From Acidobacteriaceae bacterium (lineage in GTDB: Bacteria; Acidobacteriota; Terriglobia; Terriglobales; Acidobacteriaceae): a DNA stretch of 64,000 nucleotides. Positions 1-64,000 of this stretch are shown in pieces (positions within the stretch are counted from its first letter, which is position 1; every line of letters begins with the position of its first letter). The position numbers and the translations under genes were made by a program. Below the pieces are notes generated by a model. The model did no database searches and was not told where the DNA came from. It worked only from the letters and a program-made list of their open reading frames with translations. Location: positions 1 through 64,000 of the forward strand of contig JASHNW010000045.1 of assembly GCA_030041435.1 (NCBI GenBank), in the 5' to 3' direction.

Positions 1-105
1 GGCTCGCACCACTTGGTCCAGGTGAGCCTGAATCTTGCCTTCGTCGATCTGTACCACCGATCCCAGCGCCTTGCTGTCGTTCCCTGCCGCTTCGGTTGGC
101 TCCAT
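1..105 (-). mobile_element. IS256-type transposase, N-terminal fragment cut by the window edge
   Basis: The minus strand opens at an ATG at 105 and stays open for 35 codons to the edge of the window. The translation contains IDEGKIQAHLDQVVRA, which resembles the N-terminal segment of IS256/mutator-type transposases (IDE..I..HL..VVR). An AGAGGA Shine-Dalgarno lies just upstream of the ATG. The catalytic DDE core would lie outside the window, so intactness cannot be judged. I could not delimit a terminal inverted repeat in the bases upstream. The family call rests on a short segment and is moderate. Confidence 0.6.
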
Positions 106-394
106 CTTCCGTCCTCTGAAGGTCTTGCTCCTCCTGCTTGTACAGCCTTCCAGAGCCCGGCTCAAATCAAAATGTGCGAAAAATAGCCTACGTTATCATC
201 CCGGCCTTGAGGCCTGGGAAACCTGGCGCGGTCACCGCATTGCAGGGATCGAACCATGTTGTCAACCTCAACAGCACCCCATCCCCCATCGCAAGTCCAA
301 TGGAATGAGCAAGCGTCCCGCAGGCTCAGAGAGGGGGTGGGGGTGCAGGGCGAACGCCACTGCGTATCCGCTTTCCGGTCGCCGCTTTCCTCAC
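106..394. other. Intergenic region between the transposase start and ubiX
   Basis: No credible gene is seen here. The stretch should contain the outer end of the insertion sequence, but I see no second copy of an inverted repeat inside the window. A GGTTCGATCCC-like string near 245-255 on the minus strand resembles a tRNA T-arm but does not fold. The right end runs into the heptamer array beside the ubiX stop. Confidence 0.4.
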
Positions 395-414
395 CGCTGA
401 TCGCTGAACGCTGT
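395..414. repeat. Degenerate heptamer array abutting the ubiX stop codon
   Basis: Short run with a 7-bp period (TGATCGC then TGAACGC) directly next to the ubiX stop codon at 415-417. The same TGATCGC unit recurs at 36749-36795 and related units recur elsewhere in the window. Confidence 0.55.
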
Positions 415-1071
415 TTACTCCGCCTTCCACACAAACGCGCCCGCCTGCGGCAGTCCAAAATGCGCCAGCACCCGGTCGACAAAGTGCTTCGCCATCTCCT
501 CGGAATCCACCGGCTTCGCGTAGCAGGCGGGCATCACCGGGAAGATCGTCGCACCCGCATCCGCTGCCAGCCCCATATTGCGAATGTGGATCTTGTTGAA
601 CGGCGTCTCGCGCAGACACAGAATCAGCGGCCGCCGCTCCTTCAGGCAAACGTCGGCAGCGCGCTCGATCAGGTTCCCCGCCATCCCGTTCGCTATGCCC
701 GCGAGCGTCCCCATGCTGCACGGCAGCACAATCATCCCGCTCGACGGATAGCTGCCGCTGGCGATGGCCGCGCCCACGTCGTTCTCCGTGTGCTGCACGA
801 TCTTCTGCGATGCGTGCCCCAGCAGCTTCTCCACCAGCCCGTTCCGGCCGGAGATGCCCAGCTCTTCCGCCAGCACCCGCAGCGAATTCTCCGAAGGCAC
901 CAGGTGGATTTTCTCCACGCGCTCATCGCCGTCCAGCGCCCGCAGCAGCGCCCGGCCGAACACCGCCCCGCTCGCACCTGTAACAGCAACGGTTACATTT
1001 CTGAACGCTGAACGCTGTTCACTGGACGCTGTCCTGTGCTCTGAGCTCTGTGCCCTGTGCTCTGTTTTCAT
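415..1071 (-). CDS. ubiX: UbiX-type flavin prenyltransferase
   Basis: UbiX makes prenylated FMN from FMN and dimethylallyl phosphate, the cofactor of UbiD-family decarboxylases. The Rossmann-like start VTVAVTGASGAVFGRALL, the PCSMGTLAGIANG segment and the RRPLILCLRETPF segment are characteristic. The protein is 218 residues against roughly 190-200 in the family. The excess is an N-terminal stretch of about 25 polar residues (EHRAQSSEHR...) encoded by a heptamer repeat array rather than by UbiX sequence. The ATG overlaps the purB stop as ATGA, and no other in-frame start lies between the array and the conserved core. This implies translational coupling with purB. No ubiD gene is in the window. 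Confidence 0.93.
   Translation of the reverse strand: MKTEHRAQSSEHRTASSEQRSAFRNVTVAVTGASGAVFGRALLRALDGDERVEKIHLVPSENSLRVLAEELGISGRNGLVEKLLGHASQKIVQHTENDVGAAIASGSYPSSGMIVLPCSMGTLAGIANGMAGNLIERAADVCLKERRPLILCLRETPFNKIHIRNMGLAADAGATIFPVMPACYAKPVDSEEMAKHFVDRVLAHFGLPQAGAFVWKAE
997..1067. repeat. Degenerate heptamer array between purB stop and the UbiX core
   Basis: On the plus strand the sequence runs with a 7-bp period, from CTGAACG units into TGTGCTC, TGAGCTC and TGTGCCC units. It begins immediately after the purB stop codon and encodes codons 2 to about 25 of ubiX in the other direction. It is not a CRISPR: units are contiguous and there are no spacers. Confidence 0.75.
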
Positions 1072-2387
1072 GGCCCGTACTCGTGCCCGGTATCGCTGCC
1101 CAGCACCCGGGCAAAAATCGCGTCCACGTTTCCCAGTTGCCGCTGCAGATCGAACGTCCGCTCCAGCTTCTCCGCGCTCAGCAGCGATGCAATCTCCGCA
1201 TCCGCTGCCACCAGGTCGCGAAACACCAGCTCGTTCTGCCACGCGTCCATCGCATGCTTCTGCACCAGCCGATACGCGTCCTCGCGCAGCATCCCCGCTT
1301 CCGCCAGATCGAGCAGCAGTTGCCCGCTGAAGATGAGCCCGCCTGTACTTTCCAGATTCCTCTTCATCCGTGCGGGATACACCGCCAGCTTCTCGATCAA
1401 ATCCGCCGTCTTCGCCAGCAGATAATCCGCCAAAATCGTCGAGTCCGGCAGAATCACCCGCTCCACCGAAGAATGCGAGATGTCGCGCTCGTGCCACAGC
1501 GCCACGTCTTCGAACGCTGCCTGCGCATTCGCGCGCACCACCCGCGCCAGCCCGCAAATCTGCTCCGCCGTGATCGGGTTCCGCTTGTGCGGCATCGCAG
1601 AAGAACCCTTCTGTTTCTCGGAAAAATACTCCTCCGCCTCGCGCACCTCGGTACGCTGCAGATGGCGAACCTCGGTGGCAATCTTGTCCAGCGTAGCCGT
1701 CAGCACCGCCAGCGTTGCGATGTAATACGCATGACGATCCCGCTGGATCACCTGGGTCGCAACCGGAGCGGCCGCCAGGCCAAGCTTCGCGCAGATGCGC
1801 TCTTCCTGCTCCGGCCCAATGTGCCCGAACGCACCCACCGCGCCCGAAAGCTTCCCCACCCGCATCTGCTCGGCAGCCGCGTCGAAGCGCTCCTGATTGC
1901 GCCGCATCTCCGCGTACCAGTTCAGAAGCTTCAGCCCAAACGTTGTCGGCTCCGCATGCATCCCGTGGGTTCGTCCCACCGTCGGCGTGTTTTTGAACTC
2001 GAGAGCTCGCTTCTTCAGTACCACCATCAGCCGCTCGATGTCTTCGCGCAGAATCGCCGAGGCCGCCTTCAATTGCAGAGCCTGGGCCGTATCCACCACA
2101 TCGTTCGAAGTGAGCCCATAGTGCAGCCATCGCGACTCCGGTCCGATCTTCTCCGCCACAGCCGTGGTGAACGCGATCACGTCGTGCTTCACCTCGGCTT
2201 CCACCTGCCTGATGCGCTCAGTGTCGAAGTCCCCGCGCTCGCGGATGGCCCGCGCGGCTTCCGGAGGAACAATGCCGTCCTCAGCCAGCACCTCGCTGGA
2301 CACAATCTCGACCTCAAGCCAGGCGCGATACTTCGCTTCATCGCTCCAGATGCGGCCCATGGCGGCCCTGGTATAACGCGGAATCAA
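1068..2387 (-). CDS. purB: Adenylosuccinate lyase
   Basis: PurB cleaves SAICAR to AICAR plus fumarate, and adenylosuccinate to AMP plus fumarate, in purine synthesis. The fumarase/aspartase superfamily signature SSAMPHKRNP is present about two thirds of the way along, and the N-terminus MIPRYTRAAMGRIWSDEAKY is typical of PurB. The length of 439 residues is normal. The start is TTG, supported by a GGAGGA Shine-Dalgarno 8 bases upstream. ubiX follows with an ATGA overlap. purH lies 8 kb away on the same strand, so the purine genes are dispersed. Confidence 0.97.
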   Translation of the reverse strand: MIPRYTRAAMGRIWSDEAKYRAWLEVEIVSSEVLAEDGIVPPEAARAIRERGDFDTERIRQVEAEVKHDVIAFTTAVAEKIGPESRWLHYGLTSNDVVDTAQALQLKAASAILREDIERLMVVLKKRALEFKNTPTVGRTHGMHAEPTTFGLKLLNWYAEMRRNQERFDAAAEQMRVGKLSGAVGAFGHIGPEQEERICAKLGLAAAPVATQVIQRDRHAYYIATLAVLTATLDKIATEVRHLQRTEVREAEEYFSEKQKGSSAMPHKRNPITAEQICGLARVVRANAQAAFEDVALWHERDISHSSVERVILPDSTILADYLLAKTADLIEKLAVYPARMKRNLESTGGLIFSGQLLLDLAEAGMLREDAYRLVQKHAMDAWQNELVFRDLVAADAEIASLLSAEKLERTFDLQRQLGNVDAIFARVLGSDTGHEYGP

Positions 2388-2564
2388 TGCGGAAATCCTC
2401 CGGGAGAACTCCTCATTCTATCGTCATCGCGCCCTGCTGCCCGGCGCCCACGCGAAACGCGGCAACCCCGCGATCCGGATCGCCGCGCGTGCGCATCTCC
2501 TCCAACGCGTATAAGCTTCAGGAGCAGCCGGAAAAAATCCCTCCCCCGGCCATGAAGGAGTTTT

Positions 2565-2798
2565 ATGGCAGACGTGGTGACAATTGCCAGCTTCAACGAA
2601 CCGCTCGAGGCCCAAATGGCGAAACTGCGCCTGGAGTCCGCGGGCATCACGGTCTTCCTCTCCGGAGAGAACGCCCGCATTATGGAACCCGGCCTCGGAC
2701 CTTTGCAGATTCAGGTCAGCACCGAAGACGAAGCCGACGCCCGCGCCATTCTCGCCGACCCCGGCGCGCCCTCTGAAGAGCAGCCTCAAATGTCGTAG
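2565..2798 (+). CDS. DUF2007-type small signal-transducing-like protein
   Basis: A 77-residue protein starting MADVVTIASFNEPLEAQMAK, with the family pattern of an early FNEPLEAQMAKLRLESAGI segment and a later LQIQV..EDEADARAIL segment. DUF2007 proteins adopt a ferredoxin-like, GlnB-reminiscent fold and have no settled function. A strong GAAGGAG ribosome site lies 4-5 bases before the ATG. The stop codon lies inside the palindromic operator of the marR gene that follows 19 bp later, so the two may share control. Confidence 0.85.
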   Translation: MADVVTIASFNEPLEAQMAKLRLESAGITVFLSGENARIMEPGLGPLQIQVSTEDEADARAILADPGAPSEEQPQMS

Positions 2799-2818
2799 CA
2801 CGATATATCGTGCTACGA
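2793..2818. promoter_or_regulatory. Perfect 26-bp palindrome, putative MarR operator
   Basis: Each half-site is the 13-base sequence TCGTAGCACGATA, and the second half is its exact reverse complement. It spans the stop codon of the DUF2007 gene and ends on the first base of the marR ATG at 2818. Perfect palindromes of this size next to a marR gene usually bind the encoded dimer. Autoregulation, probably by roadblock or promoter occlusion, is inferred. Confidence 0.75.
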
Positions 2819-3390
2819 TGTTCATTATGATGTCCGCGGAAAATTCCGGAGTTCTTGCTCTCGCCCGTCACACGCAAAAGTCCTCTACGCCCTCTGAGCC
2901 GGTTCCGCTCACGCGTGCGCAAATGCGTCGTCTGGCGGAATTTCGATTCCAGCTCAGAAAGTTCCTGCACTTCAGCAGCCTCGCGGCAGAAGCCGTCGGC
3001 CTGCGCGCGCAGCAGTATCAGCTGCTTCAGTGCGTGTGGGGCATGCCGGAGGAGCTGGACCCCACCATCGCCAATGTCGCCGCGCGCATGCTCCTCAAGC
3101 ACAACAGCGCGGTTGAGCTCGTCGACCGCACCATCGAACAGGGCCTGCTGCGCCGCTGCCCCGATCCCACCGACCATCGCCGCATCCTGCTGCGCATGAC
3201 GCCCCACGGCGAAAAGCTGCTGGCCTCGCTGGCGGCGTGGCATCTCCGCGAGCTCGAGGAAACCGGTCCGGAGTTGATCCGCGCCCTGCGCCGCGTCCTG
3301 CTCACGCCCCAGCAGGGATCCAATAGCCGCAGCACCAGCCGCGTTCCCACGCGCATCGACTCGCCCCGGATACCCCGCGGAGCCCGGTAA
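2818..3390 (+). CDS. MarR-family transcriptional regulator
   Basis: Winged helix-turn-helix repressor of 190 residues. The recognition region (IANVAARMLLKHNSAVELVD) and the wing motif DPTDHRRILLRMTPHGEKLL are clear near residues 75-140. Three candidate ATGs lie at 2818, 2827 and 2830. None has a good Shine-Dalgarno, and the first sits directly on the operator palindrome, so a short or leaderless transcript is possible. Downstream is a structured RNA-like element and a terminator, then a convergent MFS exporter that could be a target. The ligand is unknown. Confidence 0.9.
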   Translation: MFIMMSAENSGVLALARHTQKSSTPSEPVPLTRAQMRRLAEFRFQLRKFLHFSSLAAEAVGLRAQQYQLLQCVWGMPEELDPTIANVAARMLLKHNSAVELVDRTIEQGLLRRCPDPTDHRRILLRMTPHGEKLLASLAAWHLRELEETGPELIRALRRVLLTPQQGSNSRSTSRVPTRIDSPRIPRGAR

Positions 3391-3430
3391 GCCGGCCGGC
3401 TTCTCAGTCCGATTTGCGGGGGGCTGGTCC

Positions 3431-3505
3431 ATCCAAAGGTGGAGACAAAAAGCGATCTTTGTCTCCACGACAGAATTCCTGAGATTTCCTATTCTGTCTT
3501 TGGAT
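3431..3505 (+). ncRNA. Candidate small RNA: perfect three-way junction
   Basis: Three perfectly paired helices abut one another. P1 is ATCCAAA (3431-3437) with TTTGGAT (3499-3505). P2 is an 11-bp stem (3439-3449 with 3458-3468). P3 is GACAGAAT (3469-3476) with ATTCTGTC (3491-3498). Only one unpaired base separates P1 from P2 and none separates P2 from P3. An intrinsic terminator follows at 3524-3561. The fold is symmetric on both strands, but the terminator favours plus-strand transcription. Whether it is a separate RNA or the marR 3' UTR is not known. Confidence 0.55.
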
Positions 3506-3523
3506 TTGAACTTACCTCCTGTG

Positions 3524-3561
3524 AATCCCCGGTCTTTCAATGCGGACCGGGGATTTTTATT
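3524..3561 (+). terminator. Rho-independent terminator
   Basis: An 11-bp perfect GC-rich stem (AATCCCCGGTC at 3524-3534 with its complement at 3545-3555) runs into TTTTTATT. It ends plus-strand transcription from marR or the structured element before the convergent MFS gene. Confidence 0.85.
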
Positions 3562-3575
3562 GCCCCGGCGCCCCC

Positions 3576-5024
3576 TCAGCTCACCCCCTGCTCCTCCACC
3601 GTCTCCGGCAGCGGCGCAAGGATGCCGAGCCGCTCGTAGACCGGACGCATTTCCTTCCGAATCGCCTTCATCCGCGACCAGAACCAGAGCCCTCCCACAA
3701 TGCAGCACGATCCGGTAATCATTACGGTGCGCGCCGCCCCAATCCAGCTTGCCATCCAGCCGGCGAACAGGCTGCCAAACGGCGCCATGCCGACGAACGC
3801 CGCGGTGTAGTAGCTCATCACTCGTCCCCGTTTGTCTTCGGGCACCAGCGTCTGGATGATGGTGTTGCTGGCCGTCAGCCCCTGCAACATGCCGAATCCC
3901 GTAAAGAGCATCAGGGTCAGCGACAGCCACACCCATCGCGAGAAGCCAAAGGCCACAAGGCTGGCGCCGAACACCAGGGCCGAGATCGGAATCATTTTCG
4001 TCAGGCCGCGAACCGACCTCCGCAGCACCAGCGAAAACGCGGAAATCAGCGCGCCTGCGCCCGCCGCGCCCATCAGGAATCCAAGCGTATGTGGTCCGCC
4101 ATGCAACACCTTCCCGGCGAACACCGGCATCAGCACCATGTAGGGCATGCCCATCAGGCTCACCAGCGCAAATAGCAGCAGGATGGTCCGGATGGGGGTG
4201 AAGGTCGAGACGTACGACCAACCTTCTCGCAATTGCTCGATCATGCCGGCCGCTTTGCGGTGCGCTCCCATTGCCGGCACGCGCATCATCAGCAGAGAAA
4301 CAATGACCGCTATGTAGCTGACGCCGTCGATCAGGAAGCACCAGCCCTCGCTGCTGGCCGCAATCACCAGGCCCGCCAGTGACGGCCCCACCAGCCGAGC
4401 CACGTTCACCATGGACGAGTTGATGGCAATGGCGTTCGAAAGGTCCGCCCGATCCTCCGTTTGGGCTCCCGGCGAGCCTGTTCGCTCGGGTGTGACCATC
4501 TGCACCATAAACGCCTGCCGCCCGGGCATGTCGAATGCGTTGATTAACCCCTGAAACGCGCTCAGCGCCAGAATTTCCCCAATCGTGATGCGATGCGACA
4601 GCGTCAGCCCCGCCAGCGCCAGTGACTGCACCATGGCCAGTGTCTGCGTCCACAACAGAACCTGCCGCCGGTTCACCCGGTCCACCACCACACCCGCGAA
4701 CGGCGCAAACAGAAATGTGGGTATCTGCCCGGCAAAGCTCACCGTGCCCAGCAGCAGCGCGGAATTCGTCAGCCGGTACACCAGCCACGCGGTGGCAATC
4801 CGCGTCATCCATGTGCCGACCAGGGAGATGGTTTGGCCGCCAAAAAACAGCCGGAAATTGCGGTGCCGCAGCGCCCGCCAGGCGTGCGAGAAGTCACGCG
4901 CCGATCCCCTGATCCCGGATGCTGATGCCTCGTTGAGAGCGATCGGACCGGACGCTGCGCCGGGGACCTCGCCGTCTGCCCGCTGCGCTTCGATGCCGCT
5001 CCCCGGCGCCGGAGTTTCCGTCAT
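3576..5024 (-). CDS. MFS exporter (EntS/MFS_3-like)
   Basis: A 482-residue inner-membrane transporter with about 12 hydrophobic segments. A 50-residue soluble N-terminus precedes the segment ALRHRNFRLFFGGQTISLVGTWM, a hallmark of the MFS_3/EntS-type group. The loop motif GVVVDRVNRRQVL between TM2 and TM3 fits the MFS A motif. The ATG overlaps the stop of the upstream dienelactone hydrolase as ATGA, so the two are co-translated. The substrate is unknown; drugs or siderophores are common in this group. It faces marR tail to tail. Confidence 0.9.
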   Translation of the reverse strand: MTETPAPGSGIEAQRADGEVPGAASGPIALNEASASGIRGSARDFSHAWRALRHRNFRLFFGGQTISLVGTWMTRIATAWLVYRLTNSALLLGTVSFAGQIPTFLFAPFAGVVVDRVNRRQVLLWTQTLAMVQSLALAGLTLSHRITIGEILALSAFQGLINAFDMPGRQAFMVQMVTPERTGSPGAQTEDRADLSNAIAINSSMVNVARLVGPSLAGLVIAASSEGWCFLIDGVSYIAVIVSLLMMRVPAMGAHRKAAGMIEQLREGWSYVSTFTPIRTILLLFALVSLMGMPYMVLMPVFAGKVLHGGPHTLGFLMGAAGAGALISAFSLVLRRSVRGLTKMIPISALVFGASLVAFGFSRWVWLSLTLMLFTGFGMLQGLTASNTIIQTLVPEDKRGRVMSYYTAAFVGMAPFGSLFAGWMASWIGAARTVMITGSCCIVGGLWFWSRMKAIRKEMRPVYERLGILAPLPETVEEQGVS

Positions 5025-5698
5025 GCGGTCAGATGTTTCCTGAGGAATTCGAGAGAGCGCTCACGAGCCAGCTTCGATGCCTCGGGGTTGTAGCTCGCGC
5101 GATCGTTGCAGTTGAAGCCGTGCCCCGCGTCATACCAGAAAACCGGCATCTCCGGATGCGCCGCCTGCACTTTGCTCTCGATCTCATCCTTCGGGATGTG
5201 GCTGTCCTGCAGGCCGAAATGCAGCATCACAGGCGCCCTGGGCTTTTCACCGGCATACTGCAGGATCTGCCCGCCGTAGTAGCCGACGGCAGCATCCGGA
5301 TCGAGCCGCGTCGCCGCCAGCCACGCCATCGTGCCCCCGAGGCAATAGCCGATGACTCCAGCCTTCTTTCCTGTCTCCTGCCGCGCGTAGTCCAGCGCCG
5401 CAGCGACATCCTTCACGCGATCGCCGGCGTTGCCCTGGCGGATCAGGCCAATTCCCTTCTGCATATTTTCGCCCGCGTAAGTCAACTCCACGCCGCGCTC
5501 CACTCGGTCGAAGAGCGCGGGCGCCACGGCCAGGAACCCATCCTTTGCCCAGCCATCGGTCACCGATCGAATATGCCCGTTGACGCCGAACGCCTCCTGC
5601 ACCACCACCAGTCCGGCAATGGGCTCTCCCGCGGGACGCGCGACGTAGGCGTCCGGTTCGTGACCATCCGATGCCCGCAGCTTCACGTGTTCGCCCAT
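5021..5698 (-). CDS. Dienelactone hydrolase family protein (cytoplasmic)
   Basis: An alpha/beta hydrolase of 225 residues with no signal peptide. The nucleophile elbow is IGYCLGGT (Cys), and the histidine lies in YDAGHGFNC, the normal Cys-Asp-His arrangement of this family. The N-terminus MGEHVKLRASDGH is typical. Its stop overlaps the MFS start. The VWFA gene lies 71 bp upstream on the same strand. The natural substrate is unknown. Confidence 0.9.
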   Translation of the reverse strand: MGEHVKLRASDGHEPDAYVARPAGEPIAGLVVVQEAFGVNGHIRSVTDGWAKDGFLAVAPALFDRVERGVELTYAGENMQKGIGLIRQGNAGDRVKDVAAALDYARQETGKKAGVIGYCLGGTMAWLAATRLDPDAAVGYYGGQILQYAGEKPRAPVMLHFGLQDSHIPKDEIESKVQAAHPEMPVFWYDAGHGFNCNDRASYNPEASKLARERSLEFLRKHLTA

Positions 5699-5769
5699 AG
5701 CATCACCTCTGCTCTTTTTGTCTGGATCCTTGCCTTTGGATGCGCCAGCCGCGGTCGCCGCTTCGCGCC

Positions 5770-6894
5770 CTACGGATTTTGCGCACCATCGTCGCGGCGG
5801 ATCGCCCAGTAGCTGTTGCGCGCCACAACGCGCGCGCCGTAGTCCTGCGTGAGCTTCACCTGGATCGAATGCAGCCCGGGGGTCAAATCCGTCGGATGAA
5901 AGCTGAGAATGTAGCGGTTCCTGGCATGGCTGGCCGATTCCTCCACGCGCGCCTCGAAGCCCTTGTCCCGCGTGAACGGCGCATATTCGCCTCCGCTCAG
6001 CGCCGCCAGCGTCTTCGGCGTGTTGCGCCGCATCGCGTTCGCGGTCATCAGCAGCGGCGCCAGCATGTTCAGCTCCGTCCCGCCGTCCGTATTGCCGCGC
6101 GCCCAGTCGATCAGCTCCGCCTTCGACGGCGAAAACACCAGACTCAGCACCAGCGTATTGCTCGTCCCGATTCTTTGCACCAGTTCCGGAATGTTGAACA
6201 CGTGGCTGCCGTGATCGCGCGACTCGCTGATCAGCAGCAGCACCCGCCTGTGATCCGGCGGCTGCTGCTCCAGAAGATTCACTGAGTAGCCCACCGCATC
6301 CAGAATCGCCGCCCCGCCATCCCCGCCCGGCATGTTCCTCAGATCGTGCGATACGGAATCCGTGTCCTGGGCGAACGGTTCCACCCACACCGGACGCGAG
6401 TCGAAGGCCACCAAAGCCACCTCGCCGCGCCCGTCGCCGATAAACGACTCCAGCAGCGGCCCCAGCTTGCCAATCTTGCTGAACTCCAGCGGTGCGTCGC
6501 GTCCCCGCTCCACGCACACCACCAGCGAGACCGGCTGCGTGTCCAGATCGTTGTCCACGTGAATCTTCTGCTGCACCCCGTCGTCGAAGACCTCGAAGTC
6601 GGATGGCTTCAGCCCGTACAAAACATCGCCGCCAGGCTTTTCCACCAGCGTAGGAACGATCACCACGCTGGTGCTGACGCGAAAGGTCGGCAAATTCAGA
6701 TTTGGATCGGCTGGAAAATCCTGCGGCGCCTGAGGCTGGCTTTGGGCCGGGGCAGTCTGCTGGGCCGGCGGCTGTTGCGCCTGCGGCGGCTCTCCGGGAA
6801 ACGGCTGCTGCGCTGCGCACACCGATCCGGCACCCAGGGCACAGCTCAACACCAGCGCGCGCATCGCATTGTTCATCTCTCGGCTCTTGCCCAT
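5770..6894 (-). CDS. Acidobacterial VWFA-related secreted protein with degenerate MIDAS
   Basis: A 374-residue protein with a signal peptide (ALVLSCALGAGSVCAAQ), a proline/glutamine-rich linker, then the pattern of acidobacterial VWFA-related proteins: FRVSTSVVIVPTLVEKPGG, LKPSDFEVFDDGVQQKI, and the late RNRYILSFHPTD. At the place of the metal site (usually DxSxS) the sequence reads VVCVERGRD, so metal coordination is probably lost. A second start at MNNAMR (6876) gives a more compact signal peptide and may be the real one. It sits between GH10 and the dienelactone hydrolase. Function is unknown. Confidence 0.88.
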   Translation of the reverse strand: MGKSREMNNAMRALVLSCALGAGSVCAAQQPFPGEPPQAQQPPAQQTAPAQSQPQAPQDFPADPNLNLPTFRVSTSVVIVPTLVEKPGGDVLYGLKPSDFEVFDDGVQQKIHVDNDLDTQPVSLVVCVERGRDAPLEFSKIGKLGPLLESFIGDGRGEVALVAFDSRPVWVEPFAQDTDSVSHDLRNMPGGDGGAAILDAVGYSVNLLEQQPPDHRRVLLLISESRDHGSHVFNIPELVQRIGTSNTLVLSLVFSPSKAELIDWARGNTDGGTELNMLAPLLMTANAMRRNTPKTLAALSGGEYAPFTRDKGFEARVEESASHARNRYILSFHPTDLTPGLHSIQVKLTQDYGARVVARNSYWAIRRDDGAQNP

Positions 6895-6949
6895 TCACTC
6901 AGACGGCCCAGGCAACCAGCAGGTTTCCGTGACAGGTTCATTTGTCCGC

Positions 6950-8116
6950 TCATGCCGTCTTCCTGCGGCTGTCGATCGCCGTGCGCTCAGCGAAAAAGGC
7001 GGGCGTTGGCAGGTAGTCTGCGTCGAAGGGCAGCGGGCGCTCAGGCTCGCCATGGGCGCGCCCATACTTCGCCCCCTTCAGCCACGTATAGCGGTCCGTG
7101 ATGCCCCACGTCAGCGCCACATTGACGTTCGGCTCCGCCAGCATCATGGTCAGGTAGTTGCGATACACGCCCGCAACAGCGAGGTCGCGCTCTTCCGCAT
7201 TTCCCTGCAATTTGCGGTCGTTCACGTCCATCTCCGTCACGAAAACCTGCAGGCCCATCGCCGCCAGCTCGCGCACAAATTTCTGCAGGCCCGCGCCCGG
7301 CAATTCCGCCGACGCATCCAGATGACTCTGCACCCCAACAGCGTCGATGGGCGCGCCGTTCGCCTTCATCCGCTTCACCAGCGCCAGCACCGCCTCGCGC
7401 TTCTCCGTCTGATCGGGAGAATCCAGCTCGATGCTGTAGTCGTTATAGGTCAGCAGCGCCGTCGCATCCGCCTTGCGCGCCGTGCGGAAGGCCAGCTCGA
7501 TGTAGTCCGGGCCGATCATCTCCAGCCATGGCGACTTGCGCAGTCCATCCGGCAGCCCGCTTTTCGGATCGATCGCCTCGTTCACCACGTCCCACGCCTG
7601 CAATTTGCCCGCGTAGCGGCCCGCGACCGTCTGAATGTGCTCGGTCAGAAATTGCGCGGCGTTCTCCCTGGTCACCGTCGACGCGAACCATGCCGGAAGC
7701 GCCTCATGCCAGCACAGGTTGTGCCCGCGCACCTTCTGCCCGTGCGCCTGCGCGAAAACCAGAATGATGTCCGCACCGCGAAAATCGTAGCGGTCCGGCG
7801 CCGGCCGCAACGCGGCCCACTTCAGTGCGTTCTCCGGAACCAGGATGCTCGCCTGCTCGGCGACTAAGTTTGCGTATTCTTGCTCACCGGTCAATTTCTC
7901 CGGAATCACCGCGCACCCCACCAGCATCCCGTGCGCCGCCGCATGCGCTCGCATCGAATGCTTCCCTGCCACATCCGCCGGCGTCCGCGCCCCTCCACCA
8001 TCGGACTCCCTGGCCTCGCCGTATCCCGCCGGCAACAGGTCTGCCAGTCCGCCGGCAGCCGCCGCCGTCGTTGCCCTCTTCAGAAACTCACGACGCGATC
8101 TCCGCTCCGCCGCCAT
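6950..8116 (-). CDS. GH10 endo-beta-1,4-xylanase, Tat-exported
   Basis: A 388-residue retaining xylanase. The chosen ATG gives a twin-arginine signal (RRSRREFLKR followed by an alanine-rich core). The acid/base glutamate is in AWDVVNEAID and the nucleophile in FVTEMDVND. HNLCWHEALPAWF and TWGITDRYTWL are further GH10 landmarks. The upstream small gene stops one base before this ATG, which suggests coupling. A longer in-frame start exists but would bury the Tat signal. It probably acts on xylan outside the cytoplasm. Confidence 0.95.
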   Translation of the reverse strand: MAAERRSRREFLKRATTAAAAGGLADLLPAGYGEARESDGGGARTPADVAGKHSMRAHAAAHGMLVGCAVIPEKLTGEQEYANLVAEQASILVPENALKWAALRPAPDRYDFRGADIILVFAQAHGQKVRGHNLCWHEALPAWFASTVTRENAAQFLTEHIQTVAGRYAGKLQAWDVVNEAIDPKSGLPDGLRKSPWLEMIGPDYIELAFRTARKADATALLTYNDYSIELDSPDQTEKREAVLALVKRMKANGAPIDAVGVQSHLDASAELPGAGLQKFVRELAAMGLQVFVTEMDVNDRKLQGNAEERDLAVAGVYRNYLTMMLAEPNVNVALTWGITDRYTWLKGAKYGRAHGEPERPLPFDADYLPTPAFFAERTAIDSRRKTA

Positions 8117-8117
8117 T

Positions 8118-8396
8118 TCAGCCCCTTGCTCCACGCCCCGCGCCGTCCTTCGTCCACGCATCCATTTTGTCGGTCCAGTGGAGAAAGCGGAGCAGATTCC
8201 ACTTCTCCTGCCACACAAAGCGGAGCACATCGCGCGCCCGCAATTCCTCAGCCTTCATGCCCGAGTACGTTTCGATCCGCCACCTCAGGTATTCGCTGCG
8301 CCACGGCCGCAGCCGATGGCCGCTGGTCGCATTCCACACAAACCGCAACGCCGCCAACACGTGGGTGAATCCCTCCGCCCCGCACACACCGGCCAC
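8118..8396 (-). CDS. Small conserved-looking hypothetical protein upstream of the xylanase
   Basis: A basic, tryptophan- and arginine-rich protein of up to 92 residues (RFVWNATSGHRLRPWRSEYL, then LRFVWQEKWNLLRFLHWTDKM). No domain is recognised. The start shown is GTG; a GTG near 8360 with a GGAGG upstream is an alternative and would keep the conserved-looking part. Its stop is one base from the xylanase ATG. It could be a genuine small gene or a chance frame, but the regular hydrophobic/basic spacing and the tight coupling favour a gene. Confidence 0.55.
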   Translation of the reverse strand: MAGVCGAEGFTHVLAALRFVWNATSGHRLRPWRSEYLRWRIETYSGMKAEELRARDVLRFVWQEKWNLLRFLHWTDKMDAWTKDGAGRGARG

Positions 8397-8643
8397 GCAA
8401 TTTCATGGTCCGATTTGTGCGGTAGCTCTGCCGTTGAGTATAGCGGCGCATGCGTGAAGCCGACAGATTCCCGAAGGAACGCCCATAACTGCATAGACGA
8501 CGGGCCTTACCTAGCGGGCATCAGCCATTCCATTGCACAAGAAGCGACCGGTCTCCGGGTACCGGTTCCAGCGTATGCCTCCGATCGATCTCTTGTTTCT
8601 CGCAGCAGCAACGAGCACAATGATGTGCCGGGAGGCGCACTCC

Positions 8644-8961
8644 ATGATCGTTGAAATGCGCACCTACAAAACCAAACCTGGCATGCGCGCTCGCTTTCTT
8701 GAGATCTTTCGCAGCAAGTCCATCCCCGCCCACGAGCAGATCGGCATGAAGATCCTCGGGCCCTTTCTTTCCGTCGAAGACCCCGACACCTTCTTCTTCA
8801 TGCGCGGATTTCCTGACCTGGATGCACGCGAGCCGATGAAGGCGAAGTTCTACGAAGGCGAGCTTTGGAAAACAGAACTGGAAGCCGCGCTCATGCCCAT
8901 GCTCGACCTGTTTGACGTCACCCTCGTCGACGATCCCGACGGGAAAATCCGCTGGACGTAG
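8644..8961 (+). CDS. NIPSNAP-family protein
   Basis: A 105-residue dimeric alpha-beta barrel protein starting MIVEMRTYKTKPGMRARFLEIF, the usual NIPSNAP opening, followed by FLSVEDPDTFFFMRGFPDL. The start is chosen because GGGAGG lies about 8 bases upstream; ATGs further upstream lack such a site. NIPSNAP proteins have no agreed biochemical role in bacteria. It stands alone, divergent from the small gene and convergent with the sigma factor gene. Confidence 0.9.
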   Translation: MIVEMRTYKTKPGMRARFLEIFRSKSIPAHEQIGMKILGPFLSVEDPDTFFFMRGFPDLDAREPMKAKFYEGELWKTELEAALMPMLDLFDVTLVDDPDGKIRWT

Positions 8962-8997
8962 CCTGATACGCAATCGACGCCCCAGCCACCTCTGCGT

Positions 8998-10245
8998 TCA
9001 GACCGCAAGCAGCGCCCGCCGTTGCTCCAGGAATCGCCTGACCGCGGGATCGCCCGCCAGGCCGATCGCAATTTCCAGAGAGTGTCGCGCTTCAGCAGCA
9101 GCCCCTGCGCGAGCGAGTAGTTCAGCACGCGCAGCCCAGTACGGCTGATACGCAGCAAGCCGCGGATCGTCAGCCGCATCCGGCATAGCCTCCAGCCCAG
9201 CCTGAGGACCGCCGGTCTCCGCAACCGCCAGCGCCCGGTTCACGGCCACCACCGGCGAACCGGTGATCGCAATGAGCGCGTCGTAGAGGTGCAGCACCTC
9301 GCTCCAGTTCGGGCGCCCCGTCCGGCAGCGGTCCACGTGCGCCGACTGAATCGCAGCCTCCAGTTGGTACCGGCCGATCGTGCCCATCGACGATGCACGC
9401 CTCAGCAGTCCCTCCGCCTGATCGATCATGTTCCAGTCCCACAGCTCGCGATTCTGCTGCGCCAGCGGAACATAATCGCCATCCCGGCTGCGGCGCGCCC
9501 GCCGCCGCGCCTCCGAATGCAGCATCAGCGCCGTCAGGCCCAGTGCCTCGGGCTCATTCGGCAAAAGCTCTGCAACCAGCCCGGCCAAAAACAGCGCCTC
9601 TGCCGTCAAGTCGCGCCGCGCCGCGTCGGTGCCCGCCGCATCGCTCCATCCCTCAGCGAAGGCAGCGTAAATCGCCTCCAGAACAGCGTCGAGCCGCTCA
9701 GGAAGTTCAGCCCGTTCCGGCACGCGGAACGGTATCCCCGCCTGCCGAATCTTCTCCTTGGCTCGCACCAGCCGCTTCCCCATCGCCGCCGGTGACATGA
9801 GGAATGCCGAAGCAATCGCCTTCGCATCCAGCCCCAGGATCGTCTGCAGCATCAGCGGTGCGCGAATCGCGACCTCAATAGCCGGATGCGCGCAGGCGAA
9901 CAGCAGCGCCAGTCGCCGGTCCGGAATATCGTCGCTGGCTGCCTCATCGGGGATCGCCCCAAGGGTCAGCACATCCACATCCGGATCCACATTCTGCGTC
10001 CGGCGCAACGCGTCGATGAACTTGCGCCGCGCCACCGTCAGCAGCCAGGCCTCCGGATTTTCAGGGCACCCGTTCCTCGGCCAGTCCGTCAGGGCAGAAG
10101 CGAACGCTTCCGATAAGGCATCTTCGGCCGCGGCGACATCGTGCGTGCGCGCCGCGAGGAAGGCAATGAGCTTGCCGTAGCTGCGGCGCGCCACTGCGTC
10201 CGCCGTGCTCTGCGCCAGCGCATCGCTTTCCTCACCGGTCACCAT
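8998..10245 (-). CDS. ECF42-type RNA polymerase sigma factor with C-terminal extension
   Basis: 415 residues. Sigma region 2 covers roughly residues 15-90 (AEDALSEAFASALTDWP...NPEAWLLTVARRKFIDALRR) and region 4 roughly 105-165 (RAPLMLQTILGLDAKAIASAFLM). A long C-terminal helical part of TPR-like character follows (LDAVLEAIYAAFAEGWSDA, GRYQLEAAIQSAHVD). This is the ECF42/DUF6596 architecture, which has no classical anti-sigma and is usually encoded next to a DGPF/YCII protein, as here. The ATG lies 4 bases after the stop of that gene, so they form an operon. Confidence 0.93.
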   Translation of the reverse strand: MVTGEESDALAQSTADAVARRSYGKLIAFLAARTHDVAAAEDALSEAFASALTDWPRNGCPENPEAWLLTVARRKFIDALRRTQNVDPDVDVLTLGAIPDEAASDDIPDRRLALLFACAHPAIEVAIRAPLMLQTILGLDAKAIASAFLMSPAAMGKRLVRAKEKIRQAGIPFRVPERAELPERLDAVLEAIYAAFAEGWSDAAGTDAARRDLTAEALFLAGLVAELLPNEPEALGLTALMLHSEARRRARRSRDGDYVPLAQQNRELWDWNMIDQAEGLLRRASSMGTIGRYQLEAAIQSAHVDRCRTGRPNWSEVLHLYDALIAITGSPVVAVNRALAVAETGGPQAGLEAMPDAADDPRLAAYQPYWAARAELLARAGAAAEARHSLEIAIGLAGDPAVRRFLEQRRALLAV

Positions 10246-10249
10246 CGAT

Positions 10250-10597
10250 TCACATCGACCATACCGCGCGCACTTCCACCAGGCCGTGTCCCACCGCCGG
10301 GCATCGGCCCGCCCACGACAGCGCGGCATCCAGGTCGGGCACATCGATCAGGTAGTAGCCGCCCAGTTGCTCCTTCGAGTCTGCGTACGGGCCGTCCAGC
10401 ACCTGCGTCTTCCCGTCTTTCGCGCGCACGGTGGTCGCGGTGGAGCTGGGCCGCAGCCGATTGCTTCCCTTCAGCACTCCGGACGCAGCCAGCGCTTCGG
10501 TGTACGCCATGTACGCAGCGGCGCCGCGCTGCTGTTCCTCCGGTGTCATCTTCTCCCAGCCGCCTTCTTCGCCATAGATCATCAGCAGATATTGCAT
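10250..10597 (-). CDS. YCII/DGPF-domain protein, partner of the ECF42 sigma factor
   Basis: A 115-residue protein beginning MQYLLMIYGEE and containing LDGPYADSKEQLGGYYLIDV, the DGPF signature of YCII-related proteins. A strong GGAGGAG ribosome site precedes the ATG. It is first in a two-gene operon with the sigma factor, an arrangement conserved for ECF42. It may act in sensing or be a target of the sigma factor; the mechanism is not established. Confidence 0.93.
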   Translation of the reverse strand: MQYLLMIYGEEGGWEKMTPEEQQRGAAAYMAYTEALAASGVLKGSNRLRPSSTATTVRAKDGKTQVLDGPYADSKEQLGGYYLIDVPDLDAALSWAGRCPAVGHGLVEVRAVWSM

Positions 10598-10688
10598 CGT
10601 CTCTCCTCCGTCATCGTTGTAGGCGGCGTCATCGGCCGCCACTGCCATGACGCGCGACGCGACGCGGTTTGGACAATCGCTCGCATTT

Positions 10689-12266
10689 TTAGTGGCGAAA
10701 ATGCCGCATCCCCGTGAACACCATGGCCACACCCAGCCGATCCGCTGCCGCAATCACTTCGTTGTCGCGCACCGACCCGCCCGGCTGGATCACCGCCGTC
10801 GCGCCCGCCGCGGCCACCGCCTCCAGCCCATCCGGAAACGGAAAGAACGCATCCGACGCCGCTACGCATCCAGCCAGCGGCAGAACCGCCTTCATCGCGC
10901 CGAACTTCGCCGCATCCACGCGGCTCATCTGCCCCGCACCCACGCCGACCGTCTGGCCATTGCGAGCGTAGACGATGGCATTCGACTTCACATGCTTGCA
11001 TACCTTCCACGCAAACAACAGCGCTGCCAGCTCCTCTGCCGTTGGCGCTCGCTGCGTCACCGTTTTCAAGTCGGCCGCGGACACGCGTCCGCGATCCGCA
11101 TCCTGCAGCAGCATGCCGCCGGAAACCTGCTTCGCTACGCGCGCCGTATTCGCCGGCCGCACCACCACCAGCCGCAGATTCTTCTTAGCAGCAAATCGCG
11201 CCCGCGCCTCCGGCGTGAATTCCGGCGCTGCAATCGCCTCCACAAACAGCGCCGCCATCTCTTCCGCTGCATCGCTATCCACGGCGCGATTCACGCCGAT
11301 CACCCCGCCGAACGCCGACACCGGATCCGCCACCAGCGCCTTGCGGTACGCCTCCAGCACATCTCCGCCCGTCGCCGCGCCGCACGGATTCGTGTGCTTG
11401 ATGATCGCCACCGTGGGCTCCTCGAACTCCTGCGCCAGCTCCCAGCACGCGTCCAGATCGACGAGATTGTTGTAGCTCAGCTCTTTGCCCTGCAGTTGCT
11501 CGGCGCCCGCAATCCCGTTCCCCGATCCATCGCTGTAGAGCGCCGCCCGCTGGTGCGGATTCTCCCCGTAGCGCAGCATCTGCGCCAGCGGATAGGCAAT
11601 GCGCAGCGCCTGCGGAAACCCATCGACCCACCGCGCCGCCTGATGCAGATCCCGTTCGCCGTTCAACTCGACCCGCTCCAGCGTGTTGGCAATCGCCGTG
11701 TCGTAAGCCGCCGTTGCCGAGAATGCCTTCTGCGCCAGCCGCCACCGCGTTTCCAGGCTCAACGCTCCCTGCCTGGCGGCGAGTTCCTCGCCCAGCGAAT
11801 TGTAATCGGCCGGCGACGTCACCATGGCCACATCCTCGAAATTCTTCGCTGCCGAACGCACCATCGACGGTCCGCCAATGTCGATGTTCTCGATCGCTTC
11901 CTCGAGCGTCGCCCCCGGTTTCGCCGCCGTCTTCTCAAAGGCGTACAGATTCACCACCACCATGTCGATCGGTTCAATCCCGTGCTTCGCCGCGGCTGCC
12001 CGATGCTCCGCATTGCCCCGCCGGTGCAGGATGCCCCCATGCACCTTCGGGTGCAGCGTCTTTACCCTCCCCTCGAACATCTCCGGGAACCCCGTCAGTT
12101 CTGCCACGTCGCGCACTGCCAGCCCCGCCTCGCGCAGCGCCCGCGCCGTGCCCCCCGTCGACACCAGTTCCACTCCGAACCCGGCCAGTTGTCGCGCAAA
12201 ATCCACCAGCCCGCTCTTGTCCGTCACGCTCAGCAGCGCGCGGCCGATCCTCTTGTCACCACTCAA
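10689..12266 (-). CDS. purH: Bifunctional AICAR transformylase/IMP cyclohydrolase
   Basis: PurH catalyses the last two steps of IMP synthesis. The N-terminal MGS-like cyclohydrolase domain holds [36 protein letters not shown] and NLYAFE. The transformylase domain follows with [20 protein letters not shown] and the C-terminal [11 protein letters not shown]...IQPGGSVRD. Starting at TTG (LSGDKRIGR) gives 525 residues, the usual size, and places GGAG 8 bases upstream. The open frame extends further, but that part is not PurH-like. It is divergent from the rhomboid gene. Confidence 0.97.
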
Positions 12267-12637
12267 TGTTTTTCTCCGGAAGTTGGCCCCGGTTGCGGGC
12301 CATGGATACAAAACCTGACAGGAAAATTGTAAACACTCCGCTCTTCGCCTTCTCCCACCGCGGCCGCCTAGCTCATCGCGGCTGCTCCAGCCCGCGGGCA
12401 TCGCCTTTGCCCCAGGCCCCCACCGGCAAGCCTCGGATGCGGTTCAGACCTGCATTCTCCTCTCTTGCTCCTCACCATTCCGCTCGCACTTGTCGCCTGA
12501 ACCCGAATCTCCGGCTCCCCCGGATGCATCAGTTCCATCAGCGGGCGATCCGCCTTTCCTTCCGCTCGCGGACGCGTCGAATGCTCAGCATTTCACCTTG
12601 GTTTGTCACCACGCTTCAGGGACGATAGGGTAAAGAT
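12267..12637. other. Divergent intergenic region purH / rhomboid
   Basis: 371 bp between two divergent starts, so it should carry both promoters. I see a usable AGGG ribosome site before the rhomboid ATG, but no near-consensus promoter, repeat or hairpin that I would name. Confidence 0.4.
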
Positions 12638-13513
12638 ATGGATTCCCACACCGGCGCGGACCAGCGCTACGCCTCCCAGCCGGAAATCCTGCCTCCAGGA
12701 CCGCTCCCCGATTACGAGCAGCCGCCGCAGCGCCGCGGATGGTATCCGCCCCCGCAGCCGCCGCCTCGCGCCCCGCGCCGCCGTCATTGGGCGTCCGCCC
12801 CGGCCACCTATACGCTGGTCGGCATCAACTTTGCCGTCTTTCTGTTCACCCTGTTCCAAAGTCACTCCTTGGCGGGACCGACCTTCCAGGACAATGCGTC
12901 CACCGCCCTGTTGTGCAATGGAGGCGCGGTCATCGTATGGGGACAATGGTGGCGCGTCGTCACCGCCACCTTCGTGCATTTCGGATGGATTCACATCGGC
13001 GCCAACATGTGGTGTCTCTGGAACCTTGGCCTGCTGGGAGAGCCGCTTCTCGGCGAATGGGGAATCGTAGCCGCCTATCTGCTCACCGGTGTTGCTGGCA
13101 ATCTGCTCAGTATCGCGGTGCATCCGGCGTTTCCTGAAAGCGGAGGAATCCTCAGCGCCGGAGCTTCGGGTGCCGTCTTTGGCCTGGCCGGCGTCCTGCT
13201 GATGCTCCTCCGCTCGCCCCTCTTGCCAATTCCGGCCTTCGAGCTGAAAAAGCTCCGTAACAGCGTCTGGCAGTTTGCCCTGCTGAATTTCGTCATCGAT
13301 CTCGGCCTCCTGGTGGCTCACACCCGCCTGCAGATCGACAACATGGCGCACCTGGGCGGCTTCCTCAGCGGCATAGCGCTGGGATATCCGCTGCTCCCGC
13401 GCATTGGTGCGGATCGCAAAGATTTTCTGCGCAGGCGCGCCATCGCCATGGGCGCCATGACGTTTGTCCTTGTGTTAGTCGCATGGGGAATCCGGGCGGC
13501 GTACGCAGGTTAA
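12638..13513 (+). CDS. Rhomboid-family intramembrane serine protease
   Basis: 291 residues. The first 55 are soluble and very rich in proline and arginine (PPPQPPPRAPRRR). Six or so membrane segments follow. The catalytic serine lies in GASGAVFG and the catalytic histidine in NMAHLGGFLSG, and the upstream FVHFGWIHIGANMW supplies the conserved histidine/asparagine loop. The enzyme should cleave transmembrane substrates in the inner membrane. The substrate is unknown. Confidence 0.95.
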   Translation: MDSHTGADQRYASQPEILPPGPLPDYEQPPQRRGWYPPPQPPPRAPRRRHWASAPATYTLVGINFAVFLFTLFQSHSLAGPTFQDNASTALLCNGGAVIVWGQWWRVVTATFVHFGWIHIGANMWCLWNLGLLGEPLLGEWGIVAAYLLTGVAGNLLSIAVHPAFPESGGILSAGASGAVFGLAGVLLMLLRSPLLPIPAFELKKLRNSVWQFALLNFVIDLGLLVAHTRLQIDNMAHLGGFLSGIALGYPLLPRIGADRKDFLRRRAIAMGAMTFVLVLVAWGIRAAYAG

Positions 13514-13565
13514 CCCCCCGGCACAGCCACCCCCACCGATCGCTGCCTTCTTTCTGGGTTCCATC

Positions 13566-13913
13566 CTATCGGACAGCCGTGGTCGCGAACTTCTTTACCA
13601 TCGCCAGCAGCAGCTTCCGGTCGCTGTCGTTCAGATTCGTCGAATAGCGGCGGATCTGCGTAAGAAAACGAAGTTCTTCGTCGGAAAGCTTCTGCGACTG
13701 CAGCTGGCGTCCCAGCGTGTCCTCGGCAAACAGCTGAGCAAGAGGCAGTTCGAGCGCGCCCGCTATCTTCGCCAGGGTGTCCAGCGACGGCACCGTGTGC
13801 CCGTTCTCCACCCGCGACAAATAACAGCGCAGCAGACCCGTGCGCTTCTCGATATCCCCCTGCGACAGCCCCTTTTGCAACCGGTAACCCCGAATCGTCG
13901 TTCCAATTTTCAT
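13566..13913 (-). CDS. XRE-family helix-turn-helix regulator
   Basis: A 115-residue cytoplasmic DNA-binding protein. The Cro/CI-type HTH spans about residues 5-60 (IRGYRLQKGLSQGDIEKRTGL...YLSRVENGHTVPSLDTLAKI). The C-terminal half (LSDEELRFLTQIRRYSTNLNDSDRKLLLAMVKK) is a helical dimerisation-like tail. It stands alone, and its upstream region is AT-richer than its surroundings. The target is unknown. Confidence 0.93.
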   Translation of the reverse strand: MKIGTTIRGYRLQKGLSQGDIEKRTGLLRCYLSRVENGHTVPSLDTLAKIAGALELPLAQLFAEDTLGRQLQSQKLSDEELRFLTQIRRYSTNLNDSDRKLLLAMVKKFATTAVR

Positions 13914-14231
13914 AGTGTTGGTTTGTCAACCGCACTTTCTTCCTGTGCACTGCAAGGCAGGATTATTTCTATTGTTGGCTGCATAGTTAACACGTTCGCG
14001 ATCTGCAAAGCAACAGATTTTTTTCGCAACGTGGTAACCACGATAGAAACCAAAGCGACTTGCCTGTCAGCTCGAGGGATTACTGTTGAGACAGCATCGC
14101 GCAATTTTGCGCAGGGTCAACGCACCGGCACGCGGCCATCACACGGCATTTTCTGGAAAGCACCAGGAAAAACAGCCAAGTGACTGAAGTAATCTTTCTC
14201 CCCGCTCCCTCGCGCCGATCCGCTTGCCTTT
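13914..14231. other. Intergenic region upstream of the XRE gene
   Basis: 318 bp with lower GC than the neighbours. It holds a 13-bp palindrome CGTGGTAACCACG (about 14030-14042), a possible operator for the XRE protein, and a weak ATCTG/CAGAT stem followed by seven Ts near 14001-14024. No coding sequence is apparent. Confidence 0.45.
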
Positions 14232-15017
14232 TCACTTTTGATAAGGCCGCAAATGATCCTCAAGAAAGCGGCTTGACCGCTGCTCCGCGTCCTCGGCATC
14301 GGCAGGTTTGTATCCGCCGGTATTGTTGGGATTCTCAAAGGCATGCCCGGCGTCGGGATAGATCTTGACATTGGCACTTTTCCCATAGGACTCCATCGCC
14401 GTCTGGAAGGCGTGCACGTCGTCCGGCGTGATGCCGCGATCCAGCCCTCCGAAATTCCCCAGCACCATGGCGTGAATCGCCTGCAGGGCCGCCGGATCGG
14501 TCGGCAAGGCCCCATAGTTGATCACCACCGCCTTCAGGTTCGGATCGGCGACCGCCAGCTGCGCCGCGAACCCTCCCCCCATACACCAGCCAATCGCTCC
14601 GATGCGGCCTGCATCCACATCCCGCCGCCGTGCCAGCCAGGCTGCAGCCGACGTCAGATCGCGCACCCCGCGGTCCTGCGGCAGCCCGCGCATCAGCTCA
14701 TGCGCCATCTCCGCGTCGGTCGCCACCTTTCCTCGATACAGATCCACTGCCAGCGTCACGTATCCCTGCTGAGCGAAATGTTGTGCCTGCTGCTTGATCC
14801 AGTCGTTCAGCCCCCACCATTCGTGAATCACGATCAGCGCCGGATGCTTCGCGCTTGCCTGCGGCAGGTTGCCCTGCGGCAGATAGAGAAGCCCTCCGGC
14901 GGTTTCGTTGCCGCTGGGGAAGGAGACTGGCTGCGCGTTTTGCGCCCGCAGCGTCGCGCCGGGAAGAACCAGAGAGAGCAGAACGCTAAGAAGAGGCACT
15001 GCAAATCGGATTCCCAT
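14232..15017 (-). CDS. Secreted dienelactone hydrolase family protein
   Basis: 261 residues with a clear signal peptide (MGIRFAVPLLSVLLSLVLPG...LRAQ), so it acts in the periplasm or outside, unlike the cytoplasmic homologue at 5021-5698. The nucleophile elbow is GAIGWCMGGGFAA (Cys) and the histidine is in YPDAGHAFENP. The start is supported by AGGAG 5 bases upstream. A conserved VIHEWWGLNDWIK segment is typical of the family. The substrate is unknown. Confidence 0.92.
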   Translation of the reverse strand: MGIRFAVPLLSVLLSLVLPGATLRAQNAQPVSFPSGNETAGGLLYLPQGNLPQASAKHPALIVIHEWWGLNDWIKQQAQHFAQQGYVTLAVDLYRGKVATDAEMAHELMRGLPQDRGVRDLTSAAAWLARRRDVDAGRIGAIGWCMGGGFAAQLAVADPNLKAVVINYGALPTDPAALQAIHAMVLGNFGGLDRGITPDDVHAFQTAMESYGKSANVKIYPDAGHAFENPNNTGGYKPADAEDAEQRSSRFLEDHLRPYQK

Positions 15018-15263
15018 ATTGGCTCCTGAGGGGAAATCCATCCATGTATCGCAGAAAATGGAGCCTCAGGCAAGCGCAGCCTGCCACGAGCAGCCCGCCC
15101 GGGCAGATCCGCAATCGGCGCGCCGCATCCGTCGAATCGCCTGGGTTCGGAAGCCAGCCGCCATCTCAGCCGCTCGGCCGAGTTTCCCGCAGCAAGGCGC
15201 AACAAGCGCGAGCGCATGCCTGCGCAGAATGATTGGGTTCAGGATTGGAGGATGCCCGCGGAC

Positions 15264-16523
15264 TTACTGCGGTGCGCCCACTTCGGTCGTTCCCGGGGCT
15301 GGCGTCTCCAGCGGCTGTTTGGCCGCAAAATAACTGCTGTCCCAAAGATTGCGATAGAAGACGCCGGTTAGCTCCGCCGCCTTGGGTCCAAACGTAGGCC
15401 GTCCGCCTTCGAGGAAGAACACCGCGACGATGCGCCCGTATTGCGTATCCGCGTACGAAGCAAACCATCCGAACCGCGTTCCGTCGTCGGAGCAGGTGCC
15501 GGTCTTGCCCAGCACCGGAAACTCATTGAAGTTCGTGCGCAGCGACCGCGCCGTCCCGTACCGCACCGCGGCCTGCATGCCGTCCTCAATCTCCGGCAAA
15601 ATCGGCCCGATATCCAGCGTCCGCTTGATGCGCGGCTGGAAGTCCAATACCTGTTCCGGCGTGGTGGGATGCTGCAGATAGTAAAGCGTGCCCCCATTCG
15701 CGATGGCCGCCACCAGGGCGCCCAGTTGCAGCGGCGTCATTGAGATTCCCTCGCCGAACGAGCACATGCGCCCCACGCCGCCCTCGCTGTCCGGAATCGG
15801 CTGATCCGGATAAAGCCCCGGCTGCTCACCCGGAATGTCGTATCCGGCCAGTTCGCCCAGGCCGAATTCCATCTCGTAGTGGTGCAGCCGGTCAAAACCC
15901 AGCCGCCGCCCCACCGTCTCGAAATAAAGATTGTTGGAGTGAGCCAGCGCCTCGGTCAGGTTCAGGTGATAATTCCCGCCCAGGTTCACCGGCGTATCTT
16001 TCGTGATGATTCCTTCTTCAAGCGCGGCCAGCGCCACCGAGATCTTGATGGTCGAGCAAGGCTCCGCGCCGGTGGAGAGCGCCAACTTCTGATTCACCAT
16101 GGCCAGAATGCGGCCGTTGGACGGATCGATGGCTACCACCGTCCCGTTCATATCGCCCAGCGCATTGACGGCCGCCTGGCGGACCACCGGATCCTCGCCC
16201 GCCGTGATGTCGCCGGCCGTCAGGTCGGTCGTCGCGAAGGAGCTCGCCGTGAAGCGCTCGTAATACCGGTGATGAAAGCTCGCCTGCCGCAGGTGCGCCG
16301 CATGGGCGCCCCGCACCGTGGTCAGCGTGGCTGGCCGCAGATGCGATCGGGTGACGCGCTCGCTGTGCTGCAGAGACACAATATGCCTGCGGGCGGTTGC
16401 CGACTCATGGACGCGCGCGCGTGTGTGATGAATGGTCCGACGCGTCGTCGTTGCGGACGCGCCGAACAGCAGCTGCGGCGCTGCGAGTGCGGCAACGAAG
16501 AGAGCAAAAATCAAGCGCTTCAT
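15264..16523 (-). CDS. Penicillin-binding transpeptidase-domain protein
   Basis: 419 residues with a signal peptide or anchor (MKRLIFALFVAALAAPQLLFG), then a His/Arg/Thr-rich linker of about 90 residues and a transpeptidase domain. The active-site motifs are CSTIK (SxxK), SNN (SxN) and GKTGT (KTG). GDMNGTVVAIDPSNGRILAMVN marks the start of the catalytic fold. There is no N-terminal dimerisation or glycosyltransferase domain, so it is shorter than FtsI or PBP2. It could be a D,D-transpeptidase or a divergent beta-lactam-interacting enzyme. It lies downstream of ftsZ on the same strand, with 307 bp between. Confidence 0.9.
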   Translation of the reverse strand: MKRLIFALFVAALAAPQLLFGASATTTRRTIHHTRARVHESATARRHIVSLQHSERVTRSHLRPATLTTVRGAHAAHLRQASFHHRYYERFTASSFATTDLTAGDITAGEDPVVRQAAVNALGDMNGTVVAIDPSNGRILAMVNQKLALSTGAEPCSTIKISVALAALEEGIITKDTPVNLGGNYHLNLTEALAHSNNLYFETVGRRLGFDRLHHYEMEFGLGELAGYDIPGEQPGLYPDQPIPDSEGGVGRMCSFGEGISMTPLQLGALVAAIANGGTLYYLQHPTTPEQVLDFQPRIKRTLDIGPILPEIEDGMQAAVRYGTARSLRTNFNEFPVLGKTGTCSDDGTRFGWFASYADTQYGRIVAVFFLEGGRPTFGPKAAELTGVFYRNLWDSSYFAAKQPLETPAPGTTEVGAPQ

Positions 16524-16830
16524 TTGAAAGTCTCTTCCCTGAGAACCAGACACCCTGCCCTGATCGTGCCGCAGAATACCGCCTGGCGGTCTACTTCTTT
16601 TTCTTACGCCGGTTACCCTGATACCCAAATCGGAACGGGATCCCCATTTCCGATATCGGCCGTACCTGCCATCCGGAAAGCCGAAGATCCACCAGCCCTG
16701 GCGACTCGCCCCCCGGACATCCTGGGAATGCTTAGATGGCGGACAGGTACTCTGCGTTCACTATAACCGCAAACTATTGCCTGTCCAGTACATTTTTGCA
16801 TTCCCTGATGACCCGTTTTGGTGATGCCTG
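16524..16830. other. ftsZ-PBP intergenic region with nested inverted repeats
   Basis: An 82-nt fold is visible. GGGAATGC (16724-16731) pairs with GCATTCCC (16798-16805), and inside it GGACAGG (16741-16747) pairs with CCTGTCC (16780-16786). There is no U-tract, so it is not an ordinary terminator. It may be a processed or regulatory element between ftsZ and the PBP gene. Confidence 0.5.
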
Positions 16831-18222
16831 TTACAGCCCTCCCTTGCGCATAAAGGCCGGTATATCCAGGTCCTCGCCCGGCTCCGGCTCGAACATCGAA
16901 GGCGCGGCCGCGAACATCTCCGGCTGCACCGGTTGCTCCGCAACTGCTACGGCCGAAGTCTCCGCCTCGCTCTCCGTCTCATCGGCTTCAACCGCAAAAT
17001 ACGTCAGCTCGCCCCGCAGCGGCTCCCCTTCCCGCATCGGTTGCGGAGTAGCGAACGCCGAGATCACCTCCCTCGCCGTCACCGGAACAAACACCGGGGG
17101 GGGTGCAACGTTGCGTGCCGCGGGAGCCGCAACCGCGGCTTCCTCCCCATCCTCCTCGCTGGCGAAACGCGGCGCGGCCGGGCGGCCCTCGATGCGCGGC
17201 TCCGGCCGCAGCGCCGCGCTCAGCATATGCTCGCGCCGCTCCGCCGAACCCTGCGTGAACCCGGTCGCAATCACCGTGATCTTCACTTCGTCGCCCATCT
17301 CCTCGTTCAGCACCGCCCCGAAGATGATGTTTGCGTCCTCGTGCGCCGAGCTCTGGATCAGCGTCGAAGCCTCGTTCACTTCGCTCAGCTTCAGCGTGCT
17401 CGACCCGGTGATGTTGATCAGGATGCCGTGCGCTCCGTCGATCGCGCCCGCTTCCAGCAGCGGCGACGCCATCGCCGCCTGGGCCGCTTCGATTGCCCGG
17501 TTCGCCCCGCTGCGCACCGCCGTTCCCATCACGGCGTAGCCCATTCCCGCCATCGTCGTCTTCACATCGGCGAAGTCGCGGTTGATGATGCCCGGAATGG
17601 TGATGATGTCGGAGATTCCCTGCACCCCCTGGCGCAGCACATCGTCGGCAATGCGGAACGACTCGAAGAAGCCGGCGTCTCTGGCCACCGCCAGCAGCTT
17701 TTCGTTGGGGATCACGATCATCGTGTCCACGCTGTCCAGCAGCTCCTGCATGCCGCGCTCCGCCTGCATCATGCGGCGCTTGCCTTCGAACGCAAATGGC
17801 CGCGTCACCACGGCCACTGTCAGCGCGCCCATTTCGCTGGCCAGCGATGCGATCACCGGCGCCGCGCCTGTGCCCGTGCCTCCGCCCAGGCCCGCCGTCA
17901 CAAACACCATGTCCGCGCCTTCCAGGGCTTCGATGATCTTTTCCGAGTCCTCCAGCGCTGCCCGCCGCCCGATGTCCGGATTCGCGCCCGCTCCCAGCCC
18001 GCTGGTCAGCTTCACCCCCAGCTGCAGCTTGATCGCCGCCTGGGAAAGCTGCAGCGCCTGCCGGTCGGTGTTCGCGGCAATGAACTCCACGCCCTCCATG
18101 TTGGCGGCGATCATGCGATTCACCGCGTTGCCGCCCCCGCCGCCCACGCCTATCACCTTGATCTTTGCGCCGCGCGGAAGTTCATCCTGATACTGAATGC
18201 GGATTTCTTCAGCCTTTTTCAT
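16831..18222 (-). CDS. ftsZ: Cell division GTPase FtsZ
   Basis: The tubulin-like protein that forms the Z-ring. The tubulin signature GGGTGTG is at residues 113-119, preceded by [17 protein letters not shown]. The variable linker (about 320-440) is rich in Ala, Glu and Pro. The C-terminal tail [13 protein letters not shown] is the conserved FtsA-binding peptide. 463 residues is longish because of the linker. The ATG is placed at [14 protein letters not shown], with GGAG-type signals upstream. It is the last gene of ftsQ-ftsA-ftsZ, 101 bp after ftsA. Confidence 0.98.
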
Positions 18223-18269
18223 CGCTTCCTGCTCCTTCACAACTTTGCTGATCGGTTCCCGGTCCAAAC

Positions 18270-18325
18270 TGTGCTCCCTGGCCCGTGCTTTCTGCTCCGT
18301 GCCCTGAGCCCTGTGCCCTGCCCTC
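18270..18325. repeat. Degenerate heptamer array between ftsA stop and ftsZ
   Basis: On the plus strand the units are TGTGCTC, CGTGCTT, CGTGCCC, TGAGCCC and TGTGCCC, in phase at 7 bp, running up to the ftsA stop codon at 18324-18326. The units match those at 997-1067 and 27410-27556. Confidence 0.7.
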
Positions 18326-19541
18326 ACACGCTTCCTGCAAAAATGGCGCGCAGCTTGGCGCGCAGTCCCGAGTTTTCTTCCGCGCGCGTCACGCTCGTGC
18401 GCCGGGCATACAACATGGCTCCCGTCAGCGCCGCAAACTCCGGCGCAGCCATTTCCGACGGCATGCGCGACAGCGGCACCGGTGAGGCGATCCGCGCTGG
18501 AACCCGCAGCAGGCTTTCCGCCGTGTCCAGCAGCCCCGGCAGCCGCGCTCCGCCGCCGGTCAGTACGCATCCGGCGCCCAACGCCTCCAGCACCCCGCCC
18601 TGGCGCAGATTGTCGCGCAGCATCTGGAACAGTTCGCGCGCGCGCGGCTCCAGAATCTCGCTGATCTGCCTCTGCCGCACCACCCGCGGCTCATAACCCG
18701 GCAATCCCGAAACCTCTACCTCGCTCATCTGCGGCACAGCCGTCACCACGGCGTGGCCGTAGTTGATCTTCAGCCACTCGGCCTCCGGAGCCGTGGCCCG
18801 CAGTCCCACCGCCAGATCGTTCGTGAAGTGGTCGCCGCCGATCGGCACCACCGAGGTGTGCGCCACCGATCCCTCGAAGAACACCACCAGCTCTGAAGTC
18901 GCCGCGCCCACGTCCAGCAGGCATACGCCCAGTTCGCGTTCGTCGGCGGAAAGCGTTGCCTCGGCCGCGGCAATCCCTTCAAACACCGTCTCCGTCACTT
19001 CCAGCCCCGCTTTGTTCGCGCAGGTAATGATGCTCTGCTGCGCGCTGGCCGAACTGGTGGCGATATGCAGATTCACCTCCAGGCGGCTGCCCACCATGCC
19101 CACCGGATCGTGAATCCCCGGCTGCTCGTCGAGAATGAACTGCTGCGGCAGCAGGTGCAGCACCTCGCGGTCCGCCGGCAGCGAGATCGACCGCGCCCGA
19201 TCCACCGCCGCCCGCACATCTTCCCTCGTGATCTCTCTCAGGCGCGTTCCCAGGCTGATGCCGCCGCGGCTGTTCACGCCGCGAATGTGCGGTCCGCCCA
19301 CCGCCGCGATGCATCGCTCGATGTTCGTCTGCGCCCGGTCTTCGGCCATCATGGCCGCAAGGTTGATCGCTTCCGCCGCCGGTTTCAGATCGGAGATCAG
19401 CCCCTTGCGCATACCCGCCGCATCGGCTACCCCGTGGCCGCGATAGCGCAGCGCCCCTTCATGAATCTCTGCGATCAGCATCCGAACCTTCGCGCTGCCC
19501 GCGTCCAGCACAGCAAGAACGTTCTCCGGCTGCTGGCTCAT
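18324..19541 (-). CDS. ftsA: Cell division protein FtsA
   Basis: An actin-like ATPase, 405 residues, that tethers FtsZ to the membrane. Phosphate-1 region [16 protein letters not shown], the SHS2-containing segment with [14 protein letters not shown], phosphate-2 region [15 protein letters not shown], and [18 protein letters not shown] are all in order. The C-terminus ([12 protein letters not shown]) is a plausible short amphipathic membrane helix. The start overlaps the ftsQ stop by 4 bases. Confidence 0.97.
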
Positions 19542-20704
19542 CGCGCACCTCGCTCAGAAGTCCGGCCCGCACGCTTCGCTGCGCTCTTCGCGGAACTCTT
19601 CGCCGTTTCCCTGCGCGACGCCCTCGTTTTCGCTGTATTGGTCTTCCCCGTCTTCGTCCTCTGCACGTTCGAATGCACTGCAGACGGTGCCGCGGAAGAG
19701 ACCCCGGCGCCCGCATTCGCCGATGCCGCCACATCCTGCGCCATCTTCAGAACCACTTCGTGGTCGTACCGCAGATCGACCGCAGCCAGCTTCGGATACT
19801 GCTGCCGCCACTGCGCAATGTGCGCCGCGTAGTTGTTCCATCGCGCCAGAAAATCCTGCTGCCCAAACTGCAGCTCGATATCCGACCCGTTCGCAGGCAC
19901 CGTCGCCCGCACATCTTCCGGATCCGACAGGTTCACCTCGCTCAGCCGCGCGGAGATGTGCTGCCCGCCCGAGTCCAGATCGCTGACGAACCGCTGATAG
20001 ATCTGCATCCGCGCGCCGCGCATCGACAGCGGATCCGCCGGGTTGATGCCGGTCACCACCGGAAACGAATAATGCTTCGCCGCCATCTCCTGTGGCGTCA
20101 TGTCCAAAATCACTCCGGCGGCATCCGCCAGTTCGATCCTGCCGCGCACCTCGACAAATGCGATCGGGGTCCGCTCCGTCACTGCCACGCGCAGCTGATT
20201 GGGCATCAACCGCATCACCGTGGCGCGCTCCACCCACGGAAACCGCTCCAGCTCCGCGCGCCGCTCTCCCAGCGGCACAAAAAACAGGTTGCGCCCGATG
20301 TCCGATCCAAAAACCGACAACAGATCGTAGCGGCTCAGCTGGCTGTTGCCCATCGTCTGGATGGAAGCCGCCGAGTCGATGCGAAATCGAGAATCGTGGT
20401 CGAGGAAGCTGCGTGTTGCCAGCACAAGCGTCGTGCCGGTGCCGAGGAAAACCACAATGCCGGTGGCCAGCACCATCTTTCCCCAGCGCGTCTTCGCCCA
20501 GAGCGGCAGCAGGCCTCGCCGCACCGGAACGCGCCTCCGCGCACGCAGAAAGGGTTCGCCTGCGTCGGCTTCCCCGCCGGAAGCCGTTCGCGCGGATCGC
20601 GGCGTGCGCTCGACGGTCTCCTGGGTCTCCGTCGGCCGGTAAAATCCCGGCCGCGGCTCTTCCAGAAGAGTCGCGCCTCCGCTATGTGCGCTGGTTTTCG
20701 CCAC
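19538..20704 (-). CDS. ftsQ: Cell division protein FtsQ
   Basis: A bitopic inner-membrane divisome protein, 388 residues. A cytoplasmic region of about 75 residues precedes one membrane segment (MVLATGIVVFLGTGTTLVLA). The POTRA domain follows (SRYDLLSVFGSDIGRNLFFVPLGERRAELERFPWV in outline), then the FtsQ domain with LRVAVTERTPIAFVEV and LAAVDLRYDHEVVLK. The periplasmic end carries an unusual Lys/Arg/Ala/Ser-rich tail of about 60 residues. The start is GTG. Usually murC, murB or ddl precedes ftsQ; here the upstream neighbour is a divergent TonB receptor. Confidence 0.95.
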   Translation of the reverse strand: MAKTSAHSGGATLLEEPRPGFYRPTETQETVERTPRSARTASGGEADAGEPFLRARRRVPVRRGLLPLWAKTRWGKMVLATGIVVFLGTGTTLVLATRSFLDHDSRFRIDSAASIQTMGNSQLSRYDLLSVFGSDIGRNLFFVPLGERRAELERFPWVERATVMRLMPNQLRVAVTERTPIAFVEVRGRIELADAAGVILDMTPQEMAAKHYSFPVVTGINPADPLSMRGARMQIYQRFVSDLDSGGQHISARLSEVNLSDPEDVRATVPANGSDIELQFGQQDFLARWNNYAAHIAQWRQQYPKLAAVDLRYDHEVVLKMAQDVAASANAGAGVSSAAPSAVHSNVQRTKTGKTNTAKTRASRRETAKSSAKSAAKRAGRTSERGAR

Positions 20705-21028
20705 GCCCGAGCAAGGTCGTGAGAATCGCCCTTTTGACTATAGCGTGACCGTCCCTGTGGATCGGCCCCCGAATTTCCCCAGGTATCAAATCAGGGAACA
20801 GCGCCCTTTTGCTTCCCGGCAAGACAGTCCGCGGGCGCGCGGCGATGTCGCGGTTGGCAATGTGAAGCACTCGTAATCTCTTCAGCATTATCCACAGCCA
20901 CAATTCACGCTGTTGCAACCGGCATGTAACGGCGCTTTTACCCGCGGTTCATAGGGTAAGACGAGGCGCCCACGACGACCTGATCACCAATTCCCTGCTG
21001 TGACAACTCATTTGGAGGCTATCCTTTG
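20705..21028. other. Divergent intergenic region ftsQ / TonB receptor
   Basis: 324 bp that must contain the ftsQ promoter and the receptor promoter. A perfect DnaA-box sequence TTATCCACA lies at 20888-20896, and a partial one (TGTGGATC) near 20755. GGAGG lies before the receptor start. No terminator or further repeat is seen. Confidence 0.5.
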
Positions 21029-23593
21029 ATGCCCAGCTTCATCGGCTTGTGGCGGCGAATGCTCGCCCTGTGTCTCATCCTGCCCGCAGCGTTCCTCACC
21101 GCCGGCAGGCTTCATGCCCAACAGATTACCGGGACCGTCATCGATTCCCACGGCTCCGCTGTGCCTCATGCCGCCGTGGAGGCGAAGAACCAGTCAACCG
21201 GCGCCGTCGTGAGCGCGGCCTCTGACTCCGTGGGTCGCTTCTCCATCACCGGCGTTCCCGGCGGCCGCTACATGCTGACGGTCCGGGCCGAGGGATTCGC
21301 ACCGACGACCGAAGACGTAGTGGCATCGGCCACTCCCCAGGATATCTCTGTTACCCTCAGCGTTGCCGGCGTCGAGCAGAACGTCGAGGTCCGCGCCATC
21401 GCCGGCAGCTCCATCGCCGGCCAGCACGCACTGTCGCAGGACACACTCGACACGGAAACTCCCAAATCGGAAATCGGCAGCGAGTTCATCCGCGAGTTCA
21501 CTCCACCCGATGCCGATTACACCGAGCTCATCCAGATCGCGCCCGGCACGGTGAGCTACAACTCCAACGGCGTTGGCCTCGGCCAGGGCACCGTCTACTT
21601 CCGCGGATTCCCCGACGGCAACTTCGACTACACATGGGACGGCATTCCCTTCAACGACACGAACAATCCCACCCATCACTCGTGGGTCTTCTTCCCCGGC
21701 GTCTGGATCGGCAGCGTCGACTTCGACCGCAGCCCCGGCACCGCGTCCACCATCGGACCTGCGACCTACGGCGGCTCCATCAACCTGCTCTCGCCGGAAG
21801 TGCCCTCAGCGCAGTCCATTCTCCCCGAAGTCAGCTACGGATCCTTCAATACCCTCCTCATCGATGGCCAGTACAACACCAGCATGCTCGGCCCGAAGAA
21901 GAACATCGGCCTCGCGCTCGATGTCCATCGCCTGTCTTCTGACGGATTCGAAACCGGCAACGACATCTACCAGAATGCCGGCGATATCAAGGTGCTCTGG
22001 AAGCCGTCTGACCGGACCACCGTCAACGGATACAGCGGCGTCATTCACCTCTTCTCCAACGCCGCCAACAATGCCCCCTATCGCGCTCAGGTCGACACCT
22101 ACGGCTGGAATTACATGCTCCAGACCAACGACCCCACCAGCGCCTTCTACAAGGCCTACAACACCAACGCCATCCCCACCGACTTCGAATACGTCGGCGT
22201 TCGCTCGGTGCTCGGCCATGGCTGGTTTCTCGATGTGAAGCCCTACACCTACAGCTATTACAACCACCAGTACTACGCAAACGATCCCGGCAGCGACACC
22301 ACCGGCCTCGCCACCGGCCCCAACGGCTCCTCCGGCTACATCACTGAGGCCAACTGCTCCGTTTCGCAGCCGGGGCGCGACAAATGCGCCACCGACAAGC
22401 TGAACAGCTATCGCAAATACGGCGAGACCGCCACCATCAGCCAGACTTCGCGGTTCGGCGTCTTTCGCACCGGCCTCTGGTACGAGTGGTCCACGTCCGA
22501 CCGCTACCAGATTCCCTCCGATCCCCTCACGCGCCAGGATCAGACAGTTCCCAACTTCCACGAGAATTACTGGATCAATTCTTACAACCCGTTCGTCGAG
22601 TTCGAATGGCGCGCGACCTCGAAGCTCTCTGTCACGGCGGGCTTCAAATACGCCTGGTACTCGTTTGCCCTCCGGCAGTTTGCCGACAACGGCAAAGTAG
22701 TCGGCACGCTGCCCAATAACGCCCCCTATGTCAGCACCGAGCGCGGCTTCGGCTCCAGCCTGCCCTCGGTCTCGGCGAACTACCGCCTGCGCAATAACTG
22801 GGCCATCTACGCCGACTTCGGCAAAGGCGATGAGATTCCACCCAGCAGCCTCTTCGACGTCGCCGGCGGCGGCGCGGAGGTCGGCAACGTCGGCAGTCCC
22901 ATGATGGCCTCCTCTTACCAGGGTGGCACGGTCCTCAAACTCAACCGCCTCACCCTCGACGCCGACTATTACGCGGTCAAATTTCAGAACAACTACATCT
23001 CCTTCACCACCGCCAATCCCAACAATCCCGCCTATGACCTCAATGGGTACTACCTCGGCCCCGACTCTCTGACCCAGGGTTTCGAAGCCGAAACCAACGC
23101 CTCCCTCACCCACGGCCTCAATCTCTATGCCAACGGCACCGTCGGCAAGGCCACCTATACCGGCACCGGCGTGCCCTCCGGCCTCAACGTCTCCGACACA
23201 CCCGCCTACACTCAGGGCCTGGCCCTCACTTACCAGAACAAGGCTCTCGATCTCGGCATCGATGAAAAACGCATCGGCCGCTACTTCGACGGCAACGGAT
23301 CCTACTACAACCAGGTGGAAATACCGCCCTATAACAACGTGAACCTTTTCCTCAACTACACCGTCCGTAAGAACTCGTTCTTCGACCAGTCGAAAATCGG
23401 CTTCGGCATCAATAATCTCTTCAATGCCGAAAGCATCACCGACGTCGCTCTCGCCAATTCCCCAACCCCCGTCAACGGCTCGGCCTGGTTCGCAACCACA
23501 GCGGCCTCGCCGCTCGATCAGATATTCCTGAACTCGGGACGCGCCTTCACCGTCACCTTCCGCATGGGCGTCTTCCCCGGGCGCGAAAGATAA
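21029..23593 (+). CDS. TonB-dependent receptor with carboxypeptidase-regulatory-like N-terminal domain
   Basis: An outer-membrane beta-barrel transporter, 854 residues. A signal peptide (ending LTAGRLHAQ) is followed by a CarboxypepD_reg-like domain (QITGTVIDSHGSAVPHAAVEAK ... GVPGGRYMLTVRAEGF), the plug (VYFRGFPDGNFDYTWDGIPFNDTN) and a barrel ending FTVTFRMGVFPGRER. The ATG has GGAGG 10 bases upstream; a TTG one codon earlier is an alternative. No TonB-exbBD is nearby. The substrate may be a carbohydrate or siderophore. A terminator follows. Confidence 0.93.
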   Translation: MPSFIGLWRRMLALCLILPAAFLTAGRLHAQQITGTVIDSHGSAVPHAAVEAKNQSTGAVVSAASDSVGRFSITGVPGGRYMLTVRAEGFAPTTEDVVASATPQDISVTLSVAGVEQNVEVRAIAGSSIAGQHALSQDTLDTETPKSEIGSEFIREFTPPDADYTELIQIAPGTVSYNSNGVGLGQGTVYFRGFPDGNFDYTWDGIPFNDTNNPTHHSWVFFPGVWIGSVDFDRSPGTASTIGPATYGGSINLLSPEVPSAQSILPEVSYGSFNTLLIDGQYNTSMLGPKKNIGLALDVHRLSSDGFETGNDIYQNAGDIKVLWKPSDRTTVNGYSGVIHLFSNAANNAPYRAQVDTYGWNYMLQTNDPTSAFYKAYNTNAIPTDFEYVGVRSVLGHGWFLDVKPYTYSYYNHQYYANDPGSDTTGLATGPNGSSGYITEANCSVSQPGRDKCATDKLNSYRKYGETATISQTSRFGVFRTGLWYEWSTSDRYQIPSDPLTRQDQTVPNFHENYWINSYNPFVEFEWRATSKLSVTAGFKYAWYSFALRQFADNGKVVGTLPNNAPYVSTERGFGSSLPSVSANYRLRNNWAIYADFGKGDEIPPSSLFDVAGGGAEVGNVGSPMMASSYQGGTVLKLNRLTLDADYYAVKFQNNYISFTTANPNNPAYDLNGYYLGPDSLTQGFEAETNASLTHGLNLYANGTVGKATYTGTGVPSGLNVSDTPAYTQGLALTYQNKALDLGIDEKRIGRYFDGNGSYYNQVEIPPYNNVNLFLNYTVRKNSFFDQSKIGFGINNLFNAESITDVALANSPTPVNGSAWFATTAASPLDQIFLNSGRAFTVTFRMGVFPGRER

Positions 23594-23604
23594 CCTGTCC
23601 CTGC

Positions 23605-23648
23605 AGGCCGTGCCCTGGGTTCGTCCCTGCGGCACGGCCTTTTTCTTT
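23605..23648 (+). terminator. Rho-independent terminator after the TonB receptor
   Basis: A 10-bp stem AGGCCGTGCC (23605-23614) pairs with GGCACGGCCT (23631-23640) and runs into TTTTTCTTT. It also lies just past the 3' end of the convergent membrane-protein gene. Confidence 0.88.
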
Positions 23649-23653
23649 GCCGA

Positions 23654-24226
23654 TTATTTCCCCGCTCCGGGCTCCTGTTGCACCCGCCGCTTCGCCCACA
23701 GCGGCGCTCCCCACGCGCCCATCGCCAGCAGCGCCCCGAACAGCACCACGGCGTCGATGCTGGTGCGCCCCTCGCGTGTCCAGTAGGCGTTCGGATCCAG
23801 GTTCAGCCACAGCGCAAACTCGTCCAGCGTCAGAGCTGCCCCCATCCCGTACAGGATCGAGATGAGCCGGCTGGCAAAAATCGACCCAGGCGTGCCGCCC
23901 GTCCCGAACTCCGCCAGCTCCAGATAGCCCGCCGCCAGCAGCAGCAAAATCCCCCACACCAGGTGATGGATGTGCTTGCCCCCCACCATCACCCAGCCGA
24001 ACGGACCCACGTGATGCGTGATCGCCCTCACCAGCAGCCGCACAAACAAAAACGTGATGAAGAAGCTGACCGCGGCCAGAAACAGCCGCCGCCGCGGCCG
24101 GTCCGGAATCCGCTCCTGCAGAATCCGGCCCGCGCGCGTCAGGTGCAGGAAAAACAGCATCGCCGCCGCGGCGACAATCATGAACAACAGCAGAACCAGC
24201 GCGACCGTCCAGTGCATAGGTGTCAA
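23654..24226 (-). CDS. Conserved integral membrane protein of unknown function
   Basis: 190 residues with about five membrane segments (VALVLLLFMIVAAAAMLFFL; FLAAVSFFITFLFVRLLV; HHLVWGILLLLAAGYLEL; LISILYGMGAALTLDEFALWL; DAVVLFGALLAMG). The motifs KHIHHLVWGI and GAALTLDEFALWLNL...YWTREGRTSIDAV look strongly conserved, and the paired histidines and acidic residues could bind a ligand or metal. The ATG at MHWTVA is an alternative start. It is divergent from uvrA, 69 bp apart. Confidence 0.85.
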   Translation of the reverse strand: MTPMHWTVALVLLLFMIVAAAAMLFFLHLTRAGRILQERIPDRPRRRLFLAAVSFFITFLFVRLLVRAITHHVGPFGWVMVGGKHIHHLVWGILLLLAAGYLELAEFGTGGTPGSIFASRLISILYGMGAALTLDEFALWLNLDPNAYWTREGRTSIDAVVLFGALLAMGAWGAPLWAKRRVQQEPGAGK

Positions 24227-24295
24227 TTTCTAGCATAGGCCGCCCCCTCTATAATCAGACTGGGAGACTTTTTCTTTCCGCATCGGAATCGGCCA

Positions 24296-27200
24296 TTGAG
24301 TGACGAAATCATCATCCGCGGTGCGCGGACTCATAATCTGAAAAATATCGACTGCGACATCCCGCACGGGAAGCTCACTGTCGTTTCCGGTGTCTCCGGC
24401 TCCGGCAAGTCGTCGCTTGCCTTCGATACCATCTACGCCGAAGGCCAGCGCCGCTACGTCGAGTCGCTCTCCGCCTACGCCCGCCAGTTCCTCGAACGCA
24501 TCGAGAAGCCCGACGTCGACCTCATCGACGGCCTCGCTCCCGCCATCGCCATCCGCCAGAAGAACTCGACGCGCAACCCCCGCTCCACCGTTGCCACCGC
24601 CACCGAGATCTACGACTACATGCGTCTTCTGTGGGCGCGCTGTGGCCAGGTCCACTGCATCGTCTGCGGTGGCATCGTCCGCCGCGATACCGTCGACGAA
24701 ATCGCGGCCGCCATCCTCGCCCTCGGCGAGGGAACGCGTCTGCATGCGCTCTTCCCTGTCCAGCCCCTCGCCGCCACCCCCGCGCAGCCCACATCCGAGG
24801 ACGCCGCAAAACCGGCAAAGCCTGCGCGTCGCACGAAGAAGGTGGCCGCGGCGGAAACCGCACAGGGCCCCGGCGCCATCTCCGACGCGCTGCGTGACCG
24901 CCTCGCCGATCTCCGCCGCCGCGGCTTCAACCGCCTCTACCAGAACGGCACGATCTACGAATTCTCCACCCCCGAATCGCTCCTCGAAATCGATTTCTCG
25001 CTGCCGGTCTTCGTCCTCATCGACCGCATCGCGGTCTCCGCCGACAGCCGCGCGCGCATCGTCGACGCCGCCGAAATCGGTTACCGCGAATCCGGCGAAA
25101 TCCTCTTCGAAATCGTGGGAGGAAAAGCTGCGCAACCAGACAATTCAACTGCCCTCGGCGGCGAAGCCGCGTTCGCCCCTCCGGCCAGGAGGCGCTTCTC
25201 CTCCGCCTTCGAGTGCAAAACCTGCCATCGCCAGTACCGCGAGCCCGAGCCCAGCCTCTTCTCCTTCAACAACCCGTACGGAGCCTGCCCGCGCTGCCAG
25301 GGATTCGGCAACACCATCGACTTCGATCTCAACCTCATCATCCCCGACAAGGCGAAGACCCTCGATGAGGGCGCCATCGATCCCTGGAACCGCCCCAAAT
25401 ACCGCACCTGGCTCACCGATCTCCGCCGCGCCGCCCGCCAGTACGGCATTCCGCTCGACGTCCCCTGGTGGGACCTGACCCCCGACCAGCAATCCTTCGT
25501 CCTCGACGGCCGCGGATCGTTTCCCGGCATCCACGGCTTCTTCGCCCTCCTCGAGCGCAAGAAGTACAAGCTCCACGTCCGCGTCATGCTCTCGAAGTAC
25601 CGGGGCTACGCCCTCTGCCCCGACTGCAAAGGCCAGCGCCTGCGCGCCGAAGCCCGCGCCGTCCGCATTGGAGGCGCTGACGACGACAGCTCGGGTGGCG
25701 ACCCGGCCGGCGGCAGGAACATCTGCGAAGCCGCTTCCCTCACCATCGGAGCAGCCAACCGCTTCTTCTCCTCCCTCGCGCTCACCCCCATGCAGGAGGA
25801 GATTGCCGGCAGCATCCTTGAAGAAATCCGCCAGCGCCTCAAATTCCTCGACGCAGTCGGCCTCGACTACCTCACCCTCGACCGTCTCGCCTCCACGCTT
25901 TCCGGCGGCGAGTCGCAGCGCATCCAGCTCGCCACATCGCTCGGCTCGCGCCTCGTCGGCGCGCTCTACGTTCTCGACGAGCCCTCCATCGGCCTCCATC
26001 CCCGCGACACCAACCGGCTGATCCACATCCTCGACGACCTGCGCGATCTGGGGAACACCATCCTCGTCGTCGAACACGATCCCGACGTCCTCCGCGCCGC
26101 CGACTACCTCCTCGATCTCGGCCCCGGCGCCGGCGAATTCGGCGGCAAAGTCCTCGCCGCCGGCTCCGTCGACCAGGTCTCCCGCAATCCCGCCTCCATC
26201 ACCGGCAAATATCTCAGCGGCCACCTCACCATCCCCGTCCCCGCTCGCCGCCACACGCCCGGCTCGTCCAGGGACTGGCTCCGCCTGCGCGGCGCGCGCG
26301 CCCATAATTTGAAAGGCATCGACGTCGACATCCCGCTCAACCTGCTCGTTTGCATCACCGGAGTCTCCGGCTCCGGCAAATCCACGCTGGTCCACGACAT
26401 CCTCTACAAAGCCGTCGCCCACCGCCTCGGCCGCATCGAGGGCGGCGATCCCACCGGCGTCTACCGCGACATGAAAGGCGTCGAGCGCCTCAACGACATC
26501 GTCCTTGTCGATCAGACCCCCATCGGCCGCACCCCCCGCTCCAACCCCGTCACCTATATCAAGGCCTTCGACGCCATCCGCGAGCTCTTCGCCGCCCAGC
26601 CCGAGGCTCAGCGCCGCGGCTACACCGCCGGCCACTTCTCCTTCAACGTCCCCGGCGGCCGCTGCGACGTCTGCGAAGGCGACGGCACCGTCACCGTGGA
26701 AATGCAGTTCCTCGCCGACGTCGAGCTGCCCTGCGAAGAATGTAACGGCACGCGTTACAAATCCAGCACTCTCGAAATCCACTACAAGAACCGCAGCATT
26801 CACGACGTTCTCCAAATGACCGTCCGCGAGGCTCTGCGCTTCTTTGCCGGCCATCCGAAAATCGTCGACAAGCTCGCGGTCCTCGAGGAAATCGGCCTCG
26901 GCTACGTTCGCCTCGGCCAGTCCGCCACCACGCTCTCCGGCGGCGAAGCCCAGCGCGTCAAGCTGGCCGCGCACCTCGCCTCTATCCGCTCCGAAAGCCG
27001 CTCAGCAGCCGCCGACGGCAAAAAAGGCGGCAGCCGCGTCCTCTACATCCTCGACGAGCCCACCACCGGCCTCCACTTCGACGACGTCGGCAAGCTCCTC
27101 GTCGCCTTCCGCAAGCTCATCGACAGCGGCGGCTCGCTCGTCGTCATCGAGCACAACCTCGACGTCATCAAGTCCGCCGACTGGGTCATCGACCTCGGTC

Positions 27201-27373
27201 CCGAGGGCGGCAACGCCGGCGGCCAGATCGTCGTTACCGGCGCCCCCGAAGCCATTGCCTGCAACGAACTCTCCCACACCGGCCAGTGGCTCGCCCGTGT
27301 CCTCGCCGGCCACGCGCCCGCCCACCACGAGGCCCCCGTCGAAAGCCTCACGGAAAGCGAAGTCCTCTCGTGA
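24296..27373 (+). CDS. uvrA: Excinuclease ABC subunit A
   Basis: The damage-recognition ATPase of nucleotide excision repair, 1025 residues. The first half has [11 protein letters not shown] near residue 40, a zinc module FECKTC...CPRC near 305-335 and [12 protein letters not shown] near 535. The second half has [11 protein letters not shown] near 690, a second zinc module CDVCEGDG...CEECNG near 790-815, and [12 protein letters not shown] near 880. An Ala/Pro/Lys-rich insertion lies around residues 155-200 ([18 protein letters not shown]), making it longer than the usual 940 or so. The start is TTG. The stop overlaps the GTG of the next gene as GTGA. Confidence 0.96.
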
Positions 27374-28815
27374 ATTTCCCACCGTCCCCGCGCTCCTCCC
27401 GCTGCCATCTGCCGGCTGCCGGCGCGCTGCGCTCCGGGCGCTGCGCCCTGGGCGTCGTTGTGCTCTGTGCGCTGCGCTCTGTGTTCCGCGCCCTGGGCTC
27501 GGTCTTTGTGCTCTGCGCTCTGAGCTCTGTGCTCTGCCCGACCTCTGTGCTCTGCCTCGCCCAAACCGCCCCTCTGCCCCCCGGCAGCTCCGCTCCCGAC
27601 GCGCCACCGCAGTCCGCCCCCGATCCTCTCGCCCTGGCCGAGTCCGCCATCGCTGCGCAGAACTACTCTGCCGCCGCCGCCCAGCTCGACGTTTACCTCT
27701 CCGCCCATCCCGGCGACGCGCGAGCCCTGTTCGACCGCGGCTACGCTGCCGACGCCCTGGGCCAATTTGACATCGCCGAATCCTGGTACCGCAAAGCCAT
27801 CGCCGCCAACCCGCAGCAGTTTGAGTCTCATCTCGCTCTCGGCCTCATCCTCGCCGCCAAAGGCGACCCCGGCGACGATCAGGCCGCCCGCGAACAGCTC
27901 CAGACCGCGACGCAGCTGGAGCCCAATCCACCCAATCCCGGGGCCAAAGCCCAGGCTGATCGCGCCCTCGCCCGCCTGCTCAGCGCATCCGATCCCGCGG
28001 CCGCCCGTGACGCCCTCGTCGCCGCCATCCGGCTCACTCAGGAAACCCCCGCCGACACTCTGCTCACCGCCGAAATCGCCGAAAACGCAGGCGACAACGA
28101 CGTCGCCGAGCAGGCGTACCGTCGCGCCCTCCAGTCCGATCCCACTTCCCCCCAGGCCACCGCCGGCCTCGCGCATCTGCTCATTGCCGAAAAGCGCTAC
28201 GCCGACGCCCAGCCGCTGATTCAGGCAGCCCTCCAGCGCAATCCTGACGACCCCGCCCTCAACGCCCAACTCGCCGCCGTCCTCAACGCGCAGGGCAAGC
28301 AGGCTGATGCTCTGGCCGTCCTCGAAAAGCTCCATCAGCTTCGGCCCGCCAGCCGCTCCGTCACCGCCATGCTGGCCGACGCCGAATTCCAGGCCGGCAA
28401 TCTGGACCAGGCCGACGCTCTCTACCAGCAGCTCCTCGCTAACGCTCCTTCCGACTCAGCCCTCCTCGACGCGCATGGCCGGATCCTCGTCCGCCAGCAG
28501 CACTACGCGGATGCTGTCGCCGCCTTCCGCAAGGCCGTCGCCGCCCAGCCTGACGACGCGGACGCCTGGTCCGGCATTGCCTTTGCCGACTCCGAGCTCC
28601 ACCAGTACTCCGACGAATTGCAGGCTCTTTCCATGCGATCAAAATTTGCCCCGGAGAATCCATCCAGCCTTTTCCTGTGGGCAACGGCGTACGATAATCT
28701 CCATCAAACAAAGGCAGCGGCGGACTACTACCATCGCTTCCTCGCCGCCGCCCAGGGAAAATTTCCCGACCAGGAGTGGCAGGCGAAGCACCGGCTTGTC
28801 GCCCTTGAAAAATGA
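27370..28815 (+). CDS. Secreted tetratricopeptide-repeat protein with a repeat-encoded signal peptide
   Basis: 481 residues. A GTG start overlapping the uvrA stop (GTGA) gives a hydrophobic leader ([15 protein letters not shown], then [15 protein letters not shown]) ending near LCLAQTAP. This leader is encoded by a heptamer repeat array. After a proline-rich linker there are roughly ten TPR units (for example [54 protein letters not shown]). It is probably a periplasmic scaffold. Coupling to uvrA seems positional rather than functional. The exact start is uncertain because the repeat blurs it. Confidence 0.85.
27410..27556 (+). repeat. Longest degenerate heptamer array, inside the TPR signal-peptide codons
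   Basis: About 20 units with a 7-bp period begin some 35 bp after the uvrA stop: TGCCGGC units, then GCGCTGC, TGTGCTC, TGTGCGC, TGCGCTC, GTGCTCT and GAGCTCT. Read in the TPR frame, they encode alternating Leu/Cys/Ala/Val and form the hydrophobic core of the leader. Confidence 0.75.
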
Positions 28816-28988
28816 GCGGTGCTCACACGCACGCAGGGAACGGAATGCCGTGAGTGGGCTCTGCGGGTTCTGCATCTTCGCGCTCTGACTTTCGAGTGCC
28901 GCCCGAAGGGCGTTCTGCAGATTCCAGTGGCGCGGTTTACCGCTCTTGCGCTATCGTGGTCGGATTCGCAGCTCCTCGGAGGTGCGCG

Positions 28989-29438
28989 ATGCGGTTCGCT
29001 GCGGTCGTTACCGCAATTCTCCTCCCCGCTTCCCTCGCCTGGGCCCACGGCGTCAATGACCGTCCGCCGGATGCCCGTGAGCTGGCCGACCTCGAGGCTA
29101 AAGCGGCCGTAGCTTCCCCCAATGAGCAGCCCTACCTCTACGCCGAACTCGTCCATTCCATGACCGAGATCGCCACCGAGCAATACCAGTCGGGTGATAA
29201 CCGTCTCGCCTCCCAATCGCTCAAGTCCGCTCAGGGCTACGCTTCCAAAATCCAGACCGGCCTTCTCCGCGACGCCAAAAAGGTGAAGAACGCTGAAATC
29301 CTGATCCGCCACACCGCTTTCCGCCTCCACGAGCTCCTCACCGGAGCCTCCGTCGATGACCGGCCCACCGTCGAAGCCACCATCCAGAAGCTCAACCAGG
29401 TGCAGTCGGAGCTGATGATGCAGGTCTTCCGTCGCTGA
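28989..29438 (+). CDS. Small secreted protein of unknown function
   Basis: 149 residues with a signal peptide (MRFAAVVTAILLPASLAWAHG). The mature part is helical, with ELADLEAKAAVASPNEQPYLYAEL in outline and a C-terminal coiled-coil-like helix (ATIQKLNQVQSELMMQVF). GGAGG lies 6 bases before the ATG. I recognise no domain. It is on the same strand as the TPR gene, 173 bp downstream. Confidence 0.8.
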   Translation: MRFAAVVTAILLPASLAWAHGVNDRPPDARELADLEAKAAVASPNEQPYLYAELVHSMTEIATEQYQSGDNRLASQSLKSAQGYASKIQTGLLRDAKKVKNAEILIRHTAFRLHELLTGASVDDRPTVEATIQKLNQVQSELMMQVFRR

Positions 29439-30012
29439 GTGCGAACCACCACTCTGCCGATCGTGGCAAAATCTTTCCGCCGGGCGCACCGGATTTGCTG
29501 CAAAATCCCCCCTTTCCACCGCGCGATCCACACCCTTTCAACAGCTTCGGCGAGCCCCCTGGCCAGTATTCATCGGGCGATAACAAAATTCGGTGCAAAC
29601 GCTCCCCAAAGTCACCTGTTGATTCGCTAACTTTTCTCCATTTACAAGCCGGGACGGCCTTCGTACTCTGACGTGGCGTTTCGAAAGGAACGTCGCTTTC
29701 GCCTTGAACTGAAAATCTGAATTGGAGCGGTAACGCAGCCCTGCCGGCCAGCCTTCGCCGCCCGCTATTGTTCCGAAATTTGTGCCGGAAACAGCGCGGG
29801 CCGAAGTCCTTTGCGGTTAGCTCTGCCCCCACCGCTCCCCCGCATCCCGCGCCTTGGCGGGAAGCCGTCCTGCGCGCGTGCTCCTTGATCCGCGCGAGGC
29901 CCTTCCCCTTTTGGCCCGGGATGCGGGCCACCGGAACCCGCCAGCGGGCGCACACCCTGGAGTGTGCCCCGCCTCAGCATGACAGCCTCCCACCGGCTGT
30001 CGCAGGAGATCC
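29439..30012. other. 574-bp intergenic region before the response regulator
   Basis: No convincing gene is seen. Open frames here have no ribosome site and no family resemblance. The right half is very GC-rich, with short inverted repeats such as CACACCCTGGAGTGTG, and could be a dispersed repeat. A GACGT/ACGTC stem lies around 29670-29695. An AGGAG ribosome site for the next gene closes the region. Confidence 0.4.
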
Positions 30013-30459
30013 ATGAGACCCAAGAAGACCATCCTCTGTGTCGACGACAACGAGTCCATCCTCTCCGTCCGTAAATTCCTTCTCGAAACTCGAGGCTATC
30101 GCGTCATCGCCGCCCGCTCCGCTGAGGAAGCCATCGAGCTCTTCGGCCAGGGGGGCATCGATCTCGTCCTCGGCGACCTGGTCATGCCGCTAATGGATGG
30201 CAACGAGATGGTCCGGCGCATGAAGGAGATCTCGCCCGAAGTGCCCATGATCCTCATCAGCGGCAGTATCAAGACCTTCGAGCGCGCCAATCGCGCCGAC
30301 GCTTTCCTGCCCAAGGGCGCCTGCAGCCCCGTGGAAATGCTGGAAAAGATCCGCATCATGATCGCCCGCAAACGCGGCCCCCGCAAGGTTCTCCGCCCCG
30401 TCTTCAGTCCGTCCGACCAGGTCGCGTACGAAAACGCCGCCCACCAGGTCGCATCCTGA
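30013..30459 (+). CDS. Orphan single-domain response regulator (CheY-like)
   Basis: 148 residues comprising one receiver domain. The acidic pair lies in ILCVDDNES, the phosphoacceptor aspartate in LVLGDLVMPLMDG, the conserved Ser/Thr in MILISGS and the lysine in AFLPKGA. After about residue 118 there is only a basic tail, with no output domain. No histidine kinase is adjacent. AGGAG lies 4 bases before the ATG. It may relay phosphate or act by protein-protein contact. Confidence 0.93.
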   Translation: MRPKKTILCVDDNESILSVRKFLLETRGYRVIAARSAEEAIELFGQGGIDLVLGDLVMPLMDGNEMVRRMKEISPEVPMILISGSIKTFERANRADAFLPKGACSPVEMLEKIRIMIARKRGPRKVLRPVFSPSDQVAYENAAHQVAS

Positions 30460-30540
30460 CCGCTCCTCGCTCCGCATGCTCATCTGGCGGCCATCGCTGC
30501 CGCCTCCGGGCCATAAAATCTGCGCCGCGTTTCACGAACC

Positions 30541-30580
30541 GGCCGCCGGCTGCAGGCCACCGGCTACCAGCCGTACACTG
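30541..30580. repeat. Short, weak heptamer-like array
   Basis: GCCGGCT/CCGGCTA-type units with a period near 7 lie between the response regulator and the ABC ATPase genes. It is less regular than the other arrays and is listed because of its position. Confidence 0.35.
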
Positions 30581-30600
30581 CGGCCAGTTACAATCAGCAA

Positions 30601-31314
30601 GTGCCACCAATCATTTGCGCCGAGCACCTCGGCAAAGTCTACCGGACGGGCAGACTGGAAGTTCCGGCGCTCCGTGACGCAACCTTCTCCGTAGAACCTG
30701 GCGAATTTGTCTCCATCGTCGGGCCCTCCGGCAGCGGCAAGTCGACGCTCTTTTATCTGCTCGGCGGCCTCACCCGCGCCACCTCGGGCCGCGTGCTTAT
30801 CGGCGGCATCGACTTCTCTGCCCTCGGCGACGCCCAGCGCACCAGGATGCGCCGCGCCCGCATCGGCTTCATCTTCCAAAAGTTCAACCTGCTGCCTACG
30901 CTGACCGCGCGCGCGAATATCGAAATCGCTTACGAGATATCCGGCCGCCCGCAGCCCATGGATCAGAAGCTCTTTGCGCGCCTCACCGATCTGCTCAGTA
31001 TCTCCGGCCGCCTCGACCATCGCCCTTCGGAGCTCTCCGGCGGCGAGCAGCAGCGCGTCGCCATTGCGCGTGCCCTCATTGCCCAGCCCGCCATCGTTCT
31101 CGCCGACGAGCCCACCGGCAACCTCGATACCGAGAACTCCGACGCCGTCCTCGAGATGCTGCGCCGCTCCAACCGCGAGTTCAAACAAACCGTCCTCATG
31201 ATCACCCATAACCCTGAAGCCGCCTCCATCGGCGACCGCATCGTCCACATGCGCGACGGCCGGATTCGCGGCATCGAGCCCGGCCTGGGGTCCGTCGGCC
31301 AGCACAGCTGGTAA
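30601..31314 (+). CDS. ABC transporter ATP-binding protein (LolD/MacB-like)
   Basis: 237 residues. Walker A GPSGSGKST, Q-loop FIFQKFNLLP, signature LSGGEQQRVAIARAL and Walker B IVLADEPTGNLD are intact, with the LolD/MacB-type GNLDT and switch histidine in MITHNPEAA. The start is GTG with only a weak ribosome site. No permease gene lies on either side, so its partner must be encoded elsewhere. Lipoprotein release or efflux is the usual role of such ATPases. Confidence 0.92.
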   Translation: MPPIICAEHLGKVYRTGRLEVPALRDATFSVEPGEFVSIVGPSGSGKSTLFYLLGGLTRATSGRVLIGGIDFSALGDAQRTRMRRARIGFIFQKFNLLPTLTARANIEIAYEISGRPQPMDQKLFARLTDLLSISGRLDHRPSELSGGEQQRVAIARALIAQPAIVLADEPTGNLDTENSDAVLEMLRRSNREFKQTVLMITHNPEAASIGDRIVHMRDGRIRGIEPGLGSVGQHSW

Positions 31315-31456
31315 TCTTTTTTGCGGGCGAAACGTCCATTGAATAGCCGGGTTCCGCCGCTCCCATAAATTGCCCTCGCCTTAACAAAAAGCGCATGGCT
31401 GCATAAGATATCGAGTTAGAATTAAGCAGGGCTATTAGGGTCAAAAGCTAAAAAGA

Positions 31457-32434
31457 ATGGGCACAACACTACAACCCCACGCCGAAATCTCCGCCGGTAC
31501 GACAAACGGTTCGAATGGTACGGCGGGTAATATTCAGGACCTGCTCACCGAGAAGCCGAATGAAGCAACGCGCGGCCTGGATACGCGCTCCGCGCTCGAG
31601 ATCGCTCGCATCATTAATCAGGAAGACCAGAAGATTGCCGCAGCCGTGAAGAAAGCGATCCCCGAGATCGCCCAGGTCATCGACATGGTCGCGCACGCTC
31701 TGCGCGAAGGCGGACGCCTCATTTATGTCGGCGCCGGCTCCAGTGGCCGCCTCGCAGCCCTCGATGCCTGCGAGATTCCCGCTTACTTCTCCACCAGCCC
31801 CCAGACCGTGCAATACATCATGGCCGGAGGCCCCAAAGCCCTCGCCTCCCCCGTCGAAGTCAACGAAGACTCCGAAGAGCTGGGCAAGCGCGACATCGCC
31901 CGCCGCCGTCCCTCCCGCAAAGACGTCGTCATCGGCCTCTCCGCCAGCGGACGCACCCCCTACGTGGTCTCGGCTGTCTCCTACGCGCGCACCCTCGGCG
32001 CCAAAACCTCCTGCATCACCTGCAACCCCGGCTCGCCTCTGGCCACCGCCGTCGAAATCGCCATCGTCTCCGAAGTCGGACCCGAAGTCATCTCCGGCTC
32101 CACCCGCATGAAGGCCGCCACCGCCCAGAAGATGATCACCAACATGATCACCACCGGCGCCATGACCCGCCTGGGCTATGTGTACGAAAACCTCATGGTC
32201 AACGTGCACATGCATAACTCCAAGCTCATCGAGCGCGGCATCGGCATTCTCATGCGGGCCTGCGAGGTTTCGCGCGAAAAGGCCGTCGACGTCATCAAGT
32301 CCGCCGGCCGCAGCGTCCCCGTCGCTCTCGTCATGCTCAAGGCCAACGTCGACAAGCCCGAGGCCGTCCGCCGCCTCGCCCGCGCCGAAGGCAACGTCCG
32401 CCGCGCCATCGAAGACACCGTCATGGATGTCTGA
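31457..32434 (+). CDS. murQ: N-acetylmuramic acid 6-phosphate etherase
   Basis: MurQ cleaves the lactyl ether of MurNAc-6-phosphate to give GlcNAc-6-phosphate and lactate, in cell-wall recycling. The SIS-domain motifs GAGSSGRLAALDACE, GLSASGRTPYV and EVISGSTRMKAATAQKM are clear, and TEKPNEATRGLD is a typical MurQ start. 325 residues includes about 25 extra at the N-terminus. It is monocistronic by position. No anhydro-MurNAc kinase is in the window. Confidence 0.96.
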   Translation: MGTTLQPHAEISAGTTNGSNGTAGNIQDLLTEKPNEATRGLDTRSALEIARIINQEDQKIAAAVKKAIPEIAQVIDMVAHALREGGRLIYVGAGSSGRLAALDACEIPAYFSTSPQTVQYIMAGGPKALASPVEVNEDSEELGKRDIARRRPSRKDVVIGLSASGRTPYVVSAVSYARTLGAKTSCITCNPGSPLATAVEIAIVSEVGPEVISGSTRMKAATAQKMITNMITTGAMTRLGYVYENLMVNVHMHNSKLIERGIGILMRACEVSREKAVDVIKSAGRSVPVALVMLKANVDKPEAVRRLARAEGNVRRAIEDTVMDV

Positions 32435-32448
32435 GCCGCGATCGCTCT

Positions 32449-33305
32449 TCAATCGCGGAAGTTCTCCTGGACATTGATCCACACCGGCACGGGCCGCCCG
32501 TTCTTAACGGCTGGTGTGAACCGGAACCTCATCACCGTCAGCACTGCCATCTCATCGAGCCCCATCCCCAGGGGACGCACGATGACCATATCCCACGGAA
32601 TTCCCTTCTCGTCCACAATGAGGCCGATGGTCGACGTGCTCGCTATTCCTCGGATTCGAGCAGCTTCCGTAGTTATCGGTTCTTCCGTATGCACAAGCCG
32701 CGGGTACATGATTGTATCTGGCTTCGGCCTCTGATTGGCGCGCACTCCTGGCCCAGTCTCTACCCCGACCGGTATTGCCGGAAATGGCCTGTCCGGATGC
32801 AACTGGTGGCCGATCCAGGGCCGCCAATACTGCGGCGCCACCTCGGTGAGCGAGTCGTCAAAACCCGTATGAAAAACGCGGTTCAGAGCGGCGTCCAGCA
32901 GATCGCTATGTTGGGCGTCCCGCTCAATTGTGATAACCACCTGAAAGCAGCCTTTTTGTCGATCGGCACTGCTTTCACCTTGTCCGGCGCCCCTTCCGGC
33001 CATCCCCGCGTGATTAAAAGTCCTGCGCGGCTCGCGTCAATCTCAACCTCGTCCTGCGTCAGGTTAACCCTCCTCACGATCAGAAAGCTGAGCGAGAAGG
33101 GCAGCGGCGGCGCTGAGCCAATCAATTGCCCCCGCGCATCGAACGCAAGCCTTTCTCCGTCGTACATCCCTCGCAGCATCAGAAACGGCCCTTGCAACTG
33201 TGCCTGAATGCTCTGTTCGGTCGGCATGTTCTGCCCGGCGGCAATTCCTGTCCCAGCCACCAACAAAACCGCCGCGAATGCCTGCGTGCATCGCATGCCC
33301 AACAC
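32449..33305 (-). pseudogene. Frameshifted TonB_C-domain secreted protein, paralogue of the next gene
   Basis: Two overlapping frames together match the intact neighbour at 33372-34235 from end to end. The first frame (from about 33305) gives the signal peptide and IQAQLQGPFLMLRGMYDGERLAFD. The second (to 32449) gives QVVITIERDAQH...YWRPWIGHQLHPDRP and the TonB_C end VIVRPLGMGLDEMAVL. The switch point lies at a run of five Ts on the plus strand (32953-32957), so one base was gained or lost, or slippage restores the frame. GTG at 33305 or ATG at 33296 would be the start. It lies 66 bp from its paralogue. Confidence 0.75.
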
Positions 33306-33341
33306 TCACCCCCGTGAACTCGCATTTGAAAAGATGCCCAA

Positions 33342-33373
33342 CTCTGAGCCCTCCACCCCGAGCCCTGTGCCCT
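33342..33373. repeat. Heptamer array abutting a stop codon
   Basis: Units of the CTGAGCC/CGAGCCC/TGTGCCC kind lie between the two TonB_C paralogues and touch the stop codon of the upstream one at 33372-33374. Confidence 0.5.
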
Positions 33374-34235
33374 AATACATCTCGCCCAGCCGAAAACTCA
33401 CTTCCACATTGCTCTCGCACGCCACCGGCTCCCCGTCCTTCGTCCCCGGATTGAACTCGTACTGCCGCACGGCGTTCACTGCGTCATCGTCCAGCCCCAT
33501 TCCCAGCGGACGCACAATGAAGATCCGCTGCGGCCTGCCCGATTCGTCCACCGTCATGTGTACCACCACCACTCCCTCGTAGCGCGCCATCCGCGCCGCA
33601 TCGCTGAAGTCCGGCTCCACAGAGTTCAGCAGCCGCGGCGGCGTAAAGCCATCGCCCCGGCAGCTCGCGCCGCCGTCCTCCGCAATCACCGCACGCAACC
33701 GGTCCGCGGGATCGTCAGGATGTAGCCAGTGGCGCAGCCAGGGCTGCCAGTAGTCCGGCGCACCGGGAACAACCGCATCGTCCAACCCGCGCGAAAAGAT
33801 CTTATCCAGCAGCGGATACAGATCCTGCGCATGATGCTGGTCGAACTTGATCGTCACTTCGATCCGATCGTTCTGGCTCCACGGCGCCGCGCTCACCGTC
33901 ATCGGCTCGCCGCGCACCTCCGGCGCCGCGAACTCCAGCCCTTCGCGCCGGCCCTCGATCTCCAGCTTTCCTCCGCTCAGCTTCACCCTCTCTACGCGCA
34001 CCGCACTCAGTGAAAATGGAATCACGCCCGCCAGCTGCTTCAAACGCCCCTGTGCGTCAAACGTCAGCTTGTCCCCGCCATACATCCCGCGCAGCATCAG
34101 AAACGGCCCCTCGAGCCGCGCCTCTATACTCTGCTGCGTCGGCACAGAACTCTGTTGCGCGAAAGCCCCCTGCCCGCCGGCCATCGAAACCGCCAGCACC
34201 CCCGGGAGAATTACCCATCGGCACAACGCTCTCAC
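33372..34235 (-). CDS. Secreted protein with TonB C-terminal-like domain
   Basis: 287 residues. The N-terminal signal peptide (ending GAFAQQ) is followed by a region of about 150 residues of unknown fold (IEARLEGPFLMLRGMYGG). A TonB_C-type domain follows, with VVHMTVDESGRPQRIFIVRPLG, then MGLDDDAVNAVRQYEFNPGT. There is no TonB membrane anchor or proline-rich spanner, so it is unlikely to be a classical energy transducer. Acidobacteria carry many such proteins. The start is GTG. It follows by tandem duplication with the frameshifted copy downstream. Confidence 0.85.
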   Translation of the reverse strand: MRALCRWVILPGVLAVSMAGGQGAFAQQSSVPTQQSIEARLEGPFLMLRGMYGGDKLTFDAQGRLKQLAGVIPFSLSAVRVERVKLSGGKLEIEGRREGLEFAAPEVRGEPMTVSAAPWSQNDRIEVTIKFDQHHAQDLYPLLDKIFSRGLDDAVVPGAPDYWQPWLRHWLHPDDPADRLRAVIAEDGGASCRGDGFTPPRLLNSVEPDFSDAARMARYEGVVVVHMTVDESGRPQRIFIVRPLGMGLDDDAVNAVRQYEFNPGTKDGEPVACESNVEVSFRLGEMY

Positions 34236-34244
34236 CCTTACGCC

Positions 34245-34277
34245 TCCTGCCGTCCGCTGCCTGCTGCCGGCTGCCGG
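34245..34277. repeat. Heptamer array abutting the GH16 stop codon
   Basis: Units CTGCCGT, CTGCTGC, CGGCTGC and CGGCTAT with a 7-bp period fill the gap between the TonB_C start at 34235 and the GH16 stop at 34278-34280. Confidence 0.5.
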
Positions 34278-35153
34278 CTATTCCGCGTACACCCGCACCC
34301 AGTCCACCAGCATCTCCTGGGGAAACTCCGTCGACGCATCCGGCGGTCCCGGCCAGCCTCCACCCACCGCCAGATTCAGCAGCACAAAATACTTTCCGTC
34401 GTCGAACGGCCACACCGCCCCCTGCGGCAAATCCGCCGGCGTCCGTGTTTCATAAGGATGCCGCGGATCGTCCACGTAAAACTCCATCTTCTTCGGCGAC
34501 CACAGAATGCCGAACGTGTGAAACGCATCCGCAAACGCGGCATGATCCGGCAGCTGATACGGCGAGCCCAGAATCGTGCCCGTGAACCCCGTCCCATGGA
34601 TCGACCCGTAGATCGTATCCGGCCGCTTTCCGATGTTCTCCATGATGTCCACTTCGCCGCAGGCCTGCCACGGAGATGTCCCAATGTCGTCGCCCAGCAG
34701 CCAGAACGCCGGCCACATCCCCTGCCCGCGCGGCACTTTGATGCGCGCTTCGATCCGCCCGTACTGGAAGCTTCGCAGCCCCTCGCTCTTCAGCCGCGCC
34801 GACGTGTAGACGCTATGCCCCTCGCTGCGTGCTGCGATGTTGCGCGCCACGATGTGCAGATATCCGTCGCCGCCCACATACGCGTTGGGCTGCGCGGGAT
34901 CGCACGGTCCCTTCCTCGATCCCCACGCGCAATAGGTCTCCAGCTCCCGGTTGCCCCATCCGTTCGCGCCTGTGTCGTAGGTCCAGTTCGCCGGGTTCGG
35001 CTCACCCCTGGTTCCGTTGAACTCGTCGCTCCACACCAGCCTCTCGCCCGTTCCCGCTGCCTTCACCGGCTGCATCGCCGGCAAGGCCCGCCAGCCCGCC
35101 GCCGTTGCCATCGCTGCAAGGCATAGTATCCCCCACCAAAAAGCCAGCCTCAC
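34278..35153 (-). CDS. GH16 endo-beta-glucanase (laminarinase-like)
   Basis: 291 residues with an N-terminal hydrophobic leader. The catalytic motif is GEVDIMENIG (ExDxxE) near residue 165. LVWSDEFNGT at the start, FQYGRIEARIKVPRGQGMWPAF in outline, and the late LNLAVGGGWPG are characteristic of the laminarinase-like subgroup. It probably hydrolyses beta-1,3- or mixed-linked glucans in the periplasm or outside. The start is GTG. It may be cotranscribed with the TonB_C gene downstream. Confidence 0.94.
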   Translation of the reverse strand: MRLAFWWGILCLAAMATAAGWRALPAMQPVKAAGTGERLVWSDEFNGTRGEPNPANWTYDTGANGWGNRELETYCAWGSRKGPCDPAQPNAYVGGDGYLHIVARNIAARSEGHSVYTSARLKSEGLRSFQYGRIEARIKVPRGQGMWPAFWLLGDDIGTSPWQACGEVDIMENIGKRPDTIYGSIHGTGFTGTILGSPYQLPDHAAFADAFHTFGILWSPKKMEFYVDDPRHPYETRTPADLPQGAVWPFDDGKYFVLLNLAVGGGWPGPPDASTEFPQEMLVDWVRVYAE

Positions 35154-35182
35154 TCGACCTCCTCCGCCGCGCCTCCATCCTG

Positions 35183-35491
35183 GAGGCTGTTATTAACTTT
35201 CCCACGACCGGCGCTGGGAGCCCATTTTTCTCAGTTCGAGGAGCGAGGAGCGACAGATACCGGGTGTATCTTAGCGACGAGCGACGACGAAATGGGGAAA
35301 ATGGGCCCCAGCCCTCTGGGTTGCGGGGAAAATCGGGCCATACTTCATTCTCGCCCTCGACGGTGGGCCCGCCACAGCCTTCGGACTCCGCCTCGTCTGG
35401 ACCGATTTTCCCTCGCAATGGGGTCCCCGGCGCGCCGGCTTTTGGCGCACCGGGGCAGAACGCCGGCCGCGCGAAAGTTAATAACAGCCTC
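35183..35491. mobile_element. 309-bp MITE-like element with 19-bp perfect terminal inverted repeats
   Basis: The left end (35183-35201, GAGGCTGTTATTAACTTTC) is repeated exactly in reverse complement at 35473-35491. Internal inverted repeats also occur, such as GGGAAAATCGG (35326-35336) with CCGATTTTCCC (35402-35412). No coding frame inside looks real. I see no obvious target duplication. The element sits between the GH16 gene and the aminotransferase. It could be mobilised by a transposase elsewhere, or be a fold-forming repeat. Confidence 0.7.
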
Positions 35492-35511
35492 TAAATGCAC
35501 GCACAATCCCA

Positions 35512-35555
35512 CCGGCTCCCGGCTCCCGGCTCCCGGCTCCCAGCTACCAGCTCCC
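35512..35555. repeat. Heptamer array next to the inverted-repeat element
   Basis: Four nearly perfect CCGGCTC units followed by CCAGCTA and CCAGCTC, 7-bp period, 20 bp to the right of the MITE-like element and just upstream of the aminotransferase start. Confidence 0.75.
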
Positions 35556-35581
35556 CGCTTCGTTGTGGTAAACAGAAACCC

Positions 35582-36751
35582 ATGAGTGTTGCCTTCGACC
35601 GGCTCCGCCTCAGCGAGATTTCACCCGGCATGGTGCAGTCGGAAATCCGCGCCATGACCATGGAATGCGACCGTATCGGCGGCATCAATCTCGCCCAGGG
35701 TGTCTGCGATACCGGTGTTCCCTCTCCGGTAATGACCCGTGCCATCGATGCCATTAGCGAAGGCTATAACATCTACACCCGCCTCGATGGCATCGCGCCC
35801 CTGCGTCTCGCTGTCTCCGAAAAGCTCGCTCGCTACAACGGAATCGACGCCGACCCCGACTCGGAAATCCTCGTCACCTCCGGCGCCACCGCGGGCTTCT
35901 GCGCCGCCTGCATGGCGCTCTTCAATCCCGGCGACGAAGTCATCCTCTTCGAGCCCTTCTACGGCTACCACCTCAATACGCTGCGCGCCCTCCGCGTCAA
36001 CGCCGCCGTCGTTCCCATGGCCCCACCGCATTGGGCCATCGACTTCGACGCCCTCCGCGACGCCATCACCCCGCGCACCCGCGGCATTGTCATCAACTCG
36101 CCGTCGAATCCCTGCGGCAAAGTCTTCACCCGCGCCGAGCTCGAGGCCATTGCGGCCCTGGCCGGCGAACACGACCTCTTTGTCATCACCGATGAGATTT
36201 ACGAGTATTTCCTCTTCGACGGCGCCGAGCACATCAGCCCGGCCACTCTGCCCGGCATGGCGGAACGCACCGTCACCATCTCCGGCCTCTCCAAGACGTT
36301 CAGCATCACCGGCTGGCGCATCGGCTATCTCGCTGCGGACCGCCGCTGGCTGGGCGCCATCGCCTACTTCCACGACCTCGTCTACGTCTGCGCGCCCTCG
36401 CCGTTCCAGCACGCCTCAGCAGCCGGACTCATGCAGTTGCCCACCAGCTTCTACGAGGCCCTCGCCACCGAGTACCAGGCCAAACGCGACAGGCTCTGCA
36501 CCGCCCTCGCCGACGCCGGCATGACGCCGTCCATCCCGCCCGGCGCCTACTACGTCCTCGCCGACGCGTCCGCTATCCCCGGCACCAACGCGCGCGAAAG
36601 AGCCCGCACCCTCCTCCGCCAAACCGGAGTCGCCGCTGTCGCCGGGACCGCATTCTTTGCCGAGAACCGCGGAGACAACCTCCTCCGCTTCTGCTTCGCC
36701 AAGCGCGACGAAGACCTCGAGCGCGCCTGCCACGCGCTCCGCACCCGTTGA
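35582..36751 (+). CDS. PLP-dependent class I/II aminotransferase
   Basis: 389 residues. The pyridoxal lysine is in ISGLSKTFSITGWRIGY. INSPSNPCGKV, ITDEIYEYFLF and GAYYVLAD are standard fold-type I landmarks. The opening GGINLAQGVCDTGVP and the pattern overall recall the methionine/kynurenine aminotransferase (YbdL/KAT) subgroup. The ATG at MSVAFDRLRL starts the homologous part; the open frame upstream only translates the repeat array. The ribosome site is weak. The exact substrate is not assignable. Confidence 0.92.
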   Translation: MSVAFDRLRLSEISPGMVQSEIRAMTMECDRIGGINLAQGVCDTGVPSPVMTRAIDAISEGYNIYTRLDGIAPLRLAVSEKLARYNGIDADPDSEILVTSGATAGFCAACMALFNPGDEVILFEPFYGYHLNTLRALRVNAAVVPMAPPHWAIDFDALRDAITPRTRGIVINSPSNPCGKVFTRAELEAIAALAGEHDLFVITDEIYEYFLFDGAEHISPATLPGMAERTVTISGLSKTFSITGWRIGYLAADRRWLGAIAYFHDLVYVCAPSPFQHASAAGLMQLPTSFYEALATEYQAKRDRLCTALADAGMTPSIPPGAYYVLADASAIPGTNARERARTLLRQTGVAAVAGTAFFAENRGDNLLRFCFAKRDEDLERACHALRTR

Positions 36752-36797
36752 TCGCTGTACCCTGATCGCTGATCGCTGATCGCTGATCGCTGCCCCT
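36749..36797. repeat. Heptamer array filling the gap between two convergent stop codons
   Basis: The aminotransferase stop TGA is itself the first base triplet of a TGATCGC unit. After a CTGTACC variant the unit repeats four times in tandem up to the stop of the DedA-rhodanese gene at 36796-36798. Confidence 0.8.
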
Positions 36798-37746
36798 ACG
36801 CCGCCGTCGCCGTCTCGATATCGACGAGTGGATACCCCAGCCGCTTCCACTCCTCGAAACCGCCGCGCAGCGGCCGCACCCGGTAGATCCCCATCTTCCG
36901 CAGCGCCAGCGCCATCCGCGCCGCCGTCGCCTCACTGGGACAGGTGCAGAACAACACAATCTCTCTGTCGCGCGGAATGCGGTCGCTCTCCTGCACCAGC
37001 TTGTCCGGTGTCAAACTCAGTGCACCCGGCAGCGTCCGTGGATCGGGCAGGTAATCCAGCGGATGCCGCAGGTCCACGATGAACACCGGTTGCCCCTCGT
37101 CCAAAATCTCCTTCAGCTCCTGCGGCTCCACGCGCGCCATCCGCACCGACCGCAGAAACGCCCGCCTCTGCAGCATCCGGTATCCCACGAACCCCAGCAG
37201 CAGAAGGACAAAGATGGCCACAAAGAAGTGCGCCGTCCACGACAGTGCGTTCGGGTTCCGGTTCAGAATGTCTCCGAAAAAACGCCCCGCCAGCGTCACT
37301 GACGCTGCCCACAGCAGGATGCCGCCGGCGTCGAACAGCACGAACTTCCCGTAGTCCATCCCGATCTGTCCCGCAATCGGCGCCGCCACCGACCCCAGGC
37401 CCGGCACAAACTTCGCCACCAGCAGCGCCGTTGCGCCACGTTTCGTGAAATACAGCTCCGTCTTGCGCACGCACGCCGTGCTCTCGAAGCTGAGCCGGCA
37501 CACCAGCCGCACCACCGCCCCGCCGTACCGCTGCCCAAACATGTACCAGATTGAATCCGCAATCAGACTTGCAATCACTGCCGCCAGCAGCACCAGCGCC
37601 AGGTGCAGCTTGTGCGTCCCGGTCAGCGTCCCCGCCGTCAGCAGCAGGGGGGTGCTGGGTATCGGAATTCCCAGTTGCTCCGTCAGCACCCACACGAACA
37701 CGATCAGATAGGCGTACCGGACGAAGATATTGAGGGCTATCGGCAT
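36796..37746 (-). CDS. DedA-family membrane protein fused to a rhodanese domain
   Basis: 316 residues. Residues 1-200 form a DedA/SNARE-associated membrane domain (IPSTPLLLTAGTL, ADSIWYMFGQRYGG, LLVAKFVPGLGSVAAPIAGQIGM). After a last membrane helix (FFVAIFVLLLLGFVGY) comes a cytoplasmic rhodanese domain (ELKEILDEGQPVFIVDLRHPLDY), with the catalytic cysteine in VLFCTCPSEATA and GGFEEWKRLGYPL at the end. The ATG at MPIALN starts the DedA domain. The fusion suggests sulfur transfer or a redox-responsive partner for the flippase-like domain. Confidence 0.93.
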   Translation of the reverse strand: MPIALNIFVRYAYLIVFVWVLTEQLGIPIPSTPLLLTAGTLTGTHKLHLALVLLAAVIASLIADSIWYMFGQRYGGAVVRLVCRLSFESTACVRKTELYFTKRGATALLVAKFVPGLGSVAAPIAGQIGMDYGKFVLFDAGGILLWAASVTLAGRFFGDILNRNPNALSWTAHFFVAIFVLLLLGFVGYRMLQRRAFLRSVRMARVEPQELKEILDEGQPVFIVDLRHPLDYLPDPRTLPGALSLTPDKLVQESDRIPRDREIVLFCTCPSEATAARMALALRKMGIYRVRPLRGGFEEWKRLGYPLVDIETATAA

Positions 37747-37875
37747 GGCTGGCTCGCCCAGAGCAATCGAAAATCGGGAATCCCAGTATAGATGCGCCAG
37801 CGTAACAAATGGATCATCCGCCTGGCGCGGCGCCACTCCGGGCGTCAGTTGCGCGGAGCGCGATTGCCTAAACGG

Positions 37876-38163
37876 CTAGTTTTCGAAGTCCACTTCTAAC
37901 GGCTCGATCAGCGGCATCAGCCACGCCAGCAGTTCCTGATGCACCGGATGGCCGCCGTACGCCTCCAGCGCCGCGCGGCTCGCGAACTTCATCGCCCCGC
38001 CCAGCGCGTACCCCTGCGAACGCGGCGAAAAGTTCACCCCCACCCAGGTCTCTTCAAGACCGGGAATTTTTCCCTGCAGATTCCGGATCGCGGCAATCGC
38101 GCGCTGCCGCTGCTCCTCCGTAACTCCCGGCTTCCAGCGAAAGGCAAAAGTATGAATTACCAT
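37876..38163 (-). CDS. Dabb (stress-responsive A/B barrel) protein
   Basis: A 95-residue ferredoxin-like barrel protein beginning MVIHTFAFRWKPGVTEEQ, with the family segment IPGLEETWVGVNFSPRSQGY and a C-terminal HPVHQELLAWLMPLIEPLEVDFEN. It lies 17 bp after the Dph6-like gene on the same strand and is probably cotranscribed with it. The function of bacterial Dabb proteins varies. Confidence 0.9.
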   Translation of the reverse strand: MVIHTFAFRWKPGVTEEQRQRAIAAIRNLQGKIPGLEETWVGVNFSPRSQGYALGGAMKFASRAALEAYGGHPVHQELLAWLMPLIEPLEVDFEN

Positions 38164-38180
38164 GCCAGGATTCTATCGGC

Positions 38181-38867
38181 TCAGGCCGGTGCCGGAACCG
38201 TCTCCGCCAGCCGCACGTCCGCAAAAACGAACCCGTCCCGCTCCACAACTTCCCCGCTCTCCACCGGAATCGCCTCGCGGAACATCTGCCCCGCATACAC
38301 GAACGAGTGAAATTCCCCATTCTCCCCGCAAGGGTCGACGCCCTCCGGCAGATCGCGCAGGAAATCTGCATCGAATTCCCGTCCCGCAAACTCCGCCGGC
38401 AGTTTTCCCGGATCGACGCACACGATGCGCGCCTTCAGGCCGCTTGCCACCATCTCCGCGGCCAGCCGCCGCGTATCCATCGCCCACACCGGGAACACCG
38501 GCGTCAGCCCTGTTCCCTGCAGTCGCTCCTCGCGATAACGGCGTACGTCTTCGAGAAACAAATCCCCAAAGCCGATGGCTCCAATGCCGCGCGCCACGGC
38601 ATCTGCGCACGCGCCGCGCATCGCCGCCTCATATTGTGCGTTGGAACACGGCCAGGGAAGCGGCACCGCGGTCAGCGGCAGCCCCGCCGCCCGCGCCTGC
38701 GCTTCCACCAGGGCCCGGCGTGTGCTGTGCATCGCCACGCGATCGAAGGCCGCATTGAAGGTTGTCAGCAGGCCCGCGACATGATACTCGCGGCGCCGTT
38801 GCAGGCAGTGCAACGCCCACGCGCTGTCCTTGCCGCTGCTCCAGGAAAGAAGAAGTCGCTGACTCAC
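38181..38867 (-). CDS. Dph6-like ATP pyrophosphatase / diphthine-ammonia ligase family protein
   Basis: 228 residues of the adenine-nucleotide alpha-hydrolase fold. The PP-loop is SWSSGKDSAWAL near residue 10. GIGAIGFGDLFLEDVRRYRE and DPCGENGEFHSFVYAGQMF are family hallmarks. Bacteria lack diphthamide, so the role is different from that in eukaryotes and is unknown; an ATP-dependent amidation is the natural guess. It is in a minus-strand run with a small membrane protein upstream and a Dabb gene downstream. Confidence 0.9.
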   Translation of the reverse strand: MSQRLLLSWSSGKDSAWALHCLQRRREYHVAGLLTTFNAAFDRVAMHSTRRALVEAQARAAGLPLTAVPLPWPCSNAQYEAAMRGACADAVARGIGAIGFGDLFLEDVRRYREERLQGTGLTPVFPVWAMDTRRLAAEMVASGLKARIVCVDPGKLPAEFAGREFDADFLRDLPEGVDPCGENGEFHSFVYAGQMFREAIPVESGEVVERDGFVFADVRLAETVPAPA

Positions 38868-38903
38868 TTCTGTAGCGTATCCCAGACCGCCCGGCCGCGA
38901 GCG

Positions 38904-39182
38904 TCAGCGTCCGCGGCCCATCACGCGCAGCGGAGCTCTCGCCGGCCGGTTCACGCCCGCGGGCGTAACCAGGCTCGGCCCCGTCCCCGTCATTGCCGGC
39001 TGCCGCGAACGTTCTTTCATCCGCAGTTTCTCCCGCAGCAGCTGGTTGGCGGCCTCCAGCTGCCGCAGCCGCCGGCCGGCCAGCATCATCATGATTCCGC
39101 ATCCCACGAATACGCCCAGCCAGCAACCAACGATCAAACCTGTTGTGAATCGAATCCAGGGATGCGCATCGAAAAGCACCAT
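38904..39182 (-). CDS. Small single-pass membrane protein
   Basis: 92 residues. One strong membrane segment (FTTGLIVGCWLGVFVGCGIMMMLA) is followed by a short coiled coil (RLRQLEAANQLLREKLRMKE) and a basic Pro/Arg-rich tail. The ATG at MVLFDAHPW is preceded by GAGGG. There is no recognised domain. The arrangement resembles DUF3789-type or phage-shock-like small proteins, but I would not assign it. It sits between the dGTPase and the Dph6-like gene. Confidence 0.7.
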   Translation of the reverse strand: MVLFDAHPWIRFTTGLIVGCWLGVFVGCGIMMMLAGRRLRQLEAANQLLREKLRMKERSRQPAMTGTGPSLVTPAGVNRPARAPLRVMGRGR

Positions 39183-39278
39183 ACACTCGCCCTCGCTCAG
39201 TAGAAGAGGCAATTCCCCGGGCCAGGTCGTCTCCCCGGAAAGCCGGGCCGCTTCTCCACACCGCAGCTCCCGGAGACT

Positions 39279-40466
39279 TCAGCCTTGATCCCCGGCCGCC
39301 GGCCGATCCTGCCGGCTCTCACCGGAAAACGCTATCTTCCCAACTCTTCGATGCGTTTCGAGGATGAAATGATCTGTCATCCCCGCAATATAATCGGCAA
39401 TCACCCGTGGCGCGCCCTCCTCCGCTGCCTGTGCGGCATAACCTGGCGGAAGACGCTCCGGGTCCGCCATCCACGCTGCGAACAGATCCCGAATCACGCC
39501 CTCCGCCCGCTCGTGCCCGTGCCGCAGGTCCTCGCAGAGATAGAGCTTCTCGTACAGGAACTCCTTCGCCTCCCGCCGCAGCCGCTCCATTTCCGGGGAA
39601 AACGCCGCCACACGATCCTCGGCGTTCCGAATGTCCTCGATGCTCGCCATGCCGCGCTCACCAACCCGCCGTCCGATTTCCCCCACCAGATCGTCGGCCA
39701 GCGCATTCAGCATCAGTTTGAGGCTCTCCTGAAACAGCAGCTTCTCCGGCGCTCCCCGGTGCTCGGCTTCCAGCGCCGCATAATGCCGTTCCAGCAGCGT
39801 CACCCCGCCCCGAATCTCCTCCAGAGTCAGGATCTCCGCCTCCATCCCATCGTCCAGGTCCGCGGTCAGGTAAGCGATCTCGTCCGCCAGATCGATCAAC
39901 TGCGCTTCCAGCGGCGGGCGTTTGTCCAGGAAGTATTCCCGCAGCTCCGGATGCTCCGCCGCCGCGTAATCGCGCGAGTGTTTGACGATCCCCTCCCGCA
40001 CCGCCAGGGTGAGGTTCAGCCCGCGAAATTCCAGATGCCGGTTTTCGAAATGCTCCACAATGCGCAGCGCATGCAGATTGTGATCGAAGCGCAGTCCGTA
40101 CCGCCGCAGTTCCTCGTCAAGCGCGCGCTCCCCGGCATGGCCGAACGGCGGGTGCCCGATGTCGTGCGCCAGGGCCAGCGCTTCGGTCAGGTCCTCGTTC
40201 AGCCCCAGCGCCCGCGCTATCGTCCGCGCGATCTGCGCCACTTCCATGGTGTGTGTCAGGCGGCTGCGGAAGTGGTCCGACCCGCGATCGGTAAAAACCT
40301 GGGTCTTCCCCGCCAGCCTGCGAAAGGCCCGCGAATGAATGATGCGCCCGCAGTCCCGCTCGAACGGCGTTCGCCAGCGATGCTCCGGTTCGTCGAATGC
40401 GCGCCGCGTCAGTTCGCCTTCCTGCGGCACCGCGCACCCCGCAGGCAACGCCCTCATCCCTGGCAT
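39279..40466 (-). CDS. dgt: Deoxyguanosinetriphosphate triphosphohydrolase-like protein
   Basis: 395 residues of the HD superfamily. RTPFERDCGRIIHSRAFRRLAGKTQVF is a typical start in outline. The metal-binding histidines and aspartates are in SRLTHTMEVAQIAR and LAHDIGHPPFGHAGE, with DLADEIAYLTADLDDG completing the site. The enzyme removes triphosphate from dGTP or other dNTPs. It is cotranscribed by position with the TPR gene 20 bp upstream. Confidence 0.95.
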   Translation of the reverse strand: MPGMRALPAGCAVPQEGELTRRAFDEPEHRWRTPFERDCGRIIHSRAFRRLAGKTQVFTDRGSDHFRSRLTHTMEVAQIARTIARALGLNEDLTEALALAHDIGHPPFGHAGERALDEELRRYGLRFDHNLHALRIVEHFENRHLEFRGLNLTLAVREGIVKHSRDYAAAEHPELREYFLDKRPPLEAQLIDLADEIAYLTADLDDGMEAEILTLEEIRGGVTLLERHYAALEAEHRGAPEKLLFQESLKLMLNALADDLVGEIGRRVGERGMASIEDIRNAEDRVAAFSPEMERLRREAKEFLYEKLYLCEDLRHGHERAEGVIRDLFAAWMADPERLPPGYAAQAAEEGAPRVIADYIAGMTDHFILETHRRVGKIAFSGESRQDRPAAGDQG

Positions 40467-40486
40467 GAATGCAGTCTATGCGTGAT

Positions 40487-42607
40487 TCATTCCGGCTTAT
40501 TCGGCTGCACGGTTTCCGACTCTTTCGCCAGCCGCACCCGCGCGCTGTCCAGCTTCTTCTGCACCTTGCTGATGTCGCCCGCGTCCATGTCGGCCTGCAC
40601 CGTGTGCGCGTATTCGTTCAGCGAGAGCTCCCACTGCGCCGCAGCCAGCCTCAGCTTGCCCGTCTTTTCGTAGACGTCCCCCAGGTGGTCGTGCACCGTC
40701 GGATCGCTGGCCCCGCGCGAGATTGCCTGCTCCAGATTGTCCTCCGCCTGCACGAACTGTCCCATGCGGAAGTACACCCACCCCAGCGAGTCCAGATACG
40801 CGTAGTTCGTTGGATCCAGCTGTACCGCCTTGCGGATCATCGCCAGCGCCTCGTCGAGTTTCAGCCCGCGATCCGCCAGCATGAATCCGTAGTTGTTCAG
40901 CGTCAGCGCGTTGTTCGGATCCGTCGCCAGCACCTTCTTGAAATCCGCCTCGGCTTCGTCCCAGTGCTTCGCGCGGTCTGCCATCATGGCGCGCTGGAAG
41001 ATCACCATGGTCTGGTCGTCCTTCTTCGTCGCCTGCTTCTCGGCGGCATCCAGCGTCTCTGAGGCGTCTTTCCACTTCCGCAGGTCCGTGTAGATCTGCG
41101 CCAGCTGGTAGTAGCTCTCCAGATTCTTCGGATCGCTCTCCATCACGCTCTTCGCCATCTCGATCCCCTGGTCCGGCTCGCCCGTATCGGCCAGCTGCCG
41201 CGCCAGTGTCAGCTTCAGATCGGCGCTCTTCGGCAGCTTCTCCACCGCATCCTTCGCCGTGGCCACCGCCGTGTCGTACTGGTGTGCTTCGCGGTACGCT
41301 TCCACTTCTTCGTCGTATGCCGCAACCGCGTAGTCCCCGCCCAGCGAGCCGATCTTCTGGTACTCGGCAATCTCCTCGTCCAGCTTGCTCTCTTCCTTGT
41401 AGATTTCGGCCAGGTTCTCGAGGATCAGCCGGTAATTCTGCTTCTCGTCGTCGGAATACTCACCGCTCGGATGCTCCGTCGCCGCAGCCAGTTCCTGGAA
41501 CACCTTGGCCGAATCGTCGAGATGCCCGGCCAGGTAGTCGATCCTGGCTTCCTGGTATTCGTACTTCAGCGAGTCGGAGGCCAGCTCCCGTGCCTTCTTC
41601 ACCGCAGCCAGCGCATCGTCCAGCTTTCCGTTGTTCTCGTCGATCTCCGCAATCTGCGACCACGCCTCCGGATCCGTCGGATCGCCTGCCGCAATGTCTT
41701 TCCATGCGCTCAGCGCATCCTCTGTCTGGTTCGACGCCGTCAGATCCGCCGCCAGCGCGCGCTCCACATCCAGATTGTCCGGCTCCAGATCCAGCGCCTT
41801 CTTGAACGCATCCACTGCGTCCTTGGTGTCCTTCATCTGGTCGTAGGTCACGCCCAGCTGGTATTCGGTCCGCGATGTCTGATCGTCGTCGGGCAGGGAC
41901 TTCAGCACGCTGACCGCATTCTTCAGGTCGCCCTGATCGGCATAAAACCGGTTCGCAATCAGCGCCGTCTCTTCCGATCCCGGATCGATCTTCCTGGCCG
42001 CCGCCAGCTCGCTCTCCGCCTGCGGCCCCTGATGGTCGGCCGCATACAGCCGCGCCAGCATCAGATGATCCTCGGCGCTGTTCGGTTCCAGCAGCACGAT
42101 CTTCTGGTATTCCCCGATCGCCAGCTTCAGCATCTGCCCGGACACGTCCTGCTGCTGTCCGTCGCCCAGCGACCGCAGGTACACCTCCGCCAGCAGCCGG
42201 TGCGCCTCCAGATCGTTCGGATCCTGCTTAATCCGGTCCTGGGCGGCGACAATCGCTTCGCGAATATGCCCGGTCCTGAAGTAAAGCTCCGCCAGATGGC
42301 TGTTCAGGAACTTCGACGTCGGCTCGTCGTTCAGCGCCATCTTGTACTCTTCGATCGCGCGCGTCGCGTACTCGCTTTGGCCGAACGTCGTCGCCATCTC
42401 CTCGTACTCGTGCGCCAGCATGTAGTGGTAGTAAGCCTCGGCCTGATCCGAGCTGCCCGCATCGCTCGCCTTCTGATTCGCCTCCTGATCCGCAGCTTTC
42501 GCCGATGCGGCCGTGGGCGTTGCCGTCTGCGCCGCAGCTCCTGCTGCCAGCGCCAGTGCGGTCAGAAGAGTAAGAGGCGGCGTGAAACGAGACGAGAGCA
42601 TGCTCAT
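40487..42607 (-). CDS. Large secreted tetratricopeptide-repeat protein
   Basis: 706 residues with a signal peptide (LTLLTALALAAGAAAQ). About 15 TPR or TPR-like units follow (for example NNALTLNNYGFMLADRGLKLDEAL; TNYAYLDSLGWVYFRMGQFVQAEDNLEQAISRG in outline). The last units resemble those of outer-membrane lipoprotein-associated and BamD/PilF-like TPR proteins. It probably scaffolds envelope complexes. It follows mreD by 194 bp and precedes dgt by 20 bp on the same strand. Confidence 0.9.
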   Translation of the reverse strand: MSMLSSRFTPPLTLLTALALAAGAAAQTATPTAASAKAADQEANQKASDAGSSDQAEAYYHYMLAHEYEEMATTFGQSEYATRAIEEYKMALNDEPTSKFLNSHLAELYFRTGHIREAIVAAQDRIKQDPNDLEAHRLLAEVYLRSLGDGQQQDVSGQMLKLAIGEYQKIVLLEPNSAEDHLMLARLYAADHQGPQAESELAAARKIDPGSEETALIANRFYADQGDLKNAVSVLKSLPDDDQTSRTEYQLGVTYDQMKDTKDAVDAFKKALDLEPDNLDVERALAADLTASNQTEDALSAWKDIAAGDPTDPEAWSQIAEIDENNGKLDDALAAVKKARELASDSLKYEYQEARIDYLAGHLDDSAKVFQELAAATEHPSGEYSDDEKQNYRLILENLAEIYKEESKLDEEIAEYQKIGSLGGDYAVAAYDEEVEAYREAHQYDTAVATAKDAVEKLPKSADLKLTLARQLADTGEPDQGIEMAKSVMESDPKNLESYYQLAQIYTDLRKWKDASETLDAAEKQATKKDDQTMVIFQRAMMADRAKHWDEAEADFKKVLATDPNNALTLNNYGFMLADRGLKLDEALAMIRKAVQLDPTNYAYLDSLGWVYFRMGQFVQAEDNLEQAISRGASDPTVHDHLGDVYEKTGKLRLAAAQWELSLNEYAHTVQADMDAGDISKVQKKLDSARVRLAKESETVQPNKPE

Positions 42608-42801
42608 GAAGTGGGAGTTTCCTGTTCCGGACCGTTGGACCAGGCTAACTCATCCTGCCTGGCGAACTTCCTGTGCCGCCTGCCCCGCGCGTCCCATGGG
42701 GCAGCTACACTTTCTATGACGATTGTAACCCGTGTTCGGATGCAGCTTACCCCTTTGATTCCATCCCCCATCCGGCTCTCCCGGCGCCGCGGCGCCAACC
42801 C

Positions 42802-43320
42802 CTATTCCCGCTGCTCCGTCAAATCCAGCAGCGCAAACAGGATCACCCCCACCAGCGCATTGATCGCAGCCCCGGTCAGCTCATGGAAGCCATGCCAGGC
42901 GTACGGCTGTCCCAGCATGTGCCGCACCAGCAGGTACAGCACCGCCGCCTGCCCCAGCGTGAAGCCGAAGGTCAGCAGCAGCCGAGTCCCGTGGTTCTCC
43001 GTGTCCACCCGCACTCCCAGCGACGCCGCCGTATAGCCGATCAGCGCCTTGGAAATGCCGAAAATCCCCAGCGGATGGTGCGTCAGCGCGTCCTGCGCAA
43101 TCCCGATGGCCGCGCCCACCAACGTCGCGCTGATCGGCTCCCGCTTGGCGATCGCGTAATAAATCGTCACCAGCAGCGGCAGGTCGATCAGCTCGAAAAA
43201 CCCGAAGTGCAGGGAGAGCAGCGACTGCAGCCCAACTGCCAGCACCGGCGCCAAAATGTAAACCAGCCACGGATACGACTTCGTCCCCACCTCGTGCCGG
43301 GAGGACGCCATGAGAGCCAT
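42802..43320 (-). CDS. mreD: Rod-shape determining protein MreD
   Basis: 172 residues, mostly membrane-embedded with five or so hydrophobic segments. FFELIDLPLLVTIYYAIAKREPISATLVGAAIG in outline and QDALTHHPLGIFGISKALIGY are typical of MreD. It starts 2 bases after the mreC stop. It is part of the elongasome with MreB and MreC. Confidence 0.93.
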   Translation of the reverse strand: MALMASSRHEVGTKSYPWLVYILAPVLAVGLQSLLSLHFGFFELIDLPLLVTIYYAIAKREPISATLVGAAIGIAQDALTHHPLGIFGISKALIGYTAASLGVRVDTENHGTRLLLTFGFTLGQAAVLYLLVRHMLGQPYAWHGFHELTGAAINALVGVILFALLDLTEQRE

Positions 43321-43322
43321 CC

Positions 43323-44870
43323 TCAGTCCCTCCCCTGTGGAGGAGTGGCCTGCGGAGGACTAGCCTGCGGAGGAGTGGTCTGCGGAGGCGTGCTCGGCGC
43401 TGGCCTGGCCTGCGCAGCCCGGCCCTGCCCGGCCCCAGCCTGCCCAGGCCCAGCTTGCCCAGCCCCAGGCTGCCCAGCCGCGCCCTGCGGCGCCGGCCTG
43501 GCAGCCGAACCAGGAGTCGCGCTCGTCCCGGTCGGCTTCGGTGAGCCTTCCTTCTTTTGAGCCTCGCCGGCTCCAGTTTTTCCCTTCTCTGCGGCACTGC
43601 CCTCGGATTTGCTGGCGCTCCCACCCTGGATTTTGCCCGCAGTTCCGCCCGTGCTCTTACTCGCGCCGGCTCCCGCTGCCTTGCTCCCGCTCGGATTAGC
43701 CGCAGGCGCCGCATTCTCCGGCTCGACTTCCGGGCTCGTGATCCTCTGCCCCGGCACCAGATCCGACGCCTGCGGTACTTCCGAAGACGAATAGTGATCC
43801 GGATGAATCGGCGGAGGCGGCTTCGGCGGCAGCGGTGGCGGCGCGTTCGGATTCTCGGCAGCCGGCCCCGCCCCGTTCGGCCCCGCCCCGTTTTGTCCCG
43901 GCCCGTTCTGTCCCGTCCCTCCCGTCGGCGGTGCGTTGGGATCGGCGCGCGACGGCAGCCGTTCCGCCAGAATGTCCGCCGCCCTCTGCTGCGCGTCCGA
44001 CAGATCCTGCTGCATCGCCGCCGGCAACTGGGACCCCGCGCTGATGATAATCAGCACCTCTTCCAGCTTCGACAGATTCGCCGCCGGCTTCACCAGCACG
44101 TTCACCAGCGTGCCGTCCGGTTCGGGCACCACGCGGTCCACCGTCCCCACCGCCAGCCCGCGCGGATAAATCGAGTCCCCGCCGCTGGTCACCACTGGCT
44201 CGCCTGCCTTGATTCGCTCGTCCGGCGACACGTTGACAATCTCCGGCTGGCCCCAGGTATTGCCGCGCAACACCCCCTGGATACGCGTCTGCTCCAGCAC
44301 CACGCCCGCCCCGCTCGTCGCGTCGGAGATTTCCAGCACCTGGCTGGTGTGATCGAAGACGTCCCGCGTCTTGCCCACGATGCCGTCCGGCGTAATCACC
44401 GGCATATCCGGCGCAATCCCGGCGCTCGACCCCTTGTCGATCAGCAGGACGTGCGATTGGTCCGTGCCCGCGGTCCCGATCACCTGCGCCGCAACGGTCT
44501 TGTAAATGTACTTTTCCCTGAACCCGAGCAGCGCCTGCAGCCTCTCGCCCTGGCGCGCATCCTCGGCAAGGCTCGCTTCTTCCAGGCGCAGCTGGTCTAG
44601 TTGCTCCTGGAGATTCCTGTTCTCCTGCCGGACGTGAATCAGATCCAGATAATTCGCCCACACCCCGCGAATGCCCAGCCCTGTCGCGTGCAGCAGCCGC
44701 TCCGGCGGGCTCACAATCCCTACCACCCAGGCGCGAATCAGCAGCACCCCGCCTTTGTCGCCCGGCGCCTGCCCCGGACGGCGCACCTGCACCGCAAGCC
44801 CGATCACCTGCGCCAGGAGCAGGGTAATCAGCACCAGGGCGTTGCGGTAACGGCTGAAAAACGATTCCAT
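43323..44870 (-). CDS. mreC: Rod-shape determining protein MreC with long low-complexity tail
   Basis: 515 residues against about 280-350 in most bacteria. Residues 1-290 are standard MreC: a membrane anchor near 10-30, a coiled coil (LIHVRQENRNLQEQLDQLRLEEA in outline) and the two beta-barrel domains (VIGTAGTDQSHVLLIDKGS, GVLRGNTWGQPEIVNV). Residues from about 300 on are a disordered periplasmic tail rich in Pro, Gly, Ala, Gln and Ser, ending in repeats of the TPPQ.. kind. The DNA for the tail is internally repetitive. Confidence 0.95.
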   Translation of the reverse strand: MESFFSRYRNALVLITLLLAQVIGLAVQVRRPGQAPGDKGGVLLIRAWVVGIVSPPERLLHATGLGIRGVWANYLDLIHVRQENRNLQEQLDQLRLEEASLAEDARQGERLQALLGFREKYIYKTVAAQVIGTAGTDQSHVLLIDKGSSAGIAPDMPVITPDGIVGKTRDVFDHTSQVLEISDATSGAGVVLEQTRIQGVLRGNTWGQPEIVNVSPDERIKAGEPVVTSGGDSIYPRGLAVGTVDRVVPEPDGTLVNVLVKPAANLSKLEEVLIIISAGSQLPAAMQQDLSDAQQRAADILAERLPSRADPNAPPTGGTGQNGPGQNGAGPNGAGPAAENPNAPPPLPPKPPPPIHPDHYSSSEVPQASDLVPGQRITSPEVEPENAAPAANPSGSKAAGAGASKSTGGTAGKIQGGSASKSEGSAAEKGKTGAGEAQKKEGSPKPTGTSATPGSAARPAPQGAAGQPGAGQAGPGQAGAGQGRAAQARPAPSTPPQTTPPQASPPQATPPQGRD

Positions 44871-44945
44871 GAACTTGGCGTCAGCCCAGTCTCTGCGTCA
44901 TGGCTCGAGCTGGAAAAGCCTGCCCGGAGCGAAATCGAAGGGCCA

Positions 44946-46010
44946 TCAGTCGATCTTGATCTTCCGCAGCAGGCGAAAATCGCTCAGCATCTTCCCCGTG
45001 CCCAGCACCACGCTGGCCAGCGGATCGTCGGCAATCGACACCGGCAGCCCCGTCTCTTCGCGTATCCGCTTGTCCAGGTTTTTGATCAGCGCCCCGCCCC
45101 CCGTCAGCACAATCCCCCGGTCGCTGATGTCCGCGCTCAGCTCCGGCGGCGTCCGCTCCAGCGCCACCCGGATCGCATTCAGAATCGTCGCGATCGACTC
45201 TCCCAGCGCCTCCCGGATTTCGCTGTCGTCGATGGTGATCGTCTTCGGCACGCCCTCGATCAGGTTCCGCCCCTTGATCTCCATCGTCAGCGGCTTGTCC
45301 AGCGGATACGCCGACCCCAGATCGATCTTGATCTGCTCAGCCGTCCGCTCCCCGATCAGCAGGTTATATTTCCGCTTCAGGTAGTTCATGATGGCTTCGT
45401 CCATCTGGTTCCCTGCCATCCGCACGCTCCGCGAATAGACGATCCCCGACAGCGAAATCACCGCGATATCGGTCGTTCCCCCGCCGATATCCACCACCAT
45501 GTTGCCGCTCGGCTCCGTAATCGGCAGCCCCGCGCCGATCGCCGCCACCATCGCCTGCTCCACCAGAAACACTTCACTTGCCTTGGCGCGATACGCTGAA
45601 TCCTCAACCGCCCGCTTCTCTACCTGCGTAATCTCCGAAGGCACGCCGATCACGATCCGCGGATGCACCAGCATCTTCCGGTTGTGCGCCTTCTGGATGA
45701 AGTAGTTGAGCATCTTCTCGGTCACTTTGAAGTCGGCGATCACGCCGTCCTTCATCGGCTTGATGGCCACGATGTTGCCGGGCGTCCGCCCCAGCATCTC
45801 CTTGGCCTCTTTGCCCACCGCTTCCACTTCGCCGGTGTTTTTGTTGATGGCGACAATGGACGGCTCGTTGACCACGATGCCCTTATTCGCCGCGAACACA
45901 AGCGTATTCGCTGTGCCCAGATCGATGGCCAGATCGTTGGAAAAAACGCTGAAGAGCGACCGTAAACTGTGCGAGCGCGAAGACCGCGGCTGAAAACCAT
46001 TCGATGACAT
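44946..46010 (-). CDS. mreB: Rod-shape determining protein MreB
   Basis: An actin homologue, 354 residues, that directs lateral wall synthesis. DLAIDLGTANTLVF is phosphate-1, MVVDIGGGTTDIAVISL phosphate-2 and GIVLTGGGALIKNLD the adenosine motif. The N-terminus carries an extra 25 residues (QPRSSRSHSLRSLFSVF) that could be a membrane-binding amphipathic helix. It is first in mreBCD, 75 bp before mreC. Confidence 0.98.
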   Translation of the reverse strand: MSSNGFQPRSSRSHSLRSLFSVFSNDLAIDLGTANTLVFAANKGIVVNEPSIVAINKNTGEVEAVGKEAKEMLGRTPGNIVAIKPMKDGVIADFKVTEKMLNYFIQKAHNRKMLVHPRIVIGVPSEITQVEKRAVEDSAYRAKASEVFLVEQAMVAAIGAGLPITEPSGNMVVDIGGGTTDIAVISLSGIVYSRSVRMAGNQMDEAIMNYLKRKYNLLIGERTAEQIKIDLGSAYPLDKPLTMEIKGRNLIEGVPKTITIDDSEIREALGESIATILNAIRVALERTPPELSADISDRGIVLTGGGALIKNLDKRIREETGLPVSIADDPLASVVLGTGKMLSDFRLLRKIKID

Positions 46011-46401
46011 GGAGAAATGAACGATTCCGAGAGGATTTCCTCTCTATTGTACGGCCTGTTGACACTTCGGGAACACGCTTCTCTCTTGAAAACCAGTACC
46101 TTTGGCATCGACCGTCGCCCTGCGCTGCGGCCTGGCTTCCCCCTTCCACCGCTCCTCGACCGCGCACCGTCGCGGATCGCGCGCGCTGTTTTCGCTCTTG
46201 ACTTCCATGCCATGCCTGGCTATAGTCGGGCAACTCAAAGTGGGATAACGTCCGTCACCCACGCGAGTCCCCGCTCCCTTCCCTCTCCGAAGGAAATCGC
46301 ATCCGGCCCATCGCAATCCTGGCAGCTTCGAACCGCCGCCGCTCTCCTCTGCCTCGCGTAAATCGGGCTTTTTTCAACCTCGAAATACAAGGAGAACCGC
46401 G
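46011..46401. other. Divergent intergenic region mreB / small protein
   Basis: 391 bp that must hold the mreB promoter on the minus strand and that of the small protein on the plus strand. A TACAAT-like -10 for mreB lies near 46043-46048, with a poor -35. A TTGACA near 46063 has no fitting -10. No gene or strong hairpin is evident. Confidence 0.4.
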
Positions 46402-46608
46402 ATGTCTGACAACATTCCTCCTGAACTGCTTTACAACCTGAAAATCTGGTGGGATCCGATCTGGACCATCATGGACAAGGCGGGAATTTCCGAGCAGCCG
46501 GAAATCCTTGCCGCCGCCATCGACGCGCAGGCACAGATTCACACCATTCAGGCCAACGCACTCGCCCAGATGAAGCAGCATGTGCTCAAGGGGACGTCCA
46601 AGACCTAG
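46402..46608 (+). CDS. 68-residue protein upstream of a radical SAM enzyme; possible peptide substrate
   Basis: The protein opens MSDNIPPELLYNLKIWWDPI and has a helical middle rich in Ala/Ile/Gln (AAAIDAQAQIHTIQANALAQ) and a short basic end (VLKGTSKT). A strong AGGAG ribosome site precedes the ATG, so it is translated. It has no signal peptide, no cysteine and no known domain. It lies 91 bp before a B12-type radical SAM gene with its own good ribosome site. Precursor peptides of this size and position occur in RiPP pathways. A partner or regulator role is equally possible. Confidence 0.7.
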   Translation: MSDNIPPELLYNLKIWWDPIWTIMDKAGISEQPEILAAAIDAQAQIHTIQANALAQMKQHVLKGTSKT

Positions 46609-46699
46609 CCCTTCTGCGGAATTGCGTTACCCCTGCTGAGTGCTGTTGTTTCTTTGGGGCCTCGGGTCCCGTCCGCCCTGGTAGCGGAGAGGAGCGTTT

Positions 46700-48361
46700 A
46701 TGGCCGTGGATCATCCATTTCCTCTGCTGCATGCCGACGTTGTCGATATTTCTCGCGACACGTCCCGTCCCATCCTGCTGATCGGGTTTCAGCACCAGGG
46801 CAATCTCGGCATCGGCTATCTGGCGTCCACTCTCCGGCAGCATGGCTACTCGGTCGTCATTTGCGACGTCGAAGCAGAGCCGGAAGAGATCGTCGGCACT
46901 GCGGTCCGGCTCGACCCGATGATCGTCGGCTTCTCGCTGATCTTCCAGTTCTACATCCCCCAGTACCGCCGCCTCATCTGTTTGCTGCGCGAGGCAGGCA
47001 TCCGCTGCCACTTCACCATGGGCGGACATTTCTCCAGCCTCAGCTCCCGCCACAATCTTGAGCTCCTCCCCGAACTCGACAGCGTGGTTCGCTTCGAGGG
47101 GGAAATGACGCTCCTGGAACTGGCGGATCGCATCGGAACCGGACGCGAGTGGAAGACCGTGCAGGGCATCGCATTCCGCGAGGGCGATCGCATGGAGGCA
47201 ACTCCGATGCGTCCCCTGGTCGATGATCTCGACCGCCTGCCGTATCCCGTTCGCGACTTCGAGCCCGAAACCGCGCTCGGACGCAAAGCCATCCCCTTGC
47301 TCGCCAGCCGCGGCTGCGCCCGCACCTGCTCCTTCTGTTCCATTCAGACCTTCTATCGCGCCGCGCCCGGCAAGGTAGTCCGTACCAGAAAACCCTCCGC
47401 CGTAGTGGAGGAGATGCTTTCTCTCCACCAGCAGCGCGGCATCACCATCTTTCTCTTTCAGGACGACGATTTTCCCCTCTTCGGGCCTGTGTGGAGACGC
47501 TGGGCCGCGGATTTCATCCAGGAGCTTCACCGCAGCGGCCTGTCGAGGCGCGTTATCTGGAAGATGAATTGCCGCGCCGATTCGGTCGACCCCGAAGTCT
47601 TCGCCTCTTTGAAGGATGCCGGGCTCTACCTGGTGTACATGGGCCTCGAATCAGGCAACGACGAAGGACTGAAGACGCTGCATAAGGGGATCACGGTCGA
47701 GCAGAATTTGCGGGCCGTCCACCTGCTCAAGCAGGTGGGGCTCATGTTCGAATTCGGATTTATGATGTTCGATCCATCCAGCACCCTGCGCTCGGTTCGT
47801 GAAAATCTGAATTTCCTCCGTGCGATTGTGGGAGATGGAAGCGCTGCCGCCGTCTTCTGCCGCATGCTTCCCTACGACGGAACCCCGATCAAAGACGAAC
47901 TGGAGCAGGCAGGCCGATTGCGCGGCGATATCTGCTATCCGGAATATGACTTTCTCGAGGATCGCGTCACTGGCTTCTACCGCGAGCTCACGCAGATCCT
48001 CGATGTGTGGGGATGGATCCATGGCTTTAAGGCGCTCTCCCCCCAGCTGAACTGGTCGTGGAATGAACTCGCCATCATGGAGCGGCTCTTTCCGCCCATG
48101 CCGCAGTTGGCTGGCTACAAGCGCGAGTTGCAGCAGATTACGCAGGAGAGCAACGCTGTGCTCTTTCAGGTAGTCGACGATCTCCTGGAGACGTACCTGA
48201 ACGGGCGTCCCCATGCCTGGTCGGCATCCCGCCTCGGCCAGCGGCGGGACGCGTTCCTCGCGCGAATGCTGAACGCACGGAATACCTTCGTCGCCGCCAA
48301 CCAGGATGTGCTGATGCGGGCTCTTTACCCGGATCGCGCGCAGGAGCTCGTGGCCGTCTGA
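46700..48361 (+). CDS. B12-binding-domain radical SAM enzyme
   Basis: 553 residues. The N-terminal 130 residues resemble a cobalamin-binding Rossmann domain (ILLIGFQHQGNLGIGYLASTL, VVICDVEAEPEEIVG, IVGFSLIFQFYIPQYRRLI), although a clear DxHxxG histidine is not visible. The radical SAM cluster motif is RGCARTCSFCSI (CxxxCxxC) near residue 202. The core continues with FQDDDFPLFG and YLVYMGLESGNDEGLKTLHKG. The C-terminal 150 residues are unassigned. Class B enzymes methylate or rearrange unreactive carbons. The substrate is unknown. GAGAGGAG precedes the ATG. Confidence 0.92.
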   Translation: MAVDHPFPLLHADVVDISRDTSRPILLIGFQHQGNLGIGYLASTLRQHGYSVVICDVEAEPEEIVGTAVRLDPMIVGFSLIFQFYIPQYRRLICLLREAGIRCHFTMGGHFSSLSSRHNLELLPELDSVVRFEGEMTLLELADRIGTGREWKTVQGIAFREGDRMEATPMRPLVDDLDRLPYPVRDFEPETALGRKAIPLLASRGCARTCSFCSIQTFYRAAPGKVVRTRKPSAVVEEMLSLHQQRGITIFLFQDDDFPLFGPVWRRWAADFIQELHRSGLSRRVIWKMNCRADSVDPEVFASLKDAGLYLVYMGLESGNDEGLKTLHKGITVEQNLRAVHLLKQVGLMFEFGFMMFDPSSTLRSVRENLNFLRAIVGDGSAAAVFCRMLPYDGTPIKDELEQAGRLRGDICYPEYDFLEDRVTGFYRELTQILDVWGWIHGFKALSPQLNWSWNELAIMERLFPPMPQLAGYKRELQQITQESNAVLFQVVDDLLETYLNGRPHAWSASRLGQRRDAFLARMLNARNTFVAANQDVLMRALYPDRAQELVAV

Positions 48362-48432
48362 AGGCCGCAGCACCAGGGCTCTCCGCCGTTGGTCCACTGC
48401 GGGCACGTTCCCCCAGGTTCCTCAGAGATTCC

Positions 48433-50865
48433 TCAGCGCGCCTGCCCGCCCCCCACCAGTCCCGACGGAGGCCGATCCTCCGCCGCCGTTCCCCACTCCC
48501 TGTTCGGCTGGCTCCCCATGCGGAACCGCAGCTCCCCTCCCGCCACGATATCCGCATGCGTAAACCACGACCGCCTGAGCGGCTTGCCGTTCAGCTCCAC
48601 GCTCTGCACGTAGATATTCGCCGCTGAATTGTTCTCCGCGACTACCGTGAACACCGTCCCGGCGGCGTCGTTGCGCAGGCTCGCCCGATTCACCAGCGGG
48701 CTCCCCAGCACGTACACTCCCGTCACCGCGTTCACCGGGTAGAACCCCAGCGCCGCGAACACAAACCACGTCGAAATCTGCCCGCAGTCGTCATTCCCCG
48801 GAATTCCTGCCGGCGTGTTGTTGTACAGCGCCGCCGCCTGCCGCACCCGCTCCTGCGTCTTCCACGGCGCGCCCGCAAACGAGTACAGGTACGGAATATG
48901 GTTGCTCGGCTCGTTGCCCTGCGCCAGCTGTCCCACCATCCCGCTGATGTCCGGCGGCGACTCCAGAATGTTCGACGGAGCCGCGAACAGCGCATCCAGC
49001 TTCGCGATGAACTGTGCATCGCCTCCGTAAAGATCGATCAGCCCCTGCACGTCCTGCATCACGTTGAACGTCGCCTGCCAGGCATCGGACTCGGTGTAGT
49101 CCTCCCAGTACTCCTGGTCCGGCCGGAACGGCTCCCGCCACTTCCCGTCCTCCCTCTTGCCCCGCATGAACCCCGTCGCCGGATCGAACAGGTTCTTATA
49201 GTTCTGCCCCAGCTTGTAGAACATCGCCGCATCGTCGTGCTTGCCCAGCATCTCCGCCATCGCCCCCACGCACCAGTAGTCGTAGGCAAAGTCGAGCGTG
49301 CGCGACACGGACTGCCGCTGCTCTCCCGCAGCCACATATCCCAGCTTGCGGAACTGCTCCTGCAGCGCCTTGTTGTCGTTCGCCGTCGCGCCCACCAGCG
49401 CCGTATCCCGCATGGCCGCGTACGCTGCCTCCACGTCGAAGTCGCGCAGCCCGCGCGCGTACGCGCCCACGATCATCCCCACTACGTGGAACCCGGTCAT
49501 GCACCACGTCTCGTTCCCCCACAGCGGCCACACCGGCAGCGAGTTCTGCCCCAGCTGGTCGTAATCCGCCAGCAGCGTGCGCACAATATCCCCTGTGCGG
49601 TGCGGCTGCATCAGCATGATGTAAGGAAATTCTCCGCGATAAATATCCCAGATCGAGATCGTCGTGTATTTCGTGAAGCCCGGGTTGGCATGGTTTTTGT
49701 GATCCTGCCCGCGATACGTCCCGTCCACATCGTTGAACGTCGCCGGAGCCACCAGCCCGTGATACGCGCCCGTCGCGAATGTCTCGTCCAGCGCCTCGCT
49801 CGCCATGTCCGCATCCAGCACGCTCAGCGCCCGGCTCCAGGCCCGCTCGTTCTGCCGCACCACGCCATCGAAATCCCACCCCGGAATCTCCGCCGCCAGA
49901 TTCTTCGCCGCCCCCGCGACGCTCGTCCCCGAGATCCCCACCCGCACCACCAGCGGCTCCGGCGCATCGCTCTGCGTAAAGATCGCCTGCATCTGCTTGC
50001 CGGTCAGACTGTCCCCGACAGCTGCGCTGCGCACCGCGCCATCCACCTTGGCCTGCGCGGAAGCAAACGGCCGCGAGAACTCGATCACGAAGTAGACCTG
50101 CTTGTCCGCCGCCCACCCGTGCGTCGACCGCGACCCGCTGATCCGCGTCGCGCTCTCCACGTGCAGCTCGGCCGCGTACACTTCGCAGCCAATCCCGCGC
50201 ACCAGGTCCACCATCAGCCCCCGCTGCGCCCCCGCGGGAAAGCTGTACCGGTGCATGCCGCAGCGCGTCGTCGCTGTCAGCTCCGCTTCCACATCCGGAG
50301 TATCCAGGTGCACCGCGTAGTACCCCGGGCGCGCCTTCTCCCGATCGTGCGAGAATGCCGATCGGTACCCGCTCTCCGCCTCGCTGAACACCCACCCCGA
50401 ATGGTTGCCGAGCGCCTCAGTCTGCGCCTCCGCCTCTTCCCCCGGCTCGCCGCTGTTCCAGCTCCAGTTCTGCCCCTCCACCACCGGCATCAGCAGCACA
50501 TCCCCCAGGTCGGCTGCCCCCGTTCCCTGCAGATGCGTGTGGCTGAACCCCAGCACAAAATTGTCGGCGTAGTGGTAGCCCGAGCAGTGATCCCAGTTGT
50601 AGATATCCCATTGCGTATTCCACTTCGGCTCCGGCGCGCCGCATGTGTCAGGACTTAGCTGCACCATCCCGAACGGCGCCACCGCTCCTGGAAACATGTG
50701 CCCATGCCAGCCCGTTCCGATCAGCGGCAGCACTCCCTTGAGCGCGTCGGAACCGCCCATCCCCGCCCCCTGCCTGCGCTCCTGCGCCAGCCCCCACCGC
50801 CACGCCGGCGCCATCGACCCCGCCGTCACCACTGCGCATGTCTTCAGAAAATCCCGTCTCCGCAT
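48433..50865 (-). CDS. GH92 alpha-1,2-mannosidase, Tat-exported
   Basis: 810 residues with a twin-arginine leader (RRRDFLKTCAVVTAG). The GH92 hallmarks are FPGAVAPFGMVQLSPDT, HCSGYHYAD...FSHTHLQGTG, the helical-domain segment YTESDAWQATFNVMQDVQGL and the catalytic GNEPSNHIPYLY ... GIPGNDDCGQISTWFVF. These Ca-dependent inverting enzymes remove mannose from N-glycans or fungal mannans. It is monocistronic by position. Confidence 0.96.
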   Translation of the reverse strand: MRRRDFLKTCAVVTAGSMAPAWRWGLAQERRQGAGMGGSDALKGVLPLIGTGWHGHMFPGAVAPFGMVQLSPDTCGAPEPKWNTQWDIYNWDHCSGYHYADNFVLGFSHTHLQGTGAADLGDVLLMPVVEGQNWSWNSGEPGEEAEAQTEALGNHSGWVFSEAESGYRSAFSHDREKARPGYYAVHLDTPDVEAELTATTRCGMHRYSFPAGAQRGLMVDLVRGIGCEVYAAELHVESATRISGSRSTHGWAADKQVYFVIEFSRPFASAQAKVDGAVRSAAVGDSLTGKQMQAIFTQSDAPEPLVVRVGISGTSVAGAAKNLAAEIPGWDFDGVVRQNERAWSRALSVLDADMASEALDETFATGAYHGLVAPATFNDVDGTYRGQDHKNHANPGFTKYTTISIWDIYRGEFPYIMLMQPHRTGDIVRTLLADYDQLGQNSLPVWPLWGNETWCMTGFHVVGMIVGAYARGLRDFDVEAAYAAMRDTALVGATANDNKALQEQFRKLGYVAAGEQRQSVSRTLDFAYDYWCVGAMAEMLGKHDDAAMFYKLGQNYKNLFDPATGFMRGKREDGKWREPFRPDQEYWEDYTESDAWQATFNVMQDVQGLIDLYGGDAQFIAKLDALFAAPSNILESPPDISGMVGQLAQGNEPSNHIPYLYSFAGAPWKTQERVRQAAALYNNTPAGIPGNDDCGQISTWFVFAALGFYPVNAVTGVYVLGSPLVNRASLRNDAAGTVFTVVAENNSAANIYVQSVELNGKPLRRSWFTHADIVAGGELRFRMGSQPNREWGTAAEDRPPSGLVGGGQAR

Positions 50866-50957
50866 CGCCTGCTGGCTCTCCTCGTCCTCGATGAGCCTAA
50901 ATCAGACGGCGGGTTCACCGCGAATCGAGAGGGAGCGCATCGGCGCCGAAGCCCGAG

Positions 50958-51359
50958 TCAGCACGCCTCGCAATGCGGCGCAGGCAGCGGCGCGCCTTCC
51001 AGAGCCGCAATCTTCGACGGAGCACAGCAGGCCCTCGTCAGCCGCGCACGATCCGCCTGCATCTCCTTCTCTTCCTGCAGCGCCGCCAGGGTCTGCCGCA
51101 GAATCTGTGCTGCCCCCGCGTGCGCAGGCATCGCGATGCGGTAGTGCATCCACTTCCCCTCGCGCCGCGCCCGGACGATCCCCGCGCTCCGCAGGTACGC
51201 AAGGTGCCGCGAGATTTTCGGCTGCGGAGAGTCGAGGATTTCCACAAAATAGCAGACACAAATCTCCCGCTCCCCCATCAGGTTCAGCAGACGCAGCCGC
51301 GTCCTGTCCCCCAGCGCCTGGAAGAATCGTTCCAGATCGAAATGTGCTCTTGCCGCCAC
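50958..51359 (-). CDS. arsR: Arsenic-responsive repressor ArsR
   Basis: 133 residues. The winged-helix domain carries GEREICVCYFVEIL, where the CxC pair on the recognition helix is a typical As(III) site, and SQ-like recognition PQPKISRHLAYLRSAGIVRARREGKW in outline. Two further cysteine clusters (RACCAP and the C-terminal HCEAC) could add thiolate ligands. The start is GTG. It is divergent from arsM, with overlapping promoter elements between. Confidence 0.93.
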   Translation of the reverse strand: MAARAHFDLERFFQALGDRTRLRLLNLMGEREICVCYFVEILDSPQPKISRHLAYLRSAGIVRARREGKWMHYRIAMPAHAGAAQILRQTLAALQEEKEMQADRARLTRACCAPSKIAALEGAPLPAPHCEAC

Positions 51360-51374
51360 AGCAACATATTCGCA

Positions 51375-51403
51375 TTGACAGATGTGTGAGTCAAGGATAT
51401 AGT
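51375..51403 (+). promoter_or_regulatory. arsM promoter overlapping a putative ArsR operator
   Basis: TTGACA (51375-51380) and TATAGT (51398-51403) are separated by exactly 17 bases, close to the housekeeping consensus. The inverted pair TTGAC (51375-51379) and GTCAA (51390-51394) overlaps it and also supplies TTGACT as a -35 for arsR in the other direction. Binding of ArsR here would silence both genes. Confidence 0.75.
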
Positions 51404-51434
51404 CGCCTGAACGGATATGTTCTGAGGAGGATTG

Positions 51435-52364
51435 ATGGCCGGGCAGTTGCTGGATTCAGTGAAGGCGAAATACGGAGCGGTCGCGGCCAGCGGCCTCTCC
51501 GGCGAGCACGCGGGCGTGCAGGCGGTTGCGGAGGCCTTCGGCTACACCGCCGAAGAGCTGCGGTCGATTCCCGCCGAAGCGAATATGGGCCTGTCCTGCG
51601 GCAATCCCACCGCGACGGCGCATCTCAAACCCGGCGAAGTCGTCGTCGACCTCGGCTCCGGTGGCGGCCTCGACGTCTTCCTCGCCGCAAGAATGGTCGG
51701 ACCCCAGGGCCGCGCCATCGGCATCGACATGACCCCGGAGATGATCGAGCGCGCCCGCGCCAACGCCGAGGCCGGCGGCTACACCAACGTCGAATTTCAC
51801 CTCGCGGCCATCGACCATCTGCCTCTGCCCGACGCCTCCGTCGATTGCGTCATCAGCAACTGCGTCCTCAATCTCGCTCCGGACAAGCCCGCCGTCTTCC
51901 GCGAAATTTTCCGCATCCTCAAGCCAGGCGGACGCCTCGCCGTCAGCGATATTGCCCTGAAATCCGATCTCCCCAAAGAAATCTCCATCAGCCTGGCCGC
52001 CTGGGTCGGCTGCATCGCCGGAGCCATCAGCATCGACGACTACCGCACCGGCCTGCTCCAGGCTGGCTTCCAGTTCGTCGAAATCGTCGACAGTGGCGCC
52101 GACCTCAACGCTTACGCCAAAGTCGAAAACCAGTCCGGCTGCTGCTCCCCCGCCATGGCCCCAACTGCGGAACAACCATCCAATCGGCCCTCCCCGTTCC
52201 CCATCGCGTCATCCTCCTGCTGTTCCCCGCCCGAGCCCGGCGTGCACGACGATCTGCGCAATCTGCTGTCGCACTTCGACGTGAACGCGGCTGCTGCCAG
52301 CGTGAAGGTGTACGCGCTCAAACCCGCCGCCCGATCCTGCTGCGGTCCAGCCTGCTGCGCGTAA
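51435..52364 (+). CDS. arsM: Arsenite S-adenosylmethionine methyltransferase
   Basis: 309 residues. The SAM motif is [16 protein letters not shown]. The cysteines in [20 protein letters not shown] and AWVGCIAGA match the conserved As(III)-binding set. The C-terminal region adds several Cys pairs ([24 protein letters not shown]), more than usual. It methylates As(III) to volatile or more readily exported species. GAGGAGG lies 5 bases before the ATG. arsC follows 31 bp later. Confidence 0.95.
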
Positions 52365-52395
52365 CGCAGCACAGCCCGCAAAGAAAGCACCCTCC

Positions 52396-52887
52396 ATGAA
52401 TTCGCATTACAACGTCCTCTTCCTGTGCACCGGCAACTCGGCGCGCTCCATCATGGCCGAGGCCATCATGAATCGCAAAGGCGCCCCGCACTTCACCGCA
52501 TACAGCGCCGGCAGCCATCCCTCCGGTCTCGTGCGCCCGGAGGCGATTCGCCAGCTCGAAAAGGCCGGTCTCAGCACCGCCGGCCTCCGCAGCAAATCCT
52601 GGGATGAATTCGCCGCGCCCGGTGCGCCGCCGCTGCACTTCGTCTTCACCGTGTGCGATAACGCCGCGCAGGAAGTCTGCCCTGTGTGGCCTGGCCAGCC
52701 CATCACCGCCCACTGGGGCGTGCCCGATCCCGCGGCCGCCAAGGGCACGCCCGCAGAAATCGACCGCGCCTTCCACGACGCCTTTTCCATCCTCGACCGC
52801 AGAATCGGTCTCTTTCTCGCGCTTCCGGTTTCCTCCCTCGATCGCCTCGCGCTGCAGGCGAACCTCGACAAAATCGGTCGCAGCTGA
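52396..52887 (+). CDS. arsC: Arsenate reductase, LMW-phosphatase type
   Basis: 163 residues. The P-loop FLCTGNSARSIMAE near residue 10 is that of thioredoxin-linked arsenate reductases and low-molecular-weight phosphatases. Further cysteines in FTVCDNAAQEVCPVWPG are where the redox relay cysteines would be. The HWGVPDPAAAKGT segment is characteristic of ArsC. It feeds As(III) to ArsM or to an efflux pump. No arsB or acr3 is present here. Confidence 0.94.
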   Translation: MNSHYNVLFLCTGNSARSIMAEAIMNRKGAPHFTAYSAGSHPSGLVRPEAIRQLEKAGLSTAGLRSKSWDEFAAPGAPPLHFVFTVCDNAAQEVCPVWPGQPITAHWGVPDPAAAKGTPAEIDRAFHDAFSILDRRIGLFLALPVSSLDRLALQANLDKIGRS

Positions 52888-52977
52888 CCGCGCCCCCCTC
52901 ACCTCCACGACCCCGCAAAACCGCGCCCCGTCCTTTTCCGCTATCCTGAATTGTTTTCCCCTCAGGAGCCATCGTTC

Positions 52978-54471
52978 ATGTCACCCATCGCTTATCTCAA
53001 CCTCATCGGCGGCAAGCCCGTCGCGTCGCGCACCGGCAAGACTTTTCAGAACATCAACCCCGCCCGCCACGACGATGTCATCGGCACCTTTCAGGCCTCC
53101 GGCCCCGAAGACGTCGACCTCGCCGTCCGCGCTGCCGCCGAAGCCTTCAAAACCTGGCGCCTCACCCCGGCCCCAAAGCGCGCCGAGGTCCTCTACCGCG
53201 CCGGCCGCATTCTCATGGACCGCAAGGAGCAGTACGCCCGCGACATGACCCGCGAGATGGGCAAGGTCCTCGCTGAAACCCGCGGCGACGTGCAGGAAGC
53301 CATCGACACCGCCTTCTACATGGCCGGCGAAGGCCGCCGCCTCTTCGGCCAAACCACCCCCTCCGAGCTGCAGAACAAATTCGCCATGTCCGTGCGCATG
53401 CCCGTCGGCGTCTGCGGCATGATCGCGCCATGGAACTTCCCTATGGCCATCCCTTCGTGGAAGCTCCTGCCCGCCATCGTCTGCGGTAATACCTGTGTCA
53501 TCAAGCCGGCCCAGGATACGCCGCTCTCAACGTTCAACCTCGTGCAGGCGCTGATGGACGCGGGCCTGCCGCCCGGCGTGGCCAATATCGTCACCGGCTC
53601 CGGATCCCAGGTCGGAGCGCCCCTCGTCGAGCATCCGCTCGTCCGCGCGATTTCCTTTACCGGATCGTCGGAAGTCGGCCGCATCGTCGGCCAAACTGCC
53701 GCCGGCAACTTCAAGCCCTGTTCCCTCGAGATGGGCGGCAAGAACGCGATGATCGTCATGGAAGACGCGAATCTCGACCTCGCTCTCGACGGCGCGCTCT
53801 GGGGCTCTTTCGGCACCACCGGCCAGCGCTGCACCGCCACCAGCCGCATCGTCGTTCATCGCGGCATCGCCCAGGAGTTCACGTCGAAACTCGTCGCCCG
53901 CGCCCAGGCGCTCAAAGTCGGCGACGGCCTCGACGAGTCGGTCCAGATGGGCCCCCAGGTCAATCGCTCGCAAATTGAGACGTCAGCCTCTTACTGCGAT
54001 ATCGCGCAAAAAGAGGGCGCGCAGATCCTCACCGGCGGCCATCCCCTCACCCAGGGCGCCCACGCTAAAGGACATTTCTTCGCGCCCACCGTCGTCGCCG
54101 CCGTCAAGCCGCACATGCGCATCGCGCAGGAAGAAGTCTTCGGCCCGGTCGTCAGCATCCTTGAGTGCGCCAGCTTCGACGATGCCATCGACATCGCCAA
54201 CAACATCCCCTACGGCCTCTCTACTGCTTTCTACTCGCGCGACGTCTACCGCGCCTTCCGCGCCATGCGCGACCTCGAAGCCGGCATCACCTACATCAAC
54301 GCCCCCACCATCGGAGCCGAAGTCCATCTCCCCTTCGGCGGCGTCAAGCAAACCGGCAACGGCCACCGCGAAGGCGGCACCGGCGCGCTCGACTTCTACA
54401 CCACCTGGAAATCCGTCTATGTCGACTACTCCGACAAACTCCAGCGCGCCCAGATCGACACGGGCGAGTGA
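52978..54471 (+). CDS. NAD(P)-dependent aldehyde dehydrogenase
   Basis: 497 residues. The catalytic cysteine is in [12 protein letters not shown], the glutamate in [12 protein letters not shown], and the cofactor motif is [25 protein letters not shown] and the late [18 protein letters not shown] are family landmarks. The protein resembles the semialdehyde dehydrogenase (ALDH7-like) branch, but the substrate is not assignable. The start has AGGAG upstream. It lies downstream of arsC, separated by a 90-bp gap. Confidence 0.93.
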
Positions 54472-54506
54472 CGGCAAACCGCGCTTCGCCCGTATACTTG
54501 AGTCCT

Positions 54507-54665
54507 ATGTCACGGCTCCCAAAACCCATACCGAAATTCGCCGATGAAGCCGAAGAGCGCGCGTTTTGGGAATCCCACGACAGCACCGGCTACGTCGACT
54601 GGAGTCGCGCTCGCCCAGTGTCTCTGAACAACCTCCGTCCATCCGCATCGCCGGAACTTCATTGA
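54507..54665 (+). CDS. Truncated CopG-type (BrnA-like) antitoxin without toxin
   Basis: 52 residues. The segment IPKFADEAEERAFWESHDST followed by YVDWSRARPV and NLRPS is the recognisable N-terminus of CopG/PF12441 antitoxins. These normally continue into a ribbon-helix-helix of 25 or more residues; here a stop follows LRPSASPELH at once. No BrnT or other toxin gene is adjacent. The ribosome site is weak. It is likely a remnant, or a short orphan. Confidence 0.75.
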   Translation: MSRLPKPIPKFADEAEERAFWESHDSTGYVDWSRARPVSLNNLRPSASPELH

Positions 54666-54670
54666 CCCCG

Positions 54671-54696
54671 GCGCGCCCTGTGCGCGCAGTTTTTTT
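54671..54696 (+). terminator. Rho-independent terminator
   Basis: A GCGCGC (54671-54676) / GCGCGC (54682-54687) stem with a 5-base loop is followed by a run of seven Ts. It ends the ALDH-antitoxin transcript before the ABC operon. Confidence 0.75.
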
Positions 54697-54894
54697 CATC
54701 GTACCTTCGCCCCATTTGACACAAAGAAGCTCAACTGTTTTAGCATGGGCCTTTGGGTTGAACCATTCACGGCTGCTGACTGGCTCCGCTTTTGGGTTCT
54801 CGCACGCATTCATCTTTACCGGTTCGCATCGGCCCCGCAGCAGCCCACAGTTGTTGACGACTTCTCTGTACCGAAGTCAAAAAATTAGTCAGAC

Positions 54895-55920
54895 ATGATT
54901 ACTGTTCAGGACCTGACCAAGCGATACGCGCGCACCACCGCCGTCGACCACATTTCTTTTTCCGTTACCAAAGGCGAAATCGTCGGATTTCTCGGCCCCA
55001 ACGGCGCCGGCAAAACCACGACCATGCGTATGCTCACGTGCTTCTTCCCGCCCACCGCGGGCAAAGCCACGGTCGCCGGCTTCGATGTGCTCGATCAGCC
55101 CCTCGAAGTTCGCCGTCACATCGGCTACCTGCCTGAGGCGCCCCCGCTTTACCTCGAAATGGAGACCATCGACTACCTCCGTTTCGTCGGCCGCCTCAAG
55201 GGCCTCGCCGGCCCCGAACTGGAGAAGCGCGTCGCCTTCGTCATCGATCGCTGCGCCATCGGCGACATGAAAAATAAGCTCCTCGGCAAGCTTTCCAAAG
55301 GCTACCGCCAGCGCGTCGGACTCGCCCAGGCCATCATCCACAACCCCGATGTCCTCATCCTCGACGAGCCCACCTCCGGTCTCGATCCCCGCCAGATCAA
55401 CGAAGCCCGCGAGCTCATCCGCTCCCTCGCCGGCGACCACACCATCATCCTCAGTACCCACATCCTGCCTGAGGTCGAGCAGACCTGCGAGCAGGTCATC
55501 ATCATCAACAAGGGCAAACTCGTCGCCACCGACTCCGTTGCCAACCTCCAGGCGCGCGCCCGCGGCGCCGAATCCATGCTGCTCGAAGTCGGCGTGCGCG
55601 GCGGTGAATTTCCCTCCCCGCGCGCGCAGCAGCGTATCGAGCAGGTTGCCGGAGTCAGCCGCGTCGTCTGCAAAGAACAATTCGCTCAGGGCGCAGTCTT
55701 CGAAATCGAAGCCAGCCGCGGCCAGCTCATACGCGGCGACCTCGCCCGCGCTATCGTCAACGCCGGCTGGGAGCTCAACGAGCTTCGCCCCGCCGCCATG
55801 AGCCTCGAGGAAATCTTCCTCCAGCTCACCGACGCGCCCGCCGCCGAATCCGCGCCACCCGATTCCCCTGCGCCCCCACCCCCGGCGCCCGACGCTCCCG
55901 CTCCGGAGGCCAATGCATGA
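54895..55920 (+). CDS. ABC-2 type ATP-binding protein (GldA-like)
   Basis: 341 residues. Walker A GPNGAGKTTTM, signature LSKGYRQRVGLAQAI and Walker B VLILDEPTSGLDP are intact, and the segment YLPEAPPLYLEME is typical of the GldA/NatA group. The C-terminal 25 residues are proline/alanine-rich. The stop overlaps the permease start by 4 bases. It is first of a four-gene operon with ABC permease, GldG-like and DUF4340 genes. Confidence 0.94.
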   Translation: MITVQDLTKRYARTTAVDHISFSVTKGEIVGFLGPNGAGKTTTMRMLTCFFPPTAGKATVAGFDVLDQPLEVRRHIGYLPEAPPLYLEMETIDYLRFVGRLKGLAGPELEKRVAFVIDRCAIGDMKNKLLGKLSKGYRQRVGLAQAIIHNPDVLILDEPTSGLDPRQINEARELIRSLAGDHTIILSTHILPEVEQTCEQVIIINKGKLVATDSVANLQARARGAESMLLEVGVRGGEFPSPRAQQRIEQVAGVSRVVCKEQFAQGAVFEIEASRGQLIRGDLARAIVNAGWELNELRPAAMSLEEIFLQLTDAPAAESAPPDSPAPPPPAPDAPAPEANA

Positions 55921-56684
55921 GAAATACCTGGATCGTCTGCCGCCGCGAACTGAACAGCTATTTCACTTCCCCCATCGCGTGGCTGCTGCTCACCATGTAC
56001 AGCCTCATCTTCGGCTATTTCTTCTGGAACCTGCTCAGCCTCTTTATTCAGCAGGGCATTGAAATGCAGATGATGGGCCAGGCCTCGCCCATGAACGTCA
56101 ATGAGCAGATCATCAGCCCCCTCATCGCCAACAGCGCCTTCCTCCAGATCCTTTTCATCCCCCTCATTACCATGCGCCTCTTTGCCGAAGAAAAGCGCAA
56201 CGGCACCATCGAGCTGCTGGCCACGTCCCCGGTCCGCGACGTCGAGATCATCCTCGGCAAGTGGCTGGCCGCTCTGCTGCTCTACGGCTGGCTGGTCCTC
56301 TTTACCGGCCTCAACCTCGCTTTCCTCTTCCGCTACGGCAACCCCGACTGGAAGACGACTCTGGTGGCCTTCCTCGGCCTCATCCTCCAGGGAGCCGCGC
56401 TGCTCGCCATCGGCACCTTCATCTCCACCCTCACCAAAAATCAGATCATCGCCGGCGCCTGCACCTTCGCTGCCTGCCTCCTCCTCTGGGTCTTCGCCTG
56501 GGTCACCAGCTATAACTCCGCCACCTGGGCCACCGTCCTCTCCTATATCTCCGTTCTCTCTCACTCGGAATCCTTCAACCGCGGCGTGCTCGAGCTCAAG
56601 GATGCTGTCTACTATCTCAGCGTCGTCTTCCTTGGCCTCTTCCTCACCACCCGCTCCATGGAATCCCTTCGCTGGAGGTCTTAA
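55917..56684 (+). CDS. ABC-2 type permease (GldF-like)
   Basis: 255 residues with six membrane segments. The opening ICRRELNSYFTSPIAWLLL in outline, then LFAEEKRNGTIELLATSPVRDVEIILGKW, are standard ABC-2 permease features and match GldF-type proteins. The ATG overlaps the ATPase stop (ATGA). It works with the GldA-like ATPase. Confidence 0.93.
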   Translation: MRNTWIVCRRELNSYFTSPIAWLLLTMYSLIFGYFFWNLLSLFIQQGIEMQMMGQASPMNVNEQIISPLIANSAFLQILFIPLITMRLFAEEKRNGTIELLATSPVRDVEIILGKWLAALLLYGWLVLFTGLNLAFLFRYGNPDWKTTLVAFLGLILQGAALLAIGTFISTLTKNQIIAGACTFAACLLLWVFAWVTSYNSATWATVLSYISVLSHSESFNRGVLELKDAVYYLSVVFLGLFLTTRSMESLRWRS

Positions 56685-56690
56685 TCGGGA

Positions 56691-58070
56691 ATGGCAAGCC
56701 ATTGGCTGAAGGCGAGACAAACGAAGTACGCTGCCTACGCGACCGTCTACATTCTCGTCATCCTCGCCGTAGTCGTCGTCGCCAACGTTCTCGCCGATCG
56801 TTACAACAAGACGTACGACGCGACCTCAAACAAGCGCTACAGCCTCTCCCAGGAGACGAAGAAAATCGTCGCTGGCCTCAGGCAGCCCGCGACCGTCACC
56901 TACTTCAATCAGAGCACCCACTTCGGCCAGGGCCGCGATCTTCTCGACGAATACTCCAGCCTCTCGTCGAAGGTCCACGTCGAGTACGTCGATCCCGACA
57001 AGCAGCCCGAAATCGCCCGCGCTGACAGCATCAGCACCGTCCCCACCGTGACCGTGACCATCGGCGATCGCACCGAAAAAGCCAGTGACGTCAGCGAAGA
57101 AGGCATCACCGGCGCCTTCATCCGCGACATCAAGGGCAACACCCGCACCGTCTGCTTCGTCACCGGCAGCGGCGAGCACCAGATCGACGACGACTCCCGC
57201 GACGGTCTCTCGCAGCTCAAAACCGTCCTCGCGCACGACAGCTACGAGGCGCAATCCGTCGACCTCGTCACGCAGGCCGCCATCCCCGCCGCCTGCACCG
57301 CCGTCGTTGTCGCCGGTCCCATCCACGACTACGAAGCGCCCGAAGTCAACGCCCTCAAAACATACGTCGAAAACGGCGGCCGCGCCTTCTTCATGCTCGA
57401 CCCGCCGCTGCAGATGGGATCCAACACCATATCCGGCAACGACGCCCTCACCGCCCTCCTGCAATCCTGGGGCGTCACCGTCGACAAAGACCTCGTTCTC
57501 GATCTCAACCCCATCGGCCAGATCGCCGGCCTCGGTCCGCAGGAGCCCCTGGTCACCTCCTACGACACCAGCCAGCCCATCGTCGCCCAGATGCGCGGCA
57601 CAGCAACCGCATTCCCGATGACGGGTTCGCTTACCGTCGCCAACACCGCCAAATCCACAGCCAGCCAGCTCTTCAGTTCGTCCTCCAGCAGCTTTGCCAC
57701 GCTCAACCTCAGCTCTCCCAGGGTCAGCGCCAGCGATCCCAGCAACAAGAAGGGCCCCCTCGTCCTCGCCGCCGCAGCCACGTACGAAACAGGCAAGGCC
57801 AATCAGGAGGGCCGCATCGTCGTTGTCGGCAGCTCCATCTGGGCATCGAATCGATTCCTCGGCTTCAACGGCAACGCCGACCTCGCCGCCAACGCCATCA
57901 ACTGGCTCTGCTCCGATGAGGACCTCATCTCCATCCGGCCCAAGACCCCGGATGAGCGTCAGGTCACCATGACGGCCGCGCAGCTCAGCATGGTCCGTCT
58001 CGTCAGCCAGTTCGTGCTGCCCCTCATCGTCATCGTCGCCGGCATCCTGGTCTGGTGGAAGAGGAGATAG
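56691..58070 (+). CDS. GldG-like ABC-2 auxiliary protein
   Basis: 459 residues. An N-terminal membrane helix (YILVILAVVVVANVLAD) and a C-terminal one (QFVLPLIVIVAGILVWW) flank a large periplasmic domain beginning KRYSLSQETKKIVAGLRQP, the ABC_transp_aux/GldG pattern. GSGEHQIDDD and GGRAFFMLDPPLQ are further markers. It is encoded 6 bp after the permease, presumably forming the complex with it. Confidence 0.93.
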   Translation: MASHWLKARQTKYAAYATVYILVILAVVVVANVLADRYNKTYDATSNKRYSLSQETKKIVAGLRQPATVTYFNQSTHFGQGRDLLDEYSSLSSKVHVEYVDPDKQPEIARADSISTVPTVTVTIGDRTEKASDVSEEGITGAFIRDIKGNTRTVCFVTGSGEHQIDDDSRDGLSQLKTVLAHDSYEAQSVDLVTQAAIPAACTAVVVAGPIHDYEAPEVNALKTYVENGGRAFFMLDPPLQMGSNTISGNDALTALLQSWGVTVDKDLVLDLNPIGQIAGLGPQEPLVTSYDTSQPIVAQMRGTATAFPMTGSLTVANTAKSTASQLFSSSSSSFATLNLSSPRVSASDPSNKKGPLVLAAAATYETGKANQEGRIVVVGSSIWASNRFLGFNGNADLAANAINWLCSDEDLISIRPKTPDERQVTMTAAQLSMVRLVSQFVLPLIVIVAGILVWWKRR

Positions 58071-58121
58071 CCCCGTGCTCGCTCTGCAACGGAACGTCTG
58101 CCTTCGTGCGTGGAGTGCGCG

Positions 58122-59447
58122 ATGAAGTTTCGCGGTCTCATCGCTGCGGTCGTCATCCTTGCCGGCCTCGGAGGTGTCCTCTACTGGTCGCAGCACCATA
58201 AACCCAGCACCGCTCCCGCCGGGCCGGTCGTTCCCGCCATCGTCAAGTTCGACTCCTCCGCCGTCACCAGCCTCACCCTGCGGCCCAAAGGCGCCCAGGC
58301 CATCACGCTCACTCCCTCGGGAGCCTCCCTCTGGACGATCACCGCGCCCATCAATTTCCGCGCCGATTCTGACAGCGTCAACCAGATGGTCGCCACCCTC
58401 GCCGATCTCATCCCCCAGCGCACCGTCGAAGACAAAGCCTCCGATCTCGCGAAGTACGGCCTCAGCGATCCGTCGCTCGCCGTCGACGTCGCCGAAAAGA
58501 ACAACCAGTCCGCCCATCTCATCCTTGGCGATCGCACCCCCACCGGCGACGCCTTCTACGCCATGGTTCCCGGCGATCCGCATGTCTACACGGTCTCGGC
58601 CACCGTCGACAACACGCTCAGCAAGAGCCTGAACGATCTGCGCAACCGTCACCTCGTCCCCGTCCAGTCTCTCGATGTCCAGAACGTTGAGCTCCTTCGC
58701 AACGGCCAGGACGTCTCCATCGCCCGCGTCCCCTCCGGCTGGCAAATCCAGAAGCCGCAGCCGTACCGCACCGACAATTACGAGGTCGACGGCCTGGTGC
58801 AGCAAATCGTCTCCGCCACGTGGGACGAATCGACCAACACACCCCAGTCCGCCGCCGCCTTCGCCCACGGCACGCCCGTCGCCACCGTAAAGGTCTCCAC
58901 CGGCTCCGGCGCCAGCGCGCCCACTGACACCCTCGAAGTCCGCAAATCGAAGGACGACTACTTCGCCAAATCCAGCGCCGTGGAAGGCACCTGGAAGATC
59001 GACTCGTCGCTGGCCACGGCGCTGGATCGCAGCGTCGACGATTTCCGCAACAAACAGCTCCTCAACTTCGGCTATGCCGACCCGCTCAACATCGAGTACC
59101 AGTCCGGCGCGACCAGTCTGAACCTCGTCCGTTCCAACAAAGACTGGTATTCGAACGGCAAAAAGATGGACGCGGACAGTGTCGACTCCCTCATCAGCGC
59201 AATCCGTGGCCTGGCCGCATCGAAGTTTGTCGATTCCGGATTCACCAAACCCGATATCACCCTGACCGTCGTCTCCGTGGAGGGCCGCGCCATCGAGAAG
59301 ATCTCCTTCCAGAAGACCCCGGACGGCGCCATCGCCAAACGCAGTGACGGCCCCGGCCTCTACGTCCTCGACTCCGTCACCATGAACAACCTCTACACCG
59401 CAGCCGCAGGCATCAAACCAGCCGCAGCGCCCGCCAAAAAGAAATAG
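58122..59447 (+). CDS. DUF4340 periplasmic protein of the Gld-like operon
   Basis: 441 residues. One N-terminal membrane anchor (LIAAVVILAGLGGVLYW) is followed by repeated DUF4340 beta-rich modules (LWTITAPINFRADSDSVNQMVATLADL; WQIQKPQPYRTDNYEVDGLVQQIV). It is the usual fourth member of GldA-F-G-like loci outside gliding bacteria. Function is unknown; the geometry suggests a large periplasmic sensor or substrate handler. Confidence 0.92.
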   Translation: MKFRGLIAAVVILAGLGGVLYWSQHHKPSTAPAGPVVPAIVKFDSSAVTSLTLRPKGAQAITLTPSGASLWTITAPINFRADSDSVNQMVATLADLIPQRTVEDKASDLAKYGLSDPSLAVDVAEKNNQSAHLILGDRTPTGDAFYAMVPGDPHVYTVSATVDNTLSKSLNDLRNRHLVPVQSLDVQNVELLRNGQDVSIARVPSGWQIQKPQPYRTDNYEVDGLVQQIVSATWDESTNTPQSAAAFAHGTPVATVKVSTGSGASAPTDTLEVRKSKDDYFAKSSAVEGTWKIDSSLATALDRSVDDFRNKQLLNFGYADPLNIEYQSGATSLNLVRSNKDWYSNGKKMDADSVDSLISAIRGLAASKFVDSGFTKPDITLTVVSVEGRAIEKISFQKTPDGAIAKRSDGPGLYVLDSVTMNNLYTAAAGIKPAAAPAKKK

Positions 59448-59497
59448 GCAGTAGCCGCCAAACCGACCACCGGCTCTCGCCCGCAGGCTATCTGACT

Positions 59498-59567
59498 GCC
59501 CGCTCCATCCCTGACCGCTCCATCCCTGACCGCTCCATCTCTGCCCGCTCCATCCCTCAGCGCTGCC
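59498..59567. repeat. 15-bp tandem repeat before pyrE
   Basis: Four copies of a 15-bp unit (GACCGCTCCATCCCT with minor changes) in tandem between the DUF4340 stop and the pyrE start, followed by CAGCGCTG. Unlike the other arrays its period is 15, but the composition and position (intergenic, after a stop codon) are similar. Confidence 0.75.
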
Positions 59568-59583
59568 GTTAAACTATTCCCTG

Positions 59584-60195
59584 ATGACCGACCCATCCCC
59601 GCGCACGGCGCTCCTCGATCTCCTCGCCCGGACCTCGTTCCGCCTCGGCAGCTTCACGCTCTCCTCCGGCGCAAAGAGCGACTACTACATCGACTGCCGC
59701 ACCACCACCCTCCACGCTGAAGGAGCGCGCCTCACCGGCCTCGCCATCCTCGACGTGCTCCGTGAGCACAATCTGCACCCCGCAGCCGTCGGCGGTCTCA
59801 CCATGGGGGCGGACCCGGTCGTCTCCGCCGTCTCCATCGCCAGCGCCTGGCGCGCACATGAAGATCACGGCGCACCGCTCATCCACGGCTTCCTCGTGCG
59901 CAAGACTGAGAAGGCTCATGGCACCGGCCGCCGCATCGAAGGTTTCCTTCAGCAGGACGCCCCCGTCCTCATCGTCGACGACGTCTGCACCACCGGCGCA
60001 TCGACCATCGCTGCCATCGAGGCCGCCCGCGAAGCCGGCATGATGGTCATCGCCGCCATCTGCCTCGTCGAGCGCGAAGAGGCCGGAGGCCGCGCCGCTC
60101 TCGAAGCAGCCTGCCAGGGCGCTCCCTTCATCCGCCTCTACACCGCCAACGACATCCGCGCCGCGCACCTCCGCCAGTTGCCTGCGGCAATCTGA
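59584..60195 (+). CDS. pyrE: Orotate phosphoribosyltransferase
   Basis: PyrE joins orotate to PRPP to give OMP in pyrimidine synthesis. The PRPP loop is VLIVDDVCTTGAST near residue 125. TLSSGAKSDYYIDCRTTTL and VGGLTMGADPV are the other conserved blocks. 203 residues is normal. It stands alone behind the Gld-like operon and converges with the sedolisin gene. Confidence 0.95.
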   Translation: MTDPSPRTALLDLLARTSFRLGSFTLSSGAKSDYYIDCRTTTLHAEGARLTGLAILDVLREHNLHPAAVGGLTMGADPVVSAVSIASAWRAHEDHGAPLIHGFLVRKTEKAHGTGRRIEGFLQQDAPVLIVDDVCTTGASTIAAIEAAREAGMMVIAAICLVEREEAGGRAALEAACQGAPFIRLYTANDIRAAHLRQLPAAI

Positions 60196-60365
60196 GCGCT
60201 AAAGAAACACGCAGCGCGCTCCATCGGGCAGCGGCTGCGTGTCGAAAAGTCCTGTTCAAATGCCGCCGCGCGGTGTGAAACCGTTCTTCCTGCGGCACCC
60301 AGGAGGACCCGTCCCGGGGACGAATCCTCCCGAGCCACTCGCTGCAACGGCGGTGGCGAAGAGAC

Positions 60366-61769
60366 CTACTTGCCTCCGTACCCTCTCACGTTCCCCACGC
60401 CGGTGCACAAATCCCACCCCGAGGCCGTGGAGTAACCAAGGTACGGACCGCAGAAGCCCGACACGACGTCGGCGTAGTCCGACGTATTGGCTCTGTTCGT
60501 GTACACCGTCGTCAGTTCGGCATTCGAGCTCGCCGCAAAGGCGCCTGCCCGGTTGATTACTCCCGCCAGGTTCGGTGTCGCTACGCTGGTGCCGCCCACG
60601 ATCCACCATCCTGCTGTTGCCGGCAGCTCCGCATCGAAGTAATCCTCAGACAGCTCGTAGCTGCTCCACACCCAGACCCCCGTAATCGGATCCGAATCGA
60701 ACGAAAGATCCGGAACTCCTCGGGCCGTGCCCACGATGGAGCTGATTCCGCTCTGATAGCTCGGAATCGCCTCGTACAGGCTCACGCCTCCGCCGGCTGA
60801 CGCCCAGGCTCTCTGGTCCATGTTCGCGCCGGTCGACGGGTTGCGCCGCGAATCCGTTCCGCCCGCGCACACCACGTTCGGCGAAGTGCACGGCCAGAGG
60901 GTGCCCGGACTGTCTCCAGCCGCCGCAAAATACACCACGTTGGACGTCGTGAAGTAGGTGTCATAGCTGGTTTCGCTGGAGAACTCGCCCCCGCCCCAGC
61001 TCATCGACACTTCGCCCTTTCCCGTGCTTCCGGAGGGGCAGGTGCTCGTGCTGCCGCACAGAACCAGGTTGCCGGCCATCGTCACAGCCGTCAGCAGATC
61101 CGAGTACGAGTTGGAATTGGCCTCCACCAGGTAAATCCTGGCTTGCGGCGCCTCAGCGTGAGCGTATTCGACGTCCAGCGCCTCTTCCAGCTCCCAGCCG
61201 CCGGTCGGGTCCACCGGAGGCGGCGTTCCGCTCTCGTACACCACCTGGAACTGCGAATCGGCGAACGGAAGTCCGAACTCGTCCGAGAAATACGCCAGGT
61301 CTGGCCCGGCAAACGGATCGTCATAGGCGTCCACGACGGCGATCGTATTGGTGCCTCCCGTCGGATTGGCGGTTACCGTGTTAGGGTTGCAACCCGTCGT
61401 CAGTGCCACCAGCGAATAGATGCACGCCAGCGAAGCTGGTGTCTCGTAGGCATATCCGCTAAACGGCGGGCCATAGCTATAGCCAGGCCTCGGCGGCGTT
61501 ACCGTTGAGGGATTCCACCCGGCGGGCAGATTAATCTGGAGATTCGTGTGTGCTGTCATCGTCTTCAGCGTCGTCCCCTGCTTCGGCGAGGGCATGCTCG
61601 ACGACGGAATCACCACCATCCCGCCCGTGACTTTGGCGTTGTTGATGTTCGAAACCTTTACCACCGGCATGCGGGGCACAACCTGCGCTTCGGACTGTTG
61701 TGCGGAGAAAACTGCCAACGAGCACACAGCGAGACCCGAAAACAGCGCGAGGGTCAGTTGCTGCTTCAT
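60366..61769 (-). CDS. Sedolisin-family (S53) acid serine-carboxyl protease
   Basis: 467 residues. The signal peptide (LTLALFSGLAVCSLAVFSA) is followed by only about 100 residues before the catalytic domain, so the usual large activation prodomain appears missing. The catalytic Glu and Asp lie in ELEEALDVEYAHA, the oxyanion Asp in GVPDLSFDSDP and the Ser in GGTSVATPN. The ATG has AAGGAG 8 bases upstream. Such enzymes work at low pH outside the cell. The gene is preceded by a structured leader. Confidence 0.92.
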   Translation of the reverse strand: MKQQLTLALFSGLAVCSLAVFSAQQSEAQVVPRMPVVKVSNINNAKVTGGMVVIPSSSMPSPKQGTTLKTMTAHTNLQINLPAGWNPSTVTPPRPGYSYGPPFSGYAYETPASLACIYSLVALTTGCNPNTVTANPTGGTNTIAVVDAYDDPFAGPDLAYFSDEFGLPFADSQFQVVYESGTPPPVDPTGGWELEEALDVEYAHAEAPQARIYLVEANSNSYSDLLTAVTMAGNLVLCGSTSTCPSGSTGKGEVSMSWGGGEFSSETSYDTYFTTSNVVYFAAAGDSPGTLWPCTSPNVVCAGGTDSRRNPSTGANMDQRAWASAGGGVSLYEAIPSYQSGISSIVGTARGVPDLSFDSDPITGVWVWSSYELSEDYFDAELPATAGWWIVGGTSVATPNLAGVINRAGAFAASSNAELTTVYTNRANTSDYADVVSGFCGPYLGYSTASGWDLCTGVGNVRGYGGK

Positions 61770-61863
61770 AGAGGGAGCTCCTTGCATCTTGAATTAGGGG
61801 GGAGCCTGATCTTACGCATGTCCTGGGCAAAAAGGGAAGCAGTTATTTCGAAAAAATAGCGTT

Positions 61864-61891
61864 AAAAAGGCGCCGTTTTGCTGCCGGCGCC
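61864..61891 (-). terminator. Intrinsic terminator upstream of the sedolisin start
   Basis: On the minus strand a 7-bp GC stem (GGCGCCG at 61891-61885 with its complement at 61875-61869) is followed by TTTTTAAC. It lies within the presumed leader, so it could be a regulated attenuator rather than the end of a gene. Confidence 0.7.
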
Positions 61892-62202
61892 TCTTTCCAA
61901 CTTTGGTAATACCCGTTCGACTGGAACCGGCCCCATCCCATGGAACGCCGGTAATGCAATTCCTGATTCGGTGCATCCCGAAGCCGTTGCACTCAAGTCG
62001 ACGCGACCCCAGGGAGCGGCGACCTTGCACTCAATCCGAAAGGCCACAGGAACTCAGGAATTGCCGCTACAGCAGTTTCGGAATTGGTGTAGACCGAGGG
62101 CACACGCTCAAGTAGCTTTTTAATCAAGAAAAGCCACCCTGTACCGGCCTTAGAAAGTCTACGTGTATTCCGAAACTGCTCTGATCCTGGCGGCATTCCC
62201 GC

Positions 62203-62238
62203 TAAAAACGCATGGCTCCGGTTTTCGACCGGAGCCAC
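62203..62238 (-). terminator. Rho-independent terminator of the OmpA gene
   Basis: A perfect 10-bp stem (TGGCTCCGGT with ACCGGAGCCA, 62213-62222 and 62228-62237) has a 5-base loop. On the minus strand it is followed by TGCGTTTTT. It lies 40 bp beyond the OmpA stop. Confidence 0.88.
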
Positions 62239-62278
62239 ACGCCTGGACAGGAGACTCAGTTCTGCTGCATGGAAGCTG

Positions 62279-63043
62279 CTACTGCATCGTAGGATTGGTG
62301 TTACCGCTCGGCGGATTCAGGCTGCCCGTCTGCGTCGCCGGGCTGTTCTGCGCCCCGGCGTTGCTCAGCAGCTGAATTTCCACCCGCCGGTTCTTCGCCC
62401 GTCCCGCCGCGCTCTGATCCGACGCCACCTGCACGTCCTTGCCCAACCCCACCAAATAGAACTTGTGTGCCGGAACGTTATACTTCGACGCCAGATACTG
62501 CACCACCGCCATCGCCCGCCGGTCGCTCAGACCGTAGTTGTACTCCTTCGATCCGATCGAATCCGTCCCGCCCGTTACTTCCAGGATGTAGCTCTTCGTG
62601 CTTGCCAGCTGCCCGCCGAACTGATCCAGTTGATCCTTGTCTGCCCGCGTCAGCACCGACTTGTTGAACCCGAACGTCACCGAAACATCCGCCACCTGCT
62701 GGTAGTTGTCCAGATTCGCAATCACCCCCGCCAGCGAATCTGCCCGGTTCACTGCATCCTGCGAAGACGTCTGCGCCCCATTCGCCGCCTGGGTGGCGTT
62801 CTGCGCCGACTGCTGCGCCTGGTTTGCTGAGTTCTGCGCCTGCTGGATACCCGCCTGCGCCCGCTGATCCACGTCGTGGATGGCCCGGTTATTCGCCGCC
62901 GTCGCGTCATCCAGCTCGTTCGTCTTCTGGATCACCGGCTCCGTCTGGCTGCGTACGTAGCTTTTCGTTGTGCAACCTGTGGTTAGCACCAGGGCAAGGG
63001 CCGCCACGGCTGATGCGGCTGCATATCCTGTTTTTCGCGTCAT
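62279..63043 (-). CDS. OmpA-family peptidoglycan-associated lipoprotein
   Basis: 254 residues. The lipobox LTTGC near residue 24 predicts lipidation. A coiled-coil/helical middle (IQQAQNSANQAQQSAQNATQ) precedes the OmpA domain (VTFGFNKSVLTRADKDQLDQF, GGTDSIGSKEYNYGLSDRRA, AAGRAKNRRVEIQLL). It probably links the outer membrane to peptidoglycan. The usual GHTD of the domain reads GGTD. A strong terminator follows. Confidence 0.94.
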   Translation of the reverse strand: MTRKTGYAAASAVAALALVLTTGCTTKSYVRSQTEPVIQKTNELDDATAANNRAIHDVDQRAQAGIQQAQNSANQAQQSAQNATQAANGAQTSSQDAVNRADSLAGVIANLDNYQQVADVSVTFGFNKSVLTRADKDQLDQFGGQLASTKSYILEVTGGTDSIGSKEYNYGLSDRRAMAVVQYLASKYNVPAHKFYLVGLGKDVQVASDQSAAGRAKNRRVEIQLLSNAGAQNSPATQTGSLNPPSGNTNPTMQ

Positions 63044-63259
63044 GGGTTATCTCCCTGTCGGACTTCTCTTCTGCTGGAGACGGCGCACCGCATACTGCGC
63101 ACGGCCGCCCTCGCTCATCGTCATCATTCATTGCACCTGCAGGTCCAATCCCACTCATCGCCGCATCCATAAGCAAGGAAACGTCTTAACCCAGCTTCAC
63201 CCCCGCGCCATCCACCCTCTTTCCTCCAGCAACCCGGTAGTTTTTACCCACCCGCAGAG

Positions 63260-64000
63260 TCAATGCGTCGACCACCCCACGTTTCTCCATCCCACCATCG
63301 CCAGCACCAGCATCCCCACCAGTACCGCCTCCACCAGCGCCACGCACGCCGGCCAGCGCCCCAGGCCCCACACGTAGCTCGGCGCCACCCCCGCAATCGT
63401 CCCGCCCACGTAATACGACGACAAATACAGCCCCGCCGCCGACACTCTCCCGCCCGCCGGCGCCGCCATCCGCAAAAAACTCGTCGCCGTCGACTGCGCG
63501 ATGAACACCCCCGTGCACACCAGCCCCAGCCCCGGCAGCACCACCACCCACAGCGAATGGCTCAGCGTGATCGCTTCCCCGGCCCCGGCCAGCACAATCG
63601 CCACCGCCATCCCCCGCCGCATCCCGATCCGCGTCACCAGGTATCCGCCAAACGGCGTCACCGCCAGCCCTACCAGGTAAATCGCAAACAAATAGCTCAG
63701 TGCCAGGGTCGACAAACCGAAGGGCGCGTCCGCCAGATAAAACGTGCTGTAGGTGAACGTCGCCACCAGCGTGAACAGTGTCCCGAACCCCACCCCAAAC
63801 GTCGCCAGCAGCCGCGGATTCTTCATGTGCCGCAGCGCGATCCTCGCCGCGCCCAACCCCGGCACGCCCTCCGCCGCCTCCTCATGCTCGTAGCGCGGAC
63901 GCTTGCGTCCATGCGGCAGCCAGCGCGCAATCGCCCCCGCCCCCGCCAGCGTCAGCCCGCCCAGCAGCACAAAGCTCCACCGCCAGCCCACCTTCTCCGC
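63260..64000 (-). CDS. MFS transporter, C-terminal part (runs off the window)
   Basis: The frame continues to the last base of the window, so the true start lies beyond it; only the last 246 residues are seen. GWRWSFVLLGGLTLAG is the end of the N-terminal half. Six hydrophobic segments of the C-terminal half follow (ATFGVGFGTLFTLVATFTYS to ACVALVEAVLVGMLVLAMVG). It resembles DHA1-type exporters. The substrate is unknown. Confidence 0.85.
   Translation of the reverse strand, partial: AEKVGWRWSFVLLGGLTLAGAGAIARWLPHGRKRPRYEHEEAAEGVPGLGAARIALRHMKNPRLLATFGVGFGTLFTLVATFTYSTFYLADAPFGLSTLALSYLFAIYLVGLAVTPFGGYLVTRIGMRRGMAVAIVLAGAGEAITLSHSLWVVVLPGLGLVCTGVFIAQSTATSFLRMAAPAGGRVSAAGLYLSSYYVGGTIAGVAPSYVWGLGRWPACVALVEAVLVGMLVLAMVGWRNVGWSTH

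Follow-up and report, generated by a model that had tools for sequence, protein, structure and literature searches.

Short tandem heptamers lying between genes are familiar from cyanobacteria as STRR repeats. Heptamer arrays at the edges of genes are so far covered by scattered accounts, which invoke either G-quadruplexes or a single regulatory motif. The closest described relatives of the arrays reported here are the GGGNATC and GGGGA(C/T)T repeats of Xanthomonas and Nostoc which, in the passages of Rehm et al. 2015 (PMC4692102) drawn on here, are degenerate heptamers found genome-wide, over-represented in noncoding DNA and polar by strand, the nearer open reading frame (ORF) being the one at the 5' end of the G-rich strand, irrespective of ORF direction; some overlap stop codons, some form inverted pairs, and they are rare between divergent ORFs. 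The TAACTGA direct repeats of Beggiatoaceae, Cyanobacteria, and Bacteroidetes appear in passages of MacGregor 2015 (PMC4679880) as heptamers that keep to one orientation near starts and, in one case cited there, take the opposite orientation after a stop. The (GATAGRA)n satellites of Chloroflexus aurantiacus (PMC6749651) are also dispersed tandem heptamers in a bacterium, and the passages used here give no edge or strand rule for them.

The window analyzed in this study comprises 64,000 nucleotides of an Acidobacteriaceae bacterium (contig JASHNW010000045.1). Its arrays, and those of related genomes, resemble the Xanthomonas and Nostoc repeats in all these respects, rarity between divergent genes being found in G101 only. 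Since the polarity has already been published for those heptamers, the present arrays are a variant of a known, unexplained kind. The Rehm repeats are characterized by GGG in each unit, an ability to form G-quadruplexes, a preference for four units, and transcription. Here many units occur per genome, and GGG is missing from the G strand of the unit in 116 of 176 arrays. Other differences are gaps with two unit-matched arms in G101, units that have changed while the position was kept, two arrays that lie in coding ends, one family of 9-mers sharing the polarity, and a small set of other loci in which polarity is reversed. The TAACTGA system, as described in those passages, has one unit; here there are many, and the arrays are more often flush with a stop than with a start. 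Rotating CTGATAA gives TAACTGA, and CTGATAA arrays occur in two Acidobacteriota (G343 and G395); the unit TAACTGA was absent from the 20 consensus unit classes of 26 sampled own-genome arrays. The initial annotation knew of no acidobacterial equivalent, and our searches, confined to CC-licensed PMC papers, likewise turned up no account of such arrays from Acidobacteriota.

Heptamer arrays in the window

Nine sites had been reported to carry tandem units of 7 bp, and all nine stood above the window background, with lag-7 identities of 0.58 to 0.92 (empirical P values of 0.0002 to 0.0056 against random window stretches of the same length, which are descriptive only, the sites having been picked by eye). 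TRF gave a period-7 row at seven of the nine and none at sites 30541 and 33342. The 7-bp units run head to tail and spacers are absent, unlike the longer repeats of a CRISPR with unique spacers between them, in agreement with the view that these are not CRISPRs, and Pfam confirmed the gene names that had been assigned (UbiX-type flavoprotein, adenylosuccinate lyase, FtsA, UvrA, TonB_C, GH16, and aminotransferase).

The first array, at 395..413 (CTGATCG/CTGAACG on the plus strand, 2.7 units, from TRF and sequence), adjoins the ubiX stop at 415 and, with G and C equal, has no strand assigned; all the others were assigned to the minus strand. The array at 18286..18323 (CTGTGCC/CTGAGCC, plus-strand reading) lies immediately 3' of the ftsA stop (18324), a weak array at 33342..33371 adjoins the TonB_C stop (33372), and the periodic stretch at 34246..34280 (CTGCCGG, plus-strand reading) includes the TAG stop of the GH16 gene (34278-34280). 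A TGATCGC array at 36749..36799 fills the 44-bp gap of two convergent genes and touches both stops. The weak CCGGCTN array at 30539..30568 is away from gene edges, and the array at 35505..35563 (CCGGCTC, plus-strand reading) is upstream of the aminotransferase start (35582). Contact with a stop codon, to which the initial annotation had drawn attention, was found at six of the nine sites (395, 997, 18270, 33342, 34245, and 36749) and not at the other three: site 27410 lies 36 bp past the uvrA stop and site 30541 81 bp past a stop, while no stop lies near site 35512.

The two longest arrays had been placed between genes, but both read as coding. The array at 998..1067 (CAGAGCA/CAGGGCA/CAGCGTT on the minus strand) follows the purB stop, which is overlapped by the UbiX ATG (first base 1071), and it reads in frame as UbiX residues 2-25, apparently an N-terminal extension of that protein; an insertion between genes is therefore the wrong description, and in the polarity tables the array is still tallied as intergenic (1 of 26 own-genome arrays). 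The longest complex, at 27395..27558 (CTGCCGG, CTGTGCT, and CTGCGCT, plus-strand reading), falls in the 5' end of a TPR gene whose frame is open from a GTG at 27370 and overlaps the uvrA stop, and it reads as coding for a hydrophobic, signal-peptide-like stretch of the TPR protein. On these readings, the window shows such arrays turning into protein ends, one of them within a signal-peptide region.

Excess of period 7 in the genome

A sample of 705,130 bases (the window plus 40 stretches, 12% of the genome, G000) contained 25 lag-7 segments against 0 at lag 7 in one Markov resample, an excess of period 7. In the same sample, lags 4 to 6, 8 to 11, and 13 gave 0 to 3 segments each, and lags 12, 14, 15, and 21 gave 7, 15, 14, and 11, respectively. 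The pattern (CTGN4)x4-CTG had 202 matches genome-wide and its reversed control 3. That chance or base composition produces the arrays is suggested by the weakness of two of the nine sites and by the reversal of polarity found in a small set from other loci, which could be random, but these segment and pattern counts, together with the polarity sign test reported below, make it virtually inconceivable, and the 7-bp arrays are real. CTG was considered as the key to the arrays; the pattern CTGN4 is strongly enriched, yet the anchors AGC, GCT, and CCC outscore CTG in the 705-kb sample, and CTG is therefore one unit family among several.

Noncoding arrays numbered 176 and coding-overlapping arrays 29 (13 edge, N, or tie cases left out), though about 83 to 86% of the sampled DNA was called coding. 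Four to five units were present in 105 of the 176, a count to be read with a detection window that itself favors about four units or more.

Strand polarity at gene edges

Polarity was scored in five array-rich genomes, with G006, G101, G105, and G089 picked for high pattern counts and not a random sample. Genes were called by a codon-usage script, their starts are uncertain, and thresholds were set after inspecting the data. An array was called flush when the 5' end of its G-richer strand lay within 12 bp of a predicted gene edge, the cut-off being our own; the G>C orientation criterion was chosen after a purine criterion (89 versus 13). The 5' end of the G-richer strand was flush in 98 of 176 arrays, compared with 4 of 176 for the other end, and the nearer edge was on the G-strand 5' side in 147 arrays versus 29 (sign test, P = 3e-20). 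The own genome contributed 19 versus 7 nearer and 14 versus 2 flush among its 26 arrays. Position after a stop codon, which had been put forward as the defining feature, proved too narrow since starts count too: 30 of the 82 arrays with the G-strand 5' end facing a start were flush, as were 68 of the 94 facing a stop. The association of the arrays in the five genomes is thus with gene edges of both kinds, and it is strand-polar. Among the 157 arrays with room, 82 were flush on the favored side where 13.3 were expected, a six-fold excess. Repeats of other periods, used as a control, had no polarity (12 versus 16), with the exception of one 9-nt family of the same polarity, and no polarity was found for arrays more than 25 bp from any edge (32 versus 22).

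For the GGGNATC arrays of Xanthomonas and Nostoc, a role as G-quadruplex regulatory elements has been proposed, and these data bear on that explanation. The period, degeneracy, and polarity are those of the passages in PMC4692102, and at least four GGG occur on the purine-rich strand in 41 of the 176 arrays, but units without GGG are equally polar (37 versus 0 of 62 where the longest G run is 2, and 27 versus 3 of 54 where it is 0 or 1), and we consider this explanation highly improbable. In the five array-rich genomes the edge rule applies to many unlike units, the majority lacking GGG, and most other tandem repeats do not follow it. Being separable from G content, it makes the source of the orientation, whether mRNA constraint, the unit, or the making of the array, open to testing.

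A universal G-strand rule was ruled out by nine arrays from 21 loci of other acidobacteria, in which polarity was reversed (2 versus 7 nearer, 1 versus 4 flush). A general skew of the gaps was also rejected as the cause, being weak where arrays are lacking and strongest at G101 starts (GC skew, 0.136). Seeding of start-side arrays by a leaderless promoter was likewise discarded: the arrangement TACCCTGT-N4-ATG recurs, but there were only 20 CCCTGT genes among 1061.

Inverted arrays sharing a gap

In G101, which represents one other family, 79% of 29 same-gap inverted pairs shared their unit to 6 of 7. Among 317 pairs drawn from different gaps of one stretch the figure was 24%, and among 4022 further pairs it was 19%. 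Divergent gaps of this genome were poor in arrays (3/35 versus 61/157 for other gaps), 22 of 27 two-arm elements (median core, 57 nt) exceeded at least 75% of their arm-swapped versions in folding stability, and at one orthologous gap of G101 and G089 both arms had changed together. These observations would fit functional RNA elements, in which the arms form stem-loops in the transcribed gap, directly behind a stop and ahead of the next start, with the structure selected and the unit free, and with ribosome release, readthrough, or mRNA stability as the proposed targets. The own genome agrees poorly, as it has no inverted pair among 26 arrays and its divergent gaps are not depleted (9/87 versus 14/296); G006 has three pairs, none unit-matched (divergent gaps, 4/67 versus 23/278). 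Furthermore, single arrays in a gap retain the polarity (74 versus 15), 3 of the 27 elements fold far worse than their swaps, and a hairpin was scored in both genomes at just one of seven orthologous gaps. We therefore regard selected RNA structure as possible but unlikely. The G101 two-arm gaps would form a structure similar to the ribosome termination structure (PMC7518266), an mRNA structure right after the stop, whereas single-arm arrays would not, and the passages of that source used here mention no tandem heptamers. An intrinsic terminator is a GC-rich hairpin with a U tract behind it; at convergent two-arm gaps such as L188 (8733-8874) and L190 (5845-6062) the C arm, by eye, extends into the stop codon of the next gene.

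Turnover of arrays between relatives

Four of the five window sites compared (998, 27395, 30539, and 36749) have no array in the congener G006. There, purB and ubiX overlap (gap of -1) and the array of 998-1067 is absent, the TPR gene has a signal-peptide-like sequence without an array, the gap holding the 30539 array is 36 bp shorter, and that of the 36749 array is 4 bp and array-free. At the fifth site, the counterpart of 35512, the matching gene of G006 is preceded by an array of different, CCGGCTA-like units. We also considered whether the 36749 array had been seeded locally by the sequence TGAATCGCTA at the G006 junction, and set this aside, as such seeding cannot be distinguished from the resident unit CTGATCG.

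The own genome and G006 have 5 of 20 exact unit classes in common, flanks matching a G006 array locus were found for only 4 of the 26 own arrays, and three units account for 66 of the 94 G101 arrays. In orthologous gaps that keep an array in both genomes, the units differ in four of four by visual comparison, and a single genome has many unlike units. Both observations run counter to the idea, put forward for the TAACTGA repeats, that the arrays are sites at which a protein of the S1, cold-shock, or CsrA type binds RNA or DNA. Such sites would account for the fixed 7-nt spacing and for the repeats near start codons in Beggiatoaceae (passages of PMC4679880), and we judge them to be very unlikely here.

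Origin of the arrays

The observed properties are the period of 7, edge anchoring and polarity in five genomes, gain or loss between congeners, unit change at a kept position and, in one lineage, unit-matched arms. The reading that we tentatively prefer, while holding it at less than even confidence, is that these are slippage-born, spreading, degenerate heptamer arrays tolerated at gene edges, and it claims no dedicated function. Tandem duplication or slippage would create and vary the arrays, and copying among loci would spread the units, leaving a small set common within a genome. The arrays would persist just outside stop or start codons or within dispensable terminal codons, and selection on a repeat in or next to mRNA may leave mainly one orientation at an edge, probably C-rich before a start and G-rich after a stop. 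Where G and C arms share a gap, they may pair as a hairpin. Support comes from the G006 comparison, from the in-frame arrays in the UbiX and TPR protein ends, from the few dispersed units, and from a polarity that repeats of other periods lack. We also count in favor of slippage the high indel rate relative to substitutions in Acidobacterium capsulatum, with indels enriched in noncoding DNA (PMC8717266), heptamers being absent from the passages of that source used here.

Several results count against tolerated slippage products. The six-fold excess on the favored side means that an orientation filter alone is insufficient, a unit length of nearly always 7 is not predicted by plain slippage, and the unit-matched arms and kept positions with changed units look maintained. 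The post hoc G>C orientation and 12-bp cut-off weigh on the same side, and the reversed polarity in other acidobacteria lowered our confidence slightly.

A dedicated generator or mobile process could instead lay arrays outward from gene edges in fixed orientation with a template-set unit, by telomerase- or end-joining-type end addition or transposition-like copying. The identical strand running outward at starts and stops, the near-constant 7-nt step with one 9-nt family of the same polarity, the few units per genome, common within the genus, and the unit common to both arms of a gap would all suit such a process. Reverse transcriptase (PF00078), the single enzyme family looked for, was rejected as the array maker, as it was not found in the array-rich genomes G008 (99% complete), G010, G005, and G039. 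So was a mobile element with a conserved core, since the 17 inter-arm cores of the first G101 sample were unrelated except for one neighboring pair and a 12-bp match, which end joining does not predict. We consider a generator quite unlikely. Improbable, too, is the broader proposal of an as yet undescribed trans-acting system, shared by several phyla, that extends heptamer (rarely nonamer) tails away from gene edges with a unit-specific orientation and a template-set unit; the repeats of Xanthomonas, Nostoc, Beggiatoa, and Acidobacteriota would then form a single class. If true, that class would be defined by fixed step length and orientation with free unit sequence. At the SbA5 locus L034, three arrays share one orientation though the outward strand is the C-richer one (by eye), suggesting that array orientation may follow the unit rather than G content, as a generator would allow.

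Abundance of heptamer arrays

The initial annotation had named nine sites in the window with short tandem arrays of 7-bp period, and at all nine the lag-7 identity exceeded the window background (empirical p values from 0.0002 to 0.0056), with period 7 called by TRF at seven. Many had been said to touch or closely follow a stop codon, and contact was confirmed at six of the nine. The genome holding the window comprises 5.77 Mb in 134 contigs, and the lag-7 autocorrelation was run on 705,130 bases, equal to 12% of that total and made up of the window and 40 other stretches. A period-7 excess was present in this sample, with 25 segments versus 0 in one Markov resample; other lags gave 0 to 3 segments (lags 4-6, 8-11, and 13), 7 (lag 12), and 14 (lag 15).

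The pattern (CTGN4)x4-CTG had 202 matches in the whole genome versus 3 for its reversed control and was present in 31/41 near relatives and 167/396 phylum genomes. The reversed control was also high in many other families, which points to heptamer arrays with other units there. G050, from the phylum sample, had 0 CTGN4 matches and 190 and 210 to the reversed control, and therefore probably has heptamers of its own kind. Among the genomes reached through sampled loci, 5 of 14 had a match: Silvibacterium bohemicum (20; reversed control, 7), a Chlorobiota metagenome-assembled genome (MAG) (128; reversed control, 252), a Desulfovibrio MAG (7; reversed control, 27), and a Calditrichaeota and a Krumholzibacteriota MAG (1 each). 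Outside Acidobacteriota, CTGACCA and CTGACAA arrays were abundant in the Chlorobiota MAG G432, the genome of sampled locus L062. Among the best matches to the adenylosuccinate lyase of the window, from a set that may lack records of its own genome, were an Acidobacteriales MAG, with 80% identity in the best segment, and S. bohemicum, an isolate, with 78%; the host is thus an acidobacterium of Acidobacteriaceae type. In locus L149, near-identical short periodic stretches with GTTCGAGGAGCGAGGAGCGAC were observed at 14206-14233 and 17995-18024, approximately 3.8 kb apart.

Strand polarity at gene edges

Non-coding arrays were taken from the window's own genome (26), its congener G006 (33), and three other array-rich Acidobacteriota genomes (G105, 10; G101, 94; G089, 13), with genes called by our own script; left out were 29 coding-overlapping arrays along with 13 others (edge, N, or tie cases). 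The 5' end of the G-richer strand was the one closer to a gene edge in 147 arrays and the 3' end in 29 (sign test, p = 3e-20), and within 12 bp of the edge (flush) the counts were 98 versus 4 (n = 176). Where the free room was 60 bp or more (157 arrays), 82 versus 0 were flush, with 13.3 per side expected. Flush placement was seen in 68 of 94 stop-facing arrays and in 30 of 82 start-facing arrays. The polarity was seen in convergent gaps (32 versus 3), in divergent gaps (21 versus 5), and in arrays alone in their gap (74 versus 15), and it was absent from arrays more than 25 bp from every edge (32 versus 22). With each unit class counted once per genome, 53 favored the rule, 17 opposed it, and 4 tied; the purine-based orientation, used first, gave 89 versus 13 flush. 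In stop-flush arrays the periodicity climbed starting at the final two stop-codon bases, the gene interior being near background apart from a slight rise (0.37-0.50) at -8 to -4 in G101 and G089.

Tandem arrays of periods 5, 6, 8, 10-13, and 16-20 showed no such polarity (12 versus 16; flush, 5 versus 2; n = 28); period-15 arrays gave 3 versus 0 (n = 3; none flush), and nonamers gave 12 versus 7 (flush, 9 versus 1; n = 19), all nine flush arrays belonging to the TTGGGAGTC family of G101. These nonamers are scattered at G101 gene edges (e.g., L184 9188-9365 and L188 4912-4981) with the polarity of the heptamers. Gaps without arrays had little skew, the highest being 0.136 at G101 starts. In the window, a 15-bp tandem array, CTGACCGCTCCATCC, lies at 59496-59564 between two + genes, approximately 20 bp upstream of the gene start at 59584, and its G strand reads away from that start in heptamer-like fashion.

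Arrays of this kind are already known. Heptamers with the same polarity as those of the five acidobacterial genomes, GGGNATC for Xanthomonas and GGGGA(C/T)T for Nostoc, have been reported and are regarded as quadruplex-forming (Rehm et al. 2015, PMC4692102), and TAACTGA arrays have been described near start codons (MacGregor 2015, PMC4679880). The word stem Acidobacteri is absent from both main texts. The initial annotation knew of no described acidobacterial equivalent, and our search of the CC-licensed literature found none. GGG-type G-quadruplexes were ruled out as the cause of the polarity in the five genomes, since units whose longest G run was 2 or less also obeyed it (37 versus 0 of 62; 27 versus 3 of 54).

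Two-arm gaps and turnover

G101, whose family we take to include Chloracidobacterium-like genomes, had 29 inverted array pairs within single gaps. Both arms had the same unit (at least 6/7) in 79%, compared with 24% of 317 pairs drawn from different gaps within one stretch and 19% of 4022 additional pairs. The purine-rich arm was on the left in 26/29, and arrays occurred in 3/35 divergent gaps and 61/157 others. In the first sample (n = 17), cores were alike in one neighboring pair. Folding was assessed for 27 elements that had a left G arm, a right C arm, and a core under 200 nt (median core, 57 nt): 22 were more stable than at least three quarters of their arm-swapped versions, and 3 were far worse. 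The window's own genome had 0 inverted pairs among 26 arrays, and G006 had 3, none of them unit-matched. The unit-matched arms, together with the excess on the favored side, would fit a maintained RNA structure, which we nevertheless consider an unlikely explanation; the same two observations would also fit a dedicated generator of arrays.

Seven orthologous gaps of 40-450 bp were compared between G101 and G089. At least one genome had an array in five and both had one in four, in all of which the unit differed by eye (e.g., GAATTGA versus GAATGAA, with both arms altered); a hairpin score was found in both genomes at 1/7. Comparison with G006 covered five window sites. Four of these had no array in that genome, and the fifth, upstream of the aminotransferase (35512), had an array with a related unit. 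At the 36749 site, genome G001 had CAG heptamers of a different unit, judged by eye to lie partly within the neighbor's last codons. Five of 20 exact unit classes were common to the window's own genome and G006, and 80% of the former's classes had a 6-of-7 partner in the latter (null mean, 43%; maximum, 70%).

We tentatively favor, with some doubt, a reading in which arrays would arise by slippage, spread, and persist at gene edges, mostly in a single orientation. In Acidobacterium capsulatum, the indel rate is reported as high relative to substitutions (PMC8717266).

Confidence in slippage was reduced by 21 purB loci from other acidobacteria (L031-L051), where 11 arrays were found, 2 of them coding. 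In the 9 counted, polarity was reversed (nearer edge, 2 versus 7; flush, 1 versus 4). The Acidobacteriaceae SbA5 locus L034 contributed two of the four flush exceptions. The polarity rule is thus not universal in Acidobacteriota, and the dedicated generator gains weight, to a level that we still judge quite improbable. By eye, the L034 arrays at 15805-15976 and 19949-19979 read AGCTNCT outward in one orientation even though this is the C-richer strand, so orientation may be tied to the unit.

Coding arrays and other motifs

Two window arrays lie in coding sequence at gene overlaps. The UbiX frame stays open across the array at 998-1067. In the stretch from position 1100 to the conserved core it has no in-frame start other than an ATG with 1071 as its first base, which overlaps the purB stop, and GTG 963, which sits within that core; starts farther upstream would fall in purB. 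The array therefore corresponds to UbiX residues 2-25. In G006, purB and ubiX overlap and the array is absent. The array at 27395-27558 is within the TPR gene, whose frame begins overlapping the uvrA stop, and encodes a hydrophobic stretch; the G006 counterpart is a signal-peptide-like sequence, and we infer that the array-encoded stretch acts as a signal peptide. In-frame GTG codons within this array could serve as alternative TPR starts.

Tandem repeats of 15 and 30 bp at 43334-43488 and 43858-43926 lie within the predicted gene at 43323-44870 and are perhaps a repetitive protein segment. Gene starts of the window's own genome and G006 (e.g., L130 8980, L131 11587, and L135 11198) carried TACCCTGT-N4-ATG, perhaps a promoter or start-site motif; CCCTGT occurred at most 45 bp upstream in 20/1061 genes, at -10 to -12 in 11 of the 20, some of them without arrays.
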